Source: Thuidium tamariscinum (taxonomy: Eukaryota; Streptophyta; Bryopsida; Hypnales; Thuidiaceae). Taken from it: a stretch of DNA of 64,000 bases. The notes under the pieces are model-generated. The model saw only the letters and a list, made by a program, of their open reading frames with translations, was not told the origin of the DNA and did not search any database. Made by a program: the position numbers and the translations under genes. Positions 1 through 64,000 of the stretch are shown here, in pieces. The DNA lies in assembly GCA_947034885.2 (NCBI GenBank), contig OX344751.2, forward strand, positions 20,150,001-20,214,000, in the 5' to 3' direction. How positions within the stretch are numbered: the first letter of the stretch is position 1; the number at the start of each line of letters is the position of its first letter.

Positions 1-1
1 T

Positions 2-925
2 CATTCTCCACCAATTTCATCGTCCTCTCCACCAATCCCGTTGTCCACCGATATCGGTGAAGCAGGAACTCCTGTTTCTCCGCTCACCGAGGCCAGCAAA
101 AGAATTGGCAAGAGCTTCTTGTCGTCTTCCTACTTTCTTACCGGCCCAACTCACATGGAAGGTGGCCCTAAGGTAGGAGGCTCTTGAATTGTGCACCTTA
201 GAAGAAGTAGAGGGCTGTGCAAAAATTAGTGCAACAGATAGTGATGGCAATTTTTTCCCAAATGCAGCTGTAAGAAAGCTATGACTTGCAAAATTTTCCT
301 CAATTTTTGGACTGCAATTGAAATAACTAGTGATTTTCAAAGACATATGGCCATAGGGCACTATCTAGGGCACTATTTGTGTTCGTAGGGTACAGCTTAT
401 TCTAAGTCACACATGTCTTTGAATAGAAAAAAGCAGTCCAAGAAGTGAATGCCATGGTGCATAGGATGGTTCAGTTCAGTCATAAAAGCAAGCACTTTAT
501 ATTCTTCTAGTTCTAATTCAAAGAACAATGTACTCCATCAAGTGAAACTATTATTTTAATATATGTGCAATAACAATCATAGTACTAGTACATTTCGCTC
601 ATTACAATCCCAATATCAGAGACATAGTTGTCTTTAAATGAAGCACATGAATTGATATTTCTTTACACAAAAAAGGCCTATCCATTTGGGAAATGCTCTG
701 CTCAATTCAAGCCCCTTTTGTACAGTCGATTCTAAATGACCTCTGAAAATTCAAGCCTCCTACCTTAGCCCTCCCCAATCCAAGATTCAATCCAATTTTT
801 TTTGCTACATGATAGGAAGACTTACTGGGGCTCCATTTATTTACTTGCTAGGCAATCCAAGCCAAGCCAAGGAAACTTTCTGCTCATTTTTTCTTGAGAC
901 ATTAACTTATAGCTTCGAGAGCTGA
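2..925 (+). other. Possible reading frame split by a MITE (edge of window)
   Basis: A Ser/Pro-rich frame is open from the window edge (codons from position 2) up to the MITE at 169. If the MITE and one copy of its putative GCCC target duplication (165-168 and 768-771) are removed, the same frame continues from 772 without a stop to TGA at 923-925, about 50 more codons in AT-rich DNA. The first part has codon texture unlike the surrounding AT-rich DNA. Alternatively the AAG/GTAGGA junction at about 170 could act as a splice donor. I recognise no domain, and the upstream part lies outside the window. This is an inference from frame continuity only. Confidence 0.3.
169..767 (+). mobile_element. 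MITE family A, copy 1 (about 600 bp)
   Basis: The element starts TAAGGTAGGAGGCT and ends with its reverse complement AGCCTCCTACCTTA. It is flanked by a possible 4-bp target duplication GCCC. A second copy lies in opposite orientation at 20130-20716 and matches along the whole length, with small indels. No transposase is encoded; a small minus-strand frame inside is probably chance. The superfamily is not resolved. Confidence 0.75.
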
Positions 926-1883
926 AGGCCCTGGGGTGAAGTGACCCCTTGCTTGGCCCTTCAGAAAAATGTTGCAGTTTTAAATTTTTCATGCATGAAA
1001 AAATTTGCAAATTTTGAATTCATATTTGCATTCAAAGGTCCCAATTTTGCTGGGAGTGGTGTATGAGATAAATTCATCAAGTACATAATTAAGTAAAAAA
1101 AAAAATCATGAAAATATAAACAATTGATTTTTTTATGCTCTAAAAAATGTTTTGCAAAATTACAAGGCAAATGTAGTTTACTTTACATTTATGATAAGCC
1201 CTGAAGGTTTTACACTTTGTTTTCATTCAAAATTCTCCAAAATTGACATTTGTAATATTGGTTCCACATTTTACAGATTAAAAATTTTCCAAACACTTGT
1301 AACTATAAGATCTTGTAGTAAGGCGGTTTGAGAGGATGTAAAAAGAATTCCCAAATTATAACCATCTTCATTGCCAACTACTAGCTAGTATTAGAATTGA
1401 CAAATAAAATTTTTTAGCTACACAATCAAATGGATAGAATATCTTCATAAGGGTGCATTCAAATGTAATGGCAAATGCAATGGCAATGCTAGGACATTCA
1501 ATCTCTTTTGTAACTAGTCCTCCACATCAATGAATATGGTTGCTAGTATGTGAGCATAGAAAGTGTGAGCCTCTGAGCCTAGAATTCTATGCATCTATAG
1601 TAAAGGTGTCTACATTATAACACCTCAATGGTTATAGTGTATCTATATTCTAAACACCTATATTGTCGGTGTTTATGTTATAAATACCTTCAATGAGTGT
1701 ATGATACTTACTTATACTTAGGCTCAAGCTCATAGGCTCACACTTCTATGTTCACATACTAGCATTGTTGAAGTTATATAAAATCCATTGCATTGTAAAT
1801 TGGTTTTAGTTATTCATATCATGTTCCTTAAACTCATTCCTTTTTAATAAACTCGATTTTAGATTTGGCATGTAAATAGAGGA
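768..1883. other. AT-rich DNA without recognisable gene
   Basis: Beyond the short continuation of the frame described at the window start, I see only AT-rich sequence with homopolymer runs. No coding exon, RNA gene or element terminus can be supported here. Confidence 0.5.
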
Positions 1884-2611
1884 GAGTGAATGCAAGAGAC
1901 ACTTGTACAATTTGTTGCATTTGCATGATTTTTTTGGGAGTACTTTAAAATTAGAAAATTAATTTTAATTTTTTTTTTAAATACAACTAATGTATATACC
2001 TTTAAGATGAAGAAAAATACCAAAGGAAATTTGTTAAGAAAATCTCTAAGTAGGAGAACTTGAAAAGTGCCAAACCTCATGAAAATACATACTTGGATGT
2101 TTGAATTAGGATAAAATAGGATTTTTTTTTAAAGAATAAAATAAATTTTTTCCATTTGAAACAACTTTATGGAAATGATCATTCACCAAAATCTCACCAA
2201 ATCCATTCTTTACATGTTTCGAAATGCATGTACAAGAAGGCTCACTTTGTAGACTTCTACACCACATAAAATAATTATTTTAAGAAATCCTTAGGCCATT
2301 AGCTACAAATATACTAGAAGACCACCTCTTCCAAATTTCAGCTCAAAATTTGTTTTTTTGGGTGCTAAGTATTACTAAAAACCTCCAATTAGCATGTATG
2401 ACATTTAATTGGGGTCTATTTTTAAATAGTTGATCACTTTTAAAAATTATGAAAAAATTGTGAAAAAATTAGGCAAGGTGTATAATAGTCATGTGTACCT
2501 TCTCTATAAATCCTAAGTCATTTAGAATCAAAACACAAAAGTTATGGCCAAAGAACAAATCAATACATGTTGTGTGAAGCAAAATCGTACAAGCATTTCT
2601 TGCATTCACCC
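1884..2611. mobile_element. MITE family C, copy 1 (728 bp)
   Basis: The left end GAGTGAATGCAAGAGACACT is mirrored by the right end AAGCATTTCTTGCATTCACCC (2591-2611), giving imperfect TIRs. The interior (about 1935-2330) is shared with 7305-7700, 10390-10770 and, inverted, 11120-11480, 17230-17640 and 43030-43420. The length matches the copy at 42751-43479 (729 bp). No clear target duplication was seen, so exact ends are provisional. Confidence 0.55.
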
Positions 2612-5600
2612 AAGATTGAACAACTGCTTCAAATAACTTCATAGTTTTAATACTATTTGATCAAACATTATGATTGTTCAATTTGCTTTTAACATTATTC
2701 TATTTTCAGTTTTCATATATTATTCATACGACTGTAAATAGTTTGAATCAATTGTATAATTCTTGGAAAAAAATGAATAAAATTGACCAAAATTCACTAT
2801 TTTTGGTTAGTTTTGAATAATTTCAAGTGCAAAGGGAAAAAGTTATAGCACAAAAAGGCAAATTTTAACTTAGAGTGTAGAAGAATGAATCTACAAGAAC
2901 TTGAAATTAAATTTGTAGATTATTTTTTTTATATATTACATTATTGTCTACAACTCTACATGTGAAGCTTTTATTCATTCCATTTGGATTAGCAATGTGA
3001 AAGGTTATAAACAATCTAATTTTTCAGGCAATTGGAGCATCTTTTTGAAAAAATCACTTGTATGATTTATTTTTGAATGTAATTTTTACAATTTTCCAAA
3101 AAAATCTTTAGACAAGACTAAATTTGCAAAATTTGCTTGCTAAAACAATCTATTTACTTCTATTTGATAATTTTTTAAAGAATGTAAACCAAGATGGATT
3201 TTTTGAAACTTTTCTTGGATTTACAACTCAATTTTTCAACCAAAATTTTTTAATTCAAATTTCATATTAAAAAAAAATTCCATAAATAGAAATCAAAGTC
3301 ATCAGGGGAGATTTGACGCCTCAAGGAGACCGCGAGTTCCCATAGTCCGAAAATGTAGAAATTGCCGTAGGAACGCACTTTTGCAAGAATCCTATGTGGT
3401 TGAGAGAGTGCCACATCATTAAAAAAATTGAAAAAAAATAAAATTGGGGGCTTTTTTTCATATTTTAGGAACCCCGAATTTGTTTATTTATTTATTTTGG
3501 TAAGTGCTAGCTTGACAACGGCTAGCAGTTCTCGGACCAGTTTTGGGACTAGTTCCGGAACGGCCCTTTGGAGCCCTGAAATCCCCTCTAATGCAAATAA
3601 AATTGAAGAAAGGCTAATATTTATAAAAACCTTTGAATATTAATATCTTACAATTCATTCATTCAAAATCCATGAAATTTTTTTGACATGATTTTAAATA
3701 AATAAAGTACAAGATTCTATGATTTGAATCTAAAAAAATTGTTTCCTTGAATGAATGCAATAGAAATGGAAATTTTTAATGTTTTTTTACTTATAAATGG
3801 TCTTAGGTCTCTAGGAGCTATGGCCAAGGGGACAAAATACAAGGCAAATCATTAGAAGAGGTTTTGGCCGTAAAGAAGCTCACAGGCTTTCCAAAGTTTT
3901 TGGATTATAGGAATTACTACAGTAGTAGTCTAACAAGGTTGAAATAAAGCCACACCAAATATATATGATTAATTAATATCTTTAATAATTTTTTGAATTA
4001 GTTTTAAAATAAAAATATTTTAAAGTATTTTAAAAAATTTAAAAATTAAGACCAATAGTGGTTGATTAACAACCAACGGTGCTATTATGTGAGCCTCAGA
4101 GCATAGAGCAAGAATTATGTGAGTGTAGAGCTTAGAAATTTGAAAAAGCATTGAAAACTTTAATTGTATTCGTAAAAATAGATTATACCTTAAAATTTGG
4201 AGTCAAATTTTTTATTTTAAATAAATTTTAGTATTTTCCATTGTGGACCTATTATCGTAGATGTATTATTGTGGTTATATTGAATTCTAATGAAAATTCT
4301 AATTTTCATTATTACTTAGAAGTATACATTACAAAGATGAAGAACTCAATTGATATGAAAGATGTATAGAGATGAAATTAAGTTTGTACATAATATTGGT
4401 TTATAATAAAATAGATCTTCTTGGGGCCCAAAAAAGGTAATGATAATTTTTTATTGATGTATTCTTATTGGAATTGTTTAGATTTTAGGGAAAAAATTAT
4501 TGATAAGGATCTTTGGTACATTGAATTTTATTTTGGTTGATCATTGTCTTGTTGCATTATAAGTCCTCTTAGGACCAATAGGAGGATATCAATTTTTCCC
4601 ACTTCATTTGCAGGTTACAGTAGACTTGTTTAAATTTTAGAAAAAAAATTATTCATAGGATTTTATTATATATGAAAACTTGAAAGAAATGAGTTATTTT
4701 AAATTCCATATAATTCATGACTATCTTGTAGTGGTATAGGTCTTTTTAGGGGCCAATGTAGGCACCTATGCTTTTGTCCTAATGTATCAATAATCAAACT
4801 TGTTAAAGTTTTAAAAGAATTTTTTTCAGTTGATTATTAATTTAATAAAGAATAAACTTGGTTACACAAGATTATTGATAAGTTGATCATTGTCCTCTTG
4901 TGGGATCCATTGAGGCGGATTCACCTCTTCTTTCTTGATCTAATGATTATTTAGAAGAGGTGAATCCTCCAATGGATCAAGATCTATTCAAAGCTACTTT
5001 GGCTCTTCAAAACGTTTAAAGTAGCATAACTTTTGACTGAAAAATAATTATATTTTCATTAAAGATTACGTATTCAAACCTTGTGCATGTAAAATTTTGA
5101 AGAGCATCCATTAAAAAATAACTTCATATGTACCTATCCAAAATCACCTACACATGTTTAAAAATCATTTGATTCTTTAGAAATTAAACTATCGTACAAA
5201 TTGTTGTGAAGGTGCTTATAGTCTAAGACTTGGTATATTTCATTTTTGTTTCCTTACTTATTTTTAAACAAAATGTGAGAATTTGCTTCTAATGTGCACA
5301 GGTTTAGTAATTTTGTATTTTCTAACTTTTATGAGCTAAATTAAAAAAAAAATTCACTTGTGTACTTTCTATATGTATCTAAATTTGTAACCATTGAGAT
5401 TGGCCTTCTAAAAACTAAAAAGGTATTATCCAACTACAAAAAATAAGGATAATCTTCATACAACTAGACCAAACTACACCACCAAAAGTAAAGGTAAGTA
5501 GATTTTACCAACCTTTCTATATTGAATTAAATTTTTTAGTTCTAAATAGGATTGTCTAAAATAATGTAAACTTGCGTATGAAAGACAAATCTTCTATAAC

Positions 5601-5731
5601 AAGGGTTATATATGAAGTCTTGACAAGCTTTTTATAATAAATGGGATAAGGATTACATTAGATTGATTTGTGACCATAATCAATGCCTTTGTATATGGTG
5701 ATAGTGACCATTATAGGACATTCACTCTTCC
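2612..5731. other. AT-rich intergenic DNA with degenerate repeats
   Basis: No coding region is supported. About 3300-3560 is somewhat GC-richer and shares the short string AGTTCCCATAGTCC with about 39100. Around 4540-4940 a loosely repeated unit of roughly 170-180 bp recurs about three times, containing variants of CTTGTAGTGGTATAGG, and the last unit carries the hairpin annotated separately. The rest is AT-rich and unexplained. Confidence 0.45.
4904..4978. repeat. Near-perfect 25-27-bp hairpin
   Basis: Left arm 4904-4930 begins GATCCATTG and ends TTCACCTCTTC. Right arm 4954-4978 is its reverse complement except for two missing bases and a small mismatch region. The loop is 23 nt. It could be a small-RNA precursor or the remains of a foldback insertion. 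No evidence of expression is available from sequence. Confidence 0.6.
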
Positions 5732-5735
5732 TTAA

Positions 5736-7215
5736 CCCCTCATCGCTAGAAGTCCAACTGTGCTAAAAAACTGCTTACTTTTCAAGCTGCATAAGTCTAT
5801 ATGCCACTAAGCTATAAAGATCTTAACCATACAATCTTGTATTGTACATGTTGTAGAAGACGTGGTTAAAATTTGAAGTCATTTGATTGCATAGATTGAG
5901 AATTTTGAATGTTTTAGTGTTGAAAAAAGATGGTGAAAATTTTCTAAAAACACATTTGGATTTTGGAGGTCAAATTTGATTTCTAAACCTACTCAAATAT
6001 AAAAACTTTGGACTAGAAAGTGCTTCAAAATGAACATGTAAGCACATTTATGAATTTTTTTTACTTTGAATTCACTCATTGTGCTTGCAAAATGACTTTG
6101 AAATGGCAAAAAAATAACAAAAAAATATGCAAAAAACACATCTACAACTGAACCTCCTTCTACTAAAATGCTTCTTAGTAACTCTTAACTTCTTGGATTG
6201 ATATGAAATTTCAGCCACTGAAACTAGATTAGAATGCGCAACCTTTCCAAAGAAATTATTACAAACTAATAGTGTATGAGGAACAAACAAGCCGCTGAAG
6301 TTCACTGTAACTCAAAAATGTTAGGTTTTTGAACTTTGAATTGTTCCCAAGCATTCAAAACAATTTGGATTGGCTTGAAAATTTGACCACAATAACTAGA
6401 CTTGTAGAAAAATGTAATCCATTATTGAAAACAAACAATGTGATGAAAAGTGGTAGTCACTAGTGTTTGATTAATTTTCCTACCCCCTCCCTCATCAGAA
6501 AAATCGACAGCCGTTGGATTTGAATTAAAAAAAATCTCACCCCCCTTCCAAGAAAAATCAACAACCAGCGGATACCGATACAGATACCAGATACAACATA
6601 TGGATACATGATACGGATATAGCATATGAACACTGATATTGAATACGGATATGTCATTTATCCCATATTCTTTGTCTTCAAGGCCACCCTCTCAGAATTA
6701 TAAGAGGGTGGGGGAAAGGGGGATTTACAAGTTTAAAAAAATTTAAAATTTAATATCTAATATTTATATCAGATTGGGAGGGGAGAGCGGTTAAAAAAGT
6801 TTAATGTTTAAAATTTAATGTTTAAATTAGATTGGGAGGGGGGAGGTGCATCAATTTTTAAATTTTTTTAGTTTTTGAGCTCATTGTGATACAATTTGTC
6901 ACAATGATAATGACAATGAGCTCAAAAGTGGAAGTCACTACCACAATCACATTGTATGAAGGAGATACAAGCCTTCAAAGTTGCATCCATCAACTGCAAT
7001 GGTAAATTCAAATTGAACTTGTAAACTTTGATTGGCTCCCAAATCATTTTTATATCTTGGATTTATTTGAAAATTTTATCACACAAACTAGACTAGTATG
7101 TGCAACTTTTCCAACAATTTTTATTAAATTTGGACATTGAATGCAAAAGTTATAGAAATTTGAATTAGACTGCCAAGTTGTGAGGACACATTTTGTCCCT
7201 TGCGGCAATGAGGGG
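5736..7215. mobile_element. piggyBac-type non-autonomous element (1480 bp)
   Basis: It is flanked on both sides by TTAA (5732-5735 and 7216-7219), the obligate piggyBac target. Termini are CCCCTCATCGC on the left and the reverse complement of CCCCTCATTGC on the right. No transposase frame lies inside. The interior holds a GATAC-rich microsatellite-like patch (about 6560-6655) and two AGATTGGGAGGGG-type repeats (about 6770-6845). Mobilisation by a full-length piggyBac such as the one at 25755-53121 is an inference. Confidence 0.75.
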
Positions 7216-7219
7216 TTAA

Positions 7220-8457
7220 TGTAATCTCATCATTAGGACTTATTTTTGGGATAGTTCCAATAAACAACTACCAAAAAGCATAGAATTCTGTACAATACTC
7301 ATTTTTTTTTTGGAAGTATCGTATATTAGTAAAACAATTTTTTCAAAAGTAAAAGTACATTTGATGTATAATTGTATATACCTTTAGGAAGAAGGTACTC
7401 TAAGATTCTAGGAAGGAAAAATATAGAAAAATTCTCTAAATAGGGTCATTTAGAAAAGTGCAAATTTTTAATGAAAATAGTAAATTTCACTATAGTTTTA
7501 CATTTTAATTTGTAAAAAATAGGAAAAAAAATTTAAAAAGAAATTAAAAATTGGACATTTATGAAGACTTCATGGTGAAGAGATTTCACCAAAAGAATGA
7601 TCTTAAAATCATTTTCAATGTTCAAAATTGCGTGTACAAGGGAGCTCTATTTGCATGAACATAGAGGATATAAAATAATGTTTTTGGGTGATTGTAATAA
7701 ACACTTCATATTTTTGGCTCAAAAATGCAGATTTTTGGCCATAGAACTGGCAATATTGCGTGATATTGGTAGTACATGTTAGTAGTGCACCTACAAATCT
7801 TAACCGTCGATTTAGGATAACTGTAAATCTAAATTATTAGTCAATTCTATGTAGTACTATAGACTACTACAAAGTACTTTAGCGGCCACTAGTACCAAAA
7901 AATAAGTGAAAAGAGGTCTATGGACCTTTTCAATTTTGAATAATTGCAGGAAACACATGTCTTTTTTTATAGTCATTTGACCACCAACATGTAGTTTTTT
8001 GCTCATACCTTTTGCATCTTTTATCCTTTGGGCTTGAAATTTGGATTGAAGGTGTATACAAAAGTCTAATATGTTGAGTAATTTTTTCAATTTCTAAAAA
8101 TTACTTTACTATTTTTAACCTACCCTTGATTGGATGTCTACCACTCTACCTTGGTCATTTCGGGGGGGGGGGGGGGTAGTCCTATTTTTGATCCAAAGAT
8201 CCGAATTTGAAGCCACAAATGAGACAAGTTGGAGGTCTACTAATAATACAAGGAATCAAGGATTGATGATGAATCTTTATAAAAATAGAAGCTTGTTTGT
8301 TGCATACATGGGGTCAAAGCTTGTTTGTTCCTTTGTGCAAATGCTATAAAGAGGGAAAACTTTTCCTAAAGGAATTTTATTCCAACGTGAGTACAATCTA
8401 GTCTAGAAAAATGGATTTTTTCAAAATAATTTTTTGAATTTTTTTGAACTACTAAAA
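7220..8457. other. Dispersed-repeat DNA, no gene
   Basis: Positions 7305-7700 are a copy of the interior repeat found in family C elements. Positions 7857-8100 form an inverted pair with about 9060-9270, and both give short frames ending in the same peptide because the DNA is duplicated. A 14-G run lies at about 8161-8174. I see no protein-coding signal beyond these repeat-derived frames. Confidence 0.5.
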
Positions 8458-9463
8458 GGGTCGTTGCAAGAAACACTTACCAATTTTGTTTCAAAATGGC
8501 ATATTTCCATGAGTCCTGTGACTTTTGAAATAAATTTATTAAAAATAAAATAAAATATGGATAATTTGAAGAGCAATGGGAATATTATGTCTTTTAAAAT
8601 TCAGACGTAAGAAAAATTATCTCTAAAAGTTATGCACAAAAAAAGGACAATGGAAAATACAATGAAAATAGACATTTTTTTCTTTGATTTTTTAAAAATA
8701 GTAAAAAATTTGAAAAAATAAAACAAAAAAAACAATTTTTTCTAATTTAAAGATTATTTTTCTCCGATAAATTTCATCTTCAAAAAGAATATTTTGTGTT
8801 CTATACAAGTGTACCTTGGTACTTAGTAGTGTACTTTGAGCATATGTGGAAGTTGGAAAATTTAATATTTTCAAAAAATATTCTTAGAGCTTGTGTAACT
8901 ATACTAGAGGTGTCAATTTTCAGCTCAAAATTTGCTTTTTGGGTCAAAAATAGGACTAAAAACCCCAAAATGGCCAAAGTAGACACCCAATTGAGGGCAA
9001 TTTAAAAATAGTAAAATAATTTTAAGAAAATTGAAAAAATTACACAACATGTAAAATTTTTGTATGTGCCTTCATTCCAAATTTCAAGTCAAATCACAAA
9101 AAGGTAAGAAAATTATGAGCAAAAAACTACTTGGTAAAGGTCAAGGGGACAAAAAAAAAGACAAGTGTTTCTTGGAATCACCCAAAAATGAAAAGATCCT
9201 TAGCCCCCTTTTTTGCGATTTTTTGCTACTAGTGGCCTTAGTAGTACTTTGTAGCAGTCTATAGGACTTTAAAGTACTAATTGACGATTCAAATTTGAAG
9301 ATGCTCAAAATTGATGGTTGAGATTTGCAGGCACATTAACGTAGTGCTTATGCGTTGTACTACTAATAATGCATAGTATTGCCAATATTGTGCAATACTG
9401 TCAATCTTGTAGCGAAGAACTGCGTTTTTGGGACGAAATGTGAAGTGTCTCCTACAATCACCC
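8458..9463. mobile_element. Family C-like element (about 1 kb)
   Basis: The left end GGGTCGTTGCAAGAAACACT pairs with a right end reading AGTGTCTCCTACAATCACCC, a degenerate inverted version. The immediate flanks (CTACTAAAA and TTTTAGTAA) are themselves inverted, so the true boundary may lie further out. The element contains the right half of the 7857-8100/9060-9270 inverted pair. No coding capacity is recognised. Confidence 0.4.
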
Positions 9464-11500
9464 TTTTAGTAATTCAAAAAATTATTTAAAAAAATAAAAA
9501 TTTTAAACAAGATTGTGCTTACATTGCAATAGAAAATTCCTCTAAGAAATTTTTTCCTTCTTTGTAGCCTCTACGCAAAGGAAGGTCACTTTGACCCCTT
9601 GTGTGTAATAGGCATATTGTTATTTCCATAAAAACTCATTGTCAATCCTTGTAATGGTACGAAACTTTCAACTTCTTCAATTTGTTGCTTCAAATTCAAA
9701 TTGGAGGGTTAAAAATAGGACTAAAACCCATCCAAATGGCCAAAGTAGACATCCAATTCAAGGTAGGTTAAAAATACAAAACTAATTTTTAAAAATTTGA
9801 AAAGTCACTTAACATCTAAAACTTTTGTGTGTACCTTCATTCTAATTTCCAAGACAAAAAGACGAAAGATGCAAAAGTTATGAACAAAAAACTACTTGTT
9901 TGAGGTCAAGGGGACAAAAAAAAGGACAAGTGTTTCTTGCAATCACCCTTTTATAAGTGACTTTTGGTTGACACATGCGTGCCTACTATGGAAATAGAAG
10001 ATAGAATTCTCCACTCTAAATCATTAATGTTAAGTACTCCCTACTCATGTCATTGCAAGAAACACTAGTCTTATTTCCTGTCACAATGTGAACCACTTTT
10101 TTGTTGTACACTATAACTTGTGGAGATTAAGTCCAATGAACATGAAATTTTAATAGAACATACCTAACTTGAATTTTATTAGAAACCTTATTTTTCAGAA
10201 ATTTAAAAAAATCATTCTATATTTAAAAATCATTTTAGTTGAGTTGTCATAGGGTGTAGTTTATGGTTTTCACTACGTTTAGAGTGCCTAAATTTAATTA
10301 TTTAAAGATGAAACTTTTGTGGTCTATTTACATAGGTAGATGATTCCAAGAAAAGCCTCCCATTTTTTGTCTCGTTTTGCAATACTATTCATTTTTCTTC
10401 AGAAATACTTTAAAAATAGAAAAACAATTTTTTAAAATTTACAATTTAAAAAAAATGAAAAATATGTTCAATGTATATTTCTTGAAGAAGAAGGTACCCT
10501 ATCAAGGGAAAGTGTAGGAAATTTTTCTAAGTAGGTGAACTAGACAAGTGCAAAATCTCATGAACATGCGCACTTTTACATTTTTATTTGTAATAATTTG
10601 TAAAAAATAGGAAAAGACATTCTTAAAAAAAAATAAAAATTGGCAATTTAGGAAGGATTGATGGTGATGAGATTTCACCAAAAGATTGATTTTGAAACCA
10701 TTTTCATTGTTCAGAATTGCATGCATAAGAGGTTCCTATTTGCATGAATGTAGAGGATATAAAATAATGTTTTAAAAAAAATTCTTTTTGATAGACACAG
10801 AAATCTCTATTGTAGGAGTAGACCACATAAATTTCAAGTCTACATCACTAATTTTGGATACTCCATAGTACTAAAAAACCCTAAATCGCAAAGTGTGACA
10901 AATTAGCTATAATTAAAATTTAATTAAATTTTTTTTTTAAATTTCTAAAAAATAAGAAATCTTATTACTGTTAAGTTGTCCATCTTCAATAAAAATTCCA
11001 AGTAAATTGGCTTAATGCCCCCAAAGTTATAACCAATGGCATGAAAGTCACTTTGATAGTACAATCCTTTTTTGCAATTACCGAGTTGTAAATCCTATAG
11101 ATTCCAAATGAAATCTAAAAATATGTTGTTTTATATCCTCCACATGAGTACAAATTTTTTTCTGTTGCATACAATTTTTGAACATTGATGATAATTCTAA
11201 GATTGTTCTTTTGGTCAAATCTCATCAACATCAACTTTCTTCAAATGGCCAATTTTTTGTTTTGAAAAAAATTTGATTTTCCTATATTTTACAAATTAAA
11301 ATGTGGAAGTATTGGTAATTTTCATGAGATTTTGCACTTTTCTGGTTTTCCTACTTAGAATTTGTTCCTATACTTTTCCTTTCTAGGGTACCTTCTTCTT
11401 AAAGGTTTATACATGAAACATATTTTTCACTTTTTAAAAAACTTGTTTTTCTAATTTTAAAGTATTCAAAAAAAGAAAGTATTATTGAAAACACTACACT
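9464..11500. repeat. Repeat cluster with foldback arms
   Basis: A family C terminus ending in ATCACCC lies at 9948. Arms at about 10390-10770 and 11120-11480 are inverted copies of each other around a centre near 10930, and both belong to the interior repeat of family C. The stretch 10860-11100 is directly repeated at about 11840-12400. No gene is supported. Confidence 0.5.
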
Positions 11501-11811
11501 ATGGGAAATTTCGTTAAAATGGCGCCATTTCGTTAAATTGGCGCTTTTGAGCAGTTTAGACTGCGCGGTCTGAACCGTTTTTTCTATCCTAGGATCTACA
11601 CCTGTACTAGATTTTGGAAATCTACAACTCTCCTAGATTTATGAAATCTATACCAATCCTAGATTTTTTAGATTGTTTGGTCTAATATCTATGCTTGTCA
11701 TAGATTTCAGAAATCTAAAAGTGTCCTACATATTAGCAATGTATACTTGTCCTAGATGTCAAGGTGTGAAAATGGCATGTGGAATACTGCCATTTTAACG
11801 AAATTCCCCAT
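11501..11811 (+). mobile_element. MITE family B, copy 1 (311 bp)
   Basis: Ends are ATGGGAAATTTCGTTAAAAT and the inverse of ATGGGGAATTTCGTTAAAAT. Flanks carry a 4-bp duplication CACT. The interior consists of a series of short palindromes of the form TAGATTTC-n-GAAATCTA. An inverted copy of identical length lies at 50211-50521. The terminal motif (CGTTAAAATGGCG) is partly repeated just inside the left end. There is no coding capacity. A 4-bp duplication of varied sequence excludes TTAA-type piggyBac, and the superfamily is open. Confidence 0.85.
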
Positions 11812-11958
11812 CACTTTGCACAATGTTTTTTGCAACAACCCACTCCCTAGTACTAAAAAATCCTAAATTGCAAAGTATGACATATTAGCTAAATTAAATT
11901 AAAGTATAAAACAATTTTTGGAAATTTCTGAAAAATAAGGGCTCTAATAACTATCAAG

Positions 11959-12270
11959 ATGGCCAATTTTGTTAAAATGGCGGTATTCCAAATGCCATTT
12001 TTCAGACTGTGCAATCTGAACTGAAAAGTGGTATCTAAGACTGGTATAGATTTTCAGACATCTATGACATCTATAGATTTGTAAAATCTATGACCAATTT
12101 AGATTTCAAACCACGCGGTCTGAAACATCTTGGATTTATGTAGATTTCAGGCATCTACAACACTTATAGATTTCAAAAATCTATGACGAATGTAGATTTC
12201 AGAACACATGGTCTCAACTGTCAAAAGTGTCAAATTAATGGAATACCGCCATTTTAACGAAATTCACGAT
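11959..12270 (+). mobile_element. MITE family B, divergent copy 3 (312 bp)
   Basis: It has the same TIR core (GTTAAAATGGCGGTATTCCA on the left, mirrored on the right), the same length and the same internal TAGATTT/AAATCTA palindromes as the other two copies, but a diverged interior. The flanks duplicate CAAG. A paralogous stretch at about 10920-11020 lacks the insertion and reads straight through the site, so it serves as a related empty site and confirms the boundaries. Confidence 0.85.
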
Positions 12271-12712
12271 CAAGTTAGCCATCTCCAATAAAAATTTCAA
12301 GTTCACTCAGTTAATGCTTCAATCAAAAGTATAGCATATGACAATTCCATTCCATCACTCCATGTGATGCAAAAAATATAGGTGTTTCTTGCAATCACCC
12401 TTTAATTCCTTCGTGTCATGGACTCATGGCCTTTATGAATGTTATGTACCTATTTTAGAAAACATTTTGCCTACTTTAAAGAGTAAGACGACCATTAAGA
12501 AAACACTTTTCATTGCTTTGGAATTTTGGATTCATCTAGACACTCTTCTGGGTTCATTGGGCAGCACACTTCAAAAACTCATAAACAATTATTCCTTTCA
12601 CCTAAAAGACAAAATTTCAATTCCCTCCATTTCTCACATTTGCCATTGTGTCGAAAAAAATATGGAATTTTTTGCAAATGGAAAATTGGAAACTGGACAC
12701 ACCACTGTCCCT

Positions 12713-14376
12713 GATACTGCCTGCCGTAGGGCCGTCGGGCCGTAGGCAGGTTTACCATAAGTTCTTGGGGAAACCCAATAACCTCAACGCTCGTCCGTCC
12801 CTTGGGCTGCGGGGCGGAATGAGATTCCGACCCGGCTGTCCCCCGATCGCCGGCCCTCACGTTGCCTCGCGTGCTCCACAGTTGCGCGAGGCCAATCTGG
12901 GACGGCGAGGTGCAGCCACAGACTCACCGCCCTACACTACTCGTTGCACTGCTGTCGCCGGGATCCCTCGCTGACAGATTAGCATGCATCTGTGCCCCGC
13001 ACTGCACATCCTTATAATATTTGTCAACTCTCCCTTCGCTGCTGACCAACTTGCTGACCACTTGATCAGCCAGCGTTCTGCAAATATCATATCGTCGCCG
13101 GACCCTCCTGATTAGAGGGATCACAGTTGTCCTCGATCTTCAGACCGACGCTAGCTTTACGGTGGGGAATCATCGACCAACGTCAGCTAAGCTAAGTAAC
13201 TTGAGAGCTGGATTATATATTTTTATTGAGTGCGATTGTACGTACTGGCACCGTACGTCGAAGAGAGTAATTCACGTATTGTCACCACGATCGATCACTA
13301 GCGTAGCACTCGTCCTTGCATCCCGCACGTGAGGCAACTGTTCAGTCAGCTGCGGGAGTTTTAATACTGCAGGCGGCGAGAATAAGATCGACATCCCACG
13401 GTTATATTTACATCTGCGTCGTGACACCACTTGGATCGAAGTGGGAAAATCTCTACATTTAATTTCACATTTTGGGGATCGGAAGGCAAGTTGCAAGCGC
13501 TGACAGGAGTGCTCTAGGGGGAATTTGGTGAATCGCGACGCGGTACTGTGCAGCTCGCGCAGTGCATTTGGGTCTCGGGGGAAGCTAGTATAAAGCGGGG
13601 CATCGGTCGTCAGGGTCACACACCTCCCTGCAATCTTGGGTTTGATTGTCGCTGTGGGGTCCTGAATGGCGAGTGCTGACGCAACCGTAGCTTGAGGAGG
13701 TGCGGGGCATTACGTACGAAGATTTGTCAAGAAGCTGCGTGCAAAGCTTTAGATACTATTCCACTTGCAGCAGATCCCTGTGTGTCCGATCATCGAGGAT
13801 TCGAGGTCCACAGCTTGCCATCTCCCTGCGAAACTCTGCTGGAAATAGGTGATCATCAGGACGTCGTTAGTTTGACGGACTCGATCTGTACACGCACATT
13901 TTAATTTGTTTGCCTCACTTGCACGTGTAACGTTGACCTGCATGTACACTCCTTGCATTTCCAGTTAGGTCTACATGCAGATCGAGGTGCCTGTTTCTTT
14001 GCAATCTATTCTGTCAGTACGATAGATCATGAACCGTAGTTTAAAGTTATTAGATGTATAGTTATGCATGAATGATGTAGATATGGACAATGACAGGTAG
14101 AGCAAGGTTTAGGTGTTCCGGTCCCATGTAGGCATTCCGCTCTCGACTTTGAGAAAAAATGAGCGTGAAAATATCGTGATCTGCTGGGCTCTATCTATGT
14201 GGAAGAATGACGCACTACGATCAAAATACCTGCACATCACACGTCAACATGTATCCGCATTTTCTACTTCTTGCTAGCGAGTAGCGATGAGATGTAGCAG
14301 TAATCCAGCACAGTCTAGGAATTATGATTGCTTAGGCTAAGAGCTTGCTTGTGTGGAATGCAAATTTGATTACAGG
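12713..14376. other. GC-richer island upstream of the DUF2235 gene
   Basis: Base composition shifts abruptly at about 12713 from AT-rich repeat DNA to balanced or GC-rich sequence that does not recur in the window. Several short frames exist on both strands (for example 12648-12974 + and 13272-13619 -), but none shows a recognisable motif and I do not call them genes. The region probably holds the promoter and 5' leader of the gene at 14377. A TATA-like element lies at 13214-13220 and a possible splice acceptor (TTACAG/G) just before the ATG. Confidence 0.5.
13214..13220 (+). promoter_or_regulatory. TATA-like element, tentative
   Basis: GATTATATATTTTTATTGAG is the only strong TATA-like run in the GC-richer island on this strand upstream of the DUF2235 frame. 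It lies about 1.16 kb before the ATG, so it would need a long leader or a 5' intron ending at the TTACAG at about 14370-14375. Confidence 0.25.
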
Positions 14377-16044
14377 ATGAGTCAAAATGGGACCAACCAT
14401 TCGGAAGCTCTCCAGCAGGCCCCGTCGAAGCCCACCTTCCGTCGTCTCGTGGTGATGTTTGATGGTACTGGGAATAACAGGCAGAGTATGACCAACGTAT
14501 CCCGTATGTTTGAAGCTATTGACGATTCGCACCCACAATCTTACAAGAGCATTCATCGAGGCATTCCTGATTCGAAGGCCGAAAACGGGCCGCTCTTCCC
14601 CGCTTGTACGAGGATCGTCCATTGCGAAAAGTGCAGTCAGCCCACGATGGAGCAGCTGAAACATGAAGGTGACGTGAGTAAACCCTACCTCCGTGCCGGC
14701 TTCCCGTGTGACTCGTGCCATCAATTTTTGGTGGAGCCTGAACTGCAGCCCCTCCAACTGGTGAAGTATATCAAAGGGGTTGGAACGGATTATCTTGGAT
14801 TAATTGGAAAGGCTACGGGTCAATGTTTCGGTTACGGCCTGTCAGGTAAGATCAAAGAGGGATATCGTTGGCTGTGCGACTTCTACCAGGAAGGAGACGA
14901 GGTTTTCGTGTTCGGTTTCAGTCGGGGGGCATTTGCCGCGCGCAGTCTGGTCTCGCTGCTGCACAGATGTAACGGCGTCTTCAAGAGACCGGATGAGTCA
15001 TATGATGACGAGGACACGAAAGCACAGAATTCGAAGGACCTTGCGAAGGCCATCGAGATAGCATACGCTTATTACGAGAAATGTGAGAAGCTCAGTATAG
15101 ATGAATACGATAATGCCGAGCAGAAGGATGTTTTCAATGAATACCTCGAGAAGGAAACCATCAGGATTGAACGATTGCATGTGCAGGTGAAGATGCTCGG
15201 CGTGTGGGATACAGTCGGCGCTCTCGACTTCCCCGAGAGTAAGCATGCGATCTTCAACAAACACAAACTTAGCCGAGCGCAGTACAAGTTCCACGAACAA
15301 GGCCTCCCCTGCATCGTGGAAAACGCCTACCATGCTCTCGCCCTCGACGAGTATCGCAAGGATTTCGGAGCAACACTCTGGCCAAATCGACATTCCGAAG
15401 AGCAGGAAGTCAAACAAGTCTGGTTCGTCGGGAGCCATTGCAACGTGGGCGGCGGCGCAGATCTGGACGATGTCATCGACCCGGATGATCTCTGGCAATA
15501 CTCCTACGTGTGGATGCAGCGACACGCCGAGAAGCATGGCCTCCGATTCTTCTGGAGCTACGAGTCTCCGGCCACTGGACATGACAATCTGCGCACGAGG
15601 CGGGTGTCGCTCAGGGAGCCGGAGCCCTCTCACAAAAACTTTCTCAAGGGGATTTACCCATGGCTTTCTCCCCCACATCTCCGCCCGATTGACCCAAATC
15701 TGGCCATGCTGCACTGGTCTGTCAAAGCGCGATTGAATGTCACGAATGAGGACCTGGACGAACAGAATCTGGATCTGGGTAAACAGTGCACGCCGTACCG
15801 AGTCTACCGACCGGCGTCCCTCCTGGGAAACCACAAATCGGAAGTTGCTAAAAATGACGCACGTAAAAAATTTCTGGCGACAGTAATTCACGAGGGCAGT
15901 ACGGAGGTAATAGTGCCTTATCAAGTGGACGCGTGGGGCATCCACAAAAAGGCAGCCCCGAAGTGGCACATCGAAACGGACGATGTGACGAAGTGTTCGC
16001 CTTTGAAGCTGACGCCGCGTAAGAAGAACACGGAGAAGAAGTGA
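14377..16044 (+). CDS. DUF2235 (Tle1-like) alpha/beta-hydrolase protein, 555 aa
   Basis: The frame matches the DUF2235 (T6SS phospholipase Tle1-like) domain from about residue 22 onward. FDGTGN (28-33) forms the oxyanion-region start. GVGT lies at about 134. GFSRG (180-184) holds the nucleophile Ser182. WDTVGA holds Asp278. GSHCNVGGG holds His354. All three triad residues are present, so a lipase or esterase-type activity is plausible; the substrate is unknown. Between FDGTGN and GFSRG is an insertion with CxxC (83/86) and CxxC (111/114), which looks like a zinc ribbon. The C-terminus is basic (PRKKNTEKK). There is no signal peptide or membrane helix. The upstream in-frame extension has no ATG, so I chose ATG 14377. 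It follows TTACAGG, which could be a splice acceptor. The coding part has no introns and is richer in GC than its surroundings. Confidence 0.9.
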   Translation: MSQNGTNHSEALQQAPSKPTFRRLVVMFDGTGNNRQSMTNVSRMFEAIDDSHPQSYKSIHRGIPDSKAENGPLFPACTRIVHCEKCSQPTMEQLKHEGDVSKPYLRAGFPCDSCHQFLVEPELQPLQLVKYIKGVGTDYLGLIGKATGQCFGYGLSGKIKEGYRWLCDFYQEGDEVFVFGFSRGAFAARSLVSLLHRCNGVFKRPDESYDDEDTKAQNSKDLAKAIEIAYAYYEKCEKLSIDEYDNAEQKDVFNEYLEKETIRIERLHVQVKMLGVWDTVGALDFPESKHAIFNKHKLSRAQYKFHEQGLPCIVENAYHALALDEYRKDFGATLWPNRHSEEQEVKQVWFVGSHCNVGGGADLDDVIDPDDLWQYSYVWMQRHAEKHGLRFFWSYESPATGHDNLRTRRVSLREPEPSHKNFLKGIYPWLSPPHLRPIDPNLAMLHWSVKARLNVTNEDLDEQNLDLGKQCTPYRVYRPASLLGNHKSEVAKNDARKKFLATVIHEGSTEVIVPYQVDAWGIHKKAAPKWHIETDDVTKCSPLKLTPRKKNTEKK

Positions 16045-16966
16045 AGAACAGGGAAGGGAAGGAGAAAGGAGACAAGAAAGTGGGGTAGGAAGCGGAGAAC
16101 AGGGATCGAGGAGGCTGACCCGGAGCTTGATGGGTGGCATAAATTTGTGGGATGTCTTCCCTCTGGAACTCACAAACCAATGACGAAAATGGAGAGAAGT
16201 AGGAAATTCCGTACTTCTTTTTATACGTTTCCTTGTGGAGGCCTATTTTGAGACTTTTTAGTACCCATGTAGAGAGCTTCTGCGATTACGAATTAGCTCT
16301 GTAGACTGCATTTAATTGAATCCCATATTGTTTGCAACAACTTTTGGATGGATATGTGTAGGAGCAGCAATTGAAATCTCGAGATTCCAACTGTGCTTAA
16401 CCAAAAATTATTTTTGTCATCATTAATGTGTTCTAGTGGTCAATTCTGTCGGTTATGAAGTCCCATTTTGCACTTTCTTTTGGGAAAACTATTGAACTTC
16501 CCTATGTAGATACTGTGGAAGATAATAATCCTCGATTTCACTTGTTTTGGATTCTCTTTCTTTCTTTGGTCACAAAACTCGAGTCAATCAAGATTGAGGA
16601 TTCTAGCTCGTCACTATGTACAAGTGCTCCGTAGTTTCGAGTTCCCTGAATACCTGTCATGTTGATTAGTGATTAACTGATTACTGTACTGTACACATCT
16701 GTTTGATCGTGGGTGCTAACTAGCTAGATCGATGAAGCGGTGTCTCCCGAGCCGGGCGACCCTAGGGAGAGTCGAGTGTACTTCCAATCCAATGCTCAGG
16801 TGAAGTGAGGCAAGAAATTCTGACAACCCTCCGAGTTGGATTCTCGTTAGCTTTCAAGAGTTGGAAATCTATTATGGGATTGTTTTTGTGCGATCCAGTT
16901 CAGGCAGCATTTTGACCACAGTTCACCATTCCGACACATGAGGTAGAGTCGTAGAGATGAACTCCC
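16045..16966. other. 3' flank of the DUF2235 gene
   Basis: GC-richer, purine-rich sequence continues to about 16110 and then fades to mixed composition. This presumably includes the 3' untranslated region. I see no second gene, no tRNA and no repeat shared with the rest of the window before the MITE terminus at 16967. Confidence 0.45.
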
Positions 16967-18171
16967 GGCTGATTGCAAGAAACACTTGTCCTGTTTTGTA
17001 TTACACTACATATGCTGATCTATTTTTTGGCCATAATTTTTGTGTTTTGGCTTCGATTGAATTAAGATTTGTAGGGAAGGTATTCATAATTATCATACAC
17101 CTTTCCTAATTTTTTCATAATTTTAAAAAATAATTTACTATCCAAAAATAGACCCCAATTGGATGTCACTCTTTGCAGTTTAGAGATTTTTAGTACTATA
17201 AAGTGTGTTTTTTTAATGATTTTAAGATGAAATTTGGATGAAATGATCTTCTAGTAGACTTCTAACTCTCTAGGGAAGGATTTTTAAAAATAGTTAATTT
17301 TATGTGGTGTGGAGGTCTACAAAGTGAACTTTTTTTTGCTTGTATTTTGAAACATATAAAATATTATTTTGATGATTTTTTTGGTAAATGACCATCTACA
17401 TAAAGTTTTTGCAAATGGAAAATGTTTATTTTTTGAAAATAATTATTTTTACTATTTAAAAAAAATTAAAACATGAAAATATGTATTTTCTTGAGGTTTG
17501 GCACTTTTCAAGTTCTCCTACTTAAAGAATTTTTCTATTCATTTTCTTTGGTGAAAACCTTCATCTTAGAGGTGTGTACATTATTAATATTTTTTAAATT
17601 TAAAAAATAACAAATTTTTAATTTTAAAGTACTCCCGAAAAAATCAGCCAAACACAACCAAATCGGCCATTAGGAAAATTATGAACCCAAGGAATGCCCC
17701 CGAGTTTTGGTAGTGCAAGCCTAATTCAAGTAGCCTAGATTGTCCTTTAATCTTGTCCTTCAACTTGACTTGAAACATCAATATCTTGTGTGATGTACAT
17801 ATTTGCTAGGACATGTCAATCCAAAAAAAATATTGGGAAAAAGATACAATGTATACTTCACGAGTTATAAAATATTTAATTATGCTTCAAACTTCTCTTG
17901 TTGTACACAATGCATAGGCTCTTCAATTAAATACAAGCTAGCATAGTACCACAAGTCACTTTCATGATGAAGTAGAGCAACTCTCGGCCAATGGGAGTAG
18001 AGTTTCATGTTCCAAACCATCATGATTGTTAGCATTCATCTTGAGCGGAAATAGGGGAATTGTCTTGGTCAATAAATATTGAAGTACAATTAAAGCAATT
18101 AATCGGGGGCTTGAGATTTCATTTTAAAGGGCACTCTTTGGGTTCATAATTTGTGTTTCTTGCAATCACCC
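16967..18171. mobile_element. Family C element, longer copy (about 1.2 kb)
   Basis: The left end GGCTGATTGCAAGAAACACT is mirrored by the right end TGTTTCTTGCAATCACC(C). CTCCC occurs on both sides (16962-16966 region and 18171-18175) and may be a 5-bp target duplication. The first 670 bp align with the 729-bp copy at 42751; the extra 500 bp before the right end are private. No coding frame is recognised. Confidence 0.55.
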
Positions 18172-19383
18172 TCCCTAAGTTTCTGTTTCTCATTGAAGGC
18201 TTGCTGAGTACCATGATCCAGCAAATACCTCTGCTACAGAAATCTTTCTAGGATTTGTATATGGAGACTCTGCAGCGGTAGGACGCACTTTGAGATCTCA
18301 GAAACCATTGAATCGCTAGTGTTACATGGGAAGATATGAACATCATTAATTGTATTTGTACAGTACAAGTATGATTATCAGAAATTGACCAACGAGGGTT
18401 CACCAGATAGACAATGATCGAGGAACAAGTAAGATTTATGAGTTTCATTCAAACTTTTCTTTGGCATACAACTACCTCAATTAAGGGCAAAACACCCATT
18501 CCCGTGCCTGTTCCTTTCAATGGAGAATAGATTCACCTAAATGTGTTAGTAGAGTTCCCTTAATGTATTTGCCACATGTGTGATTGTAATTTACTGACAC
18601 AATTGAAGGACACATAGGAAAATCTGGTTGGCTAAGTGTTGATTTTTGCAGGTTTCAGTTTTGGGGGCACCTATAGAACGGTTTCACAGGTTTAGGGAGC
18701 CAACACATTGAAAATTTGTAGAAATTAAATATTGTAGCCGAAAAATCTATTTTTTTTAATATTCATGATTTTCACTCGCTAATACTAGAAAAATATCATT
18801 TTTAGAAAACTGTGCCTCCAACTATGCTAAACTCCTTATTTTGACGGTTTTGGGTGTTTCCACTGTAGGCTACAGCCTGACGACATGAATTTTTACAATC
18901 TTGTAGAATCTCTCACCAATAGAGAAGTCTAATTTTATCACCAAAGTAGATCTTGGGTTGTTGGCCATAACATCAATTTCATTAAACTGGCGCAATTCCA
19001 TTAATCCTGAGTAACCTAGAGTTTGGCAACCTAAAATTATTGGATGCCTGCATGAATAGGTGCATTCTACATTTCTACAAAAATCCTTAAAGTCATTCGT
19101 TGGACACTTTCTGTCCACAAACTTTCATGGCACTACTAGAATAAAGGGGGGTATACAACGTTTTTGAGCCACGTTTGGTGAGCTTTTATAAAAAAAAGTA
19201 ACGTTTGGCAATGCAATGTGACAAGTTTGACTAAGAATCCAACATTTTGAACAACGTTCCTTCTTTGAGTGCGTTTCCAATGCATTTCCAGAAGGTACAA
19301 TTCTTATAATAGGGTGATTACAAATATTGAATAGTTCACATGCACTTGCTACGGAATGCCTTGCTCAGGCCACGGTTATTATT
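18172..19383. other. Mixed DNA with a stray CACTA-type terminus
   Basis: No gene is supported. CACTACTAGAATAAAGGGG at 19131, followed by repeated AACGTTT motifs, resembles the left end and subterminal region of a CACTA element. No matching right end (CTAGTAGTG) with a target duplication was found before or after it, so it is at best a fragment, cut off near the piggyBac-type element at 19388. Confidence 0.3.
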
Positions 19384-19387
19384 TTAA

Positions 19388-20117
19388 CCCTAAAACGCCG
19401 GGCCTATGACCACTAGTTTCAGGGTGCACTCTCAGTTACTCAGTTCATAACCATTTTGTAACCAGATGTGTATGGAAACTTTTATTTTTATTTTTCAAAG
19501 ATGAAACTACATGTCCTCTGTACTTCACAGAAATTTCAGATTTTTTGAGGAAAATTGTATTTTCTGAAATTTTTTGAAGAGAAATTGAAGAAAAAATCAT
19601 ATAAAATATAAAATAATTTCAAAAAATCTGAGAATTTCACCATGTGTGAAAAATACAGTGGAAATCATCATGGTGTAAACTAATTTGCCATGTACATCTA
19701 TAATTAGAATGCATTGGACATTAAAAATACAGCCAAAGTTCAAACTGCAATAAAATATTCAATTTTACAATTTTTTTCAAAATTTCAATTGGAGAGGAAA
19801 CTAGAGTACAGGACCTCCATTTCATAAGTTGGGCTCAAATTCAAAAAGTGTTGTTTTCAAGGAGAAATTTCAGATTTACTCAATTTCTCAAAATACACTA
19901 ATTAAAATGACAAATTTTGCCATCCGTTTTTCTTCATTATTTCTCAATTACATGAAAAAATACATTAATTACACTAAGAATTCACTTGGACACTCTTTGT
20001 AACTCAACATGAAAGGTCATCGGAAAAGAAATGGATGAAAAAACTACTGTTCAGTCCTTCTGGTGGCTTGGAGAAGTCATTCGTAAGCCACAAAATGGCA
20101 CCACCGGCGCTTAGGGG
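19388..20117. mobile_element. piggyBac-type MITE (730 bp)
   Basis: It is flanked by TTAA at 19384-19387 and 20118-20121. Left terminus is CCCTAAAACGCCGG; the right terminus, read inward, is CCCCTAAGCGCCGG. The right terminus resembles the left terminus of the large piggyBac (CCCTTAAGCGGACGG), which suggests a shared transposase. No coding capacity is present. Confidence 0.8.
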
Positions 20118-20129
20118 TTAAGCTTTAGT

Positions 20130-20716
20130 TAAAGTAGGAGGCTCGAATTTTCAGAGGTCATTTAGAATCGACCCTACAAAAGGGGCTTGAATTGAGCAGA
20201 GCATTTTCCAAATGAATAGGCCTTTTTTGTATAAAAAAATATCAATTCCTGTGCTTCATTTAAAGACAACTATATCTTTGATATTGTGACTGTAATGAGA
20301 GAAATGTACTAGTACTATGATTGTTATTGCACATATATTAAAATAATAGTTTCACTTGATGGAGTACATTGTTCTTTGAATTAGAACTAGAAGAATATAA
20401 AGTGCTTGCTTTTATGACTGAACTGAACCATCCCAAGCACCATGGTATTCACTTCTTGGACTGTTTTTTTCTATTCAAAGACATGTATGACTTAGAATAA
20501 GCTGTACCTTATGAACACAAATAGTGCCCTATGGCCATATGTCTTTGAAAATCACTAGTTATTTCAATTGCAGTCCAAAAATTTAGGAAAATTTTGCAAG
20601 TCATACTTTTCTTACAGCTGCATTTGGGAAAAAATTGCCACCACTATCTGGTGCATTGATTTTTGCACAACCCTCTACTTTTTCTAAGGTGCACGATTCA
20701 AGAGCCTCCTACCTTA
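20130..20716 (-). mobile_element. MITE family A, copy 2 (inverted, about 590 bp)
   Basis: This is a full-length inverted copy of 169-767, ending AGCCTCCTACCTTA on the right. The left terminus has one change (TAAAGTAGGAGGCT). It abuts the piggyBac-type MITE at 19388-20117. No exact target duplication is preserved. Confidence 0.75.
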
Positions 20717-22135
20717 GCTAGTCTGCCCTTTGGCTATCTAAGAGCTGGTTTCCATTACAGGGCTGGATGTCTGTGAGTCCCTGATTCGTCACCGGGGACT
20801 CACGGGTTCTTTTTTCGAATTCCTACATAAATTAAGGTGTAATTAGGCTTATAAAATCCACAAAAGGGCATTAAACCGGTATTGGCATTACACATACCAA
20901 TGTGCCATTTGGTCATTAGGTGGGATTTAGGATAGTTTACATCCAAAATGGCCCTTCTCTTAGCTAAATAGACGCCAAACTGATAGCGATGTGCAAGATT
21001 AGGGTAAGAAGACTAAAAAAGCCCTGTCTAGGCTAGGAAGTCCTCATGGGGGAATCTAGAGGGAATACGGGCGGAATACTAACCTTGAAATGTAGGTACC
21101 GGCCGAATTCCTAATTCTAGGAGCACGCACTGGGGATGCAGATTTGCATCCGGGTGGGGGGATCCCATGGGTGGTCCCCTCTAAAGTTTGGGAATTTTCC
21201 GACGTTGTTTGGATATTTTCCCAGACGGTCAACCGTAGTGGACTTTGGGTGGGAATTCGAAAGAATATCCCAAAGTGCGGTAAAATCCCACTAAAAATCC
21301 GGCGAGGCGGTCTCACACCAATGGAGCGCTTCCCCAAGTTTCAAGACAAATCGATAGTTGGAAGATCTCGAATCGACGACATTCCTCCCCAATTGACAAT
21401 TTAAATGATGGAAGCTACAGGTGACCGGCGTACCGGGGCCATACGACACCGGATCGGGGCCTACTTTGGATCTTTTCCTACACCCCTCTATCTACTTAGG
21501 AGATTGGTGAAGGTTTGGGGTCCTAAATTGCCAAATCCCAAAAGTTGGGAATTTATCCCAACTTTGACCCCAACTTACACCAAGATTCTTTGAGAATTTG
21601 GACATAGTGTAAGGGATAAGGGATTCCTACTAAACTAATTATGGCCTTCCGAACCCAATGGCGCAATCCGTTTGTCACTCAGAGCTAAACTCCAAAAGTT
21701 AGCCTATTGGGGACAGCACATGGAGGAGAAATTGGGGTTTAAGGCCCCCCAATGCTTTTTTGGGGAGTTTGGGCCCCAATGGACGTGGGGAACGTGTAGG
21801 GAACGCGTGGGGAACTCCGGGCACATGTGAGAGCAAGTACCACCTCAAAAAGTTAGTGGAGGTGGCTCCAAGTGCTTGGTGTAAGTAATTTCAAATTAAG
21901 TAGGTGGGAACACATGGGAACTTCTCCCATGTGAGAACTTGTAGATTTTGGGGAAGGTAAATTAGGTGGTTTTGCAAGTTCTTGTAAGGTTAGGTAAGAT
22001 TTGAATTTCTCAATTCAAATTGTGTAGATTTTAGGTGGATAGTTAGATTTGGGATTGGTAAACATGTACGGACCTCCTAAATTCCCTCATCTAGTTATTC
22101 TTAGTAGATTAAGGGGGGGGGTGCTCCCTTTTGAG

Positions 22136-22144
22136 TATAAAAGG
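22136..22144 (+). promoter_or_regulatory. TATA box
   Basis: TATAAAAGG sits between a G-rich stretch and a long CT-rich run (TCTCCTCTCATTCTTTCTC), the layout of a plant core promoter with an initiator-like pyrimidine patch. It does not precede a recognisable gene, so it may be the promoter of the surrounding repeat element. Confidence 0.4.
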
Positions 22145-22940
22145 GGCGGCATTCTCCTCTCATTCTTTCTCTTTTCTCACTCCTACCCATTTAAGGGAGG
22201 AGGACTATTAGGCCCGGGTTATGCCGGAATTCCTTTGGCTTTTGATGCCAAGGGAGCCTTTGATGGTCTTTTGGGGTTTCTACACCCTTGGTAAGTGTGG
22301 TTTGTACTTGGGGACTTGAGACCCCCCCAAGTTGGTGGAATTTTATGCAATTTAATCTTGGTTCACTCTTGTATTGTGCCACTATTGAGAGGTGTTGTGG
22401 GAGAGAACTTGGGAGGAACCGAGGGGTTACTAGGGAGGTGACTTCGAGAGTATGTTGCATCTTATGTTCACCCTCTTCTCCCTCTTCTCTTGGTCATGGG
22501 TTTAATCTAGTTCCATAGGGGACGGCGAAGCTATGAACCCCCACCATCCTTAGAAACCAAAAGTCTTAGCCACGTGTCAAAACGCCTCACTCTCATGGCG
22601 AAGCTTTGATCCCCCTAAGTCTTAGCGGGGTGTCAAATAACCTTCTCCTTGAGTTAGAATCAATGTGTAGTGTTGAACACGGTTGGCACTAAGTCAACGT
22701 TTAGCATCCAACATCCATTGAATTAAAATCCTTGGGCCACATTAGCTTGTTTTGGTTAAGAAGTTCCTAGTTTCACTTGAAAACCAAAAATCCAAAGTTT
22801 GTTTCTAAACTCCAGCGCTAGAGCCCAGCCAGCCAGAGCCCGCAGCCAGCCAGGTACTGCAGCCGGGTCCAGGGGGTTCGGGGGTCTGGGAGTCCAAGGG
22901 GTTCGGAGGGTCCAGGGGGTCCTTGGGCAAAAAATTAGTA

Positions 22941-23080
22941 GAAATTAGTTGGGTTAGGGGATAGTCTAGAAATTAGTTGGTTTAGGGGATAGTCTAGAAA
23001 TTAGTTGATTTAGGGGATAGTCTAGAAATTAGTTGGGTTAGGGGATAGTCTAGAGATTAGTTGAGCTAGGAAATAGTAAA
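22941..23080 (+). repeat. 28-bp tandem repeat, about five units
   Basis: The unit, built on TTAGGGGATAGTCTAGAAAT, recurs at 22941, 22969, 22997, 23025 and 23053 with a few substitutions. There is no coding or spacer structure of a CRISPR array. Confidence 0.85.
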
Positions 23081-23396
23081 CACTAATAGGGTGGGGAGGT
23101 AGTTTGCGAAAAGACCTATCTGTAAAAAACACCCGGAAGGGGATAAATAAAAGAGCTGGGGCCAAGACATGGCAATGATGGACGTGGCGTGGAGTGAAGA
23201 GGACCGGACACGGGGGACACACGGAAAAGAGGTGGACCTCTAAACCTTCCTTTGATTTAAATTAATTGATGCAATAGAGAATTAGCTAGTAGGAAAAGGT
23301 TAACATCTCAAGTGAGATTAAGGTCCGGCGATTAGCAACCACGAATAGGAAGGCAACTATAAAGAGAAGTAAAATAATGAATACACAAACATAGAG

Positions 23397-23800
23397 TGAA
23401 TTACATAGAGTAGACAAATACAAATACGTAGAGTAGAAGAATACATAGAGTAGAAGAGTACAAATACATAGAGTAGAAGAAGATGTAGATTAGACTAAAA
23501 CCAAGACAAATACGTAGAGTAGAAGAGTACAAATACATAGAGTAGAAGAAGACGTAGATTAGACTAAAACCAAGACAAATATGTAGAGTAGAAGAATACA
23601 TAGAGTAGAAGAGTACAAATATATAGAGTAGAAGAAGACGTAGATTAGACTAAAACCAAGACAAATACATAGAGTAGAATAAAGCGAAGACAAATACATA
23701 GAGTAGAATGAAGCAAAGACAAATACGTAGAGTAGAATAAAGCAAAGACAAAGATGTAGAGTAGGTCAAATACCAAAACGTAGAAGAATATAAGTACGTA
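23397..23800 (+). repeat. Minisatellite built on RTAGAGTAGAA
   Basis: A composite unit of about 69 bp containing GTAGAGTAGAAGAGTAC and GATTAGACTAAAACCAAGAC repeats imperfectly, breaking down to shorter RTAGAGTAGAATAAAGC units at the right. The repetitive small frames on the minus strand are by-products. Confidence 0.8.
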
Positions 23801-23923
23801 GAGTAGATCAATACAAGGGCAAATACGAGAGATGGGGTAGAAAATGCCAAGCATAGAGTAGAGTCAACCAAAGGCAACCCATGGGGATAAAATAGGAGGA
23901 ATAACCCCCTAGATTGGGCAGAA

Positions 23924-24148
23924 GGAAATAATTAGAAGTAGGACAAGAGAACGAAACACATAAAGTGAGGAAGTAATTAGAAGTAGGACAAGAGAACGAA
24001 ACACATAAAGTAAGGAAGCAATTAGAAGTAGGACAAGAGAACGAAACACATAAAGTGAGGAAGTAATTAGAAGTAGGACAAGAGAACGAAACACATAAAG
24101 TAAGGAAGCAATTAGAAGTAGGACAAAAGAACGAAACAAGTACACACC
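23924..24148 (+). repeat. 45-bp tandem repeat, five units
   Basis: Units begin at 23924, 23969, 24014, 24059 and 24104 (GGAAGTAATTAGAAGTAGGA...). The period is a multiple of three, so the minus strand stays open in two frames and would translate to a 15-residue hydrophobic repeat. I regard this as an effect of the period, not as a gene. Confidence 0.9.
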
Positions 24149-24613
24149 TAGGATAATTAGGGTAGCAAAAGATCCATTGCTTGGAAGGCACAATGGATTT
24201 GACGCTTAGACACCCGTAGGAGTAGTTTTGTAAACAAGAGCCTGGTTGTGATCGCTTAATTCCAAGGGTGGGAATGAAGCGCCCACAATGTCCAGCTTTT
24301 GGAGGGCGGGCTGGATGGGAGCCGGACAACTAGAAGGGAGATCCAGCTTTCTATTGGAAGCCGGACCTCCAGGACTTGGAGGAGCCATAGCTTTCCATTG
24401 GTCCGATTTTCCATTGATCATGTCATTTTCCTATTCTAGGGGGTACAGTGGGGGGTCCAGGCCCTCCAGGTCTATATTTTAGCCAAATATGATCTGGAAG
24501 CTGGAGGGGGACTTGGACATTCGACTAGAGGTCCAACTCCCCCATCCTCCCAATAGAAATTGCCTGGACCTTTCGAACCTGGAGGTCCAAGCGGTCAATA
24601 GAAACGCGCTCTA

Positions 24614-25750
24614 AAAGCCTCCTTACATGTATTAGTGGGTAAGGAAACTTCATAGGGAGTTACATGAGAAAATAGTCATTGCACTTTTATGTGGCCCCGG
24701 TGGGTGGGGAGGGATTAAATAAGAAACATACATATATGAGATTCTCTGAAGCTTGCCAAGGCTCCACCAATGAGATTGTCCACTGGTTCTCCACTACAAT
24801 TGATAAAACTTCTCCTCCTCCTTTCTTGTTTGTCATTCCCAACAAGACAATCAAGTAGTTGCTATTTTGTCATGTTCACTAGATGCACACTGTTGTTCCC
24901 CATCGGGCGAGCATATAAGGAGGCCCTAAGTGTGTATCTTTCAAACATGGCTTGGAAGATGGAGCTCAGCCCAGAGGTCAAGTCCCTCTATCAATCACTA
25001 GCAAGCAACTAGACCTCCAGGGCTTAGATGTCAAGGCCTCCCATGAAAATCGGCTCTTATTAGAATTTTTACAAAATTCCTTCAATGCAAAAATTTGTGA
25101 TTTCAATTGTGAATAAGGTTGAAGCGCCAATCAACCAATCACGCCCAATAACCAATTTGTAGGATAGTAAGATGGATACACCCAAAAGTGCCACAAATGG
25201 ATATTATGCCTAGTTATTATTATTAGGCTATTTAGATTTTTTTAGTCTTGTTGTCAAGTGAAAGCATGTTCCAATCCACAAAAGATTGTAACATTTGGAT
25301 ACAATATGCCAAATTTATTAATTAAGGGTCAAAGTTTGTTTCTAAAAGTGCCATTTACAATCTATGTACACAATTGACTTTAGAAATGTGTACAAACTAT
25401 AGATGGTACTTTAAGGTTAGGTGTGCTTTTAGGTATACCTACCTTATTCCATTCAAGGCTTAAAGTGTGTTATTTCTTGTTCTTTTTGAAGTTGAGACTA
25501 ATAGGATTATGATACATGTTCCTAACTAGTGAGCAAAAAATTAGAAAGTAGTAAGTAGAGCAATAATTCTTGAATGATTGGAATTGGAAGACTTTAGACA
25601 TTGGCTATTAGTCAAAAGTACTTTTTGGCTCCCAAAATTAACAATAATTTCAATTTTGGGAATTAAATTTTGAAAATTTTAGAATCTCTATATTTCCTAT
25701 CTTTCTATATGGGAAAAACTTCTACTACCTAATACCTACTCCAAAATTGC
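24614..25750. other. Intergenic DNA before the piggyBac element
   Basis: A short frame at 24770-25012 has no recognisable domain and is not called. The right part (about 25440-25748) is the inverted repeat annotated separately. The piggyBac target TTAA is at 25751-25754. Confidence 0.45.
25440..25748 (+). repeat. Inverted copy of 63197-63480
   Basis: The stretch containing ACTTTAGACATTGG, TACTTTTTGGCTCCCAAAAT and TTTCCTATCTTTCTATATGG is found again, inverted, near the right end of the window. Weaker similarity extends left to about 25115. The piggyBac lies directly against its right edge. Confidence 0.65.
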
Positions 25751-25775
25751 TTAACCCTTAAGCGGACGGAGTCAT

Positions 25776-25896
25776 TTACAAGTGCAGAAGTAGTGCAGGA
25801 TGGACGAAATGTTTGAGGATGTCAAATGAGTGCAGAGTAGGCGCAGACACTTGAGCCGGTAGATCTTGCAGGTCGGCAATAGAAGAGTGCCTCAGA
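25776..25896 (-). pseudogene. C-terminal part of a piggyBac-borne frame cut by the CACTA element
   Basis: On the minus strand this stretch continues, in frame, the reading frame that stops being contiguous at 35321. Removing the CACTA element and one CAA joins 392 nt to 121 nt, exactly 171 codons, ending in TAA at 25776-25778. The stop lies about 20 bp inside the piggyBac terminus. No domain is recognised. Confidence 0.5.
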
Positions 25897-28800
25897 CAAC
25901 ACTAGAAGAAAACCATTTTTTTTTAATGTCTAGCCCTGACATACTCATGTCTAGAGGTGAACATCTATATGTCTAAACAGATGTCTGGATGTCACAATGT
26001 GCATTTCAATGTCTATAGTAGATTTTTTTGTGTGTTGGAGACGAAGGTGTAAAATTCTAGTGAAAAACAAGATGTGCTTCCATTGACATCGACTTTTTGC
26101 TAGCGTTGGTTGAAGACAGGGTGATGTTGGAATCGATGTCTATAGAAACGTTCATTGCCACGTTAGCTTCATTGACCCATTTTGACTTTGGATAATTTTA
26201 TAAGAATTATTTTGGTTCAAAATAAAAATGCTACCCAAGTAAAAAAAAAGGAAATGGGCAGTGACAGAAAAAATTCTGGGGGAAAAAATGATGACGTGGC
26301 TGTTGATGTCACATCTGACATCAAATATTCATGACATGGCAGATGCTATAATCTAATGTGGCAGATTGCCACGTCACTACTTTCAGGTACTACACAAATT
26401 TGATGTTCTCTTAGATGTCGGAAGAGACTTAATTAAGTCATAGTAGATGTCCTCTGAGACATTTATAAGTCTCATAAGGCACCTTGTAAGAGTGTGTCAT
26501 GTTCATGTAGACGTTGAGTGTAACTTTAATGCGTTCCAACAGACTCTTATGAGACGATAGGATGGACCTTGTGACATTTATGGGAATTTTTGGACGTTTT
26601 CTGAGGTAACATATTCTAGAATTTAGAGGTATTTAGCATTGTACAAAAGTTAACTCCTACTGTTTGAAGTTTCATGTATTCTTCATTAAACTCAAGCAAA
26701 GTTACTATATATAAACATAAAAGACTATGTCCAAAGTTTAGCCTTAACATCCTATGCCATAACATTTTATAAAGTGGTCAAGGGACACTAATGTTCTATT
26801 TAGCATTTAGGAGTTTGGAAAAATTCTTTCATTGCAACGAGGATTGGATCAAGATGTTCATAGTTTGAAGTCTTCTATTTTCTATGACAACAATGACGTT
26901 TTTATAGGGTTCAAACATGTCACATAATGTACAACAAGTGAAGCGGATGAAGTAGGATAATACAAGATGTTTCAAAAGCATTGCAATAGAAAAGTAATAT
27001 AATAAGAAAGCTTGTTTCTATAGAATATTTTCAAAGGTATTTTATGTGTGGCTATTTACCTTAATTCTTGTATTTAAGATTACTATATTTTTACATAAAA
27101 AGCTACAAAGGGTATATTTTCAATACCCTATAATTTTTGTAAATTCATTCTTGTAGGTTTTCAAATAGGGCTATGTTACATTTAAAATTGAAATTTTTTT
27201 CCTTCTACTACATATATGTACAAGATTTATACCATGAAACCATCAACAATCAATTCAATTTAAGTGCTATTGACAAAGTGGTAGTTTTCAACTTTTAAAG
27301 GTCAATTGTTCATTGAACAAACAATTGAAAATTTAGGTAGGTTCCTATGAAGTGAATTTGATTGGATGTTCATAAAATTTTAACATAAGATGTGAATATG
27401 TCTTTAAGTGAAAATATATATTTTGTCCAACTAGGGATCCAAATCAAAGTTATGCTTCCCTAAATTTTTTTAGTAGGTTGGAAAATTTGGATATCTTTGG
27501 CACATCTTTTGCAAAAACATTCATCGACTTTTGAAATTTGGAAAATATACAAAAAATAAAATATGGTATTGAAGTGGCTAAAAAAATTTTGAAAGCCTAA
27601 ATCCTAAATCTTCAAATTCACAATTTCACACTAACTATGTAGCTTTTTGAACCCTTGTCATAGAAATTACACAAACATTCACAAAAACAAACAAAATAAG
27701 AAGTCATTGTACAACACAATAGACCAAAATCCTAAATCCTAACTATTGAAAATACTAAAGTGCAGGAAGATGAAGTCAAATGAGCGTCATCTACAATGAC
27801 TTTGAACCAACAAAAAAAATCATTTCAATTTTTTAAAATCTAAAATGCACACAATTGCAATATAGTAATGAAATTTTCCTAAATTAAACAATTTTACACT
27901 TTTGGTATTACAATTGTATAATTGTTTGACAATATTTTTAAAAAAATTTATGTTTTAGTATCGAAAATTCATTGCTTCTATACACCAATTTTACAAATGT
28001 GCATTACTGCAATTATTCATAAAAATCATACTTTCAATATCAAATTAAATATATTTTGCAATGCTTAAACATATAATTTTCATTATCTAAGTTGTGGTAT
28101 TGTTTACTAAGCCATTGGACAATATTCATTTATAGTAGCCACAATATTTCATTTATGCTTGTCTTCTTCTATATTGATTCAATATTGCATTAGTACTATA
28201 TTGTTAAATATATGCATTAATATTGAAAGTTACCCACATCAATACCATTTCACTTGGAAGAAGAATTTTTTTCCAATCGGTAGATTACTTGTCACTTGTC
28301 ATCAACTATCACTAAAATTGGTAGCTTGACTTCTCTCTACATCTTAGGAAATCCAACCCAACTCATAGAATCTAGCCCCTTAGTTTCTTAAATCCAAATT
28401 AGGTATAGGTAAAGCTATCTATTATCACCTACCCTTCATTATAAATAACTTTAAATATTTCATTTTAATGATGCTAGTTTACTTTTTAAAATTATCTAAA
28501 TTTTAGAGAAGTTAATTAATACCACTTTGCATTTGATTGCACAATATAGTTTTAAGAAAATGGAGAGTTCTCCCCTAAAGATTTCATTACATTCATTAGA
28601 AGTTCTAACATGTAATAGACAATGCAAGATGTTATCTTATATGTTTTGCACCCTATAATGTGCCACGTTAGCACACTTTGCCGCCATGTGAGGCTTTTAA
28701 AATTGTTTTTAAGGTGTCAACTGAGATATCAATTGAAACATTAATTAAGACATGAAGATATTTTTTGCAATATCAATTCAGACGTCATTTGAGATGTCCA

Positions 28801-30921
28801 AATAGACAAGGTTCACAACCTGTTGCACTAAGCAAATCCCATATGTGAGTGCTCTTAACTCCACCCTTGAGCTAAGAGTTTTTCACACGGGTCATGTGTC
28901 TAATTGAGTTTTCTTTCTAATTGGGTATTAAAAGAAAGCCTTCCAAGCAATGAACTCTTTTAGTCACGTCTTTCAATGTTTCTAATCTAATTTCGTGGTT
29001 ATAATTCTATCTATTCTATTCTAAAATTCAACCAAACAATCCTACTCTATTCTATTCTATCAAATGATATTGTACCTAAATCTAAATCCAAGCATTCGGT
29101 AAAAAGAAACTTAACAGTAAAACAATGAGAATGAAGATTAAATGTGAGCGGTTTACCTCCTCTGCGTAAATCTCCATAGTCCCATCGTCAAACATCATCA
29201 TGTGTATATATTCTCCCACAACCTCGCCGTCGAAATCATCCCGGCTCTCCATCTAATCCATAATAATTCTTGCGTTGTTGGTCAATTTAAATAGATCCTA
29301 GTAAAAGAAAACTAGAGGTTATGTAGATCTAATTGTAATTTCGTAATTCCTTTAATTCCTCAATCTCTGGTAATTAGAAAATACGACAATTCAACTTAGT
29401 CTACCTAATTGGTTAAGTCTTGGGTAAATATTCTATCCTAAGCAATCAAAATTCAATGGTTAGTTTTTATTATTGTTAGTTTTATTGTTATTTGTGATCA
29501 ATATTTGAAATTACAAATGGAATTAATTATTTTGAATAGAAATTATTATCAAATCTTTTCAAATCTAATTAATTTTTGAAATTATGTTAATTCCTTGAAG
29601 AAATTAGTTGTCAATTTGTCCCTTCCCTTTTGTCTTGTTAGAATATTTTAATTCAAAAATTATCATCAAATCTTTTCAAATCTAATTAATTTTGAAATTG
29701 CGTTAATTCGTAAAGAAATTGGTTGTCAATTTGTTTGTTTGCTTTTTGGCTTATTAGGCCTAATAAAACAAAACCACAAAATCCAAACCTTCTAAGAATC
29801 TAATTAATGACTAACTACCAAAGAATGTAGAACATTCCTAAAGAACGAGAATAAATTCAATAGTAATATTCTAAAGAAATGATTTTTTTATTCCCAAGGG
29901 TCAACCCCCCAAGGCATAAGAATCAAGTTCAATAGTGTTATTCCTCAAAATTGAATTTTTTATTGGGAATTGCTTCCCTTGTTAGGATTCCTTCGTCTTA
30001 ATCTTCCTAATCCTTCCCTCTCCTATTTCATTCTAGTTTCGGTGTGTTTTGCAACAACTTTGAGATGGAGATGGCTATGGCGTTAGGAGCTTAAGCGAAG
30101 TTTATGTGAAGAATGTTGAGATTCCAAAAATTAGATTTTTAGAGAGAATCACCCAAAAAAGAAGGGTTGTGGCTTCAACTGCCAACCCGGAGATTTTCTC
30201 AATAATCAAGTTTTTGAGATTTTGATTTTGTGCTTACGAAGTCTGGTTCGGCTTCTGGACTCTCGACTCCCCACTGCCCCAGTGCCGCTCCCGACTCCCC
30301 CACTCCTTGCCTCAGTTCGGTGCTGGTACCCCTCCCGTCCTCTGCCACGTGGCGACTGCGAGTTGGTCGGACCCGTCCTCCTGCTGCGTCAGCGCCTGCC
30401 ACGTGGCGCAGCGCGATTGGCGGTGGGGCGGGGTGCCGGCTCTCCCTCTGTATGGTTCGGTGGTCTCCCCAGCTGGTCGACCGGGGTCTGGCTGGACTAG
30501 GGTCTGGCTGGATGTTCTAACTCCAAATTTTTGTAAACACACAAGGTTTTTGGGTGGATTTCTGGACTTAATACTAACTACAGTGACTCTCTATGTGAAC
30601 TAACTTCAATTTCTACTTGCACTAATTTTTATCTTTGAACTTTCTTAAACGAAATAAATAATGAGCGAGTACTATGAGGGTGGGATTTTGTGAAATAAGG
30701 CCAATGACTAAGCCATTATTTTCATAAGCCCGGAATTTTGAGGTTATGGAATGTAATAGTGATTAACTAGAAGTGTCACACTAGTCTTTCCCCAACTTTG
30801 CTCATCACCTTTGACTCTTGGAGTTATTATGGTGCTTTAGATTTTCACCTTTTTAATTCCAATGAGTAGAGCTTCGCCGTATAAGGGGTTCTCCGGTAGT
30901 ATTTTAAGAGTTTTAATCGCA

Positions 30922-31027
30922 AAAGGAGGTACACATGACAGTGTTGAATCGAACTTTCACTTTAAACTCCCAAAATTTCCTAGTATTTCAAGATTTTGTC
31001 ACCAAAGGAGGTACACATGACAGTGTT
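30922..31027 (+). repeat. Short tandem duplication inside the LTR
   Basis: AAAGGAGGTACACATGACAG occurs at 30922 and 31004, each time preceded by TTTTGTC/TAATCGC-like sequence and followed by GAACTTT. Copy B of the LTR has the same pair at about 58995 and 59075, so the duplication predates both insertions. Confidence 0.7.
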
Positions 31028-31272
31028 TGAACCGAACTTTGGCACTCAATGGTTGAAATTTCTAATGAAACAGTTAAGGCTTAGCCTTTTCACAGAAAAG
31101 AGTTTCTAGAATTGATTGAAGGGGCCCTAAGCCTTCAAGGGTTTAATAATCAAACTAAAAATCAAAAACCTTGGCCAAGACCTTTGGTCCAAGGGGTGCT
31201 CCGACCACGTCGGTAGCACAAGAGTGAAGAAACAAAGTGTTGGTGCACGAAAGAAAAGGGTACTGGCAACCT

Positions 31273-31312
31273 CGAGGGGGGCCCTTATATACCCGTGGCT
31301 GGGCCCCTCTCG
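31273..31312 (+). promoter_or_regulatory. LTR core promoter: TATA box in an inverted repeat (copy A)
   Basis: TTATATA (31285-31291) lies between CGAGGGGGGCCC (31273-31284) and GGGCCCCTCTCG (31301-31312), which pair at 11 of 12 positions. The whole block is unchanged in the other LTR copy while the neighbouring sequence has drifted. The start of the transcript (R region) is expected about 25-35 bp downstream. Confidence 0.6.
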
Positions 31313-33350
31313 GTAATTGCCAGTGAAAACACTTTGTTACTTCTTATCCTAAACTACCCTAATGTAATTCCAAAATATTATTTGTTTAATGGTGGAAATT
31401 TCTAAAAACATCTCCATTTGGCAAACAAAATCTTGGCCAAATCAAATCCAAGATCTTAACCCAAAATATTTTGGAATTAACCCTAATTTACGTAGATATT
31501 TTGCAAATTAACCAAAAGTAATTTTGAAAATTGTCTTTCTTTAGCCCAAAGATGGATTTTTACGCAAGAAAGAGATCTTGACCAAATCCAATCTTTGATT
31601 TTCCAAGAGATATTTCCAAAATCACTTCTAATTAACCGCAATTAACGATTAAAAAGTCAAACTAAGAGCTGACCCTCTCTATCTTTTAGGGAACAACTCA
31701 AAACGAAAAACCGTTTGCGCCATTGTCTTCAGAAGACCCCAATTAGCCTAAGGGACCCCTAACCCCTCATTCCTAGGCCATTTGTGCGCCCAAATTGGAA
31801 TTACGGTAACTCCAATTAAAAGTCAAAAATCTAACTTTTAGGATTTGCGCCTTTTGATGAAGTTAGGCCAGGGTTGTTAGGAATGTCCGTGAGAATAAGG
31901 AATGACTCCTCATTTGCGACAATCAGACATCATTCGCTCTTGATACGTCGGTCAACCCGCCGCCAACTTGTAACTTTCAGTGAAATTCGATGTCGATGCC
32001 GGTTCTGGTAGTTGGGAATGTTGGAATGTCTTCAAACTTGACCGGGCACTTATTAAGCATACAAAAACCTATCCTAATTTTTAGTGAGATTTTACCGCAT
32101 CATACATAATTTCTATGATTTTATGAACATTTCTATGTGTGGTTGACTTCCCATAGAGTCAACGTGGAATTTCGAAAAAATCCGAAATAAATTGGGTAAC
32201 ATCTAGGGCACCCCTAGATTCTTGGTGTAAGTCCCACGCAACCTTGCATCTTTCTAATTTTAGTAATTTGGAATTACTTTGCCCAATTGGACAATTTAAT
32301 TCCCGATGCTCGGGAATCTTGGACAATTGTTTGATTCTTGTTCGCTCCTGGCATGCTCCTATCCTTGGAACACCTCTCTATAGTCTTCAATCTCCAATCC
32401 TCCATCTTTCATCTCGTGAAGTTCGAATTCTCCAAATCCATTGTAGTGGTTTTACTTTTAAATTCAATTTGTTCTAAAATTGAACTTAAGCCCTGGTAAC
32501 TCTTCTAGGCTCATAGTAGACTCTTTTAGCTTAGTCAGTATGTCATGTGCATCTTTAAAAGGTTGACTTTGCACAGACAATCACTAGGACTAACTAACTC
32601 TCGATTCCTTTATTTCTCTCGGAATTACTAAATTCTCACATAAACTTGTTTTGGAGACTTAGAATGATTCAAATTTCTAGGATTAGGAATTTTCCACCTT
32701 CTAAGTTGGTTTTCTACCATTTTGGCATAGACTGATACCAAAACTCCTTCAACACTCTTTTTATGTCTTTTTCTTGAATATTTTGGCTAATTTTCGCTAT
32801 TTAATCGCGAAAAATGGACCCAGAGTTTTGAGTGCCATCTCGAAGGCTCACACCATATGGTTTGTCTTTCCTCCTAGTACCCCATTAGTATAAATATCTT
32901 GCCTTCTCATGTCAAAATATTCATATAATAAATGGTTTTTGAAGCCATGTGTAGTCATTCTAAATTTTTCATTTTTGACTATTTGCCTTGTGTAGTATAA
33001 ATGTATGCAATTTGTTGAATAGTTTTTATGTTTTTAAAGGTTAATAGACTAATCGTTTGATAGATCTAAAAGGTCTAATATCAAAAGATATGAATAGTGG
33101 CCAATCAACTTGGAGGTTGTTCATTGTGAATAGTTCTCTAACCGATTAGATATAGCAAAAACAAAATTCCCTACGAACAAACCTTTACTACTATACTATG
33201 ATAAAAATGACAATTTCAATGGCGTTGTTAATTTTTGGCATGACATTTGGCGCTGCTGCCGAGGAATTTTAAGATGGATAGGTTTGAGATGTTTGATTAA
33301 AATTATTGTCATGTAAAATTGAATATTTTTAGTTTTGATAGGATATACAA

Positions 33351-33665
33351 ATGAAAAATTATGAATCTAAATACCATAAAAAAGAACAAATTTTTAATGC
33401 AAGTAATAATTATGGAAGTCAAATTTACTACCTTCATCAATCTAATGACGACTTGTTGAATCAACTTCACGAGAAAGACTTAGAAATTAAAGAGCTTGAA
33501 GAAGTATGTCATAATCATTTCGAATGTGGAAGGAAAGAATATGAAAATTTATGCAATGCTCAAGATCATATAAAGTATTTGATGACTAGCCTTGATGATG
33601 CTAATAATGAGAAAAACAACTTAATACAACAAATTCATGAGTTTGGAGTCAAGGTTGATGCATAA
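33351..33665 (+). CDS. Small coiled-coil protein in the CACTA element, 104 aa
   Basis: An ATG-started frame of 104 residues rich in Lys, Glu, Asn and Leu. The spacing of hydrophobic residues in the middle (LLNQLHEKDLEIKELEE) and towards the end (TSLDDANNEKNNLIQQIHE) suggests a coiled coil. There is no membrane segment. It lies in the right third of the CACTA element. CACTA elements usually encode a second, DNA-binding protein besides the transposase (TNPA-like), and this could be an exon of such a gene, but no sequence motif proves it. It may also be an exon of a longer spliced gene. Confidence 0.4.
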   Translation: MKNYESKYHKKEQIFNASNNYGSQIYYLHQSNDDLLNQLHEKDLEIKELEEVCHNHFECGRKEYENLCNAQDHIKYLMTSLDDANNEKNNLIQQIHEFGVKVDA

Positions 33666-35320
33666 GTTTGGAAAAAGACCTAATTAGATTTTAGTGTTCA
33701 TGCGGGAGAAAAGCTGAAGCTCCTTCCTTGGGAAGAAGGAAGTAAAACTTTAAAGTTAGAATTAGAGGTTAGATAGTTGATGTGATGTGATGTGATGTGA
33801 GACAATTGGAGTTTAATTTAAGAAGAGATTTTTTTTTAAATATTGAAGTTGGTGTACGCGTGTGTTGAGTATTGTGTGAGAATACCGAGTAGAAGCTTTG
33901 TTGAGTGGAATTTGGTACCAATTGGATGAAGCAAGAGGAACCTATTGTGAAGGAAATACAATTGAAAGAGAAAAATTGAAATGATCATACTTGAGTTTGT
34001 ACAAAATAAAATATCAAAATAAATTCATAATAAAATATCAAAAGAGAGAAATTAGAAAATATAAAATGAAAGATAATTAAAAGGTTAGAGAGGAGTGTCA
34101 TTGTAGTAAACAATTGGAAATTGTGGAGTCAAATGGATATGGAGCTAATGATGTATTTGAGAGTTAATTAAGGACAAGTTAAGGTCCAAATCGTAGATCA
34201 ATTGATGTACATGAGTGAAGGAATCCAATAGATTATTATAAGTTGATAAGTGACGACTTAGTATAAGAAACCTAGCAAATTACCTCCCTAGTGTTCGAAC
34301 CCTACCTCTTTGGTTGTTTTTCCAATTAGGTAAAAATACTACTTCTACACCATGCAATACAGTTTCCATATATGGTGTATTATATATGGATTATAATGTA
34401 TAGCATATTATATATGATGTATTTATATGGTGTACAATGTATGGTGTATGGTGTATTATATACAATGCATTGTGTATGACATGTTGTGTTGGACATTATA
34501 TTTGCATTGGTACATATGTTGTAGTAGGCATTATAACATACATGTGCATTATATAGAATATGTGTGACTAGTAGATATATTAGTGTCATTCTAAATTGTG
34601 CATTTAATCACACAAATGTCCAATGTGACATTATTTTGTTTGTTTGATTTGTACTAAATATTTTAATAAATGTTCATGATGCCATCAAAGTTGACATTGC
34701 AAGATATTTCAATGTCTATATTGATGTCTTCGTAAATGTGTATATCTCAAATATTATATATGTTACTACAGTGTTGAAGTCTTACAGGACATTATATGTC
34801 AATATATTTGTATCCTTGCCTACACCACATGCACGGAGATGAACATCATATGAAACACATAGATGTCTCTAATGATGTCTTTTGAGACATAAAGATGTCT
34901 TTGTAGACATCATAGAAAACACCCCCCAAAAGTTCAAAAGATAGTAAATGTGCTTTTTAAAATCTGCCACGTCACCATTTGAACATGCCACGTCACTCCA
35001 TTTTGACCCCCAAATGAGCTGACATGGCAGATGCCACATCAACAAAATCTGGGTGGATGAAAAAAAATCCTAGTTGGCTGCCTGCGCCTACGTGGCACTA
35101 AATTTCCAACCACATGGCACTCTTTCAGGACCCCATTGACCGGTGTTTTTTTGGATGTCTAGCCCTTGACATGTTCATGTCTGCGTGTTTTTTTGGATGT
35201 CTTGCCGATGTTTTTTCTAATGCGATCTACTTGGACATCCACGTGGACATGGAGAATGTCTAATCCAACATCAACATGCATGAATGGACGTGTCCAGAAA
35301 AAGACTGTTTTCTTCTAGTG

Positions 35321-35712
35321 CAAAGAAATTGAAGAAAATGCTGTGCCGATGCTAAGATCATGAGGTTTGACTCGTCCGTGGGCACGTTGACTACGGCAGG
35401 CAAGGTGGCCCATTTGAAGTGGAAGTCCATTTCAGTGGACAACGGAGCTTGAAGAAATTCTGGAAAAATACAGGTATCCAAGAGTTTCATGTCTTCTTCG
35501 ATTTGTGAGTGTCGAATTTGGATTTCGTGCAGCGATTTGCGGAAGAGAGGCCTTGCAATGAGTGCCATTCGGTGCGAGGAGGAGGAAAAGCCTTGTGTGG
35601 GCAATTCCGAAACTTCTTCCGGACAGAGCTGACAATAGCCTCTGTACTTTCTATGAAAGTGCCCCACTGCCCGTTCGTCATGTTCACCGTTGCTACGGCA
35701 TGCATGAGACAA
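35321..35712 (-). pseudogene. piggyBac-borne frame interrupted by the CACTA element
   Basis: A minus-strand frame enters the CACTA right end at 35320. Without the CACTA element it continues in frame into 25896-25776 and stops next to the piggyBac terminus. It has no clear ATG at its start, and a parallel frame (35705-35487, ATG-started) overlaps it, so a frameshift near 35490-35600 may also have occurred. The product is not recognised. Its place downstream of the transposase in the same direction suggests a second gene or a 3' exon of the element. Confidence 0.45.
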
Positions 35713-36406
35713 AACTAGTGATGTCGACGTCGTTTTAAAAATTGGTTGTAATCTCTTTTTTTAATCAGTCCATCATGACGAGGAATGTGTCAATTAGATT
35801 CAGTCATTCTTTGTTCCCTTTGAGAAAATGTGCAGATGCATATGTCGACGTAGTGTCAGTTACGGCAACGGACGTTCAGCCTTTCAACGTCGGGGTGCTT
35901 GCCATGTATGGAATCGGATTTCCAAATTGTTGATATCATGACGCAGGAATGAAGCATTTTTACATACCAAAAAAGGACATTGCATTCCTTGATTTATAAA
36001 CATACATATGAGGCTCTATAGGCGACAGCCTGAAGTAGTGCCACTATTTACTACCGTGCACAAAAAGTACATGAGGTCTCTTTGTACCCACGAGATCCCA
36101 CATTCACATTGGATGAACAGGAGCTCAAAAATTATTCCATCCCTGCTATGGATACTTAGCGCATACTAATAAAGAAAATGTGGAACTTAGGAAGCCAGTT
36201 TCAGTATTCATTGCACTACTTCGACTGAATGTGGCCTCCCACTTCATAGTAAAACCTCCGAGCCACTAGCCGTACATGCCGAGGATGGAGACATTCCCCA
36301 ATGACTGTTGTCAAAACGAGCTCCCTTCCAAATCATAACTACTATACAAGTCTTCAAAAACCGTAGCCTTCTTGCAGCTACAACATCACGATGACCTCGG
36401 AGGTTT

Positions 36407-38911
36407 TCATCTTCTCAGAGCGTAATGGCTCCTTTGAAAGCACTCCCCGAGATGAAGGAAGACTCCTCCACATTGCGGACAAAGTAGATTGGTTCTAGTC
36501 GTACTCATGCAGAATCGACACTTCCTGCGACGGGCACTTCGAACAAGTCCGTGTACACTTGGAACGGCCAAACGGAATTGCGACACTACTCCTCTTTGCA
36601 TCAACCAAGGACGGCTCAATTCATCTACAAGTTGCAGTTGAAATTGAAGGTGTGATTGTGGTCCTTTACCCAACTGATCAGTAGCCACCTTATGCAGAAT
36701 GTACGCACTGACAACAAATGTGTCCACAAGATACCACAGAATTTTGTGCCACCACTTGTGACTGCGTGTTTGGCAACTGTAGGACCCTCGTAAATGATCA
36801 CCGACATCAACTCCTCGCATGTAATCACAATAAGCCTTGTGTATTGGTGAAGTTCGTAAATCAGTGATTTCACCTGCTACTCGCCGTGGTACTGTCGGCC
36901 ACGGTTCCCGAGCACTTGGAATAGGAGGATAATAAGTGGATAACATAAGAACCGCCTTCCTATCAACAAATGCTACACAAGACACGTCGCGACTGGAATG
37001 CATGCGCCAACAAAGCGTTCCCTGCGGTTCTTTGAAAAGCCCTTTGACGTCGATGAGACTCTTCGGTAAGCCCAGTCTATTACTTTGAACTGTTCCAACG
37101 CCATAAGTACCAGTTGATCTTAGCTCCATGAATAATTTCACCAATGTGAAATAGTTATCGGTGCAAACTATGTGAGCACGTCCATGTAGAGCACTCATCA
37201 ACTGCAACACCACTTCATGAGGGGTCTTTGCATCTTCTGCTAAAGTTTCAAGTGCTGTTCGTCGAAAGACAGAACCCGTGTACACTTGAAAGTCGTAGAC
37301 ATATTTATGTTGGGCATCCGCCAAACACCAGACCTTCACGCCCCAACGCGTCGGCTTGCGTGGCATGTACTGTCGCACTGGACATTATTTGCCCTTGTAT
37401 GGAATCATCGTCTCATCTATCGTCACCTCTTGATAGAGATTTCAGCAACTTTTGAATCGGCTCTGCATCTCCTGAAGCAACCACCGCATTTTCTTCATTC
37501 TGTCTAACTCGGCAGCTTCTTCAAGACCATTTAGAACTCGATCGTCTGCGACATGAATACATCGTGTTATGTCTTCATATCGTCAACATGTCATGATAGT
37601 AGAGATGCTTGGGCAGTAGAAAAAATAATTACTACGTTGCCAATAGCAACGATGATTCGGCAATCTCTTGATTCCCATTAGGAGATTGACAATGATATAT
37701 GCCTTCAGCTCAATCCGCTCCAAGCGCCACCATCCTCCTCCGCCGAGTGGTAAGTGTGTTCCAGGATGCATTTGAGTAGCATAACGATTAGTTTCATCGC
37801 AAATTCGTTGAAGAGTAACCTCAGACCAGAATCGACTGAATAATGTTGTCTTTGTTGGCATTCGCAAGAACGGAAACGTTGGACCTCCACTTGGACCACT
37901 GAATCTTTCATTCATAACTGTGTATGTCGAGTGCTATCTAGTCCATTTCTCGTCAACACAGGATGCTAGAAAAGCTAATCTCGCTACAACTGCCGATAAT
38001 GGACGACGTCGCCCTCTCTGTTGTACTGCAGCTGTGCCACTATCGTCGCCAACATCGACGCTAGCAGAGGCAGTAGCTGGCATCAAAGTCTTATCCATGG
38101 AAATGTTGGAAGTGGCCCTACCACGTTGCGAGGTTGTGCTCGCTCTTAACGGCACTGTAACGCTCTCCCTTACCAAGGGACGGGCTGCAGTGACTGACGT
38201 ACTTGTCGTATCTTGAAGGAGCGTAGTAGGTGATGACGGGCCAACGACGTTTTTAGCTCCTTGGAAGTGGAAACTGTCAGTTCCGTGCATGGTTTGCAGC
38301 GTCAATTGTGGAACACGTGATCCGCCATGAGGGCTTCAGAATGTACAAGCATTGCTCTGGTGTCGGTCAAAGTCTCCAGCGGAAGTCAAGGAAAAAGTCT
38401 CAGCTAGAGCGCTTGTCTCTTTCATAATGGAGCCTCCTATCAAGTTTATTTGTGCTGCGGCCATCATCTACATCGATTGTGGCATTTGCTGTTGCAGCTG
38501 CTCTTGGGAGTTGAGGACTTCTGATGATCGGTAAGTGCCATCATGATGTCGATCACTTTTGTCATTCCTTTGTCTCAAAGCCTCCCCGTTCTCTTCGCAA
38601 TTGACCGTCGACAACAGCTGTGGTATTGTGAAGGCCTCCTCTCTGGTGGATGCAACATTGTGCGAAGTTGAAGCGCCAGCGCTTTCAACAGGGGCGTAAC
38701 AACGCTCTCCATGGTTGACATTAGCGGAAGTAGGTAGCATATGCGTGGAGAGAAGGTTTTGACTGTCTAGTGGTCCAACTGCTCCATTCTCTTCAGCAAA
38801 GCCTAACAAGTCATACCACGAATGCCAAGAGTCATCTTCTGCAGCCACCGTTGTTGTGCCATAAGAGGTTTTTCGGGGGTGTTGAGAGACTGTTTCAGCC
38901 TCGTTCCCCAT
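36407..38911 (-). pseudogene. piggyBac transposase, disabled by six in-frame stops
   Basis: One minus-strand frame runs from ATG 38911 to TGA 36407 (834 codons) with no frameshift. The DDE_Tnp_1_7 domain starts near 37860 (CDETNRYA, LLMGIKRLP). The catalytic acidic residues are all visible: Asp in TIDETMIP (codon about 499), Asp in CTDNYFT (about 585) and Asp in RGVDVGDH (about 702). A Cys-rich C-terminal domain (CRFC...CPQC...HLGECFQRSH) follows, as in active piggyBac proteins. The long N-terminal third is low-complexity and unassigned. Stops lie at 38468 (TAG), 38336 (TGA), 37934 (TAG), 37583 (TGA), 37442 (TGA) and 37385 (TAA). The protein would excise and insert the element at TTAA. Confidence 0.9.
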
Positions 38912-38936
38912 TTCTATGAACCAGCCCTGCTAATCA

Positions 38937-39041
38937 GAATAAAAAAATATTAAAAAAATGAAAAAATGAAAAAAATGAAAAAATAATAATAAAATAAAAA
39001 TATTTAATAATTTTTTTTTAAAAATTTAATAAAATATTATT
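38937..39041. repeat. A/T low-complexity tract
   Basis: Runs of AAAAAATG and AATAAT units fill this stretch immediately upstream of the transposase frame. It separates the transposase from the next minus-strand frame. Confidence 0.6.
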
Positions 39042-39074
39042 ATCTGATGTGGCAGTCTTTGTGCCACATCAGAT
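39042..39074. repeat. Perfect 13-bp hairpin
   Basis: ATCTGATGTGGCA (39042-39054) and TGCCACATCAGAT (39062-39074) are exact inverses with a 7-nt loop. It lies between two frames of the piggyBac element and could act in transcription termination or be an insertion footprint. Confidence 0.6.
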
Positions 39075-39149
39075 CACTATAGATCAGCTGCTGCAGCGAG
39101 TTCCCATAGTCCAGGAATTCGTAGTCTCTCAACTATGGAAGAAAACCTC

Positions 39150-39896
39150 TTATGCTTCAAGGGTGCATGTCATTGCGGAAGACATGTGACTAGTACCAAG
39201 TGAGGAAAGACTTTGTCCTTCTGCTCTAATATCTGGAAATGGACCACCAAATCTGGTTGCCATGCAGTTCTCAGTGTCAAATGGATGCAGGTTAGGTAGG
39301 CGGCTTCCTTCGAGAAGAAGGGGTTCAACCTCTCCACAGGGGACAATAATGCGACCACCATCGCCAAAGAGAACAATATACATGAGGTGACCACTGTGGA
39401 TGTTGACAAAAGACTGTACCGCAAGTCCAAGCGTCCATGGTGATAGATTGTTACGAGAGAGTGCGCCTCCAACGTGTAGGACTAGCGATGCAGGTAGACG
39501 GGTAGGAATGGGTGCCATTGATGTAGGCGTACGCGTAGTGAGCGCGTGGTCGACGTCTTCAATGTTGGGCATATGCGATGGCACACGTAAAGACGGATGC
39601 ATTGTCGGAACCCAAGCAGATGCTTAGACATTGGTCACCTCAATAGCAGTAGATGATGTTGATATGAGAGGAGTTTCCACGTTTCGCACGTCCCCATCCA
39701 GCAGTGGCGCATTCTGTCGGTCATCTTCAGCGTCATCATGAGCATTTGCCGTCATCTCATGCTTCCGTTTTCGACATGACGGTGTAGCTTCACCAGAAGA
39801 TGCTGCGTTGCATATTACCACTGGTAAGCGACAGAATTGCCGCGTCGGATATGGTGATGAGCGTTGCGTGTTGGAGGTCTTCCTAGTCTTTGGCAT
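39150..39896 (-). pseudogene. Unrecognised piggyBac-borne protein, one in-frame stop
   Basis: A minus-strand frame of 248 codons starts at ATG 39896 and ends at 39150. It is interrupted only by TAA at 39624-39626, which one C-to-T change from CAA would give. The N-terminal part is basic (MPKTRK, CRKRKHE) and could include a nuclear localisation signal; it is followed by an acidic patch (DDAEDDR). The C-terminal part has no motif I recognise. It lies in the same direction as the transposase, about 240 bp upstream. It may be a second gene of the element or an upstream exon. Confidence 0.5.
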
Positions 39897-39954
39897 GATG
39901 GCTGCACTGCTCTGTATAAGTTAGTGAAGGTACGCACAAAAGACAAACTTCTTA

Positions 39955-40332
39955 CTATGGAGTCGACACCCTAGTGCACACACGGCAGACGTAGGGAGCA
40001 GCACCAGCATCTAGCCATAGCAAAACTCGAAGAACGTGATTAACTTCTTTGGAGAAGCCCAACGGGTGGCCTTTAGGAATCCAGTCCCTCCACCCTAAGA
40101 TTCTGGAGCAATGGTGTTGAAACAAGTAGCGCAAGCCTCGTGGGGGGTCAATGCGTTTGACTCTACGCTTGACAGAATGACGCAGCAATTGTCGTCGATC
40201 GAGGAGTCCAAGTATCTGGCGAGTTTGACTTCCGTTCGCACCTATGGAAGATGACCACGTCCTGATAGTTTCACGGGTCTGCGGCAAGGCTATTGGTTGT
40301 GGGTCAGTGGAAGTCATAACAGATTTGTTCAT
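39955..40332 (-). CDS. Unrecognised piggyBac-borne frame, 125 aa
   Basis: The frame starts at ATG 40332 and ends at 39955 without a stop. It is rich in Arg and Leu and ends in a small Cys cluster (YVCRVCTRV). It follows the same strand and order as the other frames of the element, 58 bp upstream of the start at 39896. No domain is recognised. It could be the first of two or three exons. Confidence 0.35.
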   Translation of the reverse strand: MNKSVMTSTDPQPIALPQTRETIRTWSSSIGANGSQTRQILGLLDRRQLLRHSVKRRVKRIDPPRGLRYLFQHHCSRILGWRDWIPKGHPLGFSKEVNHVLRVLLWLDAGAAPYVCRVCTRVSTP

Positions 40333-40923
40333 CAATGTCGATCATCCTTGCGTCATGACGTTCTACTTCACAGGGCAAATAACGACTCATTCCAGCAATT
40401 CCGAAATGCTGGAAGATGAATGCATGACAAAGATGAATGCAGTACGTGGACAACTGACTTGTAGGTCATGAAAGCAAACTGAAACTGGAATGTATAAAAC
40501 AAGAAATGCTCTTAGTCATACCGCTTCTTCGAATTGCCGTTCCAACTAAAGTGCAAGAGGACGACAAAAACTGATACAAGCGTCGGAATAAAGTTGGGCC
40601 GCAGTCAACGTCTGCAGTCGACGAAGATGATCAGCTCCGATGATCGAGAGCTACAATACTTGCATGCGGGATTGAAAGTACGAAAACTATTATGACCTGC
40701 AAGAGAATGTCTCAAACTTGAGGAGCTACAAAGCAAGGTTGTTCTGTTGGACAGCGCGACATCGCGACGTCACGAAACGTCCAGTAGACCCTCCGCGACA
40801 TCCATAAAAGTCAAATTTACCTTTGACTTTTTTTAAATTACCACGTGGAAAATAATGCCACCTGGATGCCATGTGGCATCCACGTGTTACATTTTAGGGC
40901 GCATGCGGATCTAATAAAGATGT

Positions 40924-41008
40924 GCGACTACGGGTAGGGCGACCTCGGGTAGGGGCGACCTCGGGTAGGGCGACCTCGGGTAGGGCGACCTCGGGTAAGG
41001 GCGACCTC
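40924..41008 (+). repeat. Tandem GGGCGACCTCGGGTA array
   Basis: About five units of 16-18 bp, followed by a TTTTTA microsatellite to about 41045. The same core recurs inverted at 51420-51860 and in the middle of the Mutator-like element at 46240-46600. Confidence 0.8.
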
Positions 41009-42750
41009 TTTATTTTTATTTTTATTTTTATTTTTATTTTCTTTTTCTTTTTCTACCTTTATAATTCAAGCCAAGAGATTTAATATAGGCTTGATATTGT
41101 ATCTAGAATACACATGCATTTATTTACAAATGCTAATATGTTAGAATCTATTGTTCCTTACTATGACCTGGCAGACTTTGAACAACTCTAAACTAGGGAA
41201 GTTGTCAAAGATACAGATTCTCCAAATAGTACTTGAGATATCATTATAATGGTGATGTTAAGTTAGGACTCAATGGGAATAAAAAGCATACTCTCCCAAG
41301 CATGGGAATTTTATTCACCACTGTAGCCATGTGCCATCTCAGTGATCTCACCTCTCATGGTAATGTAAAAATGGTACCTCATTTATCACTACATAAACAG
41401 CAAAGCCTTGAGGATTAATCTCACATCAGGGCTGATTTGACTCAACAACCTTTAGTGTGGAGGTATTCAACCTCCAACTAAGTTACAGATACTAGTTCTA
41501 CTTGAAATAAATCTCATACAACAAGGCAATATTTCTTACTTCAATAACCACCTACTTTGGTGGCTAATGGATCTTAGTATCTTGTTTGGTGAATAATTAA
41601 CCTACTCAGTTGACAACTTCAACTTTACATGATGTAATGACCACACCAAGGGATGTTAATTTCACTTGTTTGGAGTGACTTTAAATCAAAATGACTGGTA
41701 TCTTTAGGCTACTTGTTATACTTGTAACTTGCTAGTCTCTTGAGCTTCCAATGTGCCTTGATTAGTATTCTGGCTACCTCGATTGCTACTTTTAGCTACT
41801 GTAAAGTTCCCCTTTTGGTTCTCTACTTGCTAGTAACTTTAGCAAAGCTGTTCCTGTACCTCGAAGCTGACTGAGAACAGGAAACTGCCGCAAACAATGG
41901 CTGCTACACAGGCTGCATCGAACTCTCAGGTTCTTTGCTTTGGATTTTAACATGTTTTTTAGAATATGGACTTTACTAAGGTGTTTATGCTTTGTTCTTG
42001 TTTAAGTTATTTTATGTGAAAACGATGACAAGTGACCTAGGGCTATAGACACCTTGCATACGCACTAAAAACATACTAATGGTTCGTTTTTGTGTATGGG
42101 TGCAGGTGAGGTCCTAGTCCTCTTAAAATTACTTGGAACAAGCAAATCTTGATCTTTCTCTAAACTCCTTACTGTCCTAAAGGAAAAAAAGAACTTGTAT
42201 AGTGATTTAGTGGTTGATGTATGATATTTCTTATAGTTTATGTCACATCAACTAACTGAGATTCTTATAGTCTCTATAGACACAGGGATCTCTTGTGCTT
42301 TTGAAGACAGTGTTTTACTGCTATTTTTAGCATCTGATTTTGTATGGTCTCTAAAGACACATAGTTCTTGGTTGTTTTGAAAAGAGTGACTTACTGCTAT
42401 TTTTAGCATCTGATTTTTGTTCATGTTGGATTTACTTTACATCCCAGCAAAGGACTTCTTGTTAAAAATAGAAGAACTTGGTATGATGGGATTGATAGGT
42501 GTTAGTATTACTTTTGATAAGATATATGTAGAACAATGCTCTGTTAAGACAAGAGATGTTCCAAAAATTCCTTTTTTTTGTTAACATATGGAGAAATTCC
42601 ATTGCAAAAAAAAGGGGGCAACCTCTTCTACTGCAAATTACATTTGTTACACTTCTCTAAAAATACAAAAAAGTGGATGTAACAATAAAATCTTCTACTT
42701 CACTTGTCTAAGATCATGTGGTAAAATTTTCATGAGGTATAACCATATAA

Positions 42751-43479
42751 GGGCAATTGCATGAAAGACTTGTACTATTTTTCATCACACGTCTCATATT
42801 GATCTATTTTTTGACCATAACTTTTGTATTTTTGCTCCAAATGACTCAAGATTTCTAGAAAAGGTACTCATAACTATCATATAGCTTACATGAATTTTTG
42901 ATAATTTTCAAAAATATTTAATAAAAAAATAATACTAGTGATTGAATGTCACATATGACAATTTGGAAGTTCTTAGTACTATGGAATACTTCTTTTTAAT
43001 GATTTTGAGATGAAATTTGGATGAGATGGTCTTCTAATAGACTTCTAGTTTTACACACAAGGATTCTTAAAAATAGTTAATTTTATGTCATGTGGAGGTC
43101 TACAAAGAGAGCTTCATTCTGCTTGTATTTTGAAACATATAAAATATTATTTTGGTAGATTTTTAACTGAATGACCATCTCCATAAAATTGTTGCAAATA
43201 GACACTTTTTATTTTTTGTATTTACTTATTTTTACTATTTTTCCCTAATTAAAACATGAAGGTATGTATTTTCTTAAGGTTTGGCACTTTTCCAGTTCTC
43301 CTACTTAGAAAATTTTCCTATACAATTCCTTCTGTAGGTACCTTTGTCTTAAAGGTGTATATATAAGTCATATTTTTTTAATTTAAAAATTATTTTTCTA
43401 ATTAAATAGTACTCCAAAAAAAGTCAGAAGTACTATTGCAAAACACAACAAATAGTACAAGTCTTTCATGCAATCACCC
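42751..43479. mobile_element. MITE family C, copy nested in the Mutator-like element (729 bp)
   Basis: Left end GGGCAATTGCATGAAAGACT and right end AGTCTTTCATGCAATCACCC are inverse over about 20 bp with two mismatches, extending further through TTGTAC. The interior aligns with 1884-2611 (inverted) and with the first part of 16967-18171. The target duplication is not clear. Confidence 0.65.
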
Positions 43480-46237
43480 ACAAATTAGAAGATATTTGCA
43501 TTCAAAGTTGGAAAAATAAAATTTTGAATGTTGGCCTACAATTTCAATGACTTTGACCACTATTTGTAGAAAATTTATGCACTATAGACTTTGTTTTTTA
43601 TGTTGAATTACTCCTAAGAGCCCAAGGGGTTAGGACAAAATACAAATGTGATAAAATACAATTTCTATAATTTTTTTGAAGTTGGCATCAAAGAAGATTA
43701 TGTGAAGCACAAAAAATAGAAAGTATCTATATAGGTACAGTTATAAAGTTGTTTTTAGATTATCTTCAAATGAATTTTGAAGATATAAATTCAAAAAAAT
43801 CACCAAAAATACAATTTTCATCTTAAATAGCACTTGAAGTTTTATTTGAATTAGTCAAAACTATGATTTCTATTGATTTGTGAAAAAATGAAAAAGATTC
43901 AGTAATGAGAGCATCAACACTTTCTCCAAATATTAAGTTTTTCAACACTATGCAATTATAAACACTTCATAATATTTTTCTAATAATTTCTTTTTGGCCA
44001 TATTGATCTTAATTAGTTTTGAATGTAAATGTTGAAAGACAATCTTTTTTTTTAAAAGTGAAGCAAAAAGAAATTATGCCCAAAGTAAGGCAACAACCAA
44101 AAATGGTTGCTTGAGTACTTAGGGGTTAACAAATAGTTAAATAGAAATAGGTTGAACAAAAAAATAAATTATTAATAGTTCTAAGATGTAATTGAAACAT
44201 GTAAATTCTAATTGTGTGATTCTTCTAAGAAGAAAATTTAACCTTGACAAACAATTTTTTAGAAAATTTGTGAAAATTGCATTCAAAATGAAATCTAATA
44301 TGTTATTTTTTCAAGAAGTTTCTATAATTGCTCAATAAACAAGATTGTCTATAATTTTTTATCTTTAGTCCAAATACAATGAATCATAGCTTTAGACAAG
44401 TGGATTCTTGATCCCTTACAAGTTATATTTTAATTTCATTTTTGCAAATTTTTTCACATAATAATTTAGGAATGAACAAATGAGAGTAAATTTTATGACA
44501 AAAATTACAAAAATTTGCACAAGAAAATTCAAATTTGAGATTCTATACATAGACCTCAAGACCTTATCACCTTGCATATAGGATATTCAATATTCTTTTT
44601 TAAATGGCACATCATAAAAGAACGAGTTAATTTATTTACATTACTTTTTGAAATTTAGAAGCATGCAATGTGGCTTAAGAATTTATGCTAGTATAATAAT
44701 ATCATGTCTTTTTACAAAACAATGGATGGAGGAAACTACTTTCAAGGGCTTCATCAACCATGGTTTATCCATAACCAAGTTCACCAACTATCTACTTGCC
44801 AATTGCTTCTTTAGATCAATACACTCAACTTCTTCATTAATTGATGCACTTTCAAAAACTTCACTATTGTATTTTTTCCATATTATTAATTAATTTTTAT
44901 TAATTCAGCAAATTTTCTAATAAAATACAAAATAGATTCCATTGTGTATTTATACTTTTCTTGCATTCTTACTATACTCTTCTTTAAATGTTGTCACCTA
45001 TTCACAGAGAATAATTCTAGAGTCATCTATCAACAATTCTTCAACTTTCTTTCCATAGTAAGATATTTGGAATGAATCTTGGGGGATAAAAAAATAATAT
45101 CAAGGTACATAAAGTCAACCCACATAGTTCCCTAATGCATCTTTTTTTAGGGCTTCTTTTAGTCATTCTTAAATGACATTAAAAGTTTTAACTAGACAAC
45201 CAGATTGTTTATTTTTAATGCATAATTACAAGAAAGAGCTTGCAAACCATAATAAAGATTTTTGCACTATATAGAGGGACAATTTGAAGAACAAGGGCAA
45301 TTTTAGAACACTTGAGTTCTTAATCCCTAAAGGACCAAGGCCATTTTTCTACAAAAAAATACTTAAACTCTCATTTTTATAGCAAAGAGAAGAAAAATTT
45401 GAAAATTGTTTTTTTCGGCATCTAACCTTAGATTCTTATACCTAACTAGTACAAAAATTCGTGGATATCCTTTTTAATAATTGTAAATATTGCATTTAGA
45501 TATGAATTCAATAAATTATTTTTCAAGACAATGATTCAATTGTCCAAGAAACAAGATTGTTCATAACTTTCTCAAAATAAATCCAAATGTATCAAAACAT
45601 TTCATGTAGGCAAAAATATAATCTATGAGAAAAAAATAAAAAATAAAACTTTGATTTAAAAAATTGTTGTGGGCTACCTCTCTCTTTTGTTTTGAGTTTA
45701 TTTAGGCATAACTTTTATCTTGGATACTAATTGAAAAAATATATATTCATATGAAGCTAATCAATTTTTCTATCTTCAAAAAAAAAATCCAATGAACAAG
45801 ACAAAACTTAAGACAGTAGGTACCTATATAAAATCTCATTTGTTCCCTAAAGGGACAATGGTTCTTCAAGCATTACAAACCCTAGAAATCCAGAACTCCT
45901 AAAATACATTCCTAGAGAAAAATATCAAGGCATTAAGCTCTCCAAACTCAATCGAAGAAACAAATAGGAAGTAAGCAATAAATATTTTTCAATAATTTAG
46001 AAAAAAATTATTTCTAGGGTCTCCGTAGTGTGTGATGATATGAGAACCCTCGGACAAAAAATAATAATAAATAATTCTTCAAGTAGAATGGAAAAAAAGT
46101 TTAAAAATTCAAAACCTCGTTCTAATTGCCAAAAAATTCCAAAATAAAAGAAACTCATACAAAGGCAAGGAAATAGCTCACACACCAATTACAATCGCCT
46201 TAGACAAGCATTCTCCTATAAAATTATGCTTTAAACC

Positions 46238-46610
46238 CGCGGTCCCCTACAAGTGATCGCCCTAGACCCGCATTCTTCGTCAAAAAGGTCCCCAAGATCC
46301 AAAATGGCCCCAAAATTGCAAAAAATTGAAATTTGGGGGGCAAACAACTCCCACCTCCTTAAGAGGTCGCCCTACACCCGCGTTCTCCCACAAGAGGTCG
46401 CCCTAGACCCGCATTCTCCTTCAAAGAGGTCCCCAAGACCCAAAATGGCCCCAAAATTGCAAAAAATTGAAATTTGGGGGGCAAACAACTCCCACCTCCT
46501 TAAGAGGTCGCCCTAATAGCGCGTTCTCCTTACAAGGTCGCCCTACACCCGCGTTCTCCTATGAAAGGTCGCCCTAGACCCGCATTCTCCCTCAAGGAGG
46601 TCCACAAGAC
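46238..46610 (+). repeat. Tandem GGTCGCCCTAGACCCGCATTC array
   Basis: Three larger units (anchor GGTCCCCAAGA-type sites at about 46287, 46428 and 46599; spacing about 141 and 171 bp) combine short GGTCGCCCT repeats with a common AAAATTGCAAAAAATTGAAA block. The open frame across it is a consequence of the repeats and has no protein signature. Confidence 0.8.
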
Positions 46611-47169
46611 CCAAAACGGCTTCAAAATTGCAAAAAATTGAAAATTTGGGGACAACGGCTCTCTCTTCCCTATGCAAGCACCCTAGACAAGTAATCTTCT
46701 ATAAGAGGTTGTTGTAGAGAAGTGATTGCCTATGAAACATAGAGTATGGCATTTTTTTTAAATTGGAGGGAAGAGTAGTAAAATTGATTATGATTAGTTA
46801 CACTTGCATCAATTTTTAAACATATTAATGTACCTTTTATGTTTGGTGAGCTAAGACAATGTTCATGTTTGAGATTAGACTTCAATGCATAGATGTCTTA
46901 TATCATTTGCTAAATATTAAAGCTCTTCTCAAAATTTGTTTATCTTGAATTATATATAGTAAAGCTTTAATTTTTGTATGTCTATTTTAATCTATGAATT
47001 TTTTTTCTACTTTATAATTGGAGTGATAAGGTCAAAACTTTCAATGAGCATTCAACTTTTGTATAGAGGGGAATTTATTATTGTATGGATGTTTGTGTAA
47101 ATGGAATTGTAATTTTTTGTATATTGATTTATTAAATGGGGAACAATTTACAATTTTACATAGATCTTT

Positions 47170-48800
47170 ATTTATTATTTTGTATTTTGAAGTTCAATTC
47201 ATAAATAAGTCATTATTAAAATGACTCATTGACATTTACATAAATTAAAAGGAGAAGTTATCATTTAAATTTCATCCTTCTAATTCTAAAATCGTAGATT
47301 GAGGTAATAAAAAATACTTGAGTAGAATGATTCTTAAAGAATGGAGAATTCTAATGGATATATTCTTATATACATGAGTCTCCATCTATTATATTGTATA
47401 CTAGAATTTATTTGATATATTTTTTTGGTTAGGATAATTCTTTGACATTTTTGTAAATCAAAAAGCAAATGTTTTCATTTAAATATCTTTCCACTAATTT
47501 TTAGAATTGACATGAAGGTGGTGACCTAAGGAAATATGAGTACGGTGATACTTTGGAATAGAAAAACTCAAATGGGCAAGTTGTTATTGAAATCTCTATC
47601 CACTATTTTGAGTTCTAAAGTTTGTTTGATAAATAATTTACCAAAAATATGAGCCTTCAAATAAAAGTTGCATAAATCTAAAAGAAAAGTTTCATTTTCA
47701 ATTGATTAATAGTGGATGGAGACTTTATTAACAATTTGCCTTTTCAACTTTTTTCAATTTTCCTTCTAATTTTAAAGATGAGAGTAAGGTCGTATTTAAA
47801 TAAGACATAGGTATTATGATGCTTGAAAATTGAAAAAAGTTGAAAAGGCAAATTGTTAATAAAGTCTTCATCCACTATTTTGAGTTCTAAAATCTATTTG
47901 ATAAAATAATTCACCATGAGGATGAGCCTTCAAAATAAAGTTGTATATCAAAAAGAAAACTTATTTCACTTATACCTCTTCCCTCTAATTTTTAAGATGA
48001 AATCAAAGTGGTGCCTAAATAAGACATGACTATGATGATGGTTCAAAAATAGGAAAAATTGAAATAGGCAAATTGTTATTAAAGTCTCCATCCACTATTT
48101 TGAATTCTAAAATTTGCTTGATAAATAATTTGCCATTAGGATGAGCCTTCAAATAACATTTGTATAAATCAAAAGAAGAAGTTTTTATTTAAACCTCTTC
48201 TTTTTTTCTTTTTTCTTTATTGTTGAAGGTGAAAATTGATAAATAGTACGTAAGTATAATGATGCTTGGAAAATAGAGAATTTCAAATGGAGAAGATCGT
48301 TCACAAATATCCATGCATTATTTTTTATTCTAAAATTCACTTAATGAATATTACACCATAATGATGGCTTTAAGATTTGATTCGATCAAAAGGGGAAGTT
48401 TTCATTTAAATCTCTTCCCTTTAGTTTTTAAATTTTTGGTAAAGGTAATGAAGAATACATGAATATGTTGATGCTTGGAAAATAAAAAAATTCAAACAAA
48501 GAAATTCTTAGTTATACAAAATTCAAATCATTATTTTGTATCCTAAAATCCACTTTATAAATGTTACACCATTAAAATGACTATGAAATTTATATAAAAT
48601 CAGAAGAGAAGTTCTAAGTTAAAATAATCTCTTCCCTCTAGTCTTAAAATTTTTGGTGAAGGTGGTAAATTATACATGAATATAATGATGCTTGAAAAAT
48701 AGAGAAATTAAAATGATGAAGTTCTTACACAAATATCCATTCATTTTTTTGTATATTGAAATCTAATTATTCAATAATACAACATCTTGAAGGGCACTCC
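47170..48800 (+). repeat. Degenerate tandem array, period about 215 bp
   Basis: A unit carrying TTTGATAAATAATTTRCCAT, AGCCTTCAAATAA and AAAAGAAGAAGTTTTCATTT recurs near 47205, 47415, 47625, 47899, 48119, 48336 and 48553. Neighbouring units are alike but diverged. Related pieces occur again near 49560. It is a satellite-like expansion inside the Mutator-like element. Confidence 0.6.
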
Positions 48801-49086
48801 CAATTCTTTAACTATAATGTGCAATCAAATGAAGTGTGGTTTTAATTCTCTTGGCCTAAATTTTAGACAATTTTTAGATGTAAACTAGCATTACTAAAAT
48901 GGGATATTACTCATTATAAATAATGAAGGATAGGAAATAATACACAACTTTACCTTTTTTTTTTTTTTCTAAAGTAGGGTTGCCAAAAAGAATCTCCAAA
49001 AATCTAAACTATTATGTAGTAAACAAAGTTTGAAATTAAGAATCCTATGAACTAAATTTTATGAGAGCATGAGCTCTACATATAAA

Positions 49087-49187
49087 TGAGAGTGACAACT
49101 AATGGGTGACAACTAATGGGTGACAACTAATGGGTGACAACTAATGGTGACAACTAATGCATGACAACTAATGGTGACAACTAATGG
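49087..49187 (+). repeat. 14-bp tandem repeat GGGTGACAACTAAT
   Basis: About seven units, the last ones lacking a G or carrying GCA. It is a short microsatellite-like array. Confidence 0.9.
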
Positions 49188-50210
49188 TTGTGCTCTTATA
49201 AGTATTCACACTTTGAATGTGTTTGAATGCAATTGTTGAATGGAAGTATTGCTTATCTAGTCTTTTTTAAATGTATCACATGTTTAGTCAAAGTTTTAAT
49301 AAGAAATTAATCCTCTTCTCTTTGTGTTTGCAAGAAAAATGCAACTCTTTTCTATGTATAATGAACATAGGGTATAATTAATTAGCACCCCAAAAAATTC
49401 AAAAATAAAGATAGGGTGATTGAAATGACTTGACTTCAGAAATTTAGGTAAAGATGTCCCTATTTTAATTCATCAAATGTACCTACATAGCCCTCATCTT
49501 TTAGGGGCTTGAATGCACATGATGTCCTAACATATTACATAGTGCACCCCTTCAGTACAACATTAGAATGATTCTTTGACTTTTACGTAACTCACAAAGA
49601 GAAGTTTTAATTCAAATCTATTTCTTCTAATTTTTAAATTTTAGGTGAAGATGCTAACTTGCTAAGAAATATAAGAATATGATGATGCTTGAAGATTAGA
49701 AAAAATCAAATGGGGATGATTTAAAAAAAAATCACAATCCATAATTTTATATTTCAAAATCTTCTTGATAAGTAATACATGGGCAGATCGTAATCTCCTA
49801 AGGTTTCATTGTCTCTACAAGGGGTCAAAATGGATTTTGGACAAGTTCCTATAAGGTCAATTTTTTATGGAACTTTTTGAAACACTTTTATAAGATAGAA
49901 AATCTTATTGACTTTTTAGAAATGTAGTTTTTTTTGAATTAGTGCCTAAAGGCAAGAGTCATATCAAAATAAGTTTAGATCTAAATTATGTAGGTAAAAA
50001 CAAATTCACAAAAGTTTTAAAATGTTTTTTTCTTATAGATTGTAATTTTGTCTACTTAGAACTTTGATTCATTTTATTTAGATTGATGATGTGAAGATTA
50101 TGAAGCATTTTATTTTGCAGTCAATAATTAAAAGATTTTGAAATTGCTTGATATAGGATTCATTTTTTACTTCAATTTTACTTCTTTTTTAAGCAAATAG
50201 TTTTGTAGTA

Positions 50211-50521
50211 ATGGGGAATTTCGTTAAAATGGCGGTATTCCACATGCCATTTTCACACCTTGACATCTAGGACAAGTATACATTGCTAATATCTAGGACA
50301 CTTTTAGATTTCTGAAATCTATGACAAGCATAGATATTAGACCAAACAATCTAAAAAATCTAGGATTGGTATAGATTTCAGAAATCTAGGAGGGTTGTAG
50401 ATTTCCAAAATCTAGTACAGGTGTAGATCCTAGGATAGAAAAAACAGTTCAGACCGCGCAGTCTAAACTGCTCAAAAGCGCCAATTTAACGAAATGGTGC
50501 CATTTTAATGAAATTTCCCAT
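50211..50521 (-). mobile_element. MITE family B, copy 2 (311 bp)
   Basis: This is an inverted copy of 11501-11811 with the same length, starting ATGGGGAATTTCGTTAAAAT. The target duplication is AGTA (50207-50210 and 50522-50525). It inserted into the Mutator-like element. Confidence 0.9.
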
Positions 50522-51205
50522 AGTATTAACTTTGATTATTAGAACACTCTCACTATTAGAACTAGTATTTCTAATTCCACCTTAGAGCTATTCATGGTTT
50601 ATTTTTTCCTCTATGATGTACCTTCTACTAACAATTTAAAATAAAATGAAATTTACATTATTTTTTTTACAGTTATTTTTCCTATATTTTCAATTTAGTT
50701 TTGAAGAATAATTTTTTTAAAGTCAAGATCTAAAGTGAAATTTTTTTTAAGTTAAGAAATCAAATCTCTTAAGCTAAAGTAAACTAGTCTATTTTCATTT
50801 GAAACTCCATTCTACCAACTAGACCAACTTGTTTTTGTCACTCTAGTTTTGGCCCCATTTCTACCTAAAAACCCCCCAATTCCCTTCACTCTATGACAAA
50901 ATCAAGGATTTTATGACAAATTGGAGTAACGTGTTTCTATTTAAATAGAGAACATCTAGTTGTTGATTAGGTGGTTATAGGATGTTTATAAGTTGTTTAT
51001 GACCTTAGCCTAGAGGTGGTTTTGTAATTTAGAATTGTCCACTTCAAAAATTTACAGAAATTATAGTTTTGATTGAAAAATTATGATTCCATTTGGATTT
51101 GATTGAAAAAACATGTGCACACTTTAAAGAAATATGTGCCCCTCTTAGAATTGGCTCCAATATAGCTAGATTGTAAATAGGCATGTCTACCTTAATTTGC
51201 CATTG

Positions 51206-51800
51206 TCCCCCCCCCAAATGATTTCTTTACTTTGAAGTTTGAATGCAATTATCTTGCAATTTATGTGGTGAAAATTTTTGAAATTTTTTCACATATTCTC
51301 ATACTATAATGTTAGAAGATCCTACCATTACATATGCAAAAAATTACCATTTCTAATTTTCTTGCTTTTTGCACTAAAAATGGCAGTTTTGAGTGTTTTT
51401 TTGAAAATTCCAACAAAGAGGTCGCCCACCCGCGGTCGCCCCTACACCCGAGGTCGCCCTCCCGCAGTCACCCCATGACAAGAGGTCGCCCACTTGAGGT
51501 TGCCAAAGTCCCCCCCAAAATGATTTCTTTACTTTGAAGTTTGAATGCAATTATCTTGCAATTTATGTGGTGAAAATTTTTGAAATTTTTTTCACATATT
51601 CTCATACTATAATGTTAGAAGATCCTACCATTACATATGCAAAAAATTACCATTTCTAATTTTCTTGCTTTTTGCACTAAAAATGGCAGTTTTGAGTGTT
51701 TTTTTGAAAATTCCAACAAAGAGGTCGCCCACCCACGGTCGCCCCTTGACAAGAGGTCGGCCCTACACCCGAGGTCGCCCACCCGAGGTTGCCCTCAAAA
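51206..51800 (+). repeat. 302-bp tandem duplication at the right end of the Mutator-like element
   Basis: Two nearly identical units start at about 51206 and 51508 (anchor ATGATTTCTTTACTTTGAAG at 51218 and 51520). Each ends in a cluster of GAGGTCGCCC repeats whose number differs between units. The near identity points to a recent duplication. Confidence 0.85.
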
Positions 51801-53125
51801 CTACATACGCGGTCGCCCTATCTTGATGTGTAGTCGACCCACCCGTAGTCGCCCTGCCTCGCTTTCCATGTCAGCGTGGACAGCCTGTCACGTAGGCAAA
51901 AACTTCTTACTTCGCGGTAAAAAAATTTACCCTTGCGCGACAGGATGGGACGGGGTAGCGACAGGTTGTCTTATACGACACGTGACGTCGGACGTCCTAC
52001 ACGACGCCGAAACCCGAAAATATGTCTAACAGAACAACCCTGCTACAAAGGCATAAGAGAAGACATCGCAAGGGGGAAATTCAACAACATTCGTGAAAGC
52101 GAGTCCTCCACAGCAAGAAATGAAAGGACATCGATGCATGAGCTCAGTGAATGGAGTGCAAGGACTACTCATGAATAGCTACTCTGGCTATGACTGAAAG
52201 TTGCGACAAAGTATTGGATGCAGGAAACATGAAATGACTAGAGATTGGGGTGCTTGTTATCGGCTGTTGTAATTCCTTCTTATTCTTCAGTGAAGAGTGC
52301 TCTGCAAGGAAATGAATCAGTTGCTCATGAAAACATGAGGCGGCTGTACAGAAAGATCTCATTACTAAATTCATTGTAGCAATTTGATGGCAGCAGTAGC
52401 TTCACTACCAACGTAGGCAAGGAAATGTACATACAGCTTGACATGTTCCTCATTTCTTCATGGAACTATACACGCATGCAGATTCAGATGAAGTAAATGA
52501 TATAAAAAAATTAGTCGACATCTACGTAGGGTCTTCAACTGCATGGCTTCATTCATTGAGATGATGGGCTCCATCTGCACGACAAGTGAATAGTTAGGAT
52601 TTTTCAGCCACAGCATTGAAGAACTAGCCGGCCACTTGGTGTTTGGAATTTTTTTAATTCTGTTGTATCCTACTGTGGAGTGACAAGTGTCAGCCCCTTT
52701 TGCCTTGGCGCATACACTTCTTCCACATGTTGTGCTCTCCCATCGTACTACCTGTCAGTTGCACATATTATAAGCTTTGCACCAATGTTTTTAGACTCTC
52801 AGTGACATCAGCTTCTGCATACTGGCGGGCAGAGAACGTGCTACCCAAAAGCAAGAAAGAACTTCGAATCTTGTGAAAGGTTTGAGCTGTGAAGCTCGGG
52901 CAAGGCCAAATTTTCCCTTGTTTTTGGCATGTGGATCCTCTTCAATTTTTCTAAAAATACAGACACCATCTTCTCACGACAGCTTCAGCTAGCGCTAAGC
53001 AAAAGTCTTCTACAGTTCATCTGAGAAAAATAGAAACAGATGAAAAAACGACTCTCACAATAAAATACACCGCTTTTTCTCTGTCCATCGTCCAAAATAT
53101 GGATGTCGGCCCAGTTAAGGGTTAA

Positions 53126-54175
53126 GGCATCTTTGGCATTTATTAATTATACTCCCCATTTTTTTTCCTATTTTTTTCTTTTAAGGTATTTAGATTTTGA
53201 AAACTAGAAACAAAGTTTTTTTTACTATGAATTTGCAAATGGAAAGTTCATTTTCTTGAAAAAATTATAACTAAATTTTATGTATCCTACAACTTCCTCA
53301 AATTTGTTCTTTGTTTTATAATTTGGCTTTGGATTCTACAAGAAATTTCAAATATACAATCTTCTTGTTGCCCTTGCTTATCTCTATTGACATAAAATAT
53401 TAACCTAGACATCCTTTTATAACTATTGATTCTTAGTCTATGAAATTTATTTTCCATTCAAAGCAATTATTGTACATATTTATAAGAAAAAAATCTAATA
53501 GCAAGATAAAAAAATTCCATCACAATTGTTTGTTAAAAAAATCAAAGTCCAAAATAGGCCCCTAAATTTTTGAAAGGCTTAACCTCTAAAGGCCCAAGGC
53601 CATTTTTCTGTCAAAAACCATTCAAAACTACCATTTTTATTGCACTCATCCAAAACTAGTATAAGACCATAAAAAACAGATTCATAGAATTTCTTAGTCT
53701 CCCCATTACTTTAGATGCTTATAGACAAAGGTATGACATTACCATAGACCAATACTCCAAATCTCCAATTCATTATTCAAAACTAAGTATACTAATAAAA
53801 TTTTCTATATTTATGTCTAAAAAATTTCCTAGAAATTCTATGCTTGGTCGGTTGCCTGCCATAAAAAAGGCAAGCAAAACGGTATTTTTCCTAAATACTC
53901 CAAAGGTGGACGGTTTTATTGCCGAGAATTTTTTTTCCTACTCGGTCCATTTCCAAAAATCTCATTTTTCATTCGGAATCACTTCCTACACTTTTCTATT
54001 TCATTCCGAAATTTTCAAAATCAACCAGCCACCTTGCTACTAATTGCCAACACTCAACGTACATTGGTTGCTGCCTGTCATTGAGAGAATGCCAGCCCAT
54101 TGTTTCTTTGAAGAATCCAATGCTACGTAAGAGAAATTTGAAGCTGGTCGCTTCCACGGACAAGACATTCTTATA
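53126..54175. other. AT-rich DNA between piggyBac and the next locus
   Basis: No gene is supported. TTAA followed by CCTCTAAAGGCCCAAGG at 53579 resembles sequences at 45320 and 44129 (inverted) and may be a remnant end of another TTAA-type element. The 53813-54233 frames lack motifs and overlap the start of the GGACGG cluster. Confidence 0.4.
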
Positions 54176-54179
54176 CGTA

Positions 54180-54355
54180 TTTGGACAGACTTTCGGACGG
54201 GATCTGGACGACCAAGATGCGACGGACGGCTAAGATTGGACGGCCAAGATGGGTCGGACGGACGGACGCCCGAATTGTAGCGAAGCAAAGGTCCTCTTGA
54301 CGGACGAGATGGAGTGGACGAGAAAGCAGACGGTCCAGATGGAGCGGAGTCAACG
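54180..54355 (+). repeat. GGACGG-rich cluster, left side
   Basis: Many copies of GGACGG and CCAAGATG within 180 bp, GC-rich. A similar cluster in the opposite orientation (CCGTCC) lies at 62030-62335. Such clusters look like subterminal repeats of a DNA transposon that would include the unknown gene between them. Confidence 0.6.
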
Positions 54356-54504
54356 CACGGTGTCAACGCGGCTGAACTCACATACCAACTACATTTTACA
54401 AGGCAAAGTTCAAGACATCAAGTGGGCATTCATATTAAGGCATGAAAGGAAGTTGCCATTCAATCACTTGGCTTCTTCAACTTCCATGGGGTCCCGAGGT
54501 ACAA

Positions 54505-54515
54505 GGTTCAAACCC
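54505..54515 (+). other. Pol III B-box-like motif
   Basis: GGTTCAAACCC fits the B-box consensus exactly. No convincing A box or tRNA fold is seen upstream, so this may be a fragment of a tRNA-derived SINE. Confidence 0.3.
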
Positions 54516-55071
54516 CAATGGTATTTGCCTCTCATGATTGTGGTCATGTTCCGTAGGTGTTACTTTAGCCAAGTTTGAATACCGGATGGAAATGTTTGTT
54601 GATCAATTGGACTACAAAAATTGAAATATTGGTAGACTAATTGTACAACGAACATTTTTGTTCAATGTTGAAATTTGACTTTAGAAGTCCAATTAGCACT
54701 CTAGGAATATAATCAAATTTTTGATAATGACATGATCATTCCTACCGACCTATCAAAACACTTCATTTAACATCTATAAATTTTGTTGTGGCCCATATAC
54801 TAAATTTAATTATTTATTATGATTGACATGTGAAAAAAGAATTAAAACAATTCTAATCATTCACACATTGAAACCCGCATTCAATTCCGTTTGACAATCT
54901 TTTCATCCATAGTTCCATAGGGACATGTCTATTTATAAACTAAGAAATTAGTACAAATTGCACCATAATGAATGAAAATATATATCGGCTTAGCATATAT
55001 ATTAATATATTAAAAATAAATCAAAACATATGACAAGTACATTGAACTAGTAGTAGACTAATACCTAATCC

Positions 55072-56935
55072 TTATAAAACCCAAACAACACTTCGGAAGT
55101 CCATGTAATTGAATCCTAATTCAAACAAGGTCGGACTCAATTTCTTTTCGTCAATACTACCCACTCTCAAATCACTAGATGAGCCTTCTTTAGCCATGAG
55201 TCTTGCACTTGCTCGACGAGTTGGAGACCCAAAATTTTCTTGAACAATGAGGTCTCCAGATTGAGCTCCTATATCAACCATATGAGATTGGCGTTTTGAA
55301 TTTGGGGAGTAGTCATCATTGTCTTCAAGCTTCCATTTATTCTTTTGCTTGGAAGACAAACTAACTTCATTGGCCTTCAAGGCTCCTAAAGCAGCATCCT
55401 CTCGATCCACCATAACATTGACTGTTTCTTTATCGTCTTGCATGAAGAATCATATCCCGCGTTTTCCACCGAATAGGAAATCTCTCCATTGAGTTATGAT
55501 CTCGTCTATCTTCCTATCAAATGCCATCGCCACGTCTATAACTTCATGTTTTGTGGTTGATTTACCATCTACATCTACAAAGGCACGAACTTGTACTGCT
55601 TCTTCTAATTTTGACAAGAAGACGGTTCTACCTATCAAGGTGTGATTATATGCCCCATATTGCTCATTGACCTCTAGACCATGATCCACTTCCATCCAAT
55701 TTCCATCTGACCCTTTCTTCACTTCTTTTTCAAGAAATCGGAAGAATTTTTTGTATTGCATGCTCTAATGTCCCCCCCCCCCATGCATGCTTTCATTCCA
55801 ATGAATTCCATGTCAAAGGTTTTCCCCAATGTACATAATTTTGGAATTTGTATAGCCCCTGATCAAGTAAAAGGTTTCATCGATTGTATTTGTGTCCACT
55901 ATCCAGGGGGCATACCATCCAAATTTCCAAACATTTCGTAAAACCTCGAACTCAAAGGAGAACGACACTCGGTACAAACCGAACAAATGAGTGATGTTTT
56001 GACAATGCATGTGACATGGAAAGTGTGGCGGCATTGGCCCATGGTTAGGACTCCTTTAGGATCAAAAGGACCTTGGCAAAGACTAAAGTGAGCTGTCAAT
56101 AAGTCACGTGAAGGATCACAAGCATGCACTATTGTCTTCTCATTTTCTTGATGTGTACTGAAAATGTGTTGTAAGGGATCCATCCTTCTTCTAGTTCCAA
56201 AGTCCAATTGATGTGGGGATCTTTTTTTTTTGTGGTTCAAGCGCTCAAACATTGCATCTACATCTCCCCATTATGTAATGTCGGTGGATCCCCTTGGATG
56301 CAACTCAAACATTTGTTTCAAGTGCCCAAAAGAACTCTCTACTGCATTGCATTCCTCCGCAGACTTCATTGCCAATTTGAGGAGTCCTTTCATTGCTTGA
56401 GACACTATGTCCGATTTGTCTTGAAGTTTTTGTACCTATACTAACTATCGGAAGTCCAAACTCTTCCTTGGCATGCATTTATCGAGATGTACTATGCGTT
56501 TCAATTGCTTCACCTTCGATTGAGCATAGACCTTTTCTTGGATTGTCTGGTCTAATTTCCACTTGAGCTCGTCAATCTCATGGCCTTTTCCAAATTCAAC
56601 TCCCTCTTGAACTTCAATAGAATTGCTCGTCTTGTTCTCGGATTCTCATTTGTTGAGTTGCTCTTGAAATGTTTTCCACTGAAGAGAGTACTCCAACAAG
56701 TCTTCTAATTCTTTGGCATTGGCCATTCTATTGAGAAGTTCCAATTGGGATGTGGTCAGAGCTAATAAGTGAGGATACTTTCTCTCAATCTGCACACCAT
56801 CGTTGGTCAAATTCATTGTGCCATCATTGTGGCACTCTTCATTTCTTGATGACGGTTGTAGCTCCACTCTTGGACTTACAATTAGAGCCAACATAATTGG
56901 CAAGTCCGCATTTGCAAGAACACTTGTTGAACTGT
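55072..56935 (-). pseudogene. Unknown gene, 3' part: coiled coil plus RING-like cluster
   Basis: This continues, in frame across the solo LTR, the gene whose 5' part is at 60936-61801. The frame passes through a helical, Lys/Glu/Gln-rich stretch (about 56450-56640), probably a coiled coil. A Cys/His cluster follows (C-x2-H-x3-H-x2-C then C-x2-C, about 56055-55950) that resembles part of a RING finger. After a frameshift at an 11-C run near 55771-55781, a further frame (55761-55072) ends in a basic region (SPTRRASARLMAKE). In-frame stops lie at 56646, 56445, 56436, 56271, 55899, 55863 and 55450. I do not recognise the family. A ubiquitin-ligase-like role would be a guess from the cluster only. 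Confidence 0.55.
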
Positions 56936-58374
56936 GTGGTTGTGAGTGCTTCTAACTCCACCCTCAAGCTAAAAGTTTATCACACGAGTCCTATGTCTAA
57001 TTGAGTTTTCTCTCTAATCGGGTGTTCAAAGAGAGCCTTCCAAGCAATGAACTCTTTTAGTCACGTCTTTAAAGTGTTTTGTTTATCTAAATTGAGTCTA
57101 TAACTCTAACTATTCTATTCTAAATTCAACTAAGCTATCCTATTCTATTCTACTTTATCAAATGAAATTGAACCAAGTCTAATTTCAAGCATTTGATAAA
57201 AAGAAACTTAGTAATAAAACAATGAGAATAAAAATCAAATGGGATCGGTTTACTTCCTCCGCATAGATCTCCATAGTCCCATCATCAAACATCATCATGT
57301 GAAGGTACTCCCCCACGACCTCGCCATCAAAATCATCTTGGCTCCCCATCTAATCCATAGTAATTCTCACGTTGTTGGTCAATTAAATCTATCCTAATTA
57401 AAAGGAAACTAAAGGTTATATAGTGCTAATTTAATTGCGTAATTCTTTTAATTTCTAAATCCCCGGTAATTAGAAAATACTGCAATTCAACTTAGTCTAC
57501 TTATTTGGTTAAGTCCTTAGTAAATGCTCTATTCTAAAGAAATCAATGGAAGTTTAATGGTTAGTTATTTGTTGTTTTTAGTTTTTCTTTTGGTTCTAAA
57601 TTAATATTCAAAATCCAAATTAGTTCAAATTGAATTGAATTATTTTGAATTGGAAATTATCGTCAAATCTTTTCAAATCTAATTAATTTTTGAAATTACG
57701 TTAATTCCTTAAAGAAATTAGTTGTCAATTTGTCCCAAGTTCCCTTTTGTCTTAATGAAGTATTTTAAATCAAAAACTATCATCAAATCTTTTCAAATCT
57801 AATTAATTTTGAATTTGCATTAATTTGTAACGAAATTGGTTGTCAATTTGTTTGTTTCCCTTTTGGCTTATTAGGCCTAATCAAACAAAACCAACAAAAT
57901 CCAAACCTTCTAAGAATCTAATTAATAACTAACTACCAAAGAACAAAGAACATTCCTAAAGGATTGGAATCAATTCAATAGTGAAATTCTAGATAAATTA
58001 GTTTTTTAAGTGATAAGAATCAAAGCAAGGAAATAAGTACCGAGGTCAATAGTGTTTATTCTTCAACAACTAGTTTTTTAATGGATCTTGCTACGACTTG
58101 AGATTCCGTTGCCTTAATCTTTCCTAATTCTCTCCTTTCTCTCTCATTCTTGTTTTTGAAATGATTTGCAAAGTTTTGAGAGAGAGATGGCTATGGCGGT
58201 GGAATGTTGAAGAGAATTTTAGTGACAAAGTTTTTGAAATCCCAAAGGTTAGATTTTTAGTGAAGATAAAAAAATGTGGGGTTATGGCTTCCACTGCCAA
58301 CCCAAAGATTTTCAAAGAAATCAAATTTTTGTGATGTCAAAGTGTGACTTGGTGAGCCTGGACTAACCGAGTTT

Positions 58375-58650
58375 GGCTCTCCTGTGTTCAGTCGCTGGAC
58401 CTTCTGTGCTCAATCGCTGGACTCCTGTGCTCAGTAGCTGGACCTTAGTCCGCCGCCACGGGGCCCTCCGTGAGTCGCCGGACCTCTCCCTCGTCGCCAT
58501 GCTGGCCCCTCGCCACGTGTCCCGGCGTGATTGGCCCCGAACTGGAGGCTGTGCTGCACCAACTAAAGGCTGTGCCGCGCTAACTAAAGGCTGGTGCCGT
58601 GCCGAACTGAAGGCTGGTGCTAGCACCGAACTGAAAGGCTGGTAGCCAGC
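58375..58650 (+). repeat. GC-rich minisatellites in LTR copy B
   Basis: Three units of TGTGCTCAGTCGCTGGACCT type (about 58383-58450) and about five units of AACTAAAGGCTGTGCC type (about 58545-58650). In copy A the corresponding stretch (about 30235-30500) is GC-rich but not expanded in this way. Confidence 0.65.
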
Positions 58651-59354
58651 CAAACTGGTTTTGGTAAACTGGCTTTGTTATCAAATTTTTTAGTTTTCCA
58701 ATACTAAATAACTTACTCGGAATTTAAGTTTGACTAATTATTGAGCATGACAATGGGATAAGAGGTGAATAAATGGATGAACTAACGGCCCTGGGACTTC
58801 AATTACATCCAAGTTTTTTGACCCCTTTTCTTCCAAGTTCGTGTGATCCCTTGAATGTATTATAATATGAAGACCACTTGGAATTTTGTTGGATCCGAGT
58901 TCAAAGCTTCGCCGTTTAATCCACTTTCTTGCTAATGGATTACGGGTTTGCTATAACACGTTCCTCTAGTATTTTAGGAATTTTAGTCGCAGAAGGAGGT
59001 ATACATGACAGTGTTTAACTGAACTTTCACTTTAAATTCTTAAAATTTCTTAGTATTTTGGGATTTTGCAACTAAAGGAGGTACACATGATAGTGTTTAA
59101 ATTGAACTTTGGCGCTCAATACTCAAAGTTTCCATGAATTAGTGGCAAAGAAAGTGTTGAAGCCTTGCCTCTTGAGTATGTGTGACAAAAGAATAAAAAT
59201 TGAAGGGGCCCTAAGCCTTTAAAACTTGAAGAACTAAACACAAAACAAGACTTGGCCAAAAAATCTTTGGTCCAAGCGGTGCCCCGACCGTGTCGATGAC
59301 ACAAGTAACAGAAGAACAAAATATCGGTGTGAGAAATAAGGGTACTGACAACCT

Positions 59355-59394
59355 CGAGGGGGGCCCTTATATACCCGTGGCTGGGCCCCTCTCG
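59355..59394 (+). promoter_or_regulatory. LTR core promoter: TATA box in an inverted repeat (copy B)
   Basis: TTATATA at 59367-59373 lies between the same paired arms (59355-59366 and 59383-59394) as in copy A. The block is identical in both LTRs. Confidence 0.6.
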
Positions 59395-60935
59395 GTAACT
59401 GCAAGTGAAAATACTTTGTTAGTTCTAACCCTAAACTACCTTAATGTAATTCCAAAATAATACTTGTTTAATGGTGGAAGTTTCTAAAAACATCCCCATT
59501 TGGCTAATGAAATCTTGGCCAAATCAAATCCAAGATCTTAACCCAAGATATTTTGGAATTAACCCTAATTTACGTAGATATTTTGCAAATTAACCAAAAG
59601 TCATTTTGAAAATTGTCTTTCTTTAATCCAAAGATGGATTTTTATGCAAGAAAGAGATCTTGACCAAATCCAATCTTTGATTTTCCAAGAGATATTTCCA
59701 AAATCACTCTTAATTAACCGCAATTAACGATTAAAAAGTCAAACTAAGAGCTGACCCTATCTATCTTTTAGGGAAAAACTTGAAATGAAAAACCGTCTGC
59801 ACCATTGTCTTCAGAAGTCCCCAATTAGCCTAAGGGACCCCTTACCCCTGACTCCTAGGCCGTTTGCGCGCCCAAATTGGAATTACGGTAACTCCAACTA
59901 AAAGTCAAAAATCTAACTTTTCGGAGTTGCGCATTTTGATGAATCTGTCAGGCCAGGGTTGTTAGGATTGTTCGTGAGAGTAAAGAATGACTCCTTATTT
60001 GTGACAATCGGACATCATTCGCTCCTGATACGCCGGTCAACCTGCCGCCAACTTGTAAATTCTATTGAAATTCGATGTCGATGCCGGTTCTGGTAGTTGG
60101 GAATGTTGGAATGTCTTCAAACTTGATTGGGCTCTTATTAAGAACACAAAAACCTATCCTAATTTTTAGTGAGATTTTATCGCATCATACGTAACTTCTA
60201 GGAATTTACGAACATTTCTATGTGCGGTTGACTTTCCATGGAGTCAACGTGGAATTCCGGAAAAATCCGAAATAAATTGGGTAACATCTAGGGCACTCCT
60301 AGATTCTTAGTGTAAGTTCCACGCAACCTTGCACTATTCTAATTTTAGTAATTTGGAATTACTTTGCCCAATTGGACAATTTAATTTCCGATGCTCGGAA
60401 ATCTTGGTCAATTGTTTGATTCTTGTTTGCTCCTGGCATGCTCCTACCCTTGGAACACCTTTCTGTAGTCTTCAATCTCCAATCCCCCATCTTTCATCTT
60501 GTGAAATTCCAATTCTCGAAGTCATTTGTAATTGTTTTACTTTTAAATTCAGTTTGTTCCAAAATTGAATTTAAACCTTGGCAAATCTTCTAGGCTCGTA
60601 ATAGACTCTTTTGGCTTAGTTAGTATGTCATGTGCGTCCTTAGAAGGTTGATTTGCACAGACAGACACTAGGACTGACTAACTCTCGATTCTTCAATTTT
60701 CTCGGAACTACTAAATCTTCACACAAACTTACTTTGGAGGCTTAGAATGATACAAATTCCTAAAAGTAGGAATTTTCCACCTTCTAAGTTGGTTTTCCAC
60801 CATTTTGGTATAGACTGACACCAAAACTCCTTTAACACTCTTTTTATGTCTTTTTCTTGTATAATTTAGCTAGATTTCGCTATTTAATCGCGAAAAATGG
60901 ACCCAGATTCCTGAGTGCCATCTCGAGGGCTCATA

Positions 60936-61801
60936 GTGGTACTAAACCATCCACAAGACTATCAATTGTAGCATTAGCCTTTGCAACTTTTCCTTCACCA
61001 ATTGATTCCCGTGATGTTTTTGGCATCCCACCTTCTTCTACAACATTTTCTTTGTTCACAACAATGCTTGGGACACCTACGATTGATTCACTTGTTGTGA
61101 CTATCAAACATATTGGAGGAATTAAAATCCCTTCTCCTTGCACACCTCCCGATAAACCACTGATCCCTTTTGTTTGGATTTGCGTGGGAGGCAATTGTAC
61201 TGCATCACTTGTTACTTCCGAGTCCTTGGTTGTAAGCATCGTAGTATTTTTTAATACTTTTTTCGGGGCTAATTGCCTCACTTGGCTCACTTGACTGTGC
61301 CTCGGGATCGTACAAATCCGGAATATCTTTTTGATTCTTTTCAAGCAAAAGCAAAGATTGTATTGTAGTTGGAAATGTGCTCCAATCCAACTTACGAGCC
61401 AATATCAGTTCAGCATATATACCATCAATGTAAGGCTATAATTTATGTACCCCTTACTCCTTGTCTTCTCTCCAAAGAGGGCCCGCCACACCTCTTGAGA
61501 TCAATGAATAAAATGCGGATTGTTGCAGGTCTTGGGCTTACAACAATAATCCCTTGTATGTCCAACGTGGCACTCCCGAGACCACAGCTTGTCAATGTGG
61601 TACATTTTCACATATTTTTTGCACATTTTGGAGGTGCCAATATTCTGCTTTCTCCTTCTCCCAATTGCTCCCTGCTTTGATGTTAGGGTCATCCAAAATT
61701 TGAAAGTGCAACCCATGTGTTCCCCCCTTCACTTTAGTCTTCTTATTGTTTTCGTCTCTTGAAGTCATCGCATTGCTATATGCACCCTCTTCACCAGTCA
61801 T
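60936..61801 (-). pseudogene. Unknown gene, 5' part, cut by the solo LTR
   Basis: From ATG 61801 one minus-strand frame runs to about 61230 with stops at 61592 (TGA), 61538 (TAA), 61454 (TAA) and 61436 (TAG). A single frameshift between about 61225 and 61262 moves it to a second frame, which stays open to the LTR at 60935. Across the LTR 441 nt separate the frame-0 start at 61344 from the codon at 56903, a multiple of three. The predicted protein is hydrophilic, with motifs such as SNWEKEKAEYWHLQNVQ and a Ser/Pro/Glu-rich middle. No known domain was recognised. It may be a host gene or a transposon gene. Confidence 0.55.
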
Positions 61802-62029
61802 GATTGACAATTTGAATTTTTGAGCCCTCAAATAATTAGTCAGAGTACGTAGTTACCACAAGCAAAGAAAATGTATAAACACAAAATAGTAATGCACGCT
61901 GAAAGACCCCAACTCTCCACCTCGTAGGAGCAACTGGTGCATAAAGCAACAGTAATACATCCAAATTGGCTACGAAGAAGAGAAGAAGTGAATAATAATG
62001 AGGCCATTCTATTGCAATATAGCCGTCCG

Positions 62030-62335
62030 CCTCCAACCCTAAAAAGCGCCCGCCCCGGACTTGCAATCAGACGGCCCGGAGCGGCCGTAGGCCTCTGGTC
62101 CGCTGAGGCAGCAGACGTAAACCTGGCCGTCCGCGCCCCGCTAGTCCGACCGTATCCGTCTGTCCGATTGTCTGTGTCTGCGTGTCCGAGGGCCATCCGA
62201 CCGCCCATTTCACCGCCCGTCCCAAGGCCATCCGATCGCCGTCCGTCCGTCTGCTCATCTGCCGTCTCCTAGACGGCGCCCATCGTCTGCTGGCGCATGC
62301 GTCTGCTGTGTCCGAACGCAGGATGTCCAGATTTT
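62030..62335 (-). repeat. CCGTCC-rich cluster, right side
   Basis: A GC-rich stretch with many CCGTCC, CCATCCGA and GTCCG motifs. It mirrors the GGACGG cluster at 54180-54355. The far ends of the two (TTTGGACAGACTTTCGGAC on the left, TCTGGACATCCTGCGTTCGG read inward on the right) are similar and may be the termini of one element. The frames read through it on both strands are compositional. Confidence 0.55.
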
Positions 62336-62370
62336 GGACATAATTTTGCTCCGGACGTGGCAATTCGTCA

Positions 62371-62450
62371 ACCCTGGTGGCCACCAAGGTTGGAACTCTA
62401 AATCTCATGGATGTCACCCCAAGGACTCTATCCACTACAACACACTAAAG
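62371..62450 (-). ncRNA. tRNA-derived (SINE head-like) sequence
   Basis: On the minus strand TGTAGTGGATAGAGT (62439-62425) resembles a Pol III A box and GAGTTCCAACCTT (62398-62386) a B box, at tRNA-like spacing, followed by GGTGGCCACC. It does not fold as a complete tRNA. A short interspersed element head is the likeliest reading. Confidence 0.35.
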
Positions 62451-63196
62451 CTTATATGTCTAGACTATTAGTAGACTTTAATTTATTTACATCTTTCATT
62501 GTTTTCTGATTGATTCATTAATTCAATAGACTTTTGAGGCCATTTAGGCATAGTAAAACAAATTTTTCTAAAAAAGTTTGAACTAAAAATTGTTGAAAAA
62601 TCAAAGTAACTTTCATATCCAATTTTTTTTTTCAATTTCAAATCTTCAATCAAAATTTATGAATACATTTCAAAGAGGGTGTTTAAAAATGTCCAAAAAA
62701 ATGTTCATTCCAATGACTATGAATTTTATTCATAACTTTTGATTGGAGACTTGAGATTGCAAAAAGATTTTTGGATCTGAAAGTTAGTTTGATTTCACAA
62801 CTATTTTTAGTTCAAAGTTTTTTGAAAAAAGTTGTTTCACTATGCATAAATGACCTCTAAAATCTTTTGATTTTTAAAATACTCAAATGTGCATGATTAA
62901 GTTATTGAAAAGAATAAACATTGTATATAGAGTATTAACTATGGTAAATTAAACATTTTTCAAATGTCAAAAACTTAATTAAGATCCTTGTAAGTCAAAA
63001 TGAACAAAAAAGTGTTGATTTTTTTGTTACTTTAGAGTTATAGTACGTGAATCAACAAAATTAAGTATTGATTTTATCAATGTATACCAAAATCAACAAA
63101 AAAAATTGTAAAAATGAACAATGCAATACCCAACTTCAACAAAAATTTGTTAATTTTTAAAAAATTTGGTCATTGTTTTCCTCCCTCCAAAACAAA
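62451..63196. other. AT-rich DNA, nothing recognised
   Basis: No gene, element terminus or array can be supported here. Confidence 0.5.
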
Positions 63197-63480
63197 TGGT
63201 GAAGAATAAGAGGTGGTGGAAATTTTTTCCATATAGAAAGATAGGAAATATGGAGATAAAGAATTTTCTATAATTTTATTCTCAAAATTGAAATCATTGT
63301 GAATTTTGGGAGCCAAAAAGTACATAGCACCTATATCCAATGTCTAAAGTCTCCTAATTCCAATTAGTCTAAAAGTACTTTTCCACTCACTTATTCTGGA
63401 CATGTACCATAATTTTATTAGTCCCAATCTTGAAAAGGAGAAAAAAATCATTTGAGGCTTCATTTCTATCTTAAGGTTGG
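63197..63480 (-). repeat. Inverted copy of 25440-25748
   Basis: It shares with the left copy the strings ATTTTGGGAGCCAAAAAGTA and CCAATGTCTAAAGTCT in inverted order. Similarity fades but continues to about 63545 (GGTGCTTCACC). The remaining DNA to the window end has no recognised feature. Confidence 0.65.
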
Positions 63481-64000
63481 AAATAATGCACCCTTCAAGT
63501 TGGATTTTGGGTGTGGTTGGTTATTGGTGCTTCACCCTTAATTGTTCTTTTGTCAATAGTTTGGTGAACATCTATTTATGCAAATTGGTGTATTGGTATT
63601 ATCATGTTAATCTGATTAGTAATTGGTGATGGTTGATTTCAAACCATACAAGATGGAGGGTGTATTGGAAGGGAAGAATTCAAAACTCTATAGTTTTGAT
63701 ACATTATCCAACTTCCAAAATCAAAATACAACTTTTTTTCTTGAATTTTAGTTGTTCAAAATTTTATCAAACAAGAAAGACAATGTGTGGAAAAAAATTT
63801 TAGCTCATTTGACCTTATGGATTGAAAGATTATAACATTTGAAAAGAAAAGAAAAGAACTTTACATCATCTCTATAAAACAAGATCAAGAGACTTTGAGT
63901 ACTTTTGGCTTAGGAAGTTCACTCTATAGAGATTTTGTTTATCATGTGTAAAGAAACAATTTTTGACCCCCTATTTACTTTTTAACAAACTATGATTTCA

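Follow-up and report, generated by a model that had tools for sequence, protein, structure and literature searches.

Other genomic copies define the nested elements

The 64,000-nucleotide stretch of DNA analysed here (the window) holds transposable elements lying one within another, and raises the question of whether the order of their insertion can be read from the target-site duplications (TSDs) at their ends. The nest consists of an outermost piggyBac element, a CACTA element and a Mutator-like element inside the piggyBac, and a solo LTR inside the CACTA. A first-pass annotation had taken the matching duplications of these four elements to fix the order of events. The duplications are indeed present at all four, but they do not fix the order by themselves because two of the four end patterns (TTAA and LTR ends) lie at chance level. 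In 200 dinucleotide shuffles of positions 25701-53200, TTAA with 7-bp inverted ends occurred 5.3 times per shuffle on average versus 4 observed, and TG..CA 6-bp inverted ends with a 5-bp duplication occurred 5.0 times versus 4 observed. Of the two patterns seen once each in the real sequence, that of the CACTA arose in 2 of the 200 shuffles and that of the 9-bp duplication in 23. By sequence alone, the end patterns of the nest exceed chance only in part. All four elements are settled because other genomic copies stop or join at the same bases.

Homologous copies were searched in the same 363-Mb genome, probably that of a moss. The piggyBac element (25755..53121) has CCCTTAA/TTAAGGG ends at TTAA, duplicated at 25751..25754 on the left and 53122..53125 on the right. 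Its single close uninterrupted copy, C7:196940-203557 (locus L040; C7 below), runs from TTAA to TTAA with the same ends and is 91% identical over the aligned blocks (K2P 0.095; 429 transitions, 88 transversions). This copy joins 25899 to 35321 over a single CAA, with no CACTA, and 40733 to 52043 over a single 9-mer, TCTACAAAG, one base off the GCTACAAAG of the window, with no Mutator-like element. A third copy, L042 (76-79%), likewise has no CACTA at the CACTA site. In the window copy as in C7, the two ends match exactly over only 7 bp, CCCTTAA; both copies follow the rule, stated in the accessible part of PMC10175614, that piggyBac inverted ends begin CCYT, and L042, which also has TTAA at its left end, starts TTAA-CGCT rather than CCCT. 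Segment 52473-52927 is absent from C7 and is read as a deletion there, not as an insertion in the window, because L042 partly retains it (112 bp at 79%).

The first-pass annotation had proposed searching the genome for uninterrupted copies that join the flanks, and C7 is such a copy. Its estimate of about 6.6 kb for the emptied piggyBac also agrees with the 6,626 bp that remain when the CACTA, the Mutator-like element and one target copy of each are removed. An empty TTAA site, which it had proposed to look for in related strains, was not found in this genome: none of the best 40 of 1,867 candidates joins the flanks of the piggyBac, and the best left-flank relative runs on into different sequence.

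The CACTA element and its inserts

The CACTA occupies 25900..35320, between CAA duplications at 25897-25899 and 35321-35323, and measures ~4.0 kb without its two inserts. Its ends are CACTAGAAGAAAAC and its inverse, and 38 of 39 other copies among the matches listed begin at query 294-302 (window 25893-25901). Outside the LTR insert, no frame of at least 120 aa was found in 25900-35320, barring 35260-35760(-), which straddles the right end of the element and gave no Pfam hit at E 0.1. With no CACTA-type transposase found among these frames, the element is called non-autonomous.

The solo LTR (28844..32852; 4,009 bp) has TG..CA ends and the 5-bp TSD CCATA at 28839-28843 and 32853-32857. All six fetched CACTA copies carry a single CCATA and no LTR, 28843 being joined to 32858. 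Bounds of the LTR family agree: among the matches listed, 22 other rows start at 1, and all but one of the 40 other leading rows end at 4007-4009. A same-strand pair of family members ~12.1 kb apart on C8 is suggestive of two-LTR members, and the solo state probably arose by LTR-LTR recombination. A second solo LTR of this family lies outside the nest at 56941..60935 (TSD GTGGT at 56936-56940 and 60936-60940).

The other insert in the CACTA is also LTR-type, spans 1,400 bp (32950..34349; TGTAG...CTACA) and has the TSD CCATG at 32945-32949 and 34350-34354. It is composed of two repeat families that meet near 33657-33664. Two LTR elements could have been fused later by deletion, in place of one insertion: the halves come from different families, the junction falls at ~8 bp of shared sequence, and in all three fetched copies of the right half other sequence lies upstream of it. 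We nevertheless judge such a fusion to be a possibility on the doubtful side, since one 5-bp duplication flanks the whole insert, a single CCATG, with 32949 joined to 34350, is found in each of the six CACTA copies fetched, and two separate elements would need the same target pentamer. A chimera inserted in one step is hard to explain as well, because ordinary reverse transcription gives the same LTR at both ends.

The Mutator-like element and its internal segments

The Mutator-like element (40734..52041) is bounded by the 9-bp TSD GCTACAAAG at 40725-40733 and 52042-52050. Among the matches listed, all 39 other rows end at query 161-171 (52040-52050) on the right; on the left, 28 of 38 other copies start at query 78-85 (40727-40734) and 10 at 101. 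As candidates for the long terminal inverted repeats of a MULE, it has ~18 bp of similar sequence at its ends and inverted subterminal arrays of GGTCGCCC; the element also contains a 303-bp tandem repeat. The only frame of at least 120 aa within 40734-52041 is 51619-52029 (+), and no MURA-type transposase was seen. The element is taken as probably non-autonomous, so that its superfamily assignment rests on the TSD and the ends.

Several segments within the element have histories of their own. MITE-A (42751..43479), which has relatives within the window, is present in all 35 other copies that span its position among the best 40 of 10,136 candidates, the four further rows being MITE-A alone. It is therefore older than the nest, having long travelled with the Mutator-like family. 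MITE-B (50211..50521; 311 bp; TSD AGTA at 50207-50210 and 50522-50525) is private to the window copy: in all 32 other scored copies the match breaks off at 50210 and picks up again at 50521, with the two points adjacent in the genome, and locus L075 likewise has no MITE-B. A sibling of MITE-B, 97.5% identical, lies in the window at 11498-11815.

Among the 38 other copies listed, the C5:26563958 copy is the only one that matches across a ~1.5-kb extra piece at 41053..42571. The site is joined across in 26 listed copies at 86% or more and in a further six at 73-75%, and three other listed copies have 1.5-1.75 kb of sequence outside the listed matches there. Positions 41893-42567 resemble C1:11754106-11754720 (81-82%). 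No long frame was found in the gene-like piece of the Mutator-like element.

Order of insertion

The piggyBac came first, the CACTA and the Mutator-like element came afterwards, and the solo LTR came after the CACTA. This order follows from uninterrupted genomic copies with single target sequences; the CACTA, the Mutator-like element, the LTR, the 1,400-bp insert, MITE-B and a short insert in the transposase gene are each missing from one or more homologous copies. The nest order is thus backed by real uninterrupted copies and not by duplications alone. The identities, bounds and order proposed in the first-pass annotation were borne out in this way, by C7, by L042 for the CACTA and by the six CACTA copies. 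Its three-level nest had the right members, but at least three more inserts escaped it: the 1,400-bp insert in the CACTA, MITE-B and the ~294-bp insert in the transposase gene.

Two alternatives would undo this order. If the duplications were chance direct repeats, the elements would have been misdrawn, and for two of the four elements the end pattern is indeed no commoner than in shuffled sequence; independent copies nevertheless stop or join at exactly these bases, and the uninterrupted copies rule this reading out to the point where its probability is negligible. The C7 piggyBac might instead have once contained the inserts and lost them by precise excision, CACTA and Mutator-like elements being cut-and-paste transposons. 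Both C7 sites have one target copy and no footprint, however, and the flanks of C7 differ from those of the window, so that this reading needs both inserts to be ancestral and each to have been lost precisely; the third piggyBac copy is likewise without the CACTA. We consider such a double loss highly improbable.

A history of nested insertion is therefore, with very high probability, the best explanation of the locus as a whole. A piggyBac of ~6.3-6.6 kb, whose transposase is now broken, landed at TTAA. Later, a non-autonomous CACTA entered it 145 bp inside the left end, and a non-autonomous Mutator-like element of ~11 kb close to the right end, the latter arriving with MITE-A already aboard and most likely with the gene-like piece too. 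After the CACTA had landed, an LTR retrotransposon hit it and was reduced to a solo LTR, presumably by LTR-LTR recombination, and the CACTA also took up the chimeric LTR-type insert. The Mutator-like copy gained MITE-B, and the transposase gene its short insert. The transposition mechanisms would be those suggested by family features.

Divergence from the family majority (13/411 and 9/209 differences for the window copy of the Mutator-like element, 40/2191 for that of the CACTA) weakly suggests that the Mutator-like insertion preceded the CACTA insertion, an order that is tentative because subfamily structure could mimic such divergences; over the 209-bp end, other Mutator-like copies diverge by 0 to 4.8%. 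Two cautions follow from the locus. Short target duplications identified by eye can sit at chance level, and an element lying within another may be a passenger that predates the nest: as MITE-A illustrates, 'inside' is not always 'later'.

The piggyBac transposase and its family

The piggyBac transposase of the window matches DDE_Tnp_1_7 (Pfam, E 6.6e-39). Its longest open stretch is 325 aa from stop to stop on the minus strand (36407..37384). Similarity to a family member extends over two pieces between 36410 and 39437 and is broken by six in-frame stops and a frame change. The gene is further interrupted by the ~294-bp insert (38861..39154), which has 13-bp inverted ends (CATAAGAGGTTTT) and no clear target duplication at its ends. 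This insert is absent from C7, where the transposase frame continues across the site.

The family numbers ~40 loci in the genome. Family member L033 matches the solved structures of piggyBat (9c0f) and piggyBac (6x67). Its alignment to piggyBat gives four DDDD positions, which we take to be the catalytic residues of piggyBac transposase. The window copy keeps all four, as do 22 of the 25 family loci with coverage of every position (L033, the query, included); the other three have DNDD. A Cys-His pattern, a candidate for the C-terminal cysteine-rich domain of piggyBac, occurs near the C-terminus in 26 of 27 family loci; the match to piggyBat there is weak (7.8 bits). The tail reads CP* (TAG) for CPQ in five of the 28 sequences aligned: L013, L015, L019, L038 and C7. 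A programmed stop was considered here and set aside as C-to-T decay; the window and C7 differ by 429 transitions and 88 transversions.

Measured from stop to stop, frames in the family run to 916 and 974 aa and include a long N-terminal part. The tree places five rows of the family within a clade of 27 rows whose proteins carry no organism names, and it sets them apart from the rows of named animals. One joint reading is that a land plant, probably a moss, has its own diverse piggyBac lineage (~40 loci, with frames of 700-970 aa in some), distinct from animal lineages and with a few copies possibly still encoding a whole transposase, and that the 1,400-bp CACTA insert is LTR-type with its 5' end from one retrotransposon family and its 3' end from another. 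We put forward this pair of claims tentatively, at slightly below an even chance of both holding.

Comparison with known transposons

Nested insertion as such is ordinary, and the piggyBac family is the most notable part of the locus. In the accessible part of PMC12732532, piggyBac in plants is called occasional, and the family described here was found in such a host group. The fern repeat table in the accessible part of PMC6890710 has 1,230 PiggyBac entries. Moss piggyBac is named nowhere in the accessible parts of PMC10619864 ('piggybacking' only), PMC6890710, PMC7466625, PMC12732532 and PMC10175614, which is no proof of absence.

The window piggyBac shares with Trichoplusia ni piggyBac (6x67) and piggyBat (9c0f) the TTAA target, CCCT ends (window and C7 copies), a DDE_Tnp_1_7 domain with DDD(D) and, possibly, the C-terminal Cys-His stretch. 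At ~6.6 kb it is unlike intact beetle piggyBac elements, which measure 2.1-3.5 kb and encode transposases of 500-725 aa according to the accessible part of PMC12732532. The CACTA resembles En/Spm elements in its CACTA...TAGTG ends and 3-bp TSD, whereas no transposase frame was found in the window copy, over half of which consists of its two inserts. The solo LTR resembles those of plant LTR retrotransposons (TG..CA, a 5-bp TSD, one LTR only) but is long, at 4.0 kb. With Mutator-like elements and Pack-MULEs, the window element shares a 9-bp TSD, similar inverted ends and internal gene-like DNA; it differs in its size of ~10-11 kb, its GGTCGCCC arrays, its 303-bp tandem repeat and in having no MULE transposase seen.

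Target duplications and their chance level

The nest consists of a piggyBac element (25755–53121, TTAA) holding a CACTA element (25900–35320, CAA) and a Mutator-like element (40734–52041, 9-bp duplication), with a solo LTR (28844–32852, CCATA) inside the CACTA. The first-pass annotation fixed the order of insertion from these four duplication pairs, and all four are located exactly where it placed them. In 200 dinucleotide shuffles of the nest region, TTAA with 7-bp inverted ends occurred about 5 times per shuffle versus 4 in the real sequence, as did the LTR-type end pattern (about 5 versus 4); the CACTA pattern was present in 2 of the 200 shuffles and the 9-bp-duplication pattern in 23. Target duplications taken alone are uneven evidence, and genomic copies were therefore required. 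The genome searched was the 363-Mb assembly of 19 contigs, in which the window is C3:20150001–20214000.

Uninterrupted copies and the order of insertion

A DNA query from the piggyBac (35324–38323) gave 44 matches (best 40 of 63 candidates). Those listed include the window, one close copy on contig C7, split into two matches (92% and 89%), and one at 76%; the rest lie at 64–68%, except two short pieces at 74–75%. The C7 copy (L040 940–7557) aligns to the window from one TTAA through to the other as six blocks with 88–93% identity, and its outer flanks are unlike those of the window. It joins window 25899 to 35321 over a single CAA (...CAGACAAAGAAATTG...) and 40733 to 52043 over a single 9-mer (...GGATCTACAAAGGCATAAG...) with one mismatch to GCTACAAAG. 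The uninterrupted piggyBac copy that the annotation had proposed to look for thus exists, with the predicted joins at both sites, and shows that the piggyBac was in place before the CACTA and Mutator-like elements. Over the aligned blocks the two copies are 91.2% identical (K2P 0.095; 429 transitions, 88 transversions). A third copy (L042, C3:46.26 Mb; 76–81%) shares the left end after TTAA with the window but starts CGCT, and has no CACTA at the corresponding site. The C7 copy carries its own 0.73-kb MITE (L040 4447–5181; GGGT...CACCC ends, GAAT duplication), of a type resembling MITE-A of the window.

At the left end of the CACTA, among the best 40 of 2,001 candidates for 25600–26600, 38 of the 39 other copies listed start at query 294–302, the element end being 301. 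Six copies (L076–L081), picked from 20 whose unbroken match reaches the LTR site, were fetched across that site. All six read AAATCCCATATGGTTTG, with a single CCATA and no LTR, and in all six window 32949 abuts 34350 over a single CCATG. Segment 32950–34349 is therefore a second insert, overlooked in the first-pass annotation, and the CACTA preceded both inserts. The order previously read from duplications is thus borne out by the C7 copy and the LTR-free CACTA copies.

An empty TTAA site, also called for by the annotation, was not found: a 250-base join of both piggyBac flanks gave no copy across the junction among the best 40 of 1,867 candidates. The right flank opens a repeat recurring every ~59 bp; on the left, the top-ranked relative of the flank continues into other sequence.

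Inserts within the CACTA element

The 4,009-bp solo LTR comes from an abundant family, with 2,455 candidates at first look (best 40 scored): 22 other listed rows begin at position 1, and the right end falls at 4007–4009 in 39 of the 40 other top-ranked rows. Another solo LTR from the family is present at 56941–60935 (86% identity without gaps, duplication GTGGT).

The 1,400-bp insert is composite (best 40 of 82 candidates). Query 1–215 and 209–297 are parts of an LTR that is ~530 bp in other copies and, among the matches listed, is found on C1, C4 and C5 as pairs of the same orientation spaced by 3.4 kb; query 298–715 continues this left part inward. Query 708–1400 is a different repeat, and nine other listed copies end at 1400. 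All three copies fetched for the right part share a conserved upstream sequence that is unlike the window, and the sequence beyond the right end differs. The insert therefore begins in one retroelement family and ends in a different one, all within a single CCATG duplication.

Structure and relative age of the Mutator-like element

Among the best 40 of 282 candidates, all 39 other rows listed stop at query 161–171 at the right end (element end, 162); 26 of 29 fetched other copies have the exact end, each followed by different sequence. At the left end (element start, 85), the match starts at query 78–85 in 28 of the 38 other copies listed and at 101 in 10. One copy of this set of 38, C5:26563958, aligns throughout the first 2 kb. 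In 32 the left arm is joined to 42572 (26 at ≥86%, six at 73–75%), which marks 41053–42571 (~1.5 kb) as an extra piece in the window copy. Three copies (C1:22655842, C2:8201072, C3:46562267) carry 1.5–1.75 kb of sequence outside the listed matches at this position, and the tally leaves two without a call, so the C5 copy is not necessarily the sole other carrier. The piece moved with the element, because the C5 copy shares it without piggyBac flanks. It has a gene-like start (ATGGCTGCTACACAGG...), and part of it resembles C1:11754106–11754720 (81–82%), possibly a host gene; the element may be a Pack-MULE. At 49308, 26 of 32 other listed copies have ~224–256 bp that is missing from the window and from six others, which suggests subfamilies.

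MITE-B (50211–50521) is private to the window copy: all 32 other scored copies (best 33 of 4,549 candidates) align as far as 50210 and pick up again at 50521, with no gap between the two in the genome. Its duplication reads AGTA by comparison with an in-window sibling. MITE-A (42751–43479) occurs in all 35 other listed copies across its site (best 40 of 10,136, where copies without it would rank lower). It was in the family before the window copy landed, though it lies inside the nest, and because of this position alone gives no order.

The window Mutator-like copy differs from its family majority by 3.2% (13/411, 7 of 29 copies used; others at most 0.5%) or 4.3% (9/209, 29 of 29 copies; others 0–4.8%), and the CACTA by 1.8% (40/2191, 7 of 7 copies; others 0.9–2.3%). 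This greater divergence only suggests that the Mutator-like element arrived before the CACTA, unless the window copy comes from a divergent subfamily.

Setting of the nest

Outside the nest, a 567-aa DUF2235-type frame (14341–16044) matches PF09994 (DUF2235, Tle1-like catalytic domain). The best-scoring named hits come from the moss Ceratodon purpureus (42% identity, E 7.7e-100); Physcomitrium proteins rank lower, and this pattern points to a moss as the host. Tandem arrays with 28-bp, 23–86-bp and 45-bp units cluster at 22939–24138.

The piggyBac family and known systems

The nest is confirmed and is somewhat richer than first described. Nesting among elements of known superfamilies is common in plant genomes; the points that may interest specialists are the moss piggyBac family and the chimeric insert at 32950–34349.

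The piggyBac region 36407–37384 (minus strand) matches DDE_Tnp_1_7 (E 6.6e-39), and the 916-aa frame of family member L033 matches the solved structures of piggyBat (9c0f) and piggyBac (6x67). The window transposase retains the four aspartates, and its aligned part is interrupted by 6 stops; the C7 transposase has 14. Among the 25 family loci with all four positions covered (L017 and L036 fall outside this count), 22 have DDDD, including the query L033, and three have DNDD. Long stop-to-stop frames occur in L013 (974 aa), L033 (916 aa), L019 (738 aa) and L021 (689 aa), those of L013 and L019 terminating at a stop in the transposase tail. The window transposase gene also contains a ~294-bp insert (38861–39154) with 13-bp inverted ends and no evident target duplication.

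In a tree of five family rows and 49 database hits, the family rows and one unnamed protein cluster inside a 27-row clade (100/100) whose members lack organism names and which is separate from the named animal rows. According to one recent paper, piggyBac is occasional in plants, red algae being an example (PMC12732532), and a fern genome repeat table has 1,230 PiggyBac entries (PMC6890710).
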